IMG/VR virus record: IMGVR_UViG_3300042400_001174
Location: 1-36,502 of that record
Strand: one strand, 5' to 3'
Length of the DNA: 36,502 nucleotides
Source: a virus
The notes under the pieces: model-generated
What the model was told of the DNA's origin: nothing
Databases searched by the model: none
What the model saw: only the letters and a program-made list of their open reading frames with translations
Program-made: the position numbers and the translations under genes
Part shown: one piece after another, positions 1 to 36,502 of the stretch
Layout of the letters: each line of letters starts with the position of its first letter
Position numbering within the stretch: the stretch's first letter is position 1

Positions 1-64
1 GCGCCTTGGGCGCCCGGATGCCGAACAGCGCGGCCAGCCCGCCGAACACCGCCTTGGAGCACAT
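1..64 (-). CDS. 5' part of small podovirus structural protein, continues at base 36502 when the window is closed
   Basis: An ATG at 64 overlaps the TGA of the GNAT gene as TGATG and opens 21 codons (MCSKAVFGGLAALFGIRAPK-) before the window ends. Joining base 1 to base 36502 keeps the frame and gives a 71-residue protein ending in -KALLGA, whose stop overlaps the portal start. Small proteins with a Met-Cys start and a C-terminal Thr/Ser-Leu-hydrophobic plus KxLLG ending are, from memory, common beside portal genes of podoviruses; their role is not settled. The in-frame closure is seen directly; the family link is recollection. Confidence 0.75.
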   Translation of the reverse strand, partial: MCSKAVFGGLAALFGIRAPKA

Positions 65-606
65 CAGGCCGCCACCCGCGCGAAGGTGATGAAGGCCTCG
101 CCGTCGCGCCCCATGCCGGGGTGCAACCCCTCGGACTCGAAGCCCAGCCAGCGCAGCAGCGCGTGCGCGTCGTCGTGCCCGGCCATGCTGCGACACTCGG
201 CGCGGCGCATCCCGCGGGCCTCGGCGTCGGCCAGGACTGCGCGCGCGGCACGCACGCCCAGGCGCCACGTCTCGTGCCAGCGATCGGTGGCCAGCAGCCA
301 GGCCTGCCAGCAGCCGGGCCAGAACGAGGCCAGACCCAGGGCTGCCACCGGCTCGCCGTCCGGCGCCAGCACGGCGCAGCGGACCTCGTCCAGGCAGGGG
401 GCCAGCATGATGGCGGCGGCATGTTCGGCGGTCGCTTGGCGTGGCATCAGGGCGAAAACCTCGCGTTGATCCCAGACCCGCAGCCGCTGCGCGATGTGCA
501 GCGCCGCGTCCGGCTCCAATCGCCCTATGCGACCCGGCGCGCGCCGGGCAAGCGCTTCCAGCCCGGACGGGTGCAGCGCACCCAATTCAGCGCGCGTGCG
601 GGTCAT
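64..606 (-). CDS. GNAT-fold acetyltransferase-like protein, T7 gp13-type
   Basis: This 180-residue protein resembles the GNAT-like proteins (gp13/DUF2833 type) in T7-like and related podovirus structural clusters. Support comes from a central strand pair APDGEPVAALGLAS (81-94), a W-rich turn (96-110), a helix at 116-132, and the C-terminal pattern LGFESEG (154-160) followed by a GRDGEAFITF strand, the usual last motif of the fold. I chose ATG 606 over the longer upstream reading because it lies within the terminase stop region (20-base overlap) and the upstream residues are Arg-rich and shadow-like. It lies between terminase and the small pre-portal gene, so a minor virion or assembly role is more likely than metabolic acetylation. 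No substrate can be read from sequence. Confidence 0.7.
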   Translation of the reverse strand: MTRTRAELGALHPSGLEALARRAPGRIGRLEPDAALHIAQRLRVWDQREVFALMPRQATAEHAAAIMLAPCLDEVRCAVLAPDGEPVAALGLASFWPGCWQAWLLATDRWHETWRLGVRAARAVLADAEARGMRRAECRSMAGHDDAHALLRWLGFESEGLHPGMGRDGEAFITFARVAA

Positions 607-1903
607 GATGCGCCTCGACCACCACCCGGCGCCCCTCGCCCTTTTCCTCGCGGTGGCCATCGGCAAAGGTGCGCAGCGCGTCGGCGCCGTGGCTGGCCCA
701 GTCGTGCCGCGGCGCGGCCTTCCACACGCCCATGCGCTCGTTCCACTCCCGGCCGTAGGCCCGCAGCGCCGTGAGGCCGGCGGCGCACTCGACCTCATCG
801 AACAGCATGCGCGGCAGCAGCATCATCACGCCGTTGATCCCGCTCTCCACGCCGCCCCGCTGCACCACCCGCGTCGGCCGCACCTCGAGCCGGTTCAGCG
901 TCTGCTCGATCGTGTGCTTGCTCTCGCTGCGATAGTCGCGCTGCACCGCGTCGTGCGGCAGCAGGTGGCGCTTCCACTGATACCCGCGCCCGACCACATG
1001 CCGCGCGTAGTGGTCGAGGCTTTCGTCGGTGTCCTCGTAGTAGCCGATCGCGCGGATCGACCCGCCGTAGGGCGTTTGCAGGAACCATATGGCCGTGCCG
1101 TCGAAGCCCAGGTCCCACGAGGTCCACACCGGCAGGCTCGGGTCGTAGGGCACGCGCGTGATGCGGCCACCCACCTGCGCGTCGTGCAGCCGCTGGCCGT
1201 AGTAGCTGCCGCTCTTCGGCGCGTCCCAGCTGCATTCGAACTCCTGCGCAAACTCCTCGGGCGTCATCTCCGCCCGCATGCGCGCGATGGTGGCGTCGCT
1301 CAGCACGCCGGTGTCCTGAAACAGCAGCAGGTAGCGGCTGTGCCCAGCCTTGCGGCCGGCTTCGTCGTAGGCCTTTTTCAGCTTGCCGAGGCCCTTTGGC
1401 GTGCCCGAGCGGATCAGCGTGCCCTCATAGTCGGCGAGCATCGGCTCCACCGCCGTGACCAAGCCCTCGGCGTTCGTGTCGTCGTATTCGTCCACAATGA
1501 TCTCGTCGGCATAGCCGCCGCGCCAGCCGTCTGGATTATCCAGGCCCCCGGTCTGGAAGATGGCGCCGTTGGGCATCACCACCCGCCGCTCGACCTTCTG
1601 CACATCGGCGCCCGGTATGCTCTTCGCCGCCTTGTCGAGACGGTCCCACAGCCCGGTGCGCGTCCACTGCACCTGCTCGGGCAGCGTCATCACCACGCGC
1701 ACGGGGTCTGCCTTGAGCTGCCTGCGATGTGCCGGCAGATGCTTGCGCTGGTGCGTCATCGCCGTCATCAGGCCGCGCCAAATCCACAGGGCGCTCTTGC
1801 CGGCGCGCCGGTGGACCACTGCGGTGATCCGCTGCGCCGGATCGTGCAGCAGCGGCACCTGCCATGGTCGAGGCGCGAACGGCAGCACGACCTCGCGGCG
1901 CAT
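587..1903 (-). CDS. terL: Terminase large subunit (DNA packaging ATPase and nuclease)
   Basis: This 438-residue protein would cut concatemeric phage DNA and pump it through the portal. The N-terminal ATPase has a Walker A variant HRRAGKS (31-37), a Walker B segment EIIVDEY (134-140; D138, E139) and the RSGTPKG coupling motif (165-171). The C-terminal RNase H-like nuclease has SWDLGFDGT (262-270) with D264 and D268, a middle acidic segment, and DWASHGADALR (401-411). Length and motif order are normal for the family. ATG 1903 overlaps the stop of the upstream HTH gene as TGATG, which fixes the start; the longer upstream frame is Arg/Gly-rich and lacks motifs. Confidence 0.95.
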   Translation of the reverse strand: MRREVVLPFAPRPWQVPLLHDPAQRITAVVHRRAGKSALWIWRGLMTAMTHQRKHLPAHRRQLKADPVRVVMTLPEQVQWTRTGLWDRLDKAAKSIPGADVQKVERRVVMPNGAIFQTGGLDNPDGWRGGYADEIIVDEYDDTNAEGLVTAVEPMLADYEGTLIRSGTPKGLGKLKKAYDEAGRKAGHSRYLLLFQDTGVLSDATIARMRAEMTPEEFAQEFECSWDAPKSGSYYGQRLHDAQVGGRITRVPYDPSLPVWTSWDLGFDGTAIWFLQTPYGGSIRAIGYYEDTDESLDHYARHVVGRGYQWKRHLLPHDAVQRDYRSESKHTIEQTLNRLEVRPTRVVQRGGVESGINGVMMLLPRMLFDEVECAAGLTALRAYGREWNERMGVWKAAPRHDWASHGADALRTFADGHREEKGEGRRVVVEAHHDPHAR

Positions 1904-2205
1904 CAGCCCATCGCGCTGAGCGCGGCCTCGAGCTCGGCGATGGCGCTGGCCCGCACCAGTTCGTAAGGCGCCGGCAGGATGCCCAGGGAGGTCTTGGTTA
2001 CCACCCCCGCCCGCGCGCCCAGCAGCGCCCGCACCGCGTCGCGCAGCTCCAGCGCCGCCAGCATCGAGACCACCCAGTCCGGGATGGGCCGATGCCCGGC
2101 CTCCCAGGATTTGAGCGTGTCGGGCGCGCAGCGCAGCAGCAGCGCCGCCTGCTTCAGCGACAAGTCGCGCTCGGCTCGCCAGGCGCGAAGGTCGGCCGGC
2201 GTCAT
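1903..2205 (-). CDS. Small helix-turn-helix protein next to terminase
   Basis: A 100-residue protein with a Cro/XRE-type HTH in its first half: RAERDLSLKQAALLLRCAPD (residues 10-29), then TLKSWEAGHRPIP, a classic recognition helix and turn. The second half is short helical segments without a motif I know. It is coupled to genes on both sides (ATGA at 2202-2205, TGATG at 1903). Its place directly before terL makes a DNA-binding packaging role (small terminase) conceivable, but the HTH resembles phage regulators more, so it could instead control late genes. The HTH is seen; the role is inference. Confidence 0.75.
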   Translation of the reverse strand: MTPADLRAWRAERDLSLKQAALLLRCAPDTLKSWEAGHRPIPDWVVSMLAALELRDAVRALLGARAGVVTKTSLGILPAPYELVRASAIAELEAALSAMG

Positions 2206-2504
2206 GCCGGCAGCGCCCGCGCCATCGCATCCCGCAGCATCCGCGCGCGCATCTCCGGTCGCCGCTTGATGGTTCGCAGGTATGCCGCTTCGACAACGCG
2301 CGGCAGGGTGCTCACGCTCGCCTGGAGACGGTTTTCCGGGATGCGCTCGCAGAGCATGTGCCCGTGGATTTTGACCGTGCAGTAGTAGGCGCCAGGATCG
2401 CTGCCATCAGGGTCGGTCGAGAGCTCTACGACAGCGCCCGGCACGGCCTGTTCCAGCGCCAGCTTCAGCGCATCCAGGCCGGCGGCGACATCATCGGGCG
2501 TCAT
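2202..2504 (-). CDS. Hypothetical protein, 100 aa
   Basis: I do not recognise this protein. It starts MTPDDVAAGLDALKLALEQA, an amphipathic helix, followed by strands VVELSTD and YYCTVKIHG (about 46-72) and a basic helical tail (TIKRRPEMRARML). The ATG at 2504 overlaps the stop of the upstream 33-residue gene as ATGA, and its own stop overlaps the next start the same way, so it sits in a translationally coupled packaging-region operon. The beta-pair plus basic tail would suit a small nucleic-acid or protein adaptor; nothing firmer can be said. Confidence 0.65.
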   Translation of the reverse strand: MTPDDVAAGLDALKLALEQAVPGAVVELSTDPDGSDPGAYYCTVKIHGHMLCERIPENRLQASVSTLPRVVEAAYLRTIKRRPEMRARMLRDAMARALPA

Positions 2505-2602
2505 GCGTGCGTCTCCGCGATCAGCAGGTCGGGTTGGCGCGGGTAGCAGATGGCCCGCCCGCACGGCGAAACCCATTTCTCGCGCCAGGGGTCAGGCATC
2601 AT
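2501..2602 (-). CDS. Very small hypothetical protein, 33 aa
   Basis: Two adjacent ATG codons (2602 and 2599) open a 33-residue frame (MMPDPWREKWVSPCGRAIC- and 14 more). It overlaps the upstream gene by 11 bases and ends with TGA inside the ATGA start of the next gene, the junction used throughout this genome, which is why I accept it despite its size. It carries two Trp and two Cys in its first 20 residues. Similar tiny proteins beginning DPWREKW-like occur beside terminase genes, as far as I recall. Function unknown. Confidence 0.6.
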   Translation of the reverse strand: MMPDPWREKWVSPCGRAICYPRQPDLLIAETHA

Positions 2603-2894
2603 CGCCCCCCGCCTTCGGCGCCTCGGCCGGCCGGGCCCAGCGGTAGACCACCTCGCTGACCTGCGTGTTCTCGCCCTCTTCGCCGCGCGCCTGCGCCGGC
2701 TTGCCCCAGGCGTGCGCCAGCAGCAGTTCCGCCGCCTGCCGGTCGCCCTGGCGCATGCCCTCGACCAGGCACTCCACGGCCGCCGGAACATGCTCGCGAC
2801 ACAACGCGCGGAAGTCGGCATACCAGCGGCGAGGGTCGGGCTTCATCGCGTCCGGCTTGCCGCTTGGATTTTTGTCTCCCGCCATTTCCGCCAT
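2592..2894 (-). CDS. Candidate small terminase / packaging-associated protein
   Basis: A 100-residue protein with a helical core from DPRRWYADFRALCREHVPAA through AVECLVEGMRQGDRQAAELLLAHAWGKPAQ, a pattern found in small phage proteins near terminase genes. The C-terminal 30 residues are acidic and Ala/Pro-rich. I place the start at ATG 2894, which lies in the last copy of the AATGGCGGAAA repeat; an in-frame ATG at 3026 would add 44 Pro/Gly-rich residues encoded by the repeat and hairpin DNA, which look non-coding. Small terminases often bind repeats near their own gene, so this protein and the adjoining repeats may form the packaging start complex; that is inference. Confidence 0.55.
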   Translation of the reverse strand: MAEMAGDKNPSGKPDAMKPDPRRWYADFRALCREHVPAAVECLVEGMRQGDRQAAELLLAHAWGKPAQARGEEGENTQVSEVVYRWARPAEAPKAGGDDA

Positions 2895-2940
2895 TAGATT
2901 TCCGCCATTAGAACCGGCCGGCTGAGGAGGCGGTGGCCGA

Positions 2941-2984
2941 TTTCCGCCATTGGGAGGGGGCCGGAGGCCCCCCAATGGCGGAAA
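2941..2984. other. Long near-perfect hairpin built from two inverted repeat copies
   Basis: TTTCCGCCATTGG (from 2941) pairs perfectly with CCAATGGCGGAAA (to 2984), a 13-bp stem. After a small bulge the inner arms GGGGCC and GGCCCC pair around a GGA loop. It could act as a structural landmark in DNA (packaging or origin) or, transcribed leftward, as an RNA structure ahead of the packaging genes. There is no T-run, so a simple intrinsic terminator is unlikely. Confidence 0.75.
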
Positions 2985-2993
2985 CGGCACCAG

Positions 2994-3013
2994 CCGGGGG
3001 TTTTTGCCCCCGG
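2994..3013. other. Second short GC hairpin in the repeat region
   Basis: CCGGGGG (2994-3000) pairs with CCCCCGG (3007-3013) around the loop TTTTTG. It lies just after the helicase gene in the direction of transcription and before the long hairpin, so it may slow or partly stop leftward transcription. The T-run is in the loop, not after the stem, so it is not a standard rho-independent terminator. Confidence 0.5.
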
Positions 3014-3044
3014 TGATTTCCGCCATTGATCCGCCATTGATCCG

Positions 3045-4283
3045 CTATTGGGTGGGTCGTTTAGCCGCATCAACACGGACCCCCTTCCTAGCTTTTCCTT
3101 CCTCAACATCGCGGAAGGTGGTCTCGAGGATCAGGCCGGACTTCGCCCAGGCGGCCATGATGTGCTTGGCCTGGGTGTCGTTGATGTCCATCACGTCCAT
3201 CAGGACGGTGCCGGCCCAACGGTCGCCGCCGCCGCGGCCCATGCGGTTCAGGGTGTAGAGCCAGCCCGGCTTGGGGCCTGCGTCGATGATGTCGAGCGCG
3301 CGGTTGGTTTGCTCGGGGGTGACATCCTCGAACACGTCCGGCGGGGTCCAGGGTTCGGCGACCTGAATGCTGTCGCCGCTGGGATAGGTGGCGGTGGCGT
3401 TGCCGAGCTCGACCGAGGCGAGGCGGAACCATGCCGCCTTGTCGGCGCGGGGGGCGAGGTTGGCCTTGGCGTCGTCCACGCGCACGTAGCGCCAGCGCTC
3501 GGCCTGGGCGATGTTGAAGCGCTCGCCGGCGTCGTCGTCCATGCGGGCCAGGGTCAGGCCCACGCGGGCGGCCGCGGCAATGGCGGAGCCGCCGCGCGCG
3601 TCCTCGATGTTGCCGCCGGTGGCGCCCTTGCGGGTGTGGTGCACCAGGATCACGGCGCAGTTGACGGCGGCAGCGATGCGCGCCCAAGCAGCCATGGCGG
3701 CGGCCATGTGGCCGTTGCTGTTCTCGTCCAGGTCGTGGCTGGACACGAAGGGGTCGACCACGATCATGCGCACGCCGCGGGCCTTGGCCTCGCGGGTCAG
3801 TGCCTCTTCGTCGGGGTGGGTCACGCTGGTCACGCCATCGGCGTTGGGGGCCAGGCGCGCGACGCAAAGCGGGCGGTCGCGGCCGGAGTTGATGTAGATC
3901 GGGGCGCACGTCGCGCGGTCCAGGCGGTAATGCTTGGCGGCGGCGGCGACGCGGCGGACCAACTCGTCGCGCCCGTCCTCGAGGTTCCAAATCCAGACCG
4001 GGCCGGGCACCCACACGCGGTGCTCGAGGAGCGGGCGGTTGGCGGCGACGGACAGCGCCATGCCGATCGAGAGCGCGGTCTTGCCAACGCCGCCGGGCGA
4101 GACGATGGCGGTGACGTAGCCGGCCAGGGCCTGCACGCCCAGCAGCCACGGGCGCGGCGCCAGGCTGGCGGGATCGGGCCAGGTGAACGGCTCCACGGCC
4201 AGCGGCAACTGGTGCACGGTCGAGTTCTCGAACTGCTCGAGGAGCGGGTCCGGTGCGTCGGGGTTGTCCACCGCGAGCCTCAT
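3045..4283 (-). CDS. RepA-like hexameric replicative helicase / AAA_25 ATPase
   Basis: This 412-residue protein has the RecA-like core of RSF1010 RepA-type helicases. Walker A is SPGGVGKT (62-69), followed by a catalytic-type WNLEDG (99-104), Walker B MIVVDPFVSSHD (173-184), the sensor VILVHHTRKG (211-220) and DARGGSAI (228-235), all in family order. It should unwind phage DNA at replication. The C-terminal third looks like a small winged-helix extension (DVMDINDTQAKHIMAAWAKS). ATG 4283 overlaps the preceding stop as ATGA. The TAG stop at 3045-3047 falls inside a degenerate repeat copy, placing helicase next to the repeat array and allowing that array to be an origin. I see no primase fused to it. 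Confidence 0.85.
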   Translation of the reverse strand: MRLAVDNPDAPDPLLEQFENSTVHQLPLAVEPFTWPDPASLAPRPWLLGVQALAGYVTAIVSPGGVGKTALSIGMALSVAANRPLLEHRVWVPGPVWIWNLEDGRDELVRRVAAAAKHYRLDRATCAPIYINSGRDRPLCVARLAPNADGVTSVTHPDEEALTREAKARGVRMIVVDPFVSSHDLDENSNGHMAAAMAAWARIAAAVNCAVILVHHTRKGATGGNIEDARGGSAIAAAARVGLTLARMDDDAGERFNIAQAERWRYVRVDDAKANLAPRADKAAWFRLASVELGNATATYPSGDSIQVAEPWTPPDVFEDVTPEQTNRALDIIDAGPKPGWLYTLNRMGRGGGDRWAGTVLMDVMDINDTQAKHIMAAWAKSGLILETTFRDVEEGKARKGVRVDAAKRPTQ

Positions 4284-4867
4284 GTTCGGTTGCACCGTTC
4301 GGCGATGGTGTGGACCACGGCGAGAATGCCGTCGCTCACGTCGCAATCCCACGCCAGGGCGATCAGGTGGCCGAGGTGCCGGCCCTTGCATGCCCACGGG
4401 TGCCGGTCGCGCGTGGCCGAGACGTTTGCGGCGACCCAGGTGAAGGATGGCGCGTTGAGCCATACGGCGCCGTCCGGGTGGGCATGGAAGCCTGTGGCCT
4501 GGTATCGGCCGGGCGCGATGGGCCGGATGCTGGCCGCGATCATGCGCAGCACGTGGCCGGCGTTGGCGCGCAGGAAGTCGGCATAGCCCATGTGGTCGAA
4601 CCGGCGGGGTCCGCGCACACGCTCGAGGTAGCGGTGGGCGGCATCCGGCGCGGCGGCGACGCGGCGCTCGAGGTCAAGGCGCTCCTCGCGGGCCAGGTGC
4701 AGGTCCATGGCGGCCACCTCGCGGTGTGCGAGGGCCACGGCCGCGCGCTCGTCATCGTCGCACGCTTCGGGCCAGCGCGGGCCGCCGCCCCAGGCCGCCG
4801 CCAGCGCGTGCTGAAAGGCCCATTCCGGGGCGTCGGCGGTGATGGTGCGTGTGGCGCTGCGGGTCAT
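4280..4867 (-). CDS. Hypothetical protein, 195 aa
   Basis: Not recognised. The protein begins MTRSATRTITADAPEWAFQH; residues about 40-80 form a charged helix rich in Asp, Glu and Arg, and the C-terminal half has scattered Trp and His residues (HPDGAVWLNAPSFTWVAANV, then DRHPWACKGRHLGHLIALAW). It is coupled by ATGA overlaps to the methyltransferase upstream and the helicase downstream, so a replication or DNA-modification accessory role fits the context. No signal peptide, membrane segment or catalytic motif is evident. Confidence 0.6.
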   Translation of the reverse strand: MTRSATRTITADAPEWAFQHALAAAWGGGPRWPEACDDDERAAVALAHREVAAMDLHLAREERLDLERRVAAAPDAAHRYLERVRGPRRFDHMGYADFLRANAGHVLRMIAASIRPIAPGRYQATGFHAHPDGAVWLNAPSFTWVAANVSATRDRHPWACKGRHLGHLIALAWDCDVSDGILAVVHTIAERCNRT

Positions 4868-5823
4868 GCGGCCTGCTCCTGCTGCATGATCCATGCGCCG
4901 ATCATCGTGACGACTTGCGGGACGACCGCGTTGCCGAGGCACTTAAGGCGGTCCACTCGGCGGGGAACCCCATGAGCCACTCGACCCACTCCGGGTTCAG
5001 CTGCCCACCAATCTGCTCGCACAGCTGCGGCGTGTGGCCATTCTCCTGCCGGCCCTTGCCGCTGCGCCAGTCGCGCGCCGCCGGGCTCGCAAACATCACC
5101 GCCAGCGCCATGGACGTGCCGCCCTGCGCATAGGGCTTCGTGCGCTCGGTCGCGCTGTCCTGCGTCGGCGTGGGCCACAGCTTCAGCGCGTTCAGTATCT
5201 CGGTGCGGTTCGCCCCGCTGCTGCGCAGCCCGCTGCATGGCCTGGGCGTCGGCATGGGCGGCCACGTCCTCTGCGCCACCAGCAGGCTCTTGCTTGCATC
5301 CTTGCCCATGGCGTCGTGCCCCGCAGCGCGGGGCGTGGGCAACAATCCAGACCCGCTGGCGTCGGTGGGGCGCGCCGGCATGGAGAGCACCCACCACGAC
5401 CGGCCAAGCGGTGTAGCCGCTTCCTTCCAAGTCAGAGAGCACCCGGTCGCTGCCTCGGCTGCGGAGAGCAGGAACATTCTCAGCGATGACCCAAGCGGGT
5501 CGGGTTTCCTCGATGATGCGGTGCATCTCGACCCAGAGGCCTGACCGCTCGCCCTCGATGCCCGCGCCTTTGCCGGCGAGGCTGATGTCCTGGCAGGGGA
5601 AACCGCCGCAGACGAGGTCGATGGGGCCGATGCCATCCCGGCGAAGAGCGGCAGCGTCCATCTGTCGCACGTCTGGATATATCGGCGTATCCGGCCAATG
5701 CTTGCGAAGCACGGCGGCGGCGTAGGCGTCCTGTTCGCAGAAGGCGACGGTGGACATTCCGACTGCTTCAAGCCCAAGGCTGAACCCCCCAATTCCTGAG
5801 AAAAGATCGAGCACGCGGGTCAT
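4864..5823 (-). CDS. DNA cytosine-C5 methyltransferase, with its target-recognition region conserved in another frame
   Basis: The 319-residue frame carries C5-methyltransferase motifs: I DLFSGIGGFS (6-15), IV GGFPCQDIS (73-81, nucleophile C77), VI ENVPAL (115-120), VIII HRRQRVWIV (153-161) and X LGNAVVPQ (296-303). It starts at ATG 5823 (ATGA overlap with the RuvC-like stop) and ends in an ATGA overlap. Between motifs VIII and X (about 5345-4905), however, the neighbouring minus-strand frame, shifted +1, encodes LLPTPRAAG, LWPTPTQDSA and GGQLNPEWVEWLMGFPAEW, typical of phage C5-methyltransferase target-recognition ends. That frame has strongly G/C third positions there, while the 319-residue frame does not. 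Joined at W159, frame two would give a product of about 306 residues stopping at 4902. Either a real or programmed frameshift, a sequence error, or dual coding is involved. Confidence 0.8.
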   Translation of the reverse strand: MTRVLDLFSGIGGFSLGLEAVGMSTVAFCEQDAYAAAVLRKHWPDTPIYPDVRQMDAAALRRDGIGPIDLVCGGFPCQDISLAGKGAGIEGERSGLWVEMHRIIEETRPAWVIAENVPALRSRGSDRVLSDLEGSGYTAWPVVVGALHAGAPHRRQRVWIVAHAPRCGARRHGQGCKQEPAGGAEDVAAHADAQAMQRAAQQRGEPHRDTERAEAVAHADAGQRDRAHEALCAGRHVHGAGGDVCEPGGARLAQRQGPAGEWPHAAAVRADWWAAEPGVGRVAHGVPRRVDRLKCLGNAVVPQVVTMIGAWIMQQEQAA

Positions 5824-6326
5824 GCCGCGGCCCTCCTGGCCTGCATGGCATGCGCGTAGGCGAGGAGGGCCAGGGCGTCGGCGTCGTTGTCGTCGTGCGG
5901 CAGGTAGCCCTGGCCTCGAGCCCAGGCGCCCACGTCGTCCTTCTTGGCGAAGCCGTGGCCGACCACCGCCTTCTTCCACGTCTGCACCGGGCATTCGCGC
6001 ACCTCGATCTCGCGGCGGTAGGCCACGAGCTCGACCACGCCCGTCAGCGCGATGAGGAAGCGAGCGGTGTGGGCCTGCGTCTGCGCACGCGGCGGCAGCG
6101 GCGCCTCGTAGATGATCAGGCCGGGCGCGTGCACCGTGATGGCATCGGCCAGCACGTCGCACAGCGCGGCGCAGCCGGCACCGATCGAGCCGGTGGCGGT
6201 GTCGAGCCGCCACACGCCATGCAGCGCGCGCTCGCCGGGCCTGCCCACGGCCCAGCCGGTGCGGGTGGCGAGGTCGAGGGCGAGCACCCGCTCGGCGCGG
6301 CGCTGGCGTGCGGCGGTCGGTGACAT
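5820..6326 (-). CDS. RuvC-like Holliday-junction resolvase
   Basis: A 168-residue RNase H-fold nuclease of the RuvC type. The first acidic residue is in VLALDLATRTGWA (D18), the second in GLIIYEAPLPP (E74), and the C-terminal pair in DDNDADALALLAYA (D147, D150), the normal order and spacing. Phage members resolve branched replication or recombination intermediates before packaging, which fits the RecT and exonuclease genes elsewhere in this genome. The start ATG 6326 overlaps the upstream stop as TGATG, and its stop overlaps the methyltransferase start. The motifs are seen; substrate preference is inferred. Confidence 0.85.
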   Translation of the reverse strand: MSPTAARQRRAERVLALDLATRTGWAVGRPGERALHGVWRLDTATGSIGAGCAALCDVLADAITVHAPGLIIYEAPLPPRAQTQAHTARFLIALTGVVELVAYRREIEVRECPVQTWKKAVVGHGFAKKDDVGAWARGQGYLPHDDNDADALALLAYAHAMQARRAAA

Positions 6327-6904
6327 CAGGCGGCGGGCCTGTCCTCGGGGTTGCCCGATGCGCGGCGGCGGCCCTTGGCGGGGGCGGCCGGCGGCTTGCC
6401 GGCCTGGAAGTCTGTCAGCACCTTCGACCCGCGGGCGTGGCCGACGCTCCATGCCTGGGCCAGCTGGCTGCCCTGGGGCCATGGGTTCTCGTCCGCGCTC
6501 ACGCCTGCCTGGGCCTGCCGATAGCCCGTGTCGTCGGCGTCCCAGGCGGCCTGCTGCTCGGCGGCGCTGGGCGGCACCTCGGCGGCCTGATCATCGAACA
6601 GGGCGAATTGCGCGCCCAGGGGGGCGTTCAGGTAGCGGAGGTATCGGCCGAGGTCGCGGAGGTCCATGGCAACTTCGGCCTCGTCGGCGGTGGTGCGGAT
6701 GCGCAGCGCCTCGACCAACATGGCCTGGTTGACGCCGCCGCGCTTGGCCTGCTTCAGGGCCGAGCGATACTGGCCGCGCACGCTGCGGGCCTCCTGCTCG
6801 ATCTTCTCGAGCTCGCGCTTGGCCTCGGCCACGCGGCGGTAGTGGGTCAGGAAGTCCTCGGGGGTAAGGTTGGGCACCTGGTCCGACTTCATGGTCTTGG
6901 CCAA
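6326..6904 (-). CDS. Coiled-coil protein with ribosome-modulation-factor-like tail, 192 aa
   Basis: Residues 12-60 form a charged helical, coiled-coil-like segment (VAEAKRELEKIEQEARSVRG). Near the C-terminus the string NPWPQGSQLAQAW (140-152), preceded by GYRQAQAG, resembles a short motif in small alphaproteobacterial and phage proteins annotated as ribosome modulation factor-like. The end is basic (KGRRRASG). I take TTG 6904 as the start because AAGGAG lies eight bases upstream; the first ATG (6892) is badly spaced. It lies in the replication-gene run. Function unknown; DNA binding or ribosome association are both guesses. Confidence 0.6.
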   Translation of the reverse strand: MAKTMKSDQVPNLTPEDFLTHYRRVAEAKRELEKIEQEARSVRGQYRSALKQAKRGGVNQAMLVEALRIRTTADEAEVAMDLRDLGRYLRYLNAPLGAQFALFDDQAAEVPPSAAEQQAAWDADDTGYRQAQAGVSADENPWPQGSQLAQAWSVGHARGSKVLTDFQAGKPPAAPAKGRRRASGNPEDRPAA

Positions 6905-6907
6905 GGG

Positions 6908-7186
6908 TCAGTCTCCTTCGGGTTGGCCGCGCCGCCGGCGCGGTGCGGTGTAGTTCTGGTCGTGCCGCAGGGGCAGCACGGTGGTGATGGCGCCGTCGGG
7001 GGAGACGCCCACGCGGATGACCTTGCCCTGCACGGCGACGCAGTAGATGGCGCCTCGGCCCTTTTCGGCGCGGCGGGTGAGCAGCGCGCGGCCGGCGGCG
7101 ATGTCGGCGCGGATGGTGGCGATGTCGGCGTCGGTGAGGCGCAGGCCGAAGCGCTCGGCCGCGCGCTGGCGGGCGTGGTGGGTCAT
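6908..7186 (-). CDS. Hypothetical protein, 92 aa, small alpha/beta fold
   Basis: The protein starts MTHHARQRAAERFGLRLTDA and continues with a helix (DIATIRADIAAGRALL), then strands AIYCVAVQGKVIRVGV and AITTVLPL. This His-Arg helix followed by a beta pair ending in TVLPL is an arrangement I associate with a common phage hypothetical family of toxin-like size. The ATG at 7186 has no clear ribosome site but overlaps the upstream stop as ATGA, so it is probably coupled. Catalytic function cannot be assigned; the paired early His residues and basic C-terminus (RRRRGQ) would allow RNA or DNA binding. Confidence 0.6.
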   Translation of the reverse strand: MTHHARQRAAERFGLRLTDADIATIRADIAAGRALLTRRAEKGRGAIYCVAVQGKVIRVGVSPDGAITTVLPLRHDQNYTAPRRRRGQPEGD

Positions 7187-7368
7187 GCGCGCGGGGCCAA
7201 ATGCTGCGCCGCCCTCTGGGCCGCGCAGATCACGGCGTGCACGCGGTCGGTGATGGCGCCCCTGCACCACCACACGGAGACGATGCCCAGGCGAAGCTCC
7301 GGGATGAGCGCGGCGCGCGTGAAGCCGAAGCCGCGCCAGCCCAGCGTGATGCCCAAGGACGCGCTCAT
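7183..7368 (-). CDS. Small hypothetical protein, 61 aa
   Basis: Read from ATG 7368 (ATGA with the PAPS-reductase-like stop) to an ATGA overlap with the next gene, giving MSASLGITLGWRGFGFTRAA and 41 further residues. It is strand-rich with several Trp, a possible small beta structure, and ends in a basic helix. It is accepted mainly because both junctions use the genome's standard overlap. Function unknown. Confidence 0.55.
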   Translation of the reverse strand: MSASLGITLGWRGFGFTRAALIPELRLGIVSVWWCRGAITDRVHAVICAAQRAAQHLAPRA

Positions 7369-8222
7369 GCGCCGCACATCACGCCGCAGCTTTCCACGGC
7401 GGCCAGCGTGTGATCGTCGCGGGCGCGGCGGGTGTCATCGAACAGGCGCGGCGACGCGGCCACGTTGGCGGCCAGCACGGCGTAGCGTTCGCGGTCGTTG
7501 CGGAAGGTGCGGCCGGCGCCAGCCGCTTTGCCGCGCTGGATCGCTTCCTGTTCTGCCCACCAGCGCATGCGCTCGGGATAGTCGGCCGTCATGCGTTCGA
7601 TGGCCGCGCGGCTTTTGAGGTAGCAGCCGTCACAGTTTCCCTCCCATGGGCCGCGCAAGGCTAGGTCGAAGGGTTGCCGCGCCCAAAACGCCAGAACATC
7701 GGCCTTGGTAACGCCGGCATCGTGCAGCGGGTGCGCCATCGTCCAGCGCTCGCGTGTGGGCTTGGTGGGCACGCGGTGCGCCTCATCCGCGCGGATGCCC
7801 ACCACGTTGACCCAGCGCGACCAGCCCAGCTTGCCGACCGCCCAGCGCTTGATGGTGCGGATTTTCAATTCCGTGGTGCAGCTACGCGCCACCGGATTGG
7901 GCAGGCTAGACTGATCGCTCAGCAAGGCGGCGAAGGGTTCGCCGTCCCGCGCTGCGCTGTTGTGCGAGACGACCTGATAGCCGTCCTTGCGACGCCCGGT
8001 GAACTCCAACCACGTCACCGGCACAGCCCATTCGGCGCTGCAACGTTGCACGAAATCCAGCGTGGCCGGCATCTCGCGCCCGGTGTTGGCGAACACCGCA
8101 TGCACGTCGGGCGGCAGCGTGCCGTCGTGCGCATCGAGAATGCGCCGCAGCATGTAGGCGCTGGTGCGCCCGCCGGAGAACGAAACGATGGCCGGGCCGC
8201 AAATGGCGAAAGGGTTGCTCAC
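7365..8222 (-). CDS. Phosphoadenosine-phosphosulfate reductase-family protein
   Basis: A 285-residue PP-loop ATP-pyrophosphatase-superfamily protein. The nucleotide loop is IVSFSGGRTSAYML (12-25), then VFANTGRE (43-50), CTTELKIRTIKRW (115-127), GIRADEAHR (142-150) and a paired-cysteine GNCDGCYLKS (195-204) that may bind a metal or Fe-S cluster. Phage members of this family are common and rarely proven to reduce sulfate; relatives act in sulfur transfer and DNA modification. The start is GTG 8222, because GTGA overlaps the preceding TGA exactly; upstream residues are Arg/Ala-rich shadow. Its location near a DNA methyltransferase and nuclease favours a DNA- or defence-related role, which is inference. 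Confidence 0.8.
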   Translation of the reverse strand: MSNPFAICGPAIVSFSGGRTSAYMLRRILDAHDGTLPPDVHAVFANTGREMPATLDFVQRCSAEWAVPVTWLEFTGRRKDGYQVVSHNSAARDGEPFAALLSDQSSLPNPVARSCTTELKIRTIKRWAVGKLGWSRWVNVVGIRADEAHRVPTKPTRERWTMAHPLHDAGVTKADVLAFWARQPFDLALRGPWEGNCDGCYLKSRAAIERMTADYPERMRWWAEQEAIQRGKAAGAGRTFRNDRERYAVLAANVAASPRLFDDTRRARDDHTLAAVESCGVMCGA

Positions 8223-8491
8223 TTCCCCTCCAGCACGGCAAGCGCCTGGCGCAGCGCATCGGCGGCGAGCGCGCGCTGCCCCGCGTCGGCGCGGCCGGCA
8301 AGGCGCGCGATCCCGGCGAAGATCGCGGCATCGGCGGCCATCAGCGCGACCATCTGCGAAGCGCGCGGCTCGGTTTCGCCGCGCTGCCAGCTTTCGCAGG
8401 TGCGCGGACTGGCACCGGTCATGCGGGCCAGCACCTTCGCCGGCCTCAACCGCAGCGTGTGCGAAAAGTGCGTATTTGGATAGCAGGTCAT
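8219..8491 (-). CDS. Small HTH regulator, 90 aa
   Basis: A 90-residue protein with a Cro-like HTH: LRPAKVLARMTGASPRTCES (residues 14-33) followed by WQRGETEPRASQMVALM, then a helical tail. ATG 8491 has a GGGGG stretch six to seven bases upstream; ATG 8506 (five residues longer) overlaps the stop of the questionable upstream frame and is also possible. Its TGA overlaps the GTG of the PAPS-reductase-like gene. It is the third HTH protein of the leftward array and may fine-tune early-left transcription, or mimic a host regulator. Only the HTH is seen; the target is unknown. Confidence 0.65.
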   Translation of the reverse strand: MTCYPNTHFSHTLRLRPAKVLARMTGASPRTCESWQRGETEPRASQMVALMAADAAIFAGIARLAGRADAGQRALAADALRQALAVLEGK

Positions 8492-8502
8492 TGCAGCCCC
8501 CA

Positions 8503-8760
8503 TCATGGTTTGATCCCGTTGTGGCGACGGGTGGGGGCAACAGCAGGGAGGGAGGGAAAGAGCGCCGCCGGGCCGAATTCGTTCGACGGCCCGGCGGCCA
8601 GTTTCAGGGGGAACACGCCCAGGCATGCGCGGTAGCCGCCGCGCGCGGATGCCGCAGACCGGGAGGCTGCGGGATGGGGGTGGCGGGCCGCGCCGTGGTT
8701 GCCGCCGGCAGCAGCCCGCCTGCGCGCGGTGGGGGCCTCGGGGGAGAGGACCGCGCGCAT
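8503..8760 (-). CDS. Doubtful 85-aa frame over a structured spacer
   Basis: An open frame starts three bases after the upstream stop and ends in an ATGATG overlap, which favours a gene. Against it, the product is low-complexity (Ala, Arg, Pro, His) with no domain, and a perfect 12-bp hairpin sits inside it. The DNA could instead be a leader or partial terminator ahead of the HTH gene. I cannot decide from sequence alone; third positions are fairly GC-rich, which is mild support for coding. Confidence 0.3.
   Translation of the reverse strand: MRAVLSPEAPTARRRAAAGGNHGAARHPHPAASRSAASARGGYRACLGVFPLKLAAGPSNEFGPAALFPSLPAVAPTRRHNGIKP
8564..8598. terminator. Strong 12-bp GC hairpin, possible leftward terminator or attenuator
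   Basis: GCCGCCGGGCCG (8564-8575) pairs perfectly with CGGCCCGGCGGC (8587-8598) around an 11-base loop that contains an EcoRI-like GAATTC edge. On the minus strand it is followed by CTCTTTCCC rather than a clean T-run, so termination would be partial or factor-assisted. Confidence 0.4.
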
Positions 8761-8763
8761 GGG

Positions 8764-9189
8764 TTAGGCCCGCCCTGTGTGCAGGAACAGGCCGATGATG
8801 TAGGCGCCGGCGGCCAGTTCCGCCGGCGATGCGGTGGGCGGCAGCGCCTTGGTGGCGTAGGCCAGGGCCTCGCGTCGCAGCGTGTCGGGGACGGCAAGGG
8901 GGCCGTTCTTGTCGGCGCCCAGCAGGGGGCGGAGGTTCGCCCTGTGGCGGCACTCGCACGTCACGTCGGGGGCGCACATGGCGCCGTAGACCGCGGGGCA
9001 GCGCGGCGCCGCGGCGGGCTTGCCGTCGAGCGTCTGCGCGGCCCAGCCGGCCGGGCGGTATGGGCACTCCGGGCAGATCAGACCGGGGCCGCCCATGCAT
9101 GGCGGCGTGTTGGCGCACGGCAGCACGGGCGTGCTGGCGGTTTCGTCGGCGCCGTTGTCGCCGGGCCACTCGGGCGAACGCGCGCCCAT
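8764..9189 (-). CDS. Cysteine-rich hypothetical protein, 141 aa
   Basis: The first half contains pairs and singles of Cys (VLPCANTPPCMGGPGLICPE, then CPYRPAG, RCPAVYGAMC and TCECRH) that would suit one or two zinc sites; the second half is helical and ends in a hydrophobic segment (AYIIGLFLHTG). ATG 9189 has no ribosome site of its own and overlaps an upstream stop as TGATG, suggesting coupling to a frame upstream. Function unknown; a small zinc-binding adaptor or inhibitor is possible. Confidence 0.5.
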   Translation of the reverse strand: MGARSPEWPGDNGADETASTPVLPCANTPPCMGGPGLICPECPYRPAGWAAQTLDGKPAAAPRCPAVYGAMCAPDVTCECRHRANLRPLLGADKNGPLAVPDTLRREALAYATKALPPTASPAELAAGAYIIGLFLHTGRA

Positions 9190-9545
9190 CAGGCGCGGTC
9201 CGGGCCGGGCGATTGCGCACCGCCCGGCCCTTCCTCCATGCTGAAGGTGCGAACAGCAGCACAGGAGGTATTCGCATGGCTGGAACCGAAGTTACCCTCA
9301 GCGCCCAAGGGCGTGAGGCGATCATCTGGAGCATCGTGCAGCAGGTCGCGGCCAGCGAACGGGAGAGCGTCCGCAAGGCCGCCGCCGACCGCGCCTATCT
9401 GCTGGCGCTCATCCGGGAGGTTGCCGACGCGATCGACCGGAAGGGGTAGCCGCCCGGTAATCACCCAATCGGCCAAGGTGCCGGCGGCCTCTAAATCGCC
9501 GCCGGTAACCTTCCATGCCCATATGCGGACATCCATCTCGCTCAT
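9189..9545 (-). CDS. Possible 118-aa leftward protein, in conflict with an opposing gene
   Basis: The frame is coupled at both ends (ATGA with the Cro-like gene at 9542-9545, TGATG at 9189), the usual sign of a real gene here. Its N-terminal 35 residues (MSEMDVRIWAWKVTGGDLEA onward) look protein-like, but the rest lies directly opposite the 57-residue plus-strand gene and has poorer third-position GC. Either the gene once ran through and was disrupted, or only its first part is meaningful. No family recognised. Confidence 0.35.
   Translation of the reverse strand: MSEMDVRIWAWKVTGGDLEAAGTLADWVITGRLPLPVDRVGNLPDERQQIGAVGGGLADALPFAGRDLLHDAPDDRLTPLGAEGNFGSSHANTSCAAVRTFSMEEGPGGAQSPGPDRA
9202..9230. 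other. 10-bp GC hairpin upstream of the 57-aa plus-strand gene
   Basis: GGGCCGGGCG (9202-9211) pairs perfectly with CGCCCGGCCC (9221-9230) around a nine-base loop, followed on the plus strand by TTCCTCC. It lies between the divergent starts at 9189 and 9276 and could insulate the small plus-strand gene or stop plus-strand read-through. Confidence 0.45.
9276..9449 (+). CDS. Small helical protein, 57 aa, opposite to the surrounding operon
   Basis: ATG 9276 has a textbook ribosome site (AGGAGG at 9263-9268, seven bases away), one of the best in the window. The 57-residue product (MAGTEVTLSAQGREAIIWSI onward) is two amphipathic helices with a charged middle, and its codons show the high third-position GC of real genes here. 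It points right inside a leftward gene run and has GC hairpins on both sides (9202-9230 and 9481-9505), a layout like a moron cassette. No family recognised; its promoter is not obvious. Confidence 0.6.
   Translation: MAGTEVTLSAQGREAIIWSIVQQVAASERESVRKAAADRAYLLALIREVADAIDRKG
9481..9505. terminator. 8-bp hairpin downstream of the 57-aa gene
   Basis: CCGGCGGC (9481-9488) pairs with GCCGCCGG (9498-9505) around CTCTAAATC, about 30 bases after the plus-strand stop. It has no T-run, so it is a weak terminator candidate for the plus-strand gene. Confidence 0.35.
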
Positions 9546-9772
9546 GCCGCGCGCTCCTCGACCGGCGCCAAGGGGGCGGGGGTGCGGCCGTCAAGGAAGC
9601 TGTCTGCGGTGACCTGCCCTTCGGTCACCGTCCGAATGCGCATCAGCGCATCGCGGCTCGGCATCAGGTGGCCGCACAGCCAGCGGTTCAGCGTGACGAG
9701 ATGCACGTCGAGCATCGCCGCCGCTTCACGCTGGGAGAGTTTCTGAGCCTTGATCCATTCACGGAGCGTCAT
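9542..9772 (-). CDS. Cro-like repressor heading the leftward array
   Basis: A 76-residue protein with an HTH at residues 4-35: MTLREWIKAQKLSQREAAAM then LDVHLVTLNRWLCGHLMPSR. It ends in a strand-like stretch (TEGQVTADSFL) typical of phage Cro proteins. It is the first leftward gene and faces the CI-like gene across a 96-base control region, the classic arrangement of a lysis/lysogeny switch. No ribosome site precedes ATG 9772, and the best -10-like hexamer lies only nine bases upstream, so the message may be leaderless. Fold seen; role inferred from position. Confidence 0.8.
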   Translation of the reverse strand: MTLREWIKAQKLSQREAAAMLDVHLVTLNRWLCGHLMPSRDALMRIRTVTEGQVTADSFLDGRTPAPLAPVEERAA

Positions 9773-9868
9773 GGCGTCGGGTTTTAACGTATGGCGCGGT
9801 AATCTGTCCAGGGGTTTTAAGCGCTACCCGCAATGGTTGTTCTAGCGGCTGCCGTTTACCTTTCCCGT
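9773..9868. promoter_or_regulatory. Divergent control region between the Cro-like and CI-like genes
   Basis: This AT-richer gap holds two related sites, GTTTTAACGTATGG (9781-9794) and GGTTTTAAGCGCTA (9813-9826). Similar strings recur in the early promoter region (TTTTAGCGTAAG at 10229-10240; ATTTAACGTTTG at 10263-10274), so TTTTAACGT-like sites may be shared operators. On the minus strand TGGACA (9810-9805), 17 bases, and TTAAAA (9787-9782) make a plausible leftward promoter nine bases before the Cro-like start. A rightward promoter for the CI-like gene is not clear. Confidence 0.5.
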
Positions 9869-10219
9869 ATGGCCCGCCCCCGCACGAAGCCTCGTAACCT
9901 TTTGGCGCACCTGACCCCGTGGCGTGAGAAAGCGGGGTTGACCCAAGAACAGGTCGCGAACATCTTTGATGTTCATCCCGTGACAGTTTCACGGTGGGAG
10001 ACGGGGGAGCTACCGGTGGACCTGCCAAAGCTCAAGCGCCTGGCCGACCTGTTCGGGGCCGAGCATCACTCGCAGCTGCTATTTCCGCCTAGCGACGCCG
10101 TGACAATCGCCCGGCTGCGGCGCGCCCATGACGTGCTGGTGAACATGACCGAGGAGCAGGCCGCCAGGTGGCTGGGCACTGGCGAGGATGTGACCAAGCC
10201 CAAAGCGCCAAAAACCTAG
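9869..10219 (+). CDS. CI-like XRE-family repressor
   Basis: A 116-residue protein with a well-formed XRE HTH at about 16-62: WREKAGLTQEQVANIFDVHP then VTVSRWETGELPVDLPKLKR. A second helical part (VTIARLRRAHDVLVNMTEEQ) follows, short compared with lambda CI and lacking a LexA/S24 self-cleavage domain. ATG 9869 starts a compact protein with no strong ribosome site, so the message could be leaderless. Facing the Cro-like gene, it is the best candidate for the prophage maintenance repressor. Because it lacks a cleavage domain, induction would need an antirepressor or another route, which is inference. Confidence 0.8.
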   Translation: MARPRTKPRNLLAHLTPWREKAGLTQEQVANIFDVHPVTVSRWETGELPVDLPKLKRLADLFGAEHHSQLLFPPSDAVTIARLRRAHDVLVNMTEEQAARWLGTGEDVTKPKAPKT

Positions 10220-10254
10220 GCGCGGGAATTTTAGCGTAAGACGCATTTTCTCGG

Positions 10255-10284
10255 TTGACGTGATTTAACGTTTGCGGTTATAAC
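10255..10284 (+). promoter_or_regulatory. Early rightward sigma70-type promoter
   Basis: TTGACG (10255-10260), a 17-base spacer, and TTATAA (10278-10283) (or TATAAC at 10279-10284 with 18 bases) form the best promoter match noticed. Transcription would begin near 10290, about 28 bases before the first early gene, which has GGGGA at 10305-10309 as ribosome site. The spacer contains ATTTAACGTTTG, similar to sites beside the Cro-like gene, so the repressor could block it by covering the spacer. Confidence 0.75.
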
Positions 10285-10317
10285 TCCCCCATCGCAATTG
10301 CCTTGGGGACCGCACCG

Positions 10318-10584
10318 ATGACCGCCTTCGACCGCGAAAAAATCATCCAGGCCGCGATCGCGAAGATCGCCGCCCTGCCGAAGTCGCCAGCCGAGCCGGT
10401 GCTCACGATCCACGAGGCCGCGCTGCGCAGCTGGCGCGGGCACATCGACCGCATCCGAGGCGAAATGCGCTGCTACCATTGGAGCAGCGGCCAGCGCGCG
10501 ATGATGCTGCGGCACATGCAGTCGGCGCGGCGCACGATTGCCGAGATCAAGGCGCTTCAGGTTCGTGAAGGGCGCGCGGCATGA
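10318..10584 (+). CDS. First early protein, hypothetical, 88 aa
   Basis: ATG 10318 follows the early promoter and a GGGGA ribosome site. The 88-residue product is helical and basic: an N-terminal helix (FDREKIIQAAIAKIAALPKS), a middle EAALRSWRGHIDRIRGEMRC and a C-terminal RQMQ-like helix MLRHMQSARRTIAEIKALQ. No family recognised. As the first gene expressed from the early promoter it is a natural place for a host-takeover or anti-defence factor, but this rests on position only. Confidence 0.7.
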   Translation: MTAFDREKIIQAAIAKIAALPKSPAEPVLTIHEAALRSWRGHIDRIRGEMRCYHWSSGQRAMMLRHMQSARRTIAEIKALQVREGRAA

Positions 10585-10808
10585 GCGCCCGCTCCATCCA
10601 CGCGCCCGACGCGGTCGAGCACCGCGCGCGGCAGATCGCGGCGGCAAAGCTGTCCGTCGTGGCCGGCCTCGAGTTCCTCCACCGCGAGTGCGTCGCCACC
10701 GGCGACATCGGCGCGCAGTGCACCGCCCGCCTGCTGGAGCGCATCGCGGCCGAGGCCACCACCGCCATCAACGAGGCTGAGATTGACCTTCTGGGGAGGA
10801 CGCAATGA
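10581..10808 (+). CDS. Small helical hypothetical protein, 75 aa
   Basis: Starts in an ATGA overlap with the previous gene and ends in one with the next. The product is nearly all helix, with acidic and basic residues alternating (DAVEHRARQIAAAKLSVVAG; ARLLERIAAEATTAINEAEI), and two Cys. No membrane segment or motif. Function unknown; early-operon context only. Confidence 0.65.
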   Translation: MSARSIHAPDAVEHRARQIAAAKLSVVAGLEFLHRECVATGDIGAQCTARLLERIAAEATTAINEAEIDLLGRTQ

Positions 10809-10993
10809 CCAAGCCCATGAACCGCGCCGGCCGTATCGTGCTGGTGCGCGACATCACGCAGAGCGACCGGGAGCGGATGCCGGACTTGTTTCCGGATGAC
10901 CTGGACGAGCGCCCCAGCTTTGCGGGCAAAGCCGGCGCGGCGTTGGTCGTGGTGGCGTTCTGCGTCGCCGCGGCCTGGTGGGTGTTCGCATGA
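10805..10993 (+). CDS. Tail-anchored small membrane protein, 62 aa
   Basis: The first 40 residues are charged and soluble (NRAGRIVLVRDITQSDRERM onward), and the last 20 form one membrane helix (AGAALVVVAFCVAAAWWVFA) that ends the protein. This would place the N-terminus in the cytoplasm with a C-terminal anchor. It is an early gene, so it may act on the inner membrane during takeover or superinfection exclusion; no family is recognised. ATGA overlaps bound it on both sides. Confidence 0.65.
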   Translation: MTKPMNRAGRIVLVRDITQSDRERMPDLFPDDLDERPSFAGKAGAALVVVAFCVAAAWWVFA

Positions 10994-11274
10994 GCGCGCA
11001 GCACAAACTGACAGCCGTTGGCAGGTGGGTGCATTTTAGCCCTAGCCGCGATGATGCGCGCATCATCGCCGAGGTGTTCGACGTGGCTGACCCCAACGGG
11101 CTTGCTCGCCAATTCGCCGCTTCGTCTGACATGCTGGCGGCGCTGCGGGAATACGATGCCTACATGTCGCGTTTCTACACAGACACAGATGGCGGGCCGA
11201 TGAGCGAGCCGAACCGTGCGTCGTGGAAAGCCGCCCGCGCCGCCATCGCCCGCGCGGAGGGACGCGTGCCATGA
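10990..11274 (+). CDS. Hypothetical protein, 94 aa
   Basis: Starts at the ATGA overlap (10990). The N-terminal half is strand-like (LTAVGRWVHFSPSRDDARII), then AEVFDVADPNGLARQFAASS and a helical tail (MLAALREYDAYMSRFYTD). The pattern of a short beta part, an 'ARQFAAS.DMLAALR' helix and a closing helix recurs in small phage proteins of unknown role. GC content is a little lower than that of its neighbours. Nothing catalytic is visible. Confidence 0.65.
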   Translation: MSAQHKLTAVGRWVHFSPSRDDARIIAEVFDVADPNGLARQFAASSDMLAALREYDAYMSRFYTDTDGGPMSEPNRASWKAARAAIARAEGRVP

Positions 11275-11669
11275 ACGACACAAGCCGCGAGGCGGTGGAG
11301 CGCGTGGCGTCAACGCTTGAGGCAGAAGCCCAGCACTTTAATAGCAACCGCGAGACAGAAGCGGCGAACAGGATGGCCGCCCTCCTCCGCGCCCTTCTGG
11401 CCGAGCGGGACTTGGCCATGGAAGCGCTGAAGGAAGCGCATGGCGATGCCGCCGGCCAGCACATGGACGCATTCCAGGCCGGCTACGCGGCGGGCTTTGA
11501 TCGCGGCCAATGCCACGGCGCCGAGACGATGCGCGAGCGGGCAGCGGCGGAAGTCGATACGTGGCAAGGCGCCGAGCCGACCACCGAGGAACACCCGCAG
11601 CGGCTGGTCTGGGCCGTGCTCAAGACCAAGGCGGAAGCCATCCGTGCGCTGCCGCCGGTGCAGCCATGA
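11271..11669 (+). CDS. Hypothetical coiled-coil-like protein, 132 aa
   Basis: From ATG 11271 (ATGA junction). Residues 5-55 are a long charged helix (EAVERVASTLEAEAQHFNSN onward; ALLAERDLAMEALKEAHGDA), followed by a Gly/Phe-rich patch (AFQAGYAAGFDRGQCHGAE) and a final helix. Such N-terminal 'LLRALLAERD' helices are frequent in small phage accessory proteins and often mediate dimerisation. No enzymatic motif or membrane segment. Function unknown. Confidence 0.65.
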   Translation: MNDTSREAVERVASTLEAEAQHFNSNRETEAANRMAALLRALLAERDLAMEALKEAHGDAAGQHMDAFQAGYAAGFDRGQCHGAETMRERAAAEVDTWQGAEPTTEEHPQRLVWAVLKTKAEAIRALPPVQP

Positions 11670-11956
11670 AAGAACACACACAATCCGGGGCAGCCGCGCA
11701 TTCCGCGGCGCCGGATGCCGGGGGAGGAGGGGCCAGCACCGGGTGGATCCAGGCCCCGCCCCCGGCTGATCCTTTGCAGTGGCTGCGGGACGCCGACCCC
11801 GCGTTGCCGATGCCCCTGGATGCCCTCGCCTGCGCCGCCACGCTGGCCGTCATGCACCACAAATGCGACCACGCGAAGAAGGCCGCCCGCATGCTGAAAG
11901 CCTACGCGACCGAGCACAACCTGCGCACCAAGCAAACGAACGGAGCCCGCCCATGA
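11666..11956 (+). CDS. Hypothetical protein, 96 aa
   Basis: An N-terminal low-complexity stretch (Ala, Gly, Pro; residues 1-36) precedes a compact part with WLRDADPALPMPLDALACAA, HHKCDHAKKAARML and a basic end. One His-His-Lys-Cys-Asp-His string could bind metal. ATGA overlaps bound it on both sides. No family recognised. Confidence 0.6.
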   Translation: MKEHTQSGAAAHSAAPDAGGGGASTGWIQAPPPADPLQWLRDADPALPMPLDALACAATLAVMHHKCDHAKKAARMLKAYATEHNLRTKQTNGARP

Positions 11957-12267
11957 GCAAAGACCTGGCGGACGCGCTTTTGCGCGGGGATGCTGACGCC
12001 ACATGCTATGGCTTGCGCGATTTCGGTAACGCTCTGGCCATCCTGGACAGCCGCCAACCGCCCGAAAAATCAATCGTGTGGGCTGGCCCGGCGTCTGACC
12101 GCGCGCTTGCCGAAAAAGAACTGGCCAACCTGAAAATGCGGGCGCGGCTAGCTGCCGTTACCGCAGCGGCTAAGGCGCACATTCATTCGCACGAAAAAAG
12201 GGCGTTTGATCGTGACGACCGAGAAAAAGAACGCGCCATGTCGCAATTTTTGGGGATCACGCCATGA
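11953..12267 (+). CDS. Hypothetical protein, 104 aa, lower GC
   Basis: The product starts MSKDLADALLRGDADATCYG, followed by a loop with a Trp (SIVWAGPASDR) and a long basic helix (ELANLKMRARLAAVTAAAKA; HEKRAFDRDDREKERAMSQF). The DNA is less GC-rich than surrounding genes, a mild sign of separate origin. It ends in ATGA with the YqaJ nuclease gene, so it is co-translated with the recombination module. Function unknown. Confidence 0.65.
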   Translation: MSKDLADALLRGDADATCYGLRDFGNALAILDSRQPPEKSIVWAGPASDRALAEKELANLKMRARLAAVTAAAKAHIHSHEKRAFDRDDREKERAMSQFLGITP

Positions 12268-13199
12268 GCGACGCAGCCTGGCACGCAGCCCGCGCCAAGG
12301 TCGTCGGCGCGTCCGAGATCGCCGCGCTGTTCGATGTCTCGCCGCACATCAGCCACTACGCCCTCTGGCACATCAAGGCGGGCCGCGTGCCGCCGCCGAA
12401 CCTCGACGAAGACGAGCGGGTGCGGTGGGGCCGCCGCCTCGAAGCGCCGATCGCCGCCGGCATCGCCGAGGACCAGGGCTGGACCATCGCCAAGGGCGGC
12501 CACATCACCCACCCGACCGAGCCTGGCATGGGCTGCACGCTCGACTACCGGATCACGAAGGGCGGGCCGATGCCGGGCGAGGGCGTGCTCGAGGTCAAGG
12601 CCGTGGACTGGCTGGTGCGCAAGCGCGATTGGGGCGAGGAGCCGCCGGCGCACATCCTGCTCCAGCTTCAACACCAGCTGGCGTGCACGGGCCTGGCCTG
12701 GGGCGTGGTGGGCGCCCTGGTCGGCGGCAACGAGGTCCGCATCTGGCCCTACACCGCGCGCCCTGCGGTCATGAAGGAGATCGCCCGGCGGGTCGGCCGG
12801 TTCTGGGCCAGCATCAAGGCGAACAAGCCGCCGGCGCCGGACGGCAGCGAGAGCACCGCCGAGACGCTGGCCGCGCTCCACCCGCACGCCCGCGGCGAAC
12901 GCCTCGACCTTCGCGGCGACAATGAACTGCCCGAGGCCTGCGCCGGCTTCATCCGAGCCAGCGAGGAACGCGCCGCCGCCGAGCGGGCGCGGGACGCCTA
13001 CGCGGCCACCATTCGCAACAAGCTGGGCGACGCGCCCGAGGCCATGGTGGCCGGCTACACGGTGCGGCTGCCCGAGGTGAAGGGGCAGCCCGACCGGATC
13101 ATCAGCCAGGCCGATGTCGGCCAGGTCATCAGGGGCCGCGCCGGTCATCGCCGGTTGGCCGTCAAGCCCTACGAACTCAGTGAGGAACAAGCAGCATGA
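12264..13199 (+). CDS. YqaJ-family (lambda exonuclease-like) recombination nuclease
   Basis: A 311-residue PD-(D/E)XK nuclease of the YqaJ viral recombinase family. It has the entry motif GASEIAALFDVSP (15-27), RWGRRLE (54-60, E60), TLDYRI (92-97, D94), the core GVLEVKAVD (107-115; E110, K112) and the LLQLQHQLA helix (132-140). It should resect double-stranded DNA ends 5' to 3', leaving 3' tails for the RecT protein encoded next with an ATGA overlap, the standard pairing. The C-terminal part (220-311) looks like a small helical plus beta extension. Length and motif order are normal. Confidence 0.9.
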   Translation: MSDAAWHAARAKVVGASEIAALFDVSPHISHYALWHIKAGRVPPPNLDEDERVRWGRRLEAPIAAGIAEDQGWTIAKGGHITHPTEPGMGCTLDYRITKGGPMPGEGVLEVKAVDWLVRKRDWGEEPPAHILLQLQHQLACTGLAWGVVGALVGGNEVRIWPYTARPAVMKEIARRVGRFWASIKANKPPAPDGSESTAETLAALHPHARGERLDLRGDNELPEACAGFIRASEERAAAERARDAYAATIRNKLGDAPEAMVAGYTVRLPEVKGQPDRIISQADVGQVIRGRAGHRRLAVKPYELSEEQAA

Positions 13200-14098
13200 A
13201 CGCCGTCGCCATCACCGACGTGCTCGACAAAGGGGGCGCCCAGTTTCGCCGGGCCCTGCCCGAGCACATCCCCGTGGAGCGGTTCAAGCGGGTGGCGCAG
13301 ACCGCCATCCTGAACTCGCCGATCTTGATGCGGGCCGACCCGCGCGCGCTGCTGACGGAGCTGGTCAAGGCGGCGCAGGATGGCCTGCTGCCCGATGGTC
13401 GCGAGGCCGCCATCGTGCCGACCGCAGGCGGCGTCAGCTACCGGCCCATGGTGGCCGGCATCCTGAAGAAGGCGCGCAACAGCGGCGAGATCGCCGGCAT
13501 CTCGTGCGAGGTTGCCTACAAGGGCGAAAAGTTCAGCGTGGTGTTGGGCGACGAGCCCAAGATCACACACGAGCGCGACCTCGAGGCTGCCGACGACGCG
13601 CCCTGGGTAGCGGTCTACGCCGTGGCCACGTTGAAGTCTGGCGAGAAGGTCCGCGCCGTGATGACGCGCGCGCAGGTGTTCCGCATCCGTGACCGCAGCG
13701 ATGCCTACCGGGCCTGGAAGGCGGGCAAGATCAAGTCCACGCCTTGGGACACTGACCCGGAAGAGATGGCCAAGAAAACCGTGATCAAGCGGCTGGCGAA
13801 GTTGTTGCCCTCGAGCACCGACAAGGATGAGGCCTTGCGCCGCACGATCGAGCGCGAGGATGACGAGCACACGATCGACGCCTCGGTCGAGCCCGAGGTG
13901 GCGGTCCAGCCGCCGACCGATCGCATGGCCGCGCTCGAGGCCGCGGTGGTGGCCGAGGATGGCTGGCCGCCGGATGATGGCTGGCCGGGTCCGGATGTGC
14001 CGGCCGCGCCGGCCGCGCCGGTGCCGCAGAACGTGAGCCAGAAGGAATTGGCGGCGCTGGCGCAGGACCCGGCGTCGGTGAGGGGGCCCGGCCGATGA
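13196..14098 (+). CDS. RecT-family single-strand annealing protein
   Basis: A 300-residue RecT/Redbeta-type protein that would coat the 3' tails made by the nuclease and anneal them to homologous strands. The family core is visible at about 15-200: LPEHIPVERFKRVAQTAI, LLTELVKAAQDGLLPDGREA, VSYRPMVAGILKKARNSGEI, and near 190 EEMAKKTVIKRLAKLLPSST. The remaining ~90 residues are acidic and Pro/Ala-rich with a short repeat (EDGWPP/DDGWPG), a tail often used to bind SSB-like partners. It is coupled by ATGA to the YqaJ gene. No alteration of the core is apparent. Confidence 0.9.
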   Translation: MNAVAITDVLDKGGAQFRRALPEHIPVERFKRVAQTAILNSPILMRADPRALLTELVKAAQDGLLPDGREAAIVPTAGGVSYRPMVAGILKKARNSGEIAGISCEVAYKGEKFSVVLGDEPKITHERDLEAADDAPWVAVYAVATLKSGEKVRAVMTRAQVFRIRDRSDAYRAWKAGKIKSTPWDTDPEEMAKKTVIKRLAKLLPSSTDKDEALRRTIEREDDEHTIDASVEPEVAVQPPTDRMAALEAAVVAEDGWPPDDGWPGPDVPAAPAAPVPQNVSQKELAALAQDPASVRGPGR

Positions 14099-14391
14099 GC
14101 GCGCGCAGAATGGTGGCGCGGGCGCTTGATGACCCCACGCTGACAATGTCGTGTTACGCAACGCGGGAGGATTTGCGCATGGCCCGCGCCGACGCCGCCC
14201 TGGTCGGGATTCACGCCGCCGGCTACCGCATCGTGCCAGAAGTGGCGACTGAAGCGATGGCTAAAGCCGCCGCTGATCTGGGCCTCGTTGTTTCATACGG
14301 AGACCGCGTCGAAACCCAATACGTTACCGAAATCGACGCGCAAGACATTTGGGCCGCCATGCTCGCCGCCGCGCCGAAGGTGCTGGCATGA
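14095..14391 (+). CDS. Hypothetical protein, 98 aa, paired with its downstream paralogue-like gene
   Basis: The protein starts MSARRMVARALDDPTLTMSC and has a helix-strand layout ending in DAQDIWAAMLAAAPKVLA. About 40 bases around its start (GGCCCGGCCG then ATGAGCGCGCG, then GGTGGCGCGGGCG) recur at the start of the gene at 14424, so both seem to use a duplicated translation start and N-terminal helix. Such 'MSAREVVARA' small proteins are common in alphaproteobacterial phages. Function unknown. Confidence 0.6.
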   Translation: MSARRMVARALDDPTLTMSCYATREDLRMARADAALVGIHAAGYRIVPEVATEAMAKAAADLGLVVSYGDRVETQYVTEIDAQDIWAAMLAAAPKVLA

Positions 14392-14423
14392 CTGGCCGGA
14401 GCAATCGAAGGGAGGCCCGGCCG

Positions 14424-14663
14424 ATGAGCGCGCGCGAGGTGGTGGCGCGGGCGATGGTCGATTTGCAGGGGTGGCGATGGGAACGCGTTGACCAAGCGCG
14501 ATGGCTGGAACACGCCGACGCCGCCCGCGTCGCGATGCGAGAGCATCTGGCGCAGGTGGTGCCGGCGGAAAACGCAACAGGCGACTATTCGCACACGGTG
14601 GCAGTGAAAGGCGGCTGGAACGCGTGCCGCAGTGAAATGCTGAAGGCGCTGGGCGATGAGTGA
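14424..14663 (+). CDS. Hypothetical protein, 79 aa
   Basis: I choose ATG 14424 because its upstream sequence (GGAGGCCCGGCCG) and first codons copy those of the gene at 14095; an in-frame ATG at 14388, in an ATGA overlap, would add 12 residues (MTGRSNRREARP). The product begins MSAREVVARAMVDLQGWRWE and includes EHADAARVAMREHLAQVV and a C-terminal WNACRSEMLKALGDE. It is Trp-rich and helical, with no known family. The next gene overlaps by eight bases (ATGAGTGA). Confidence 0.6.
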   Translation: MSAREVVARAMVDLQGWRWERVDQARWLEHADAARVAMREHLAQVVPAENATGDYSHTVAVKGGWNACRSEMLKALGDE

Positions 14664-14829
14664 CGCCCCGCCGTCCGCGCTGCTGACCAAGGAAGCCAAC
14701 GCTCTGGCCGATCTTGCCACGCTGGGCCAGCCGCTGCCCGCCGGCAAGGTCGCCACGCTGGCCCGCCGCCTGCGCGACATCGCGAAAGACGTGGATGCAA
14801 CCGAAAAGATGAAGGTGGCCAATGAGTGA
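14656..14829 (+). CDS. Small helical protein, 57 aa
   Basis: Starts at ATG 14656 in an ATGAGTGA overlap and ends in an identical overlap. The product MSDAPPSALLTKEANALADL, then a Pro/Gly turn, then LARRLRDIAKDVDATEKMK is a simple two-helix hairpin. It is too short for most gene callers but shows high third-position GC and coupled junctions on both sides. Function unknown. Confidence 0.6.
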   Translation: MSDAPPSALLTKEANALADLATLGQPLPAGKVATLARRLRDIAKDVDATEKMKVANE

Positions 14830-15022
14830 CGCAGTGACCGAGGCGGTGCGCCGCATGGTGGCGTCCGCCACACGCGAAGCCGCAACGATGCAGGGCGAGG
14901 CGCGCTGGACCATGCTGCGGTTGCTGGCTGAAATTCACCTGCGCGCAGCTGCGGAAATCACAGTACTGGCCGACGCTTGCCAGCCGCCGCCATGCTCGCC
15001 GCCGCGCCATCGGCGAAACTGA
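14822..15022 (+). CDS. Small helical protein, 66 aa
   Basis: Begins MSDAVTEAVRRMVASATREA after an ATGAGTGA overlap and continues with a helix (WTMLRLLAEIHLRAAAEITV), ending in a Cys/Pro tail (CQPPPCSPPRH). It shares the MSDA start and overlap with the gene before it, so the two may be an old tandem pair that has diverged. It ends in TGATG with the next gene. Function unknown. Confidence 0.6.
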   Translation: MSDAVTEAVRRMVASATREAATMQGEARWTMLRLLAEIHLRAAAEITVLADACQPPPCSPPRHRRN

Positions 15023-15306
15023 TGCCTGACCCCCTGACCCCCGAGGACGTGGCCGCCCGCTACCGCGAATGCTGGCCACCCCACCCTGACCGCGACGGTT
15101 GGTATTGGCTACAACACGGCTACGGCAACTGGCGCGTGGCTCGCTGGCACAAAGCAGGCGCATGGACATTTGACGGCGAGCGGGAGTTCTGGCGGCCAGC
15201 AGCTTTAGCTCGCGTCAATCCCTGGACAGTTTGGGCGGAGGTGCCGGAACCATCCACCCTGCCGGGCTACTTTTGGCTGGGCGCAGAGGCCGGCAGCGAT
15301 GCCTGA
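15022..15306 (+). CDS. Trp-rich hypothetical protein, 94 aa
   Basis: The product contains nine or ten Trp residues in strand-like surroundings (DGWYWLQHGYGNWRVARWHK; AWTFDGEREFWRPAALARV; WTVWAEVPEP), suggesting a small all-beta domain. Proteins of this look are common near the ends of phage early operons and are uncharacterised. TGATG at 15022 couples it to the previous gene, and the next gene overlaps its last eight bases. Confidence 0.65.
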   Translation: MPDPLTPEDVAARYRECWPPHPDRDGWYWLQHGYGNWRVARWHKAGAWTFDGEREFWRPAALARVNPWTVWAEVPEPSTLPGYFWLGAEAGSDA

Positions 15307-15778
15307 GCTTCCCGCTTGGCTCACGCTGGCCGAAGTGGCGGCGGCCATGGCCATCAGCACGCGCACGCTCCGCCGGCTGCTGCCCAGCCTGGCCGAGTTG
15401 CGCCCGCACAAGATCGGCCGTTCCCTGCGGTTCACGCCGGCCGACCTGGCCCGGCAAATGGAGGCGCTGCGATGTCACTCTCCCTCCGCCGCCGGGGCCG
15501 CATCTGGTATGCCGCCGGCGTCATCCGCTGGGGCCGACAGAAGGTCACGGTCCCGGAGTTCAGCACGGGATGCGTTTCTCGCCGAGACGCGGAAGATGCG
15601 GCTCGCGCAGAAGAACACCGCATCGTCGGCGAATTGCGCGAAGGGCCGGAAGCCGCGGCCCGCCGCGCCCCCATCCTCGAAGCCCTCGCCGGCTACCGCG
15701 ACCGGCCGGAAGGCCACGCTGCGGGTGATCTCTGGCGGATCGAGCAGCTCGGCGAGTTCATCGGCGACCGCGCCATAG
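15299..15778 (+). CDS. Excisionase-like HTH protein with a run-on C-terminus over the integrase gene
   Basis: Residues 1-58 form a compact winged-HTH/AlpA-like protein (WLTLAEVAAAMAISTRTLRR, then IGRSLRFTPADLARQMEAL), a normal phage excisionase or directionality factor placed just before the integrase. Codon 59 (15473-15475) reads TGT where TGA would give the genome's standard ATGA junction with the integrase ATG at 15472. As a result the frame continues about 100 more residues out of frame within the integrase gene, giving a Ser/Ala/Pro/Arg-rich tail with no motif. The codon pattern there belongs to the integrase, so the tail is probably a recent stop-loss. Confidence 0.7.
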   Translation: MPELPAWLTLAEVAAAMAISTRTLRRLLPSLAELRPHKIGRSLRFTPADLARQMEALRCHSPSAAGAASGMPPASSAGADRRSRSRSSARDAFLAETRKMRLAQKNTASSANCAKGRKPRPAAPPSSKPSPATATGRKATLRVISGGSSSSASSSATAP

Positions 15779-16512
15779 GCGAAGCCGCCTCGGCCTGGGA
15801 AGCGTTCTGCCGGATGCGCTGCGCCGGCCTGGCTCCCGCCACCACCGACCGCTTCCGCGTCACGCTGCGGGCCGCGCTGAACCGCTTCTGCGACGCGCGC
15901 GGCATCCGCACCCCCAAGATCGCGCCGCTGGTCTACACGAACGAGATACAGCGCCACCTGACCAGGGCCGAGGAACGCCGCCTGTTGCGCTCCTACAGCC
16001 GCCCCGCGCGTGACGTGGCGCGGTTCCTGTGCTCGACCGGGTGCCGCACCCAGGAGGCGCTGCGGCTGACCTGGCGGCACGTGGACCTTGCCGGCGGCGG
16101 GCAGGTGCACTTCCCCATGGCGCAGACCAAGACGCGCAAGGGCCGGTCCGTGCCGTTGACGGCGGCCATGAAGGTGATGCTGGGGCGCATCCGGCGGGTT
16201 CGGTTCGGAGCGGCCCTGCCGGCGCCCGACGCGCACGTGTTCTTCAGCGCGCGGCGCGCGCCCTACCGCGACACGCGGGGCGAGGGTGGCAACCCGCTGG
16301 CGAAGGCGCACGCCACGGCCTGCCGGCGGGCCGGGATCGAGGCATTCCGGCTGCACGACTGGCGGCACCACGCGGCCAGCTGGGCGGTGATGAACGGCAT
16401 GAGCGTGCCAACCCTGATGCAGCTGTTCGGGTGGCAAAGCCCGCGGATGGTGCAGCGCTATGTGGCCCTGAGCGCGGCGCACGTGGCGGCGGAACGGAGG
16501 CGGGTGGGATGA
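15472..16512 (+). CDS. int: Tyrosine-recombinase integrase
   Basis: A 346-residue site-specific recombinase. Catalytic residues can be followed in order: R192 in STGCRTQEALRL, a Lys of TKTRKGRSVPLT (219-230), the HDWR box (H295, R298), W321 in FGWQSPRMVQRY and the nucleophile Y330. Residues 1-60 fit an arm-type DNA-binding part and 80-160 a core-binding helical domain. ATG 15472 is fixed by its position at the end of the HTH gene. It lies about 125 bases from a tRNA-like attP, the usual arrangement. It should integrate the circle into the matching tRNA gene and, with the HTH protein, excise it. Confidence 0.92.
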   Translation: MSLSLRRRGRIWYAAGVIRWGRQKVTVPEFSTGCVSRRDAEDAARAEEHRIVGELREGPEAAARRAPILEALAGYRDRPEGHAAGDLWRIEQLGEFIGDRAIGEAASAWEAFCRMRCAGLAPATTDRFRVTLRAALNRFCDARGIRTPKIAPLVYTNEIQRHLTRAEERRLLRSYSRPARDVARFLCSTGCRTQEALRLTWRHVDLAGGGQVHFPMAQTKTRKGRSVPLTAAMKVMLGRIRRVRFGAALPAPDAHVFFSARRAPYRDTRGEGGNPLAKAHATACRRAGIEAFRLHDWRHHAASWAVMNGMSVPTLMQLFGWQSPRMVQRYVALSAAHVAAERRRVG

Positions 16513-16730
16513 CTGCCGGTCATTTGCCGGGTGTTGCTGTCACGTTCTGGCCCGGAATGGCACGATCCGTTCCCGGCGGCGGTGCCTGGGCAATGCCACT
16601 AGGCGTTATAACCCGTTGGAAAGATTGGGGCTGGATGGTGGGCGCGACAGGGATTGAACCTGTGACCCCTACCGTGTCAAGGCGGGGCGCCTTCGGCCGG
16701 AAAGCAAGGAGGGGCCTGGGAAATGAATGA
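16509..16730 (+). CDS. Doubtful 73-aa frame reading through attP
   Basis: Opens in an ATGA overlap with the integrase stop and ends in an eight-base overlap with a 17-codon frame. The middle (MVGATGIEPVTPTVSR) is simply the antisense translation of the tRNA-like att core, a phrase widely seen as an artefact in gene predictions next to tRNA attachment sites. The junctions argue for translation, the content against a function. Treat as unproven. Confidence 0.25.
   Translation: MTAGHLPGVAVTFWPGMARSVPGGGAWAMPLGVITRWKDWGWMVGATGIEPVTPTVSRRGAFGRKARRGLGNE
16636..16682 (-). other. attP: attP core: 3' half of a tRNA-Val(GAC)-like gene
   Basis: On the minus strand this reads as a precise tRNA 3' half: anticodon loop TTGACAC (16680-16674), stem GGTAG, a five-base variable loop, T-arm ACAGG-TTCAATC-CCTGT, acceptor strand CGCGCCC, discriminator A and CCA (to 16636). 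The loop carries GAC, a valine anticodon. Similarity to a tRNA stops after two bases of the 5' anticodon stem, so it is not a working tRNA gene. Next to the integrase this is the expected attP, able to restore the host tRNA after integration. The host gene is inferred. Confidence 0.85.
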
Positions 16731-16776
16731 TGCGCCGGAAGTCATTGCCGCTCGAATGCCGGTAAAAGGCGCGTGA
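16723..16776 (+). CDS. 17-codon leader-like peptide frame
   Basis: AAGGAGG (16706-16712) sits ten bases before ATG 16723, which opens MNDAPEVIAARMPVKGA and stops in a GTGA overlap with the membrane protein that follows. It may serve only to carry ribosomes to the GTG start. Third positions are not clearly coding-like. Low certainty. Confidence 0.3.
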   Translation: MNDAPEVIAARMPVKGA

Positions 16777-16943
16777 TCCTCTGGTTCCTGACCACCTCCG
16801 CCGTGATCCTGGCCGCCTATTGGGCCGGGACGTGGCGGCGCTGGGCCGCCGGGGCGGTGCTTACCGCCGCCGGCATCATCGGCGTGTTGGTGCGAGCGCG
16901 GAGGCCACCTGCGGCACGATCTTCTCGGCGCTTCGGCCGATGA
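16773..16943 (+). CDS. Small two-helix membrane protein, 56 aa, convergent with the holin gene
   Basis: GTG 16773 overlaps the leader stop as GTGA. The product has two hydrophobic segments, ILWFLTTSAVILAAYWAG (2-19) and WAAGAVLTAAGIIGVLVRA (24-42), joined by a Trp/Arg turn (TWRR), then a very basic tail (RRPPAARSSRRFGR). Third positions are almost all G or C until the frame meets the opposing holin gene, supporting real coding. It could be a holin-like, antiholin or exclusion protein; its 3' end overlaps the holin 3' end by 68 bases. Not recognised by family. Confidence 0.5.
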   Translation: MILWFLTTSAVILAAYWAGTWRRWAAGAVLTAAGIIGVLVRARRPPAARSSRRFGR

Positions 16944-17274
16944 CGTAGCCGCCGATGCCAAGCTCGACGATGGACCACAACTTGAGCACCTCGCCCTCGC
17001 TCAGCCCCGGCGCGCTGTAGCCCAACCACCGCGCCACGATCAGGCACCCGAAAGTGAGCATCAGGATCGGCCGCCAGGAGGCGGTCAGCCAGTGCTCGCT
17101 CTCGGCCTCGGCCTTCACGATGCTGGCCGCGGCGTGCTCGAGCTCGGCGCTGCGACGCAGCATCTCCATTTGCAGTTCCATCTGCGCCTTCGCCGCCTGC
17201 TCGGGGTCGGGGAAGATGCGCTTCAGCGCGTCACCCAGGATCGGGAACAGCGCGGGCAGCAGGGTGGCGATCAT
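16876..17274 (-). CDS. Holin, gene-transfer-agent 3TM type
   Basis: A 132-residue protein whose last two-thirds match the 'holin of 3TMs for gene-transfer release' pattern: SEHWLTASWRPILMLTFGCL then IVARWLGYSAPGLSEGEVLK and LWSIVELGIGGYVIGRSAEK. The N-terminal helix (LLPALFPILGDALKRIFPD) and a charged linker come first. Such proteins open the inner membrane to let a peptidoglycan enzyme through at lysis. AAGGAA lies eight bases before ATG 17274. The gene before it, which should encode that enzyme, is truncated. Confidence 0.85.
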   Translation of the reverse strand: MIATLLPALFPILGDALKRIFPDPEQAAKAQMELQMEMLRRSAELEHAAASIVKAEAESEHWLTASWRPILMLTFGCLIVARWLGYSAPGLSEGEVLKLWSIVELGIGGYVIGRSAEKIVPQVASALAPTRR

Positions 17275-17438
17275 GGCGGGTATTCCTTCCAGCGCAGTTC
17301 CTTCTGGCGGGCCATCGTCCGCACGCCCTCGGAGACCGAGAACGGCACGGTCTCGCGGGCGCGTTCAACCACGCGCACCAGGTCGGGGTGCACGCCCTTC
17401 AGCCGCTCCCGGTCGCGTGGGGTCATGGCGCCGGTCAT
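17271..17438 (-). pseudogene. Truncated M15-type endolysin peptidase, catalytic part missing
   Basis: The 55-residue product begins MTGAMTPRDRERLKGVHPDL, then VRVVERARETVPFSVSEGVR and TMARQKEL, which is the N-terminal end of phage D-Ala-D-Ala carboxypeptidase/L-Ala-D-Glu endopeptidase-type endolysins. In complete proteins a loop with the zinc-binding Ser-x-His...Asp and a later His follows; here the frame ends after RWKEYPP and runs straight into the holin ribosome site and start (ATGA at 17271). No remnant of the catalytic half was noticed in the following sequence. It is therefore a remnant, a regulator derived from one, or the trace of a deletion. Confidence 0.65.
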
Positions 17439-17650
17439 TTCAGTGCGGCCTGGGCCAAGGCGGCCAAGATCGGCGCCACCTCCACCTTCAGCAGCGTGGC
17501 GGTGGTCAGCATGCCGCCGATCAGCACATACAGCATGTTCTCGATGCGCTTCAGGCGCCGGTCCACGCGGTCGTATCGCTGGGCGCATAGGTCCGCGTGC
17601 ACGGCTAGGTCGGTCTTCTCGGCCGGGATCATCGCGTTGTCGTTGCTCAT
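17435..17650 (-). CDS. Small lysis-cassette membrane protein, XhlA-like, 71 aa
   Basis: An N-terminal soluble part (MSNDNAMIPAEKTDLAVHAD), a charged helix CAQRYDRVDRRLKRIENM and one membrane helix (LYVLIGGMLTTATLLKVEV), then an Ala/Leu tail. This coiled-coil followed by a single membrane helix is the plan of XhlA-type hemolysin/holin accessory proteins. ATGA overlaps join it to the genes on both sides in the lysis cassette. It may assist the holin; the family link is by plan only. Confidence 0.6.
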   Translation of the reverse strand: MSNDNAMIPAEKTDLAVHADLCAQRYDRVDRRLKRIENMLYVLIGGMLTTATLLKVEVAPILAALAQAALK

Positions 17651-18003
17651 GGCGCAAGCACCTGGTCGGGGTTGATGCCGGCAAGCGTCAGCAGCGCGCG
17701 GGCCTGCGGGTCATCCGCATAGATGCCTTCGCGCAAAGTCAGCAGCAGCGCGGCCGCGTCGGGCGCTACCTGCAACGCGGCCAGCAGCGGGGTGAGGCCG
17801 CCCAGGACAATCACCCTGGTCAGCACCACGGCCAGCGGCACCAGCGCGGGCGGCGGCGGCGGCTCCACCCAGGCGCTGCCGTTCCATGTGGCGCGCGCAT
17901 CCTGCGGCGGCGCCGGCACCTCGATGGCCTCGCCGGGTGGCAGCGCACCAATGAACACGCCTAGATAGGCGCCGGCGGGGCTGCGGTAGTAGCGCGCGGT
18001 CAT
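17647..18003 (-). CDS. Tail-fibre-associated hypothetical protein, 118 aa
   Basis: The first 50 residues (TARYYRSPAGAYLGVFIGAL, then PPGEAIEVPAPPQDARATWN and GSAWVEPPPPP) are a short beta domain plus proline linker repeatedly seen in small proteins encoded directly after tail fibres. The second half is hydrophobic helix (LVPLAVVLTRVIVLGGLTPL) and a leucine-rich helical end. ATG 18003 overlaps the fibre stop as ATGA. It may be a fibre cap, chaperone or membrane-active part of lysis; I cannot tell which. Confidence 0.6.
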   Translation of the reverse strand: MTARYYRSPAGAYLGVFIGALPPGEAIEVPAPPQDARATWNGSAWVEPPPPPALVPLAVVLTRVIVLGGLTPLLAALQVAPDAAALLLTLREGIYADDPQARALLTLAGINPDQVLAP

Positions 18004-19532
18004 GCGAACACGTCCAGATTGATGCGGGCCAGCGCGGGGTTGACGCTGTCCACGCCTCCAGTCCCGCCGCTTGTGGCTACGTAGAGCGCAGCAAGTGGAC
18101 ACTTCCAAAAAACTTCCGTGGTGGTTTTGCGCACACCGGTGGTTGTGTTGCCCAATGAGTCCAAGCCCCCCACGCCTGACGCTATTTCATAAATGTGACC
18201 CACCGAGAAACCGGTGTGCGCCGTGTCAATAATGATTGACGGCACAACCAGTTTCGGCACCACACCGAAATTGTGTGCAAACGTGACCGTGCCGCCGAGT
18301 GAAAACGCGACGTAGCCGCTTGACGCGAGGCGCGTGAAAGGCAGCGAAGCCGCTTCACGCAGCAACGTAGTAACCCACCCGATGCCGTCGCATTCGATCA
18401 TCGCGACGGCGCCAGGCCGCAACGTCAGGGTTGCCACGCCGTCGATCGTCTCGGCGCCGTCTGGGTCCACGGTTATGATCCCCGTGCCGCCGTTGCGCAC
18501 CCGCACGGTGAAGCCGTCGCCGAGCGTGGCGGCGGCGGTGAGCGCCAGCACCCAGGTGCCGGTGGCGCGGATGAGCCGGCCGTTGTCGGCGGCCACCACG
18601 GTGTAGCCGCTGGCCTGCGCCAGGCTCGGCGCCCGGCGGCGCGCGGCCTTCAGCGGCGTCATGAACCGCGCGTCATCGGTGCCGGTGTTGGCCTCGGCCT
18701 GCGTTGCGATCTCGGCGATGCCGGCGGCGCTTTCGGTTGCCGCGTTCGCCACCGCCAGCAAATTGGCCAGTCGGAAGGCGGTGCCGTCGTGCCGGATCAT
18801 CAGCAGCGCGCCCGAGGGCATGTCGCCGGCGCTCAGCGCCGAGCCATCGGGGCGCAGGATCGACTGCGCGGCCAGGCCCGAAACCGCAATCGTGGCGGCG
18901 CCGGTGTTGGCGGCGGCGCCGTTCAGGAACTCCAGCGCCAGGCCGGCGGCATAGGCGCCCACGGCGGGGCTGGGCGTCAGCGTGCGCGCGTTGGCGGTGC
19001 CGCCCGCGGTGCCGCCCCACTGCGCGTAGGAAGTCACCACGCCGCCGGTGATGGTCAGCAGCGCCGGTTCGCCGGAAGAACCGAAGCCCAGCACCTTGCC
19101 GGCGCGCATGAGGGCGGAAAGCAGCTCGGGGCTTACCGCACCATCGGTGCGCGGGAAGCGCAGCGCGCGGCCCAGTATCTCATCCTGCTCCTGCACCACG
19201 GCCATCTGCCGGTCGAGCCGCTGCTCCAGCGCCTTGGCGGGCAGGCCGCCATCGGGCGTCAGGATCAGCGGCTGCGTGCGCAGCGTGTTGCGCCGGATGG
19301 TCCAGACCACGCCGGTGGCGGGCGCCGCGGTGGCGGTGACGGTGCCGGTGGAGCCGTTGCCGCCGGCCACGGTGTAGTGTGTGCCCAGCGCGCGCACCGT
19401 CTCCACGCCCAGCGCACTGCGTTCGATCACCTCGATCTCGCCGGGTCCGAAGAATTGGAACGGCACCGCGAAGGCGGTGGTGGTGCCGTCGCCGGCATAG
19501 TCGACACGGGTGGCGGTGGTGCTGATGGTCAT
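18000..19532 (-). CDS. Tail fibre protein
   Basis: A 510-residue fibre. Its N-terminus has the common podovirus attachment domain: DYAGDGTTTAFAVPFQFFGP, the ETVRALGTHYTVAGG strand pair, and the coiled helix ALEQRLDRQMAVVQEQDEIL (about 103-122). A Gly/Ala/Thr-rich shaft with repeat-like strands follows, with TPLKAARRRAPSLAQASGYT near 300 leading into a beta shaft. The last ~110 residues (from about SSGYVAFSLGGTVTFAHNFG) are encoded by markedly AT-richer DNA, suggesting the receptor-binding tip was acquired separately. No chaperone cleavage site is evident. Confidence 0.85.
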   Translation of the reverse strand: MTISTTATRVDYAGDGTTTAFAVPFQFFGPGEIEVIERSALGVETVRALGTHYTVAGGNGSTGTVTATAAPATGVVWTIRRNTLRTQPLILTPDGGLPAKALEQRLDRQMAVVQEQDEILGRALRFPRTDGAVSPELLSALMRAGKVLGFGSSGEPALLTITGGVVTSYAQWGGTAGGTANARTLTPSPAVGAYAAGLALEFLNGAAANTGAATIAVSGLAAQSILRPDGSALSAGDMPSGALLMIRHDGTAFRLANLLAVANAATESAAGIAEIATQAEANTGTDDARFMTPLKAARRRAPSLAQASGYTVVAADNGRLIRATGTWVLALTAAATLGDGFTVRVRNGGTGIITVDPDGAETIDGVATLTLRPGAVAMIECDGIGWVTTLLREAASLPFTRLASSGYVAFSLGGTVTFAHNFGVVPKLVVPSIIIDTAHTGFSVGHIYEIASGVGGLDSLGNTTTGVRKTTTEVFWKCPLAALYVATSGGTGGVDSVNPALARINLDVFA

Positions 19533-19535
19533 GGC

Positions 19536-22500
19536 CTAAGGCTCCTGCTCGGGCGGGGGGCTGCGCCCGGTCACGGCGCGGAACTCCCGGTCGCGGGTCA
19601 CGCGGCGGTCGAGGTCGGGGAAGTTGTCGAGGGCGTCGCGCGTGGCAGCCTCCCACCTGGTCCTGCGGATCAACCGGATCGTGTCGGCCTGCTGCTTCGG
19701 GTCCATGTTCGTGAAGGAACTGTCCTGCACCAGGTCGACCAGCTGCTCGCGGAAGGTCTGCCCGCCGCTGCCGTTGTCGTTCATGCGCTGGATGATCCAG
19801 TTGTATTGGCTCGCCGTCAGCCGCACGTTGGTGTTGGGGAACTTGTCGCCGGGCAGCGTCAGCACGCCGCCCAGAGCCATGAGCCGGTCCTCGAGCGCGT
19901 CGGCCCGGCCCGTGGTCATGCGGAAGGGCCAGAACAGCGGAAGCGCGCCGCCCTCGGTCGGCTGCACCACCTCGCCCCAGATGTTGAGGCGCGGCGCCAC
20001 TTCGTCGCTCTCGCCCGGAATGCCGGCGCGGGTCTGCTGCAACGCGCGGTCGAAGCCGCGTCGCACCGGGTTGCTGTTCGCCACCTCGGGCGTCTCGGCC
20101 ATGGTGTTGGACGTGGCGGGCGACATGGAGCGCTCGATCGCGCGCATGACCACGCCGCCGGTCAGCGGCATGAACATCACCTGCGCCAGCCTCTCGGCCA
20201 GCAGGCCTGCGGCACGCTCGGCCCGGCTTTCGCCCACGCCGGCTTGGCGCTCGGTCAGCAGCTGCGCGATGTCGCTGATGCCCTGGGCCATGGGCTGCTG
20301 AAGCGTGTAGTCGTAGAGGCCGACCACGCCGGCCAGCGCCATGCCCATGATCTGATCATCCAGCCCCTCGCCGGTGGGGTTCGCCGCGACGTGCTGCGCC
20401 ATGTCCGCGGCCATGCCGACCAGCGCAGATAGCGGATCGACACGGGCGTAGGAATGACACTTCCACTGACCATCGACCCGGTCGCAGAAGCTGTAGGGCT
20501 GGATGCCCTGGCGGTCCCACGACTGGCCCAGAGCGCGATCGGCCGGGCGCCCGCCGGTGATCCTGAAGTCGGGGTTTGCCATGCTGTCGGCAACCTGGCC
20601 GTAGATCCAATACATGGCCACCGACCCCAGCGCGATGCGCGACATCGCCATGTCCGCGCGCGCGCCGCCGGCGAGAATGTCGGAGCGCACCTGCGGCGAG
20701 AGGAACACGGACATGGGGGTGCGGTGCAGCGCCGCCCGGTAGACGTTGACCGGCGTGGTGAAGAACGGAACGAACGCCTTGGCGAGCGGGTGCTGCATCA
20801 CGGCGGCCAGCTGCTGCATGTAGGGCCCCAGCTCTTGCTGGAACGTCATGGCGCGCGCGGCGTCCGTCGCCGACCGCTCCCACATCTCGGGCGGGTGCTG
20901 CCGCATGCGCGCCACCTCGAGCGCCGCGTCGGCCTTGCTCATGCCGTCCTGCATCAGCAGCTGCATCTGCCGGTAGGCCTGGGCCCACAGCTCGCCGTTG
21001 TGGCCGACCGTCTTGAAAAATGCGTCCTCGGTCAGCAGCGCGCGCCCAGGCACGCGGACCAGGTTGCCCGCGGCGTTCACGGCGCGATCAACCCCGCGCT
21101 GCGTTGCCTGCGCCGCGCTGGCCATGCTCTGGGGATTGCCCACGATGGTGCCGAGTAGCTCGATGCCCTGCGCCATCGTGCCGCCCAGCTGCAGGTTCTC
21201 GGCGCTGATCGCGTCGTAGCGCAGCACGTCCATCTTGCTGATCGCGTCGGCCGGCACGCCGGTGCGCCAGGTCTGGCCGGCGACCCGGAAGGCATCGCCC
21301 AGGGACTGATACATGCCGGCCATCTGGGCGAAGGCCTCGCCCATGTAGACCTGCTCGTCGCCGCCGATGCGCAGGAACGTGCGGCCGGTGCCGATCGCGC
21401 CAGCCAGGAACCGCTCGGGGATCGACCACAGACCGTAGGCGGTGTTGCCGAGCATGTTGACGATGTGCGTGGTCGGCAGCGCCAGGAGGCTGTTGATGTA
21501 GGCCTCGATCAGCGCATCGACCGTCCGGCGGCCGAGGCTGGCCTGGGCGAAGCGCGCCGCGGCCGCGCCCGGCGGCACCTGCGCCCACATGGCGGCCTGG
21601 GTGCGCAGCAGCTGCTCGCCACCCATCGCCTCGATCATGGAGCGCGCGTCGGTGGGCGAGCCGGATGCGCCCAGGCGCCGCACCACCTCGGCGCTGTCGG
21701 TCGGGATCACGGAGAGCACGTCGCGCATGAACCGCGCGCCACCCAGGGCTCGGCCGCTCTCGGTCATGGCGCCGTCGGCCTGGTTGGCCAGCACCGAGGT
21801 GAACGCCAAATTGAACTGCATCTGCCTCAGCAGCTCCGGCGCCTCGGGCGACCGAGCGCCCGCCTGCAGCGCCTGCGCCGTCCTGCGCAATTCGTTGGTC
21901 GCCACCTGCACCGCGGCGCCGGCGGCCAGCAGCTCCTCGATGTTGAACGTCTCGCCAGGCTTGCGGGCCAGCAGCATGCGCGCCGCGCCGTCGAACCCGA
22001 TGGCCTCGGCCGCCGCCACCATCTGCTCGCGCGTCTGCACGCCACGGCCGGCGGCGGCGAACAGGTCCGGGTTGGCCTGGCGGATGGCATCCACGAAGGC
22101 CTGCGTGTCCTGGGGCATGTATTGCCCCCGCATCGAGATGCCGTTGAAGGGGCCGGTCTGGTTCGTTCCCAGGATTTTCCAAACGTCGTCCACCTCTTGC
22201 TGCGAGGCGGCGCGCAGGGCGGGCGCCCCGCTGGGCGTCACGTCGAGGAAGTCCTGCGCGCGGGGGCGCGGCATGCTGTCGGGCGTGACCCGGCTCAGGC
22301 GCTGGATCAGCTCCATCAGCCCGCCGGCCACCTGCGTCTCGCCCTCGGGCGGGCCGAAGCTGTCGCCGGGCGCGCCTACGGGCGCCGCCTGTGCGGGTTC
22401 GGGCGCGGGGGTGGCCACGGGGGCCGGCGCGGGCGCGGGCGCTACAGGCGGGGCTGTGGCTGCGTCGGGCGTGGCTGTGCCGGGCGTGGCCTGGTCCGGC

Positions 22501-22676
22501 GGCACGCCCACCTCGATCACCGGCGGCGCCGTGACGTTGGCGAGCGGTTCGGGCTCGGGGGGCGGCGGCGCGGCCAGGCCGGCATCGCCCAGGAAGGTCG
22601 AGCCCGGCACGTTGGGCAGGTTGACCTCGGGCAGCGCCGGGCTCAGCCCAGCGTCGAGGGTGGGGCTAACGGCCAT
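19536..22676 (-). CDS. Giant internal virion / polyvalent-type protein, 1046 aa
   Basis: The first 115 residues are Pro/Ala-rich and disordered; the rest is mostly helical. A segment at about 380-430 (RRTVDALIEAYINSLLALPT then THIVNMLGNTAYGLWSIPE) matches the 'NSLLS.PTTH.VN..GN' signature of large polyvalent-protein-associated regions in phages and conjugative elements, which are delivered into the host with the DNA. A Gly/Trp-rich part with YWIYGQVADSM lies further down. Its place after the other internal virion genes and its size recall T7 gp16, the ejection channel. ATG 22676 overlaps the upstream gene by 11 bases. No transglycosylase motif was seen. Confidence 0.7.
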   Translation of the reverse strand: MAVSPTLDAGLSPALPEVNLPNVPGSTFLGDAGLAAPPPPEPEPLANVTAPPVIEVGVPPDQATPGTATPDAATAPPVAPAPAPAPVATPAPEPAQAAPVGAPGDSFGPPEGETQVAGGLMELIQRLSRVTPDSMPRPRAQDFLDVTPSGAPALRAASQQEVDDVWKILGTNQTGPFNGISMRGQYMPQDTQAFVDAIRQANPDLFAAAGRGVQTREQMVAAAEAIGFDGAARMLLARKPGETFNIEELLAAGAAVQVATNELRRTAQALQAGARSPEAPELLRQMQFNLAFTSVLANQADGAMTESGRALGGARFMRDVLSVIPTDSAEVVRRLGASGSPTDARSMIEAMGGEQLLRTQAAMWAQVPPGAAAARFAQASLGRRTVDALIEAYINSLLALPTTHIVNMLGNTAYGLWSIPERFLAGAIGTGRTFLRIGGDEQVYMGEAFAQMAGMYQSLGDAFRVAGQTWRTGVPADAISKMDVLRYDAISAENLQLGGTMAQGIELLGTIVGNPQSMASAAQATQRGVDRAVNAAGNLVRVPGRALLTEDAFFKTVGHNGELWAQAYRQMQLLMQDGMSKADAALEVARMRQHPPEMWERSATDAARAMTFQQELGPYMQQLAAVMQHPLAKAFVPFFTTPVNVYRAALHRTPMSVFLSPQVRSDILAGGARADMAMSRIALGSVAMYWIYGQVADSMANPDFRITGGRPADRALGQSWDRQGIQPYSFCDRVDGQWKCHSYARVDPLSALVGMAADMAQHVAANPTGEGLDDQIMGMALAGVVGLYDYTLQQPMAQGISDIAQLLTERQAGVGESRAERAAGLLAERLAQVMFMPLTGGVVMRAIERSMSPATSNTMAETPEVANSNPVRRGFDRALQQTRAGIPGESDEVAPRLNIWGEVVQPTEGGALPLFWPFRMTTGRADALEDRLMALGGVLTLPGDKFPNTNVRLTASQYNWIIQRMNDNGSGGQTFREQLVDLVQDSSFTNMDPKQQADTIRLIRRTRWEAATRDALDNFPDLDRRVTRDREFRAVTGRSPPPEQEP

Positions 22677-24534
22677 CGGGGGCGCCTTCGCTCGGCTGCT
22701 GTGGGTAGATTTCTTTGCCGCCGACCACCAGCACCGGCACGAAGCCATACCTGCGGACGATCTCGATCAATTCGTCGTTGAACACGACATAGTTGTAACT
22801 GCCGCTGCCCGCGCTGCGGCTGCCGCCGTCGAGGTATTGGATGCCGTCAATGCCGGCCGCGCGCAGGGCGGCGGAAGCGGCTTCCTCGTCGCGCGTGGCG
22901 CCGGGCACAAGGGCGCTGCTTTCGTAAAGCTGGGCGCCGGTCCATTCGGGCTTGAACCGCTCCGACCCCGGCAGGCTCATCAGCGCCCGCTGCACTTCTG
23001 GCGGCTGCTCGCTCAGCGGCTTGTCCCAATCCAGCAGGCGCTCGGGCGAGGTCTGAATGCGGACCTCGTAGACGTTGCCGGTGCGCGTTATCGGCAGGTC
23101 GGCATTCTTCTCCATCCAATCAGCCGCCTCGCGAAGCATGGCCGCCTTGGCCATATGCTCGGCACGCTCTGCCGCAAGGGCGCTGCCACGCATGCGCCGC
23201 GCGTATTGTTCATACGCCGATGCAAAACCCCGAACTTTCTGCGCAGCGTCGCCCAAGCTCGACGGGCTGCCGTCCTCACCAATCCATTTTAGGTTTTCAC
23301 GCACCAGGGCCGGCGGGTTCAATTCGCCAACGGTGCGCCCCCCCACCAGTGTTTCTGAAAGCGCGTTTCTGTAGCCTCTCGCCACATCCTCGCGGCTCGC
23401 GAAATACAGCCCGTGCCCGAACGCCTGCGCGCCCTCGCCCGTGCCGATCTTGGAACTGTCGAAGCGGTCCACGTTGTGCGGCGTGCCGTGGAATGCGCGG
23501 ATGCCCTCGGCCGGTGCAGCCGGTGGCGCGTTGGGGTAAACGCCAGCAGCACGCCGCGCGCGAGGCGCAGCAGCAGCGCCACCAGCGGCAGCGCGGCCAG
23601 CGCGACTGGCGGGGGCGGCCTGTGCGTCGCCGGTGGTAGAGGGCGCGCCCAGCAGCGCGGCCATGGCGGCCGCGGCGGTGGGGTTCTGGCGCAGCATCCG
23701 CACGCCCGCCACCACCGCCGAAATTGCGGCGCCGGTGACGGCGCCATCGGTCACTGACAGCAGCCTGGCCTTGATGCGCTCGTCCTCGGCCGCCGCCTGC
23801 TGGGGGTCCAGCGGGGCCAGCGTTTCCGGCGCCACGCCCAGCGAGCGCAGCAGCGTGACCATGCCGCCCTGCTCGGGATCGCTCATGAAGTCGGCCGCCA
23901 TGCCGCTGCCGATGTTGGCCAGCAGGCCGCGCCCCGCGGTGAAGCCGCCGGTGGTGGCGAACAGCACCAGATAGGTGCCCAGGTCCGCGATCGTGTTCGC
24001 GACCTCACCCTCGACCTCTGGGCGCGGCAGTTCGGGCGCCACCACGCTGAAGCCCGTGTCCTCGCGTCGCGTCGGCGACATCGAGGGCATGGGCACCATG
24101 CTCGGGGCAACCGAGCCGGATGCCGACAGGGTGCCCAGCACGTCGGCGCCGGTGTCGAGCACCGCCTGCGCCGCGCCCATCACCGCACGCCCAGCCACGC
24201 GCGCGCCCTGCATCACGCCCGGCACGATGCCCTCGCCGCCGGCCCGCCGATCGAGCACGGCCTGCGGGGTGCGGCCCGACACGCCGGCCGGGCGGATTTC
24301 GTCGGCCGGGTCAGCACCTCCGCCAGGACCGACAGGCCCCGCGCCGGCAGGGTTTGGGGCGGCCGGCGGCACGATCACGTCAGGCGCCACGCCGGTGCCA
24401 CCAGGCGGCCTGCCCTGCTCACCCTCGGGCGCGCCCTGCGGGTAGATGTCGATCACCGGCGGCTCGGTGGGCGCGGGCAGCTCGCCACGGCGGATCATGA
24501 TGCGCTCCAGCACGCGCTGCTCGATGTCGTTCAT
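22666..24534 (-). CDS. Internal virion protein with C-terminal ADP-ribosyltransferase-like domain
   Basis: Residues 1-340 are low-complexity and helical with two hydrophobic stretches (183-215, 262-280), as in ejected virion proteins. Residues 345-600 resemble ADP-ribosyltransferases of phage polyvalent proteins: IRAFHGTPHNVDRFDSSKIG (345-364), GHGLYFASREDVARGYR (373-389), VYEVRIQTSPERLLDWD (488-504), then GIDGIQYLDGG and SYNYVVFNDELIEIV (579-593). The His of FHGT and Tyr of LYF fit the H-Y-E catalytic scheme, with the Glu likely near the end. The DNA for this domain is less GC-rich than for the first half. It would modify host proteins at infection, by analogy with T4 Alt; the target is unknown. 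Confidence 0.75.
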   Translation of the reverse strand: MNDIEQRVLERIMIRRGELPAPTEPPVIDIYPQGAPEGEQGRPPGGTGVAPDVIVPPAAPNPAGAGPVGPGGGADPADEIRPAGVSGRTPQAVLDRRAGGEGIVPGVMQGARVAGRAVMGAAQAVLDTGADVLGTLSASGSVAPSMVPMPSMSPTRREDTGFSVVAPELPRPEVEGEVANTIADLGTYLVLFATTGGFTAGRGLLANIGSGMAADFMSDPEQGGMVTLLRSLGVAPETLAPLDPQQAAAEDERIKARLLSVTDGAVTGAAISAVVAGVRMLRQNPTAAAAMAALLGAPSTTGDAQAAPASRAGRAAAGGAAAAPRARRAAGVYPNAPPAAPAEGIRAFHGTPHNVDRFDSSKIGTGEGAQAFGHGLYFASREDVARGYRNALSETLVGGRTVGELNPPALVRENLKWIGEDGSPSSLGDAAQKVRGFASAYEQYARRMRGSALAAERAEHMAKAAMLREAADWMEKNADLPITRTGNVYEVRIQTSPERLLDWDKPLSEQPPEVQRALMSLPGSERFKPEWTGAQLYESSALVPGATRDEEAASAALRAAGIDGIQYLDGGSRSAGSGSYNYVVFNDELIEIVRRYGFVPVLVVGGKEIYPQQPSEGAPDGR

Positions 24535-26099
24535 CGCGACCCCAGCGTCGAGGTGGCCACGGCAGCCTCTGCCGCACGCAGCCGGTCCATCAGGTTCTTC
24601 CAGTTGGCATAGGTCTGCGGCGTCACCACCGTGCCGTCAGCCAGCTTTGGCGGTTCGGGCCGCGCACCGAACATGCCGCGGTTACGATCCGCCGCCAGGA
24701 AGGCCGCCATCGCCGTCTCAAGCTGCGCCCAGGCCTGGGGGTCGCGCACCGCGGCCGGCACCAGACGCACGTTGCGCTGAGCGTTGTCGAGATCAACCCG
24801 CGCCTTGGGGCTGCCCGGTTCGCGCAAACGCTGCTGAACGTAGGCGCGCGGGTCCATGTCGGGGTTGCGGTCGCGCTCGACGCGAAGGTCGTTCAGGATG
24901 CGATCAACCACCTGCTCGCGCGCCTGGGTTTCCTGTGTCCGCATGGCGTTGGGCACGTTGGACGGCACCACGCCCATTTCGCGGCTCAAGAACTCCTCGG
25001 CCTCGTTGAAGCGCACATTCTGGCGCTCCTCGATGCGCTTCAGGCCTTCCTCATACATTTCGAAGTTGATCTGGCGCGCGCCGATCATCGACTGCAGCTC
25101 TGTCCTGGTGAGCGGGTTGGTGCGGTCCAGCAGCCGCTCGCGGAACGCCGCGCGCATGATCGGCGTCGCCGGGATGTCCTGCTCGCGCCCGTTCACCAGG
25201 CCTTCGAACCGCGCGTAGCTCTCGCCGGTGCCGTAGGAGCGCAGGCGGCTCAGGGCCTCGCGTGCGCCCTGCACGTCGCCGCTGCGGGTGCGGTCGATGA
25301 TGTCCTTTTCGGCGGCGGTGGCCAGGCCCTCAACCTCGCGCCGCTGGGCCGCGTCCTGCCGCAGCGCGTTCGTGTAGGCCATGCTCGCCTGCGCCTGCTG
25401 CCGGCTGGTCGCGCTGTTCAGCAGCTGCACGCGCCGCGTCGCATCCATGCCGGGCATCTGTGCCGGGTCGCTCAGCATGGCCACCGCGGCGGCGGGGTTG
25501 CTCTGGATCAGCCGACCCACGCGCGCCGTGTCGACCTCATCGCGGAAGCCCTGGCTCAACCGCTGCAACTCGATTTGGGAAAGCCGCCCCTCGCTCTGCT
25601 GCAACAGGGTGCCCCAGTCGCGGATGGCCGCCTGGTCGCCGGTCGCCGCCCTGGCCGACAGCAGCCGGCTCTGTTCCAGCAGCGTCGCCTTGAATGCGTC
25701 CTCTTCCAGCGCGCGGCCGCGCGCGGCGGCGCCTCGCGTCAGGCCGTTGAAGTTGTCGACCAGGCGCGCCTGCGCCAGCGTGAACCCCTCGCGGTCGCCG
25801 CCCAGCCGTTCCTGCAACCCGGCCTCGATCTGCTGCCGGCGCTGCTGCACCAGGGGGCCGATCGTCGACGGGTCGCGCGCGGCGTCCACCTCGACCTGCA
25901 ACTCGCCGATCGCGTTGGAGGCCTCGGCCAGGGCGCGCACGCGCACGCCGGCCTGCACCCGCTCGCCGACCGCCTCGAGGTCCGATACCGCCTTGCCGAC
26001 CATGGCGCCGAGCGCGCCGGCTTGGCGCGGGTCCTGAAGCACCGGCTGCGGGGCCTGAACGCCCGTGCGGGCGGTGAAGATCGGGATTTCGGTTGCCAT
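24531..26099 (-). CDS. Internal virion protein, T7 gp15-like position, 522 aa
   Basis: An almost entirely helical 522-residue protein with many Gln, Arg and Ala and no Cys (VQQRRQQIEAGLQERLGGDR; QRLSQGFRDEVDTARVGRLI; ERQNVRFNEAEEFLSREMGV). It lies between the gp14-like gene and the ADP-ribosyltransferase-like gene, the position of T7 gp15, an ejection-channel component. ATG 26099 overlaps the previous stop as TGATG, and its stop overlaps the next start as ATGA. Sequence alone shows no enzyme motif; the assignment rests on order, length and composition. Confidence 0.7.
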   Translation of the reverse strand: MATEIPIFTARTGVQAPQPVLQDPRQAGALGAMVGKAVSDLEAVGERVQAGVRVRALAEASNAIGELQVEVDAARDPSTIGPLVQQRRQQIEAGLQERLGGDREGFTLAQARLVDNFNGLTRGAAARGRALEEDAFKATLLEQSRLLSARAATGDQAAIRDWGTLLQQSEGRLSQIELQRLSQGFRDEVDTARVGRLIQSNPAAAVAMLSDPAQMPGMDATRRVQLLNSATSRQQAQASMAYTNALRQDAAQRREVEGLATAAEKDIIDRTRSGDVQGAREALSRLRSYGTGESYARFEGLVNGREQDIPATPIMRAAFRERLLDRTNPLTRTELQSMIGARQINFEMYEEGLKRIEERQNVRFNEAEEFLSREMGVVPSNVPNAMRTQETQAREQVVDRILNDLRVERDRNPDMDPRAYVQQRLREPGSPKARVDLDNAQRNVRLVPAAVRDPQAWAQLETAMAAFLAADRNRGMFGARPEPPKLADGTVVTPQTYANWKNLMDRLRAAEAAVATSTLGSR

Positions 26100-26614
26100 C
26101 AGGGTGCCGCCGCGCCGCTCTTGAACCCGCCGCCGGCAGAGCTGCCGAACAGCTTGCCGACGCTGAACTGGCCGCCGGTGCCGCCGTCGAACCAGCCCTG
26201 CCTTGCGCCGCCCGCCAGAATGGACCCGCCGGCGCCGAGGAGGCCGCCGATCTCAAAGCTCGTGGCCGCGCGCCGCTGCGCCTTCGCCTGCGTCCGGTAG
26301 TTCTGTGCCTGCACCGCGCCGCCGTAGCGGATGGTCAGCGCGTCGAGCTCGGCCTGCGCCGCCTCAAACTCCATCACGTCGCCGGCGCTGCCCTCGGTGG
26401 TGAAGCCGCTGGCGCCGGTCGCCGTGCGCCGCTGGCCCATCCGCACGCGGTTGGCGGTGCGCTGCCGGGCCTCGTTCGCCGCCGCCGCATCGACCGCAGC
26501 GCCGGCCGCCGCGTCGAGCTGGTTGGCGTTGCCGCGCGCCGCCGCGCCCTGCGAAACCCCGGAGTAGAGCGAGGAGGCAGCCATGGCAGCCATGGCCAGG
26601 TAGGGCAGGCACAT
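26099..26614 (-). CDS. Internal virion protein, T7 gp14-like
   Basis: From ATG 26614 the product starts MCLPYLAMAAMAASSLYSGV, the Met-Cys plus hydrophobic opening typical of gp14-like proteins, followed by an Ala-rich helix, a basic RVRMGQRRTATGASGFTT turn and a Gly-rich C-terminus. An ATG at 26632 would add six residues but overlaps the previous gene and has no ribosome site. gp14-like proteins insert in the outer membrane during DNA ejection. Its place directly after tail tubular protein B and before the gp15-like gene supports this. Confidence 0.75.
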   Translation of the reverse strand: MCLPYLAMAAMAASSLYSGVSQGAAARGNANQLDAAAGAAVDAAAANEARQRTANRVRMGQRRTATGASGFTTEGSAGDVMEFEAAQAELDALTIRYGGAVQAQNYRTQAKAQRRAATSFEIGGLLGAGGSILAGGARQGWFDGGTGGQFSVGKLFGSSAGGGFKSGAAAP

Positions 26615-26618
26615 GCTC

Positions 26619-28613
26619 TCAATCCCCGACATTCTGCGTGACCACCAGCGCGGTCACGGTGCAAGGCAGGGGCTGATCCTGCTCGACCACGATGATGGCC
26701 TGGCGGTCAGCCAGCGCCGGAAAGGTCACCGGCTTGTCGCCCGTGAACAGGGCCGGGCTGTTGTCCATAGGGTCGGCGTCGGTCGCGAACACGATCCGCT
26801 CGCGCCCGCTTTGCGCGCCGCGCCGCCAGCCCACGATGCAGCCCATGGTCTGATACAGTCTGACAGCCAGCCGGTGTATCTGCCGCGCGCGCGTCTGGCT
26901 GGTGCCGTCCTGCGCGCCGCCCTCAAGGTCCACCGTTTCCATCAGCGACGTGAACGGCAGGCCGGCATGCACGCGCGCCGCGGCGAACGGCAGCACGATC
27001 TGGCCCAGCGCGACCAGCGCGGTGGTGGGCTTGCCGTCCGCCAGCACGGCCAGCGTCTCGCCCTCGAGGTGCGCCAGGCCGGTGAAGGTCGTGGTCGGCG
27101 CGCCGCTGTAGGACAGGCCCGCGTCCACGAAGAAGGCCTCGCGCTTCTCGGCCTCGGTGTCGCCGATGAACTCGGGTTCCATGCGCTCGACGAAGCGGCG
27201 CGTCACGCCGGCCACGGTGCGCTCCACCACCAGCCAGAGTTCGTCCTGCGTCGCCGCCGGGATCACGGCCAGCGACAGCACCCGCACATTCGCGCCGCCG
27301 AGCGGGTGGCGATGCCAAGCCACCACCTTTTCCTCGCGCATGTAGGTCAGCCCGATGAGCGCGCCGTCCGCCAGCACCATCCACACGATGCGCCAAGGCG
27401 TCTGCTGGTAGGCCATGCGCACGATGCCGGCGCGGGTGATGTGGCCCGCCAGGGTGGTCAGGTCGTTGGCCTGAAGGTTGTCGCTGTTGAAGTCGAAGAT
27501 CAGCTCGCGCAGCCGCCGCCCTGCCCGCTGGACAAAAAGCGTGACCGCGTCGATGCGCAGCGCGGGCACCTCGGCGCTGCCCACCGTCGTGTCCTGATCG
27601 GTGCGCGCGTTCGTGGCGGTCAGCCCGCTGGCCTCGTCGCCACGGATCGGCCACTCGCCGCCGGTGGTGCCCGCCGTGAGGTAGCGCCCGCTGTCCAGCC
27701 AGGCAATGGCGTTCACCGTGTTGGCGTTCAGCGTAAGGTTCAGCGCGTCGTCGGCGTTCGCGCCGGGCCGGTGCCGCTCATAGTCGCCGACCACGCTGCC
27801 CCACAGCGTTTGCGGGCGCTGCGCCGTGCGGCCCCAGAACAGCCGGTCCTGGTGAAACGTCACCGCGGCGGGGAAGCCGCGCGTGTCGCCGAAGGCGCCC
27901 AGCCGCCATTCCTTCGTGGCTGCGGTCGGCACGGTTTCGCCGGTGGCCACCGTCCAGTTCACCACCGTCGCCGAGGTGAAGCCGGTGATGCTGCCCCACC
28001 CCTTGGTGGTGCCGCTTTCCAGCCGCACCTGCCGCCCCACGTCGCCCAGCACGAAGGTGGCAGCGCTGGCGGTGAGAGTGCCCGCACCCGTGGCCACGCT
28101 GGACGTGAACGTCACGTCGCCGGCGTTCTTAGGCAGGTAGGGGCCATCGAGGAAGGCGATGGTGGTGAGCGTCCACGCGGTGTGCGCGGTGCGGCTCAAC
28201 TTGCGCGGCGCATGGTTCGGGTGCGCCAGATACAGCACATCGGCCGACTGCACCCAGCGCAGCCCGGCCAGGTCGGCGGCGCCGTAGGGCGAGGCGATCT
28301 CGTAGGGCACGCCGGGGCTGCTCTCGATCGGCGCGCCGTTCCGGTAGAAGCGGAAATACCCGGCGCCGGCCTCGATCGCATAGGCCTGCTCGGTCGAGAA
28401 CACGAACCCGATCAGCACCACCACGGCGTCGGCCTTCGTGCTGGCCACGTAGCGCGTGCCCGGCCGGCGCGTCACGCCGCCCTCGATCAGCGGCACGAAG
28501 TTCTCCAGCCGGCGGCACGATGAGATGTATTTCGCGATGTCCGCGCGGCCATACAGCCGCGGCGAGATTTCGCCGCCGTTGAAGCTGGAAAGCAGCGGGA
28601 CCGACCGCGCCAT
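26619..28613 (-). CDS. Tail tubular protein B (nozzle), gp12-like
   Basis: A 664-residue beta-rich protein starting MARSVPLLSSFNGGEISPRL, YGRADIAKYISSCRRLENFV and PLIEGGVTRRPGTRYVAST, the usual opening of podovirus nozzle proteins. A propeller-like body has repeated short strands, with WTLTTIAFLDGPYLP and later VTFHQDRLFWGRTAQRPQT as landmarks. It forms the distal tail tube to which fibres attach. ATG 28613 overlaps the stop of tail tubular protein A as TGATG. Length and order (A then B) agree with T7-like phages. Confidence 0.9.
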   Translation of the reverse strand: MARSVPLLSSFNGGEISPRLYGRADIAKYISSCRRLENFVPLIEGGVTRRPGTRYVASTKADAVVVLIGFVFSTEQAYAIEAGAGYFRFYRNGAPIESSPGVPYEIASPYGAADLAGLRWVQSADVLYLAHPNHAPRKLSRTAHTAWTLTTIAFLDGPYLPKNAGDVTFTSSVATGAGTLTASAATFVLGDVGRQVRLESGTTKGWGSITGFTSATVVNWTVATGETVPTAATKEWRLGAFGDTRGFPAAVTFHQDRLFWGRTAQRPQTLWGSVVGDYERHRPGANADDALNLTLNANTVNAIAWLDSGRYLTAGTTGGEWPIRGDEASGLTATNARTDQDTTVGSAEVPALRIDAVTLFVQRAGRRLRELIFDFNSDNLQANDLTTLAGHITRAGIVRMAYQQTPWRIVWMVLADGALIGLTYMREEKVVAWHRHPLGGANVRVLSLAVIPAATQDELWLVVERTVAGVTRRFVERMEPEFIGDTEAEKREAFFVDAGLSYSGAPTTTFTGLAHLEGETLAVLADGKPTTALVALGQIVLPFAAARVHAGLPFTSLMETVDLEGGAQDGTSQTRARQIHRLAVRLYQTMGCIVGWRRGAQSGRERIVFATDADPMDNSPALFTGDKPVTFPALADRQAIIVVEQDQPLPCTVTALVVTQNVGD

Positions 28614-29200
28614 CAGAAGCGCTCGGTCAGCCAGGTGTCGGAGATCACTTTTTCGTCCTGGCTCTGCTCGCGCGCGTCGATGCGCCGCGCCTCGGCCAGG
28701 GCCGTGCGGTAGCCGTCCATCATTGCCGCGCGCCGGCTCTCGCTGCCGGTCATCGGCCAGGCCACATCGGCGGCCAGGCGGTAGGCAATGGCCTCGACCA
28801 GCAGCGCGTCCCACTGCGCCACGTCGGTCAGCTGGCCCACATACTCGATCGGCAGCGGGCCGCCCTCATCGGTCAGCAGGTAGCGGCCCTCGACCCGCCA
28901 ACCGGTGTGGTGGGGCGTGTCGCCCACCAGCAGCACGCGCAGGCAGCGCAGCGGCAGCGGCCCCTCGGGCAGCGGGAACTGCTTGCCGTAGCCGAAGACC
29001 GGGGCGGTGGCGTCGGCCGCCAGCCTCACGCGACGGCGGGCGCAGTTCCAGGGGTAGGCCCGCAGCACCGCGTCGCGGGCAATGGGAAAGGCCCGACGCA
29101 TCCGCCGGGCCTCCTCCACGTCGGCCGCCAGGTCAACGACCGGGGCGGCATTGAGGTGGTCAAGGGCGCGGTTGACGACCTCGACCTCGCTGGTCGCCAT
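28613..29200 (-). CDS. Tail tubular protein A, gp11-like
   Basis: A 195-residue protein with the gp11 pattern: SEVEVVNRALDHLNAAPVVD (4-23), then EEARRMRRAFPIARDAVLRA and YPWNCARRR, a beta part with LPLRCLRVL and WRVEGRYLL, and late helices with DALLVEAIAYRLAADVAWPM. It should form the ring between portal and nozzle. Its start follows the 136-residue head gene after a 15-base gap, and it is coupled to tail tubular protein B. No unusual features. Confidence 0.9.
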   Translation of the reverse strand: MATSEVEVVNRALDHLNAAPVVDLAADVEEARRMRRAFPIARDAVLRAYPWNCARRRVRLAADATAPVFGYGKQFPLPEGPLPLRCLRVLLVGDTPHHTGWRVEGRYLLTDEGGPLPIEYVGQLTDVAQWDALLVEAIAYRLAADVAWPMTGSESRRAAMMDGYRTALAEARRIDAREQSQDEKVISDTWLTERF

Positions 29201-29215
29201 CGCGCCCTCGCCCGG

Positions 29216-29626
29216 TTAGCTGTTGTCCGCGTATTCCAGATCAATCATCAGCGTGCCGCTCGCCGGCAGCGCCGCCACCGTCGTGGTCATCAGCAGCTGC
29301 TCGGCCGCCGCCAGCGGAATGCCGCACGCGGCCACCAGGCCAAACGGCGTGGGCGTTTCCACCGCGGTGAAGACCGCCGCCGCGCGATACTTGCCGGTGG
29401 CGCCGACAATGCCGATGGCGATCTGCGTGGTGCCAAGCGACACGGTGGAGGTGAGGACGAAGCGGATCGGCACGATGCCCGCGCGCAGCGGCACGCCGAT
29501 GGGATAGGTGCCCACCGCGTCCGAGGCGAGGGTGAAGCGCTCGATCATGGTGCGCTTCTTGCCGCCGGTCAGGGCGAAGTTCTGCAGGTTGCCCGCCGCG
29601 AAGGCCGGGTAGATTGAAGCCGGCAT
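29216..29626 (-). CDS. Small beta-rich head protein, 136 aa
   Basis: Located directly after the capsid gene, with a very good ribosome site (AAAGGAG eight bases before ATG 29626). The product is all-beta: MPASIYPAFAAGNLQNFALT, RFTLASDAVGTYPIGVPLRA, PIRFVLTSTVSLGTTQIAIG and a Gly/Ala-rich end LPASGTLMIDLEYADNS. Position and composition suggest a capsid decoration or stabilising protein, made in large amounts judging from the ribosome site. I do not recognise a named family. Confidence 0.75.
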   Translation of the reverse strand: MPASIYPAFAAGNLQNFALTGGKKRTMIERFTLASDAVGTYPIGVPLRAGIVPIRFVLTSTVSLGTTQIAIGIVGATGKYRAAAVFTAVETPTPFGLVAACGIPLAAAEQLLMTTTVAALPASGTLMIDLEYADNS

Positions 29627-29652
29627 GGTTCATGCTCCTTTCGTGCCGGGCC

Positions 29653-30561
29653 TTACGAGGCCAGGCACTTGATTTCGACCACCTTGGACTCTTCCATCCG
29701 GATCGCGCCGAAGGTGCACTTGGTGTGCAGCCGGATGTTGTAGCCCTTGGTGGGGTCGGGGGCGGCGTTGCTCACCGGCGCTTCGCCGATGCCGAACTTC
29801 ACGCCGCTCTTGGCGTAGACCGGCACGCGCACGCGACCGCTGCCGTCCAGCAGCATCCGCTTCTGCGCGACGGTCACGAAGTTGAAGCCCATGAACTTCT
29901 TCACCGTGCCGTTCTTCAGGCCCTCGAGCTCGCGGCGCACGTCCGGGTTGAAGTCGGCCGAGCTCACCTCGGTGGTGGCCAGCAGCGCTTGCTTCTGGCG
30001 CGGCGACACCACGATGGTCAGTTCCTCGTCTTCATCGATTTCGGCTTCCTCCAGCAGCGTGCGCGCGGCGCGGAGCTTGCCGACGGTCAGGAAGCTGTCG
30101 ATCGCGCTGCCGGTTTCGACGTAGTTCACCGCGATCTGCTGCGCGGCCGGGAACGCCACGGTGGTGCCGCCGGTCTTGCCGGTCTGCGCGTCCGCGAAGA
30201 TGCCCTGCATGATCGACAGGTCCATGCGCCGGCCAGCGGCGGCAGCGGCGGCCAGCGCGTAGGCCGACTTCGGGTCCTTCAGCGTGCGGACCATGTCCTG
30301 GCTGTCGATGAGCTCGCCCCACTCAAAGTCCAACATGGACAGCCGGCGGCGGTCGTGCGGCACGGGGGTGAACGGGGTGTCGGCGTGGCGCGAGGTGCGC
30401 TGGACCATATCGGCCTGGCCGATCTGGTCGAAGAACGCATACTCGCCCTTGACGGGCTCAGCGTCCACGGTGGGCATGAGCTTGGACTTCTTCTGCTGGG
30501 CCAGAAGAATGAAGCTGTCGCTGAAGGTGTTGACCCAGGCGGTTTCGACTTGGAGGGACAT
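29653..30561 (-). CDS. Major capsid protein
   Basis: A 302-residue protein with features of HK97-fold podovirus coat proteins in the BPP-1-like group: start MSLQVETAWVNTFSDSFILL, HDRRRLSMLDFEWGELIDSQ, DMVRTLKDPKSAYALAAAAA, and a central helical part with IVVSPRQKQALLATTEVSS, then FMGFNFVTV and the C-terminal strand TFGAIRMEESKVVEIK. It follows the scaffold gene, as expected. AGGAGC lies nine bases before ATG 30561, and a 206-base gap precedes it, unusual in this compact genome, so expression may be specially controlled. Confidence 0.85.
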   Translation of the reverse strand: MSLQVETAWVNTFSDSFILLAQQKKSKLMPTVDAEPVKGEYAFFDQIGQADMVQRTSRHADTPFTPVPHDRRRLSMLDFEWGELIDSQDMVRTLKDPKSAYALAAAAAAGRRMDLSIMQGIFADAQTGKTGGTTVAFPAAQQIAVNYVETGSAIDSFLTVGKLRAARTLLEEAEIDEDEELTIVVSPRQKQALLATTEVSSADFNPDVRRELEGLKNGTVKKFMGFNFVTVAQKRMLLDGSGRVRVPVYAKSGVKFGIGEAPVSNAAPDPTKGYNIRLHTKCTFGAIRMEESKVVEIKCLAS

Positions 30562-30767
30562 TGCCCGGCTCCTGTTCGTAACGTTGAACGGAACGGCGGG
30601 AGTGTCCCTAGCGGGGTCCGCGGCCTGGCCGATGCGTCGGCTGGCGGCGCGTCTTTCCGCGCGGTCAGCGGGCCGCTAGGCGGGTGTCCGCTTGCGGGAA
30701 CATCCTTGCGAAGCCGCCCCCGCGCCGGTCAAGCACAAAGCCCCGGCGCGGGTGCAGCGCACCCGTT
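30562..30767 (-). promoter_or_regulatory. 206-base gap with hairpins between scaffold and capsid genes
   Basis: This is the longest gap in the structural genes. In the direction of transcription it first has a GGGTGC/GCACCC stem (30764-30750), then a perfect 10-bp stem CCCGCGCCGG/CCGGCGCGGG (30719-30728 with 30743-30752), and ends with the AGGAGC ribosome site of the capsid gene. The hairpins may lower scaffold read-through or protect the capsid message. No clear -35/-10 pair was found and no open frame looked coding. Confidence 0.5.
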
Positions 30768-31631
30768 TCAGGCGGCCCGCTGTCTCTGCACCTGATCGAG
30801 CCGCGCTTGCAGGGCCGCATAGTCGGGATGGAACTTCGACATGTCTTGCATCTGCGCGATCAGCTTTTGGCTCTCGATCCTCGCCTCGTCGGGCGTCAGC
30901 AGCGCGCTGCGGCCGGTGCCCAGGCCGGGCGCGGTGTCCTCGGCCGACGCGGCGCCGATCTGCGCGAAGGCCTTCACCATGGCCGGCAGGTCGCCCAGCC
31001 GCGTGCCGGTGGGCAGCACGAGGTCGAGAACCTCTGGCGGCAGGTAGGCCGCCGCGGCGCGTGCAGCCAGCGCGGTCTTGGTTTCGTAGGCCTGGCCCCA
31101 TTCGGTGCGCAGCGCGGCAACACTGGCCTGGCCCGCCTCGGCCAGCCGCGCCATGTCGGCGGCCTGCATCTCGAGGTATTTGCCGGCCACCAGCTGGGCC
31201 TGCGCCGGCGTGAGGTTCGCCTCGTGCGCGATGCCGGCGAACGCCTTGGCGGTGTCGTCGCTCCACAGCAGCTCGGGCACAGTCTCGGGCCGCGCGATGG
31301 TGTAGCCCTGGGCAGTCTCGGGCACGCCGATGGCCTTGCGCCACGCTGCGGTCACCTCGGGCGCATCGCCGTCCTTGGGCACGATCGCGCCCTTGCGGCC
31401 CACCAGTTCCTGCGCGCTCACCAGCGCCTTGGCCAGGTCGGCCAACGGCGCTTCCTTCGCCTCCGGCGCATACTTCGCCAGGGCCGGGTTGCCGCGCAAA
31501 TCCTGGGGCAGCGCTGCGTGCCATGCCGGCGCTGCTGCTGCTGCTGGTGCTGCCGGTGCTGCGGCGGGCGCTGGCGTGGCGGCCGGGGCGGGGGTCGTGG
31601 CTTCGGTGCTGGTGGTGGTGGCTTCGGTCAT
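30768..31631 (-). CDS. Capsid scaffold protein
   Basis: A 287-residue protein with an Ala/Pro/Thr-rich N-terminus (residues 2-45), then AWHAALPQDLRGNPALAKYA, a Pro-flanked middle (VPETAQGYTIARPETVPELL) and a helical basic C-terminus (DYAALQARLDQVQRQR). This is the plan of podovirus scaffold proteins, with the C-terminal helix binding the capsid. It lies between the esterase-like gene and the capsid gene. ATG 31631 gives a natural N-terminus; the upstream extension is His/Arg-rich shadow. No protease domain is visible, so the scaffold is probably released intact. Confidence 0.8.
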   Translation of the reverse strand: MTEATTTSTEATTPAPAATPAPAAAPAAPAAAAAPAWHAALPQDLRGNPALAKYAPEAKEAPLADLAKALVSAQELVGRKGAIVPKDGDAPEVTAAWRKAIGVPETAQGYTIARPETVPELLWSDDTAKAFAGIAHEANLTPAQAQLVAGKYLEMQAADMARLAEAGQASVAALRTEWGQAYETKTALAARAAAAYLPPEVLDLVLPTGTRLGDLPAMVKAFAQIGAASAEDTAPGLGTGRSALLTPDEARIESQKLIAQMQDMSKFHPDYAALQARLDQVQRQRAA

Positions 31632-31651
31632 GGGGTGCTCGTGCGTTGGGG

Positions 31652-33079
31652 TTATGGGCCAGGATCGGTGGCGGCCACCGGCACGTTGGTGCAGGCCTGC
31701 ACCGGCAGCCAGGTGTGGTTGATGGCGCCAGGCGTCGCCAGCACATCTTCGCACGCCGCGGTGACGGTGTAGGGCGTGCCGCCGGCTTCCTCGCGCAGGC
31801 CGGGAAGCTCCTTCAGGTTGGTCGCTATGGCTTCGTCCTTACGCCAATACTGGCGATAGGACTGCGACGGCTGAATGGTGAAGCAGGTGCCCAGCGTGGG
31901 CGCCGTGGCCAGGGTCAGCTCCAGGAAGGCATACCCCGTGGCGGCGGCGCTGTTGTCCACCGCAATGGCGGTCACCGGAATGCGCTGCGGGCGCAGGCCC
32001 TGGAAAGGCGCGGCGGCGCCCGGAACATACTGGCGGTGCGCGTGCACCAGCATGTTGATGTTGCCGGTCGGGAAGGCCGCGGTGCCGCCCTCCAGCGCCT
32101 GGGTTGCCGCATCGGCCGCCGGCCGCGGCACCCACACCAGGCGGTTGTTCGGCGTGATCTTCACGCGCACGCGCACCACCAGCGGCGAACCGGCCTTCAC
32201 GTGCGCGTTCACCACGTAGGGGATGCCGTCGTATTCCTGCGGCACCAGCGGGTCGAGATAGCGCGCCTGGCCCAGCGCCATCATGCGCGCCAGGCGAATG
32301 GAGGAACCGACCGACTGGTGCGCGCGATCAGACGCGGTGGCCACGTTGTCGGCCTCGCGCGCGTCGTCAAAGCTCACTGCGCAGTTGGCTGAACCCAGCA
32401 GGTAAAGGTTTGGCACCACGGCGAAGCCGGCCAGGGCCGGGTCGTTGCTGCGGCGACCGTTCACCGCCATGTGCTCCTGCGCCTCGCGCAGCGCCAGGAT
32501 GAAGTATTCCGATCCGCTGCGCTCGCTGAAGCCGGGCTGCACGATGAACATGCGATAGGGTTTGCCGGCGGCGGCGAACTTGGCGCCCATGAAGTTGTAG
32601 AACAGCCGGATGGCCCGGCACTGGTTCACCTTGCTGCGGCCGATCGTGTCGGCAATGTCCCAGGTCTGAAAAATCTGGTTCAGCAGCCACACGTCGGTGC
32701 CGGCGTTGTTCGCGGCAATGATGCTGTCGACCGAAGCCGCGACGATCTGCCCCACGCCGGTGGTCAGCCGCGCGTCGGTGTTGCCGGTCAACGGCGTGTC
32801 ATCGCCCGGCGCGGTGGTGGGGTTGATCCAGTCGTCCACGAAGGCGGAACCGCCGGCGCCCGTATCGCCGGCCACCAGCAGCCCGATGCCGGCGGCCTGG
32901 CCGCCGTAGGTGTTCACGGTCCAGCCTGGCAGGCGGCGTTCGATCTCGGCCTTGCGCTCGGCCACGCCGTTGCGCGTCCAGCCGGCCGCGGTCAGCGCGG
33001 CTTCCATGTAGGCCGATGTGTTGCTGCGGAAGAAACCGCGCTGCGACTGGCCAATGTCGATTTCTGACACGACTGGCAT
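31652..33079 (-). CDS. Structural-module SGNH / sialate-O-acetylesterase-like protein
   Basis: A 475-residue protein in which SGNH-type blocks can be proposed: block I EIDIGQSQRG (6-15, Ser12), a GTDVWLLNQ strand (127-135), MFIVQPGFSE (177-186), the family-typical FILALREAQEHM (193-204), and block V SDRAHQSVG (250-258; D251, H254) followed by RLARMMALGQ. Residues 275-475 are beta-rich, possibly a jelly-roll. Such domains in phages deacetylate surface polysaccharide. Its place between portal-side genes and scaffold suggests a head fibre or decoration rather than the tail fibre. The motif reading is mine and has not been confirmed by search. Confidence 0.55.
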   Translation of the reverse strand: MPVVSEIDIGQSQRGFFRSNTSAYMEAALTAAGWTRNGVAERKAEIERRLPGWTVNTYGGQAAGIGLLVAGDTGAGGSAFVDDWINPTTAPGDDTPLTGNTDARLTTGVGQIVAASVDSIIAANNAGTDVWLLNQIFQTWDIADTIGRSKVNQCRAIRLFYNFMGAKFAAAGKPYRMFIVQPGFSERSGSEYFILALREAQEHMAVNGRRSNDPALAGFAVVPNLYLLGSANCAVSFDDAREADNVATASDRAHQSVGSSIRLARMMALGQARYLDPLVPQEYDGIPYVVNAHVKAGSPLVVRVRVKITPNNRLVWVPRPAADAATQALEGGTAAFPTGNINMLVHAHRQYVPGAAAPFQGLRPQRIPVTAIAVDNSAAATGYAFLELTLATAPTLGTCFTIQPSQSYRQYWRKDEAIATNLKELPGLREEAGGTPYTVTAACEDVLATPGAINHTWLPVQACTNVPVAATDPGP

Positions 33080-34132
33080 TTAGGGATACCCCGTGTTGGC
33101 CCAGGCATAGGCGGCATCAATCTCGGCGTCGCTGGCGGCGCCGGTGTAAACCAGCAGCCGCTCCAGGTCGGTGTCGGCGGCCTGGTTCAGCGAATAGGCG
33201 GAAGTCCCGAGCTGCCAAAGGCCCTGCGCGCCCAGCAGGATTTGCGAGAACTGCGCCTGGGTCACGCTGCGCGCCGTGCTGCTGACCTTGGCCGCGCCGT
33301 TCAGCGTGCCGCGGTTGATGTTGTCGCCGGCCAGGTTGGCCCGGCAAACGATGATGTTGCGGCCAATGATGGGCGTGCCCATGCTGGCACTGACCACGTT
33401 TGAACCATCGGCACGGCCCCACACGGCGGCGTTGGCGGCGGAGAACCGCAGCTTGTAGCGGTTGAGGGTGTCCACGTTGTCGCCGCTGTTGGTTCCGTTG
33501 GACAGGTCGATGATGACATGATCGGCGCCGGCGGTGCGCCGGTGCACCACGGCCACCAGGGTCACGCTGGCGTTCGCCACGTTCCACGGCGTGGCGCCGT
33601 TCAAGATGCGCGCCGCCGTGGTGTCGGCGGCCACGAAGCGCAGCGCGCGGCGGGTGCCGCCCATGGAAACGATCTGCAAGCCGCCGCTGAAAGGGTGCAT
33701 GAAGGCCGCAGCGTCGGTGCCCGCGCGCACCGGAATTTCCGCGCGCATGGCGCCCAACGGCTCGTATGCCAGGTCGAAGTCCTGGGCCAGCGTCAGGGCG
33801 CCCAGGGTCGGCGCGGCCGGGCCAAATGTGCCGAAGGCCGGGCCGGTTGGAGCGCCGCCGTCGATCAGCGCCAGGAATGCGAAGGCGTCGGCGCTCTCGC
33901 TCGGGAACCCGAACACCACGCCGGCCACCTGGCGCAGATGCAGCCCGGTGGTGGCATTGGGCGTTGCCTTGTAGGCGTTCATCGCAGGCTCGAGCAGCTG
34001 CGCGGTGGTGCGGTTCTCGATCGCGATGATCTCGCTGATCCCAGGATCGCCGCTGCTCATGACGGCAGCGACCAGCGAGCGCAGCGCCCGCTCGCGCGTC
34101 TGGCTTCCCCGGAAGATGTCCCAGGACGGCAA
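33080..34132 (-). CDS. Virion surface protein with LamG-like C-terminal domain
   Basis: A 350-residue protein. The N-terminal 100 residues are helical (RERALRSLVAAVMSSGDPGI onward). Residues about 150-345 look like a concanavalin/LamG sandwich: GTRRALRFVAADTTAARILN, VTLVAVVHRRTAGADHVIID, RYKLRFSAANAAVWGRAD, and the typical closing ADTDLERLLVYTGAASDAEI. Such domains bind glycans, in line with the esterase-like gene next to it. The gene sits directly against the next start (no gap), so the pair is probably co-translated. Role as a decoration or adsorption protein is inferred. Confidence 0.65.
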   Translation of the reverse strand: MPSWDIFRGSQTRERALRSLVAAVMSSGDPGISEIIAIENRTTAQLLEPAMNAYKATPNATTGLHLRQVAGVVFGFPSESADAFAFLALIDGGAPTGPAFGTFGPAAPTLGALTLAQDFDLAYEPLGAMRAEIPVRAGTDAAAFMHPFSGGLQIVSMGGTRRALRFVAADTTAARILNGATPWNVANASVTLVAVVHRRTAGADHVIIDLSNGTNSGDNVDTLNRYKLRFSAANAAVWGRADGSNVVSASMGTPIIGRNIIVCRANLAGDNINRGTLNGAAKVSSTARSVTQAQFSQILLGAQGLWQLGTSAYSLNQAADTDLERLLVYTGAASDAEIDAAYAWANTGYP

Positions 34133-34135
34133 GGT

Positions 34136-34489
34136 CTACCGGCGCCACCCGAGCAGCAGTGCCGTGGCCACCAGCGAGGTGGTGCCATCGCCGGCGGTCA
34201 CGATCGGCCGCACGAACCGGAAGTTCTGCACCGCCCGATCGCCACCCGCAGCGGTGAAGGTCAGCGCCGCGTTCGCCTCATCGGTCAGCGTCACCCAGTT
34301 GGTGCCGTCGTTCGACCCCTGCATGGTGATCGAGCCGCCGGTGCCGAAGGTGCCGGTGGCCTGCAAGGTGTCGTAATCGAAGTCGGCCGCCTCGAAGGGC
34401 GCGCCGTCGTCGCCGTTCAGCAAGCCGGTCCACGTCACCAGGACCGCGCGATTGCCGACAAGGTTGGCCACAAAGTTCCGCGTTGGCAT
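34136..34489 (-). CDS. Small beta-sandwich virion protein, 117 aa
   Basis: All-beta sequence with Gly/Thr-rich loops: AVLVTWTGLLNGDDGAPFEA, GSITMQGSNDGTNWVTLTD and the final strand SLVATALLLGWRR. The 'GSITMQGSNDGTNW' pattern is widespread in phage virion proteins with carbohydrate-binding-like or discoidin-like folds. It lies directly before the LamG-like gene, so the two and the esterase-like protein may form one surface complex. Exact role unknown. Confidence 0.65.
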   Translation of the reverse strand: MPTRNFVANLVGNRAVLVTWTGLLNGDDGAPFEAADFDYDTLQATGTFGTGGSITMQGSNDGTNWVTLTDEANAALTFTAAGGDRAVQNFRFVRPIVTAGDGTTSLVATALLLGWRR

Positions 34490-34492
34490 CGT

Positions 34493-34729
34493 CTACCCCT
34501 TCACCATGCGCAGCGGCCGGGCCGCCAGCTTCATCAGTTCCAGAAACACCTCGCGCCGGCCCTCGGCCCGCTGCATCGCCTGCGGGTCCAGCGGCAGCGC
34601 GTCGCCGAAATGGCAGAATTTCGAGAGGTGGTCCCACAGCCGCTGCGCTTTGGGGTCGGCCGGGTCCAGCAGCTGCGCCACGATCCGGCCCAGCTCATCG
34701 CGCGGCGAAAGCTGCTGCTCGTCGCTCAT
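34493..34729 (-). CDS. Bbp19-like small head protein, 78 aa
   Basis: The product (RDELGRIVAQLLDPADPKAQ, then WDHLSKFCHFGDALPLDPQA and EGRREVFLELMKLAARP) has the helical pattern and spacing of the Bbp19 family encoded next to the portal in Bordetella phage BPP-1 and relatives. The role is not established; it is probably structural or chaperone-like. Its ATG overlaps the portal stop as ATGA, the same neighbour as in BPP-1-like phages. Confidence 0.7.
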   Translation of the reverse strand: MSDEQQLSPRDELGRIVAQLLDPADPKAQRLWDHLSKFCHFGDALPLDPQAMQRAEGRREVFLELMKLAARPLRMVKG

Positions 34730-36354
34730 GCCGCCAGCCCCTCGGCCACCTGCTGCGCCTTGGCCATGTCGAGCATCGCCTTGGCCTGGCCGGGCGCATC
34801 AGCCGACATGGCCGCGCCCTGCTGCGCCTGCTGCCGGTCCGCCCGTATCTTTGCCACGTCGCGCGGGTCGCGCAGCACCTCGGCCGGCGCGCCCTCGGCG
34901 TCGAAGATCGTGCGCACCACCTCGTCCATGTCGACCACGTCCAGCACGGTCGGGTCGGCCTGGGCCAGCGTCAGCACCTGCTGGACGCCGCGCACCACGC
35001 TGCCGGCCCGCGAACTGCGCTGCGCCCGCGCCAGCGGCGAAACATACGTCACGGCGAACCGCGGATCGTCGGCCAGTTCCGGCGGCAGCGGCGGCAGCGC
35101 ATTCGCGCGCTGCATGATGCGGAAGATGCGCGCGATCAGCGGGTCCAGCAGTTCGCTTTGCACGCGGCCCAAATGCGGGCCGAGCAGCCGCACCTTCTCC
35201 TCCTGCCGCGCGATCACCTCGGTGGCCGTGGCGCCGGGCGTCGGCATCATCATCAGCAGCGAGCCGAAGAACGCATCCTTGATCTGCGCCCGCTTCTGTT
35301 CGCTCATCGCAATGTCGAGCTGGAACGAGGCGCCCGAAGCCAGCGGCTTGATCAGCTCGCGGCCTTGCCCGTCGAGACCGCCGTAGGTAATGCCGTTGGG
35401 CACGATCCGCACCGTGCTGAAGGCGTCCTCGTCGGCGGCCAGCAGCGGCGGCGCGGCTGCCCGCTCGGCCGCCTGGGCCAGCGTGCGCTCCTGCACCTGC
35501 AACTGCTTTGCGTCCGGCAGCGCCATCATCGCCGGGCTGTCGCCATAGGCGAACCCGCTCAGCGTGCCCCAGCGCGTGACCATGTAGGGGAACTCTTCGA
35601 AGCCCCCCGTGCGCATGACCTTTTCGCCCTCGGCCAGGACGTGCATGGAGACGAACCGTTTGCCGCGCGGGCCCAGCATGTTCGGCTGGTAGACCTCGTT
35701 TGGCACCACCGCGTGCAGAATGCTGAAGCGCTGCTGTTCCTGGCCGGCGCGGATGCTGCGCATCACCACGTCCGGCGTGTCGGTCTTGTATTCCTGAAAA
35801 ATCTGCGCCGCGGTCCACTCGAAACGGCGCACCAGCGTGTCGACCACGCGCCGGTTGTTCTCGGCGATCCAGCACTCATGGATCGGCCGCGTGTCGAAAT
35901 GCACGCGGCGCCCGGCCACGTCCTCGTCCACATACATGATCGCGGTGCCCATCACCACGAGGTCGCCGAAGTAGTCGAGCACCTGCGAATAGAACCGATT
36001 GCCGCCCGAGGCGAACACCGCCGCCTTGCGGTTTTCCACCTCGCCCATCCATGCCCGCACCGGATAGAGCTGATCGAGCTCGGGGTCGGGGTGCGCCAGC
36101 TGGAACCAGCGATCGGCGCTCGATGTCGCGCCCGACCACAGGCCGGCGGCGAGCTGGTCGGCGGCGTAAATCTGCGCGCTGTCGAACACGCGGGTCATGC
36201 GCTTCTCGCCCAGCGTGCGGGCGGTCTGGCGCAGCAGATCGGCGCGCATGGGCTTGAAGATTTCGGCCACGTCCTGCAGGTGGCTGTCGAGCGTGCTGCG
36301 GTCGCCCTTCAGCTGGTCATACAGGCGGCAGACATCGCGGCCGGTAAGCATCAT
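34726..36354 (-). CDS. Portal (head-to-tail connector) protein
   Basis: A 542-residue connector of the Bbp21/head-to-tail connecting family. Marks include the start LYDQLKGDRSTLDSHLQDVA, RVFDSAQIYAADQLAAGLWS and GATSSADRWFQL (about 55-88), GTAIMYVDE (116-124), the strand WGTLSGFAYGDSPAMMALPD, and the long wing/stem helices with LLMMMPTPGATATEVIARQE. It forms the dodecameric DNA entry channel. Two ATG codons (36354 and 36351) open it; the stop of the small upstream protein overlaps as ATGA. The C-terminal tail is Gln/Ala-rich. Nothing is missing compared with the family. Confidence 0.92.
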   Translation of the reverse strand: MMLTGRDVCRLYDQLKGDRSTLDSHLQDVAEIFKPMRADLLRQTARTLGEKRMTRVFDSAQIYAADQLAAGLWSGATSSADRWFQLAHPDPELDQLYPVRAWMGEVENRKAAVFASGGNRFYSQVLDYFGDLVVMGTAIMYVDEDVAGRRVHFDTRPIHECWIAENNRRVVDTLVRRFEWTAAQIFQEYKTDTPDVVMRSIRAGQEQQRFSILHAVVPNEVYQPNMLGPRGKRFVSMHVLAEGEKVMRTGGFEEFPYMVTRWGTLSGFAYGDSPAMMALPDAKQLQVQERTLAQAAERAAAPPLLAADEDAFSTVRIVPNGITYGGLDGQGRELIKPLASGASFQLDIAMSEQKRAQIKDAFFGSLLMMMPTPGATATEVIARQEEKVRLLGPHLGRVQSELLDPLIARIFRIMQRANALPPLPPELADDPRFAVTYVSPLARAQRSSRAGSVVRGVQQVLTLAQADPTVLDVVDMDEVVRTIFDAEGAPAEVLRDPRDVAKIRADRQQAQQGAAMSADAPGQAKAMLDMAKAQQVAEGLAA

Positions 36355-36502
36355 GCGCCGAGCAGCGCCTTGGGGGTAGCGGGATTGGGCTGGTCCAGCA
36401 TGCCGCCCGCCAGAATGGTGCTATCCCGGCCGGCGGCCAGGCGCTGCCGCTTGCGCTCAGCCTCGGCGGCCTGGCGCACCGCGGCGGTGTCCTCGGTCGG
36501 CG
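36351..36502 (-). CDS. 3' part of small podovirus structural protein begun at base 64
   Basis: Fifty codons at the window end (PTEDTAAVRQAAEAERKRQR, then LAAGRDSTILAGGMLDQPNP and ATPKALLGA) stop in an ATGA overlap with the portal. Read together with bases 64-1 they form one 71-residue protein without frame change. A charged helix and an STILAGG-type motif plus KALLG end are typical of a small, uncharacterised protein next to podovirus portals. Confidence 0.75.
   Translation of the reverse strand, partial: PTEDTAAVRQAAEAERKRQRLAAGRDSTILAGGMLDQPNPATPKALLGA

Follow-up and report, generated by a model that had tools for sequence, protein, structure and literature searches.

Gene content and organization of the record

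The DNA analysed here (the window) is the whole of IMG/VR record IMGVR_UViG_3300042400_001174, a single contig of 36,502 bp. Gene calling on the circle made by joining its two ends gives ~50 genes, arranged as two units that start back to back near 9.8 kb and run towards each other to meet near 16.5-16.9 kb. The rightward unit carries the early genes (regulator, RecE/RecT and integrase) from ~9.8 kb to 16.5 kb. The leftward unit starts with a repressor-type helix-turn-helix (HTH) gene and runs through the replication, terminase, portal, capsid, tail and lysis genes, crossing the join, as far as 16.9 kb. The main genes and features are as follows:

1..64, minus strand: 5′ part of the join gene, 21 codons plus 1 base; continues across 36502/1
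64..594, minus: internal-virion-protein-type gene, between the terminase and the 71-aa gene (PHROG 308)
587..1903, minus: terminase large subunit (PHROG 2)
3045..4271, minus: primase/helicase-type ATPase (PHROG 25693, 906)
9542..9772, minus: HTH repressor-type gene, first of the leftward unit (PHROG 35, E 1.7e-6)
9833..10219, plus: HTH regulator, opening the rightward unit (PHROG 8/3)
12264..14098, plus: RecE-like exonuclease and RecT-like annealing protein (PHROG 434, 148)
15472..16512, plus: tyrosine-type integrase (PHROG 1, E 4.3e-38)
16636..16682, minus: probable attP core, 47 nt, equal to the 3′ part of tRNA-Val(GAC) from anticodon loop to CCA
16876..17274, minus: holin (PHROG 3427, E 1.3e-27)
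18000..19532, minus: tail fibre-type protein (PHROG 1640)
19536..26614, minus: internal virion protein block, with genes at 26099-26614, 24531-26099, 22666-24534 and 19536-22676 (PHROG 418, 873, 6651)
26619..29200, minus: two tail genes, 28613-29200 (PHROG 394) and 26619-28613 (PHROG 376)
29653..30561, minus: major capsid protein (PHROG 3437, E 1.7e-70)
30768..31631, minus: scaffold/protease-type protein (PHROG 3742 and 458)
34726..36354, minus: portal / head-tail adaptor (PHROG 332, E 1.9e-135)
36351..36502, minus: 3′ part of the join gene, 2 bases, 49 codons and stop (PHROG 831); the gene is whole in two related contigs, L004 and L005

Other families found are a RuvC-like resolvase, a DNA methyltransferase and a PAPS reductase. 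The portal is matched in 178 phage records. A short-tail module is present, with tail tube-type genes and internal virion proteins (PHROG 394, 376, 418, 6651), and neither a tape measure nor a sheath protein occurs among the family matches. The first-pass annotation of this DNA, made from the letters alone, had described a full temperate podovirus gene set with one leftward and one rightward unit, and the family searches recovered it. With a terminase, portal, capsid, short-tail module, integrase, repressor-type gene and attP, the window is, as judged from its genes, a temperate podovirus (Caudoviricetes).

Several further observations concern individual genes, some of them through two related contigs described below (G001 and G002). 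One ORF may depart from the two-unit layout: 57 aa long, it lies on the plus strand at 9276-9449 and is 98% identical in G001. The C5 cytosine methyltransferase frame at 4864-6213 overlaps a same-strand frame at 4902-5792; both match methyltransferase families, and the arrangement represents either dual coding or a frameshift. Within the internal virion block, 24531-26099 has no family match, and the protein of 22666-24534 combines a C-terminal match to PHROG 873 with a weak ART-PolyVal (ADP-ribosyltransferase) match, PF18760, below the Pfam cut-off. Between portal and scaffold, at 31652-34060, lie two large genes of 475 and 326 aa, both leftward, that have no PHROG or Pfam match yet are 95-99% conserved in relatives. 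Next to the holin, the ORF at 17271-17438 has a short endolysin-like stretch (PHROG 465); since it ends after 55 aa and the 150-bp piece that holds it is absent from G002, either the lysin has decayed or another gene codes for it.

A gene spans the two ends of the record

A minus-strand ATG at 64-62 opens a frame of 21 codons plus 1 base that runs as far as base 1. From 36502 leftward, 2 bases and 49 codons follow; the stop codon, TGA at 36353-36351, shares an ATGA with the start codon of the portal gene (ATG, 36354-36352). Read across 36502/1, the gene encodes MCSKAVFGGLAALFGIRAPKAPPTEDTAAVRQAAEAERKRQRLAAGRDSTILAGGMLDQPNPATPKALLGA, 71 aa. It was from this frame and junction, whose arithmetic checks out in full, that the first-pass annotation had proposed that the window closes on itself; it had also seen no direct repeat at the two ends, and indeed there is none of at least 10 bp in the 36,502-bp window. 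Its view that a random join would behave in this way with low probability was overstated. For 54% of 20,000 random pairs of cut points within the window, the cuts lay in two leftward genes; the join kept the frame in 18%, and in 4.4% an ATGA stop also followed downstream. Because of these frequencies, the frame argument is a hint, weak by itself, and not proof.

The suggested search with the 71-residue product had a divided outcome: tblastn against phages gave no match, probably because the protein is too short and divergent, whereas a profile search matched it to PHROG 831 (E 7.4e-9; residues 19-71 on profile positions 17-70 of 70). The motif of this family, a C-terminal GR-STIL-G...LLG, is present in the joined protein, which is encoded just before the portal. 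Genes at the same position in two Acetobacteraceae contigs (L114 and L115), Bordetella phage vB_BbrP_003 and HTVC010P all share it, in an alignment of hand-picked neighbours of portal genes. Linker length is variable across the family, the protein being 71 aa here and as long as 135 aa in one phage of the BPP-1 type. Given its position, the gene may encode an accessory protein of head assembly or of the connector.

Independent contigs cross the join

The frequencies above leave room for a reading in which the window is a large linear fragment, its ends in frame by chance and other genes lying between them. The record is classed 'linear' in the database, which counts against circular closure, and the missing end repeats fit a fragment as well. 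We scanned IMG/VR with the portal and the 71-aa joined protein and obtained two contigs from other metagenomes, namely: L004 (3300042568_000793; 4,661 bp) and L005 (15,069 bp), which in full is G001 (3300034071_002328). A minus-strand piece of 3 kb, with the join at its centre, gives a single alignment to each, at 96% identity to L004 and 95% to L005. In both, the order is terminase, internal-virion-type gene, 71-aa-type gene and portal; the join gene is whole and no gene lies between its halves. Since these contigs carry both halves as one gene, the two ends of the window are true neighbours, and at the species level the linear fragment is contradicted. A search for further join-crossing contigs via the internal-virion-type gene returned only the same two.

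The rest of the circle can be followed in the same way. G001 spans the window from 30852 to 36502, across the join, and from 1 to 9569, while G002 (3300034071_002096; 20,060 bp), from the metagenome of G001, spans it from 30289 to 10991. Together they tile the circle except for gaps of 562 bp and ~1.4 kb, both of which are continuous in the window. By these alignments, the three contigs G001, G002 and the window, each broken at a different place, close into one circle. G001, G002 and L004 have the gene order of the window, at ~92-98% DNA identity in most shared blocks, and distant relatives keep the same order. A chance in-frame fragment is thus very improbable, and the proposal that the window closes on itself is supported by the relatives that cross the join and by the tiling of the circle. 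Longer flanks running on into chromosomal DNA, named at first pass as the outcome that would speak against closure, were not seen.

The strains of the group also differ by exchange of modules. In G001, most of the module at 2506-5815, upstream of the terminase, is replaced by other DNA, i.e. a mosaic exchange. The PAPS-reductase-type gene (PHROG 424) at 7368-8216 is absent from G001, which is 97% identical; because the flanking genes there meet cleanly, this comparison marks it as a recently gained or lost cargo gene.

Closure at the level of bases

Exactly at the base 1/36502 position, L004 has 15 extra bases and G001 has 24. They code for a longer Ala/Pro linker (KAP-TPPPA...-PTED) within a proline-rich stretch of 83-86% GC. 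Because the linker varies in whole codons, the frame is kept whether bases are missing or not; either the linker is shorter in this strain, or the assembly broke within the tract and a few codons were lost from the contig. The chance that closure at 36502/1 is exact to the base is perhaps even, and 36,502 bp may fall a few codons short of the true circle. The relatives cannot fix every base, since whole modules have been exchanged among strains of the group. Of the earlier proposal of a complete circular genome, then, the gene adjacency at 36502/1 stands, and base-exact closure, given relatives with 15 and 24 additional bases, is left unproven.

The length-variable, GC-rich, proline-coding tract is a likely assembly break point. 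This bears on a sub-question of the circular reading, namely whether the complete genome has fixed physical ends (direct terminal repeats or cohesive ends) instead of being packaged as a permuted headful. A circular map would result from each of these packaging modes, so fixed ends would fit equally; against them, the contig ends inside a GC-rich coding tract, which has the look of a break in assembly and not of a packaging end. Fixed ends are possible, at somewhat less than even odds. A literature search for temperate podoviruses of the BPP-1 type that have permuted genomes found none.

Integrase, attachment site and host

The integrase has a 99% identical copy in G002. The 47-nt tRNA-Val(GAC) segment at 16636-16682 sits between integrase and holin, at the point where the two transcription units converge, with phage genes on both sides, and is likely attP. 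G002 carries it with one change (46/47 nt), also found in several host tRNAs, and with a different flank. Judging from this anatomy and from relatives, the integrase would recombine the tRNA-Val(GAC) 3′ segment with a host tRNA gene. Acetobacteraceae integrases 42-45% identical to it are similarly placed beside a tRNA-Gly(GCC), a tRNA-Val(GAC) or a tRNA-Val(CAC)-like fragment. The phage can thus probably insert into a bacterial tRNA gene.

The 47 nt match exactly in 8 of 200 Acetobacteraceae genomes versus 1 of 289 genomes from a sample of the class, and when up to one mismatch is allowed the counts are 37 of 200 versus 8 of 289; the host sites examined with ARAGORN are tRNA-Val(GAC) genes. 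The nearest cellular relatives of the terminase (52-57%) are Acetobacteraceae MAGs. These matches point to a host that is probably an Acetobacteraceae. No integrated copy of the phage was seen.

An integrase and a repressor-type gene would also be expected if the window were an integrated prophage cut from a chromosome. Such a prophage would run from att to att, whereas here the putative att site is internal, with phage genes on both sides, and the ends of the window lie 16-20 kb from it, within structural genes. Family searches found no host genes at either end. We therefore reject the integrated prophage, which has hardly any probability left; with a whole att site in its interior, the record reads as a free or excised form.

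Taken together, we hold with a probability of about 95% that the window is an essentially complete ~36.5-kb genome of a temperate podovirus (Caudoviricetes) with a circular map and probably an Acetobacteraceae host, its ends being true neighbours with 0 to ~24 bases possibly missing between them.

Relationship to known phages

Megablast of window positions 1-25000 against 50,697 phage records gave no near DNA match. Within the close group, G001 and L004 share the join gene, and G002 shares the integrase and the attP core. Further away, L114 and L115 have a portal 46-48% identical to that of the window and a join-type gene at the same place.

HTVC010P-type pelagiphages resemble the window in their order of terminase, small genes and portal, with a small gene ending in GRSTTILTG...LLG. 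They infect marine SAR11 hosts, and with a portal ~37% and a terminase ~31-34% identical to those of the window's group, and no DNA match, the window does not reach genus-level identity to them in the core genes. Freshwater genomes related to this type are reported to be without integrase (PMC6811365). Rauchvirus BPP1 (Bordetella phage vB_BbrP_003) likewise has the order TerS, TerL, small genes, portal and protease, with the same C-terminal motif gene before the portal, but differs in its portal (32% identical), its size (42 kb) and its host, Bordetella. Given this portal identity and the absence of a match in the megablast search, the window is not placed in the genus Rauchvirus.

The phage is of an ordinary, known kind. 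A precedent is uv-Fonsiphage-EPL, of HTVC019Pvirus group III, a tRNA-integrating temperate podovirus circularised from metagenomes (PMC6811365). It belongs to another group and integrates at tRNA-Leu (TAG), in contrast to the tRNA-Val(GAC) predicted here. A literature search on podoviruses of Acetobacteraceae/Roseomonas found nothing relevant. On balance we lean towards a reading in which the window represents a genus-level group of Acetobacteraceae temperate podoviruses, so far undescribed, that would integrate at tRNA-Val(GAC), and is the first essentially complete genome of that group.

As a result of this analysis, a record labelled 'linear' can be read as a phage genome that is essentially complete and in the correct orientation, its integration site and host family are predicted, and several orphan metagenomic contigs are tied to one phage group. 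Contigs without an end repeat can be closed via relatives, the limit being a few bases at a length-variable tract.

Follow-up and report, generated by a model that had tools for sequence, protein, structure and literature searches.

Two overlapping reading frames in a phage genome appear to encode one two-subunit C5-cytosine DNA methyltransferase

In the monomeric C5 methyltransferases M.HhaI and M.HaeIII, all motifs lie in one chain. M.EcoHK31I, to which M.EaeI is related, is built differently, and its beta gene is reportedly nested in its alpha gene in another reading frame. In the passages of the published work available here, M.EcoHK31I is described as an enzyme of two polypeptides, both of which are required, with motifs I to VIII, motif X and the predicted target-recognition region (TRD) in the larger chain and motif IX in the smaller (PMC3404938). 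Its specificity is YGGCCR. M.AquI (CYCGRG), as far as the excerpts describe it, is a C5 methyltransferase whose two polypeptides divide after motif VIII, the smaller one carrying motifs IX and X. Among the plasmid and E. coli sequences searched we found related genes and identified no record of M.EcoHK31I itself, and the literature searched yielded no survey devoted to nested C5 methyltransferases.

Here we describe a minus-strand locus in a 36.5 kb virus record (IMG/VR IMGVR_UViG_3300042400_001174, whose 36,502 nucleotides are referred to as the window) in which two overlapping frames, by ORF and motif reading, carry complementary C5-methyltransferase motifs (Table 1). Judged by layout as the available passages describe it, the locus shares the arrangement of M.EcoHK31I, with motifs I to VIII and X in one frame (frame 0) and motif IX in a separate ORF, whereas the monomeric M.HhaI and M.HaeIII have all motifs in one chain. 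The smaller gene (4902-5636) is nested in the larger (4864-5823) in the +1 frame, as is said of M.EcoHK31I. Unlike M.EcoHK31I, the locus is phage-borne, and no restriction gene was recognised among the neighbours searched. It differs from M.AquI, as described in the excerpts, in that motif X is in the frame of the larger gene. Altogether, our results support a reading, to which we assign a probability of about 0.9, whereby the locus consists of two genes that overlap and together encode a single C5-cytosine DNA methyltransferase, an alpha and beta heterodimer of the M.EcoHK31I kind. The data show directly that both frames are open and conserved, that selection acts frame by frame and that the motifs are divided between the frames; translation of beta from a start of its own, assembly, the DNA target and a protective role are inferred.

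Table 1 Features of the methyltransferase locus, in window positions
Feature	Positions	Strand	Remarks
Alpha gene, C5-cytosine methyltransferase large subunit	4864..5823	-	319 aa; motifs I-VIII and X; frame 0
Beta gene, nested in alpha, +1 frame	4902..5636	-	244 aa from best candidate ATG; TRD and motif IX
Frame-0 catalytic core, motifs I to VIII	5349..5814	-	Selection mainly on frame 0; pLDDT >85 for nearly all
Beta residues 68-86 (SLTWKEAATPLGRSWWVLS), predicted hairpin, +1 frame under alpha motifs VI-VIII	5379..5435	-	Both frames constrained
Target-recognition region	5001..5345	-	+1 frame conserved, with PTPT..D repeats; frame 0 an unconserved linker, predicted disordered
Motif IX (LNPEWVEWLMGFP), +1 frame only	4962..5000	-	Most residues invariant or nearly so in 52 beta sequences
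Motif X (LGNAVVP), frame 0 only	4918..4938	-	Selection back on frame 0

The alpha gene is a single open frame, read from an ATG at 5823 to a stop at 4864, and contains motifs I (VLDLFSGIGG), IV (GGFPCQ), VI (ENV), VIII (HRRQRVW) and X (LGNAVVPQV); at the position of motif IX it reads EPGVGRVAHGVPRRVD, unlike motif IX. The +1 frame, open as far as its stop at 4902, holds LLPTP (5345-5331), LWPTPTQDSA and LNPEWVEWLMGFPAEW (5000 to about 4953). Between 4941 and 5348, GC by codon position is 0.90/0.61/0.59 in frame 0 and 0.61/0.60/0.90 in the +1 frame, and at motifs IV-VIII and motif X the GC-rich third position belongs to frame 0. The frame-0 protein matches the Pfam DNA_methylase family (PF00145) over residues 3-164 only (E 9.9e-44) and phrog_363 over its full length (E 3.5e-78), while the +1 frame matches phrog_1008 at 4905-5609 (E 1.6e-17), so that the two readings fall into two separate PHROG families, both called DNA methyltransferase. 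These observations bear out an earlier sequence-only reading of the same DNA, which had noted motifs I to VIII and X in one frame that reads through, methyltransferase endings and the higher third-position GC in the +1 frame, and the methyltransferase character of both tails; it had proposed as explanations programmed frameshifting that switches the target, a frameshift mutation or long-term dual coding. When the frame-0 gene was reshuffled synonymously 5000 times, motif IX of the +1 frame did not reappear once. Taken alone, an open +1 frame is unremarkable in the GC-rich window (P = 0.08), and the strong statistics come from relatives.

Searches of viral contigs recovered 12 loci with the frame-0 protein, a query that carries no bias toward the +1 motif, and 80 loci with the +1 tail. 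In all 77 viral loci with both motifs recognisable, the offset of motif IX (PxWVEWLMG[FWY]P) from motif IV is exactly +1, and in nearly all viral loci both frames are open through the region, genomes of 44% GC included (the GC of the viral homologues ranges from 0.44 to 0.70). Among the loci from the frame-0 search, 8 of the 12 match motif IX strictly, and one (L016) has a shortened version. Inspection also covered L009 and L014, which differ from the motif at one or two residues, but not L015, whose match statistics are identical. A scan for VEWLMG[FYW]P in one genome per species, which is unbiased as to frame, gave the +1 relation in 73 of the 74 scorable bacterial or MAG loci, which by record title come from Pseudomonadota, Bacillota, Actinomycetota, Bacteroidota, Acidobacteriota, Chloroflexota, Verrucomicrobiota and others. 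The sole exception (L156) is an indel-damaged MAG contig in which both frames jump together and the +1 relation still holds beyond the jump. The pattern missed motif IV at six loci, and the two that were inspected (L142 and L104) also show the +1 relation. At 134 of the 150 loci scored, motif X returns to frame 0 within the alpha ORF. Comparison of both frames with homologues, as the sequence-only reading had proposed, revealed a shared arrangement and not the use of one frame only. Because the homologues, from independent assemblies, share the identical frame relation, and because the exceptional contig behaves as a real indel would, with both frames jumping at one point, we regard it as excluded that a mutation or an error of sequencing shifted the frame in this genome; nothing spoke for it beyond the out-of-frame motifs themselves.

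Several relatives vary the arrangement. At seven loci (L043, L092, L146, L153, L155, L160 and L166), alpha contains stops between motifs VIII and IX although motif X is still in its frame, and about 620 bases separate the end of alpha from motif IX at three of these (L146, L155 and L160); these three and a few others are possibly three-piece enzymes, damaged copies or assembly errors. In Mycobacterium phage Seabastian (gp75/gp76; L004, 750-1509), alpha itself is split into two overlapping ORFs in different frames, and the beta-like frame (NPVWIEWLMGFPPNWTD) is still +1 to the second alpha piece. Salmonella phage SEN5 (L098, 1008-1997) has a nested +1 frame ending LNPELALWLMGLPDEW, and one gene only is annotated there. 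DNA similar to the SEN5 methyltransferase occurs in 69 E. coli genomes, the likeness being at the DNA level, and SEN5 and the similar E. coli genes form a divergent methyltransferase group.

Selection was followed frame by frame, in part by counting stops in 55 nonredundant homologues against synonymous reshuffles that keep the other frame's protein. With the frame-0 protein kept, observed and expected +1 stops are 98/80 in motifs I-III, 3/158 in IV-VIII, 0/82 in the TRD, 2/25 at motif IX and 91/58 around motif X; the third frame has no comparable stop depletion (283/275 in IV-VIII, 294/388 in the TRD and 108/71 at IX). With the +1 protein kept, observed and expected frame-0 stops are 0/147 in IV-VIII, 0/204 in the TRD and 0/31 at IX. 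This pattern of depletion delimits a sharp-edged protected +1 interval, with its upstream limit between motifs III and IV and its downstream limit at motif X. Substitutions between related homologue pairs, compared by codon position and frame, concentrate at frame-0 third positions in motifs I-VIII and X and at frame-0 first positions, which are +1 third positions, in the TRD and motif IX. Within the TRD, changes silent only in the +1 frame number 119 against 47 expected, and changes silent only in frame 0 number 23 against 39 expected. Selection passes from frame 0 to the +1 frame at the end of motif VIII and returns to frame 0 at motif X, where the third-position share of substitutions goes from 0.31 to 0.89; under motifs VI-VIII there is a mixed zone, in the columns of beta residues 68-86, where the share of frame-0 codon position 1 reaches 0.34-0.41. 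Constraint measured in each frame across relatives, a check that the sequence-only reading had suggested, thus lies on frame 0 in motifs I-VIII and X and on the +1 frame from the TRD to motif IX, and together with the conserved frame relation this both-frame selection supports long-term dual coding. It also places the TRD in beta, whereas the available passages on M.EcoHK31I put the predicted TRD in alpha.

These data bear on the possibility that the frame-0 protein alone is real and that the +1 reading is a by-product of DNA conservation, sometimes picked up by gene callers. The catalytic motifs do all lie in one open frame, as that explanation would have it, but the excess of changes silent only in the +1 frame shows that TRD-IX substitutions obey +1 codon structure, the failure of synonymous reshuffles to recreate motif IX argues against chance, and the TRD segment of alpha decays in relatives in which motif X sits in the beta frame; we consider this explanation very improbable.

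Those relatives (L045, L133 and L177) have motif X in the same frame as motif IX, so that beta ends with motif X, and several stops in alpha right after motif VIII. They amount to a natural experiment that matches the two-gene prediction: the TRD reading of alpha decays once motif X has moved to beta because that reading only tethers motif X. Their layout is that of M.AquI, which the window locus does not have, and they appear to show how the nested EcoHK31I layout can evolve into that of AquI. They also bear on why the overlap persists, namely that alpha must read through to motif X.

The +1 frame is stop-free for about 100 codons upstream of the selection switch, from a conserved internal start zone. 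At the onset of +1 openness (alignment columns 60-95), a Shine-Dalgarno match of at least five bases precedes +1 ATGs in 13 of 39 loci, and the same criterion gives 0 of 14 for other-frame ATGs in these columns and 1 of 50 for +1 ATGs downstream at columns 131-190. Examples are L022, L036, L041 and L045, where AAGGAG lies seven bases before the ATG. The counterpart in the window would be the ATG at 5636, a position taken from the homologues, and no clear Shine-Dalgarno sequence precedes this candidate in the window itself. We also considered a beta start at the ATG made by the ENV codons of motif VI (AATG) and rejected it, the Asn codons being 34 AAT and 42 AAC with no AAT excess; from the sequence pattern, the beta start would lie further upstream, between motifs III and IV.

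The internal start zone and the stop counts together weigh against programmed ribosomal frameshifting, in which ribosomes would enter the +1 frame past motif VIII and return to frame 0 ahead of motif X to make one full chain, or would produce two C-termini with different targets. Its attraction is that the most strongly selected pieces (frame 0 for I-VIII, +1 for TRD-IX and frame 0 for X), when joined, give a canonical methyltransferase. However, one chain needs two shifts, and neither frame would need openness outside its own functional stretch, so that frameshifting leaves unexplained the +1 openness under motifs IV-VIII (3 stops against 158 expected), the frame-0 openness under TRD-IX (0 stops against 204 expected in the TRD) and the enrichment of Shine-Dalgarno sequences and ATGs at the upstream edge of +1 openness. 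We therefore strongly disfavour frameshifting and hold it to be very unlikely. The idea that alternative C-termini switch the target is likewise unsupported: the products of the two frames look complementary and not alternative, because the TRD and motif IX are conserved in the +1 frame alone while frame 0 supplies motif X.

The AlphaFold2 model of alpha is confident at about residues 1-165 and 300-319 and poor in most of the stretch between, with pLDDT <50 over most of 168-261 and 93-94 from about residue 300, and the poorly modelled stretch coincides with that in which selection acts on the +1 frame. In a Foldseek search the best matches of the alpha model were M.HhaI structures (E 7e-16), with M.HaeIII close behind, and these monomeric enzymes share their fold with the large domain of alpha. 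Beta alone gave a model of insufficient quality for searching by fold (pLDDT 58), in which the hairpin blocks at residues 68-86 reach pLDDT 93 and 81; it had no Pfam match, and a PDB profile search gave nothing meaningful. The small-domain role of beta is therefore assigned from motif IX and position. A poor model might be expected of a lone subunit that needs its partner, yet it weakens the case. Solely as a search query, we joined alpha I-VIII, beta TRD-IX and alpha X into a chimera, which scored 154.2 bits against PF00145, compared with 150.5 for alpha, with two matched stretches instead of one, and 127.9 against TIGR00675, compared with 123; the gain is small and in the expected direction.

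In our model, the outer gene in frame 0 would yield alpha, comprising the SAM-binding catalytic large domain (motifs I-VIII), a disordered linker and motif X, which would pack back onto the large domain and complete the fold; alpha would thus hold SAM and the catalytic cysteine of the PCQ motif, and its reading of the TRD would be a mere tether to motif X. The inner gene in the +1 frame, with its putative internal start between motifs III and IV, would yield beta, the small domain with the target-recognition region and motif IX. A single message would serve for both, with beta translated from a start of its own, and the two chains would assemble into an active heterodimer as in M.EcoHK31I. Around the methyltransferase lie genes of phage replication and structure (AAA ATPase, RuvC-like resolvase, head, tail and connector genes), and the neighbouring genes searched included no recognised restriction enzyme; for these reasons the phage enzyme is probably an orphan methyltransferase that guards the genome from host restriction. 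We note that the window also carries, on the minus strand at 7365-8540, an auxiliary gene resembling phosphoadenosine phosphosulfate reductase (phrog_424).

In Paenibacillus phage Leyra (L097), both nested genes are annotated (LEYRA_61 and LEYRA_62, at 951-1988 and 1135-1839, offset +1), each as DNA-cytosine methyltransferase and apparently without comment on the nesting. An analysis of Paenibacillus larvae phage genomes lists methyltransferases, and the passages found do not mention nesting (PMC6070908). The orphan methyltransferase BA_3814 of the Bacillus anthracis prophage LambdaBa01 has been predicted to be EaeI/EagI-like (PMC4722110), and a nested beta gene may hide there too.

With M.EcoHK31I, an enzyme of this kind has been described before. 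What seems new here is how widely the arrangement occurs, together with the quantitative argument for dual coding and the evidence for a TRD in beta. For the class as a whole, we lean towards the view that the TRD lies in the nested beta and not in alpha; the pair would then rank among the most widespread and oldest overlapping genes of phages and bacteria, and its evolution towards the AquI-type split could be mapped. In many records of phages and prophages, probably, one gene only is annotated or the inner gene is called a separate methyltransferase, and recognising one enzyme corrects both annotation and methylome prediction. Finally, the locus is an unusually clean, long-lived same-strand overlap, in which selection changes frame and returns at domain boundaries.
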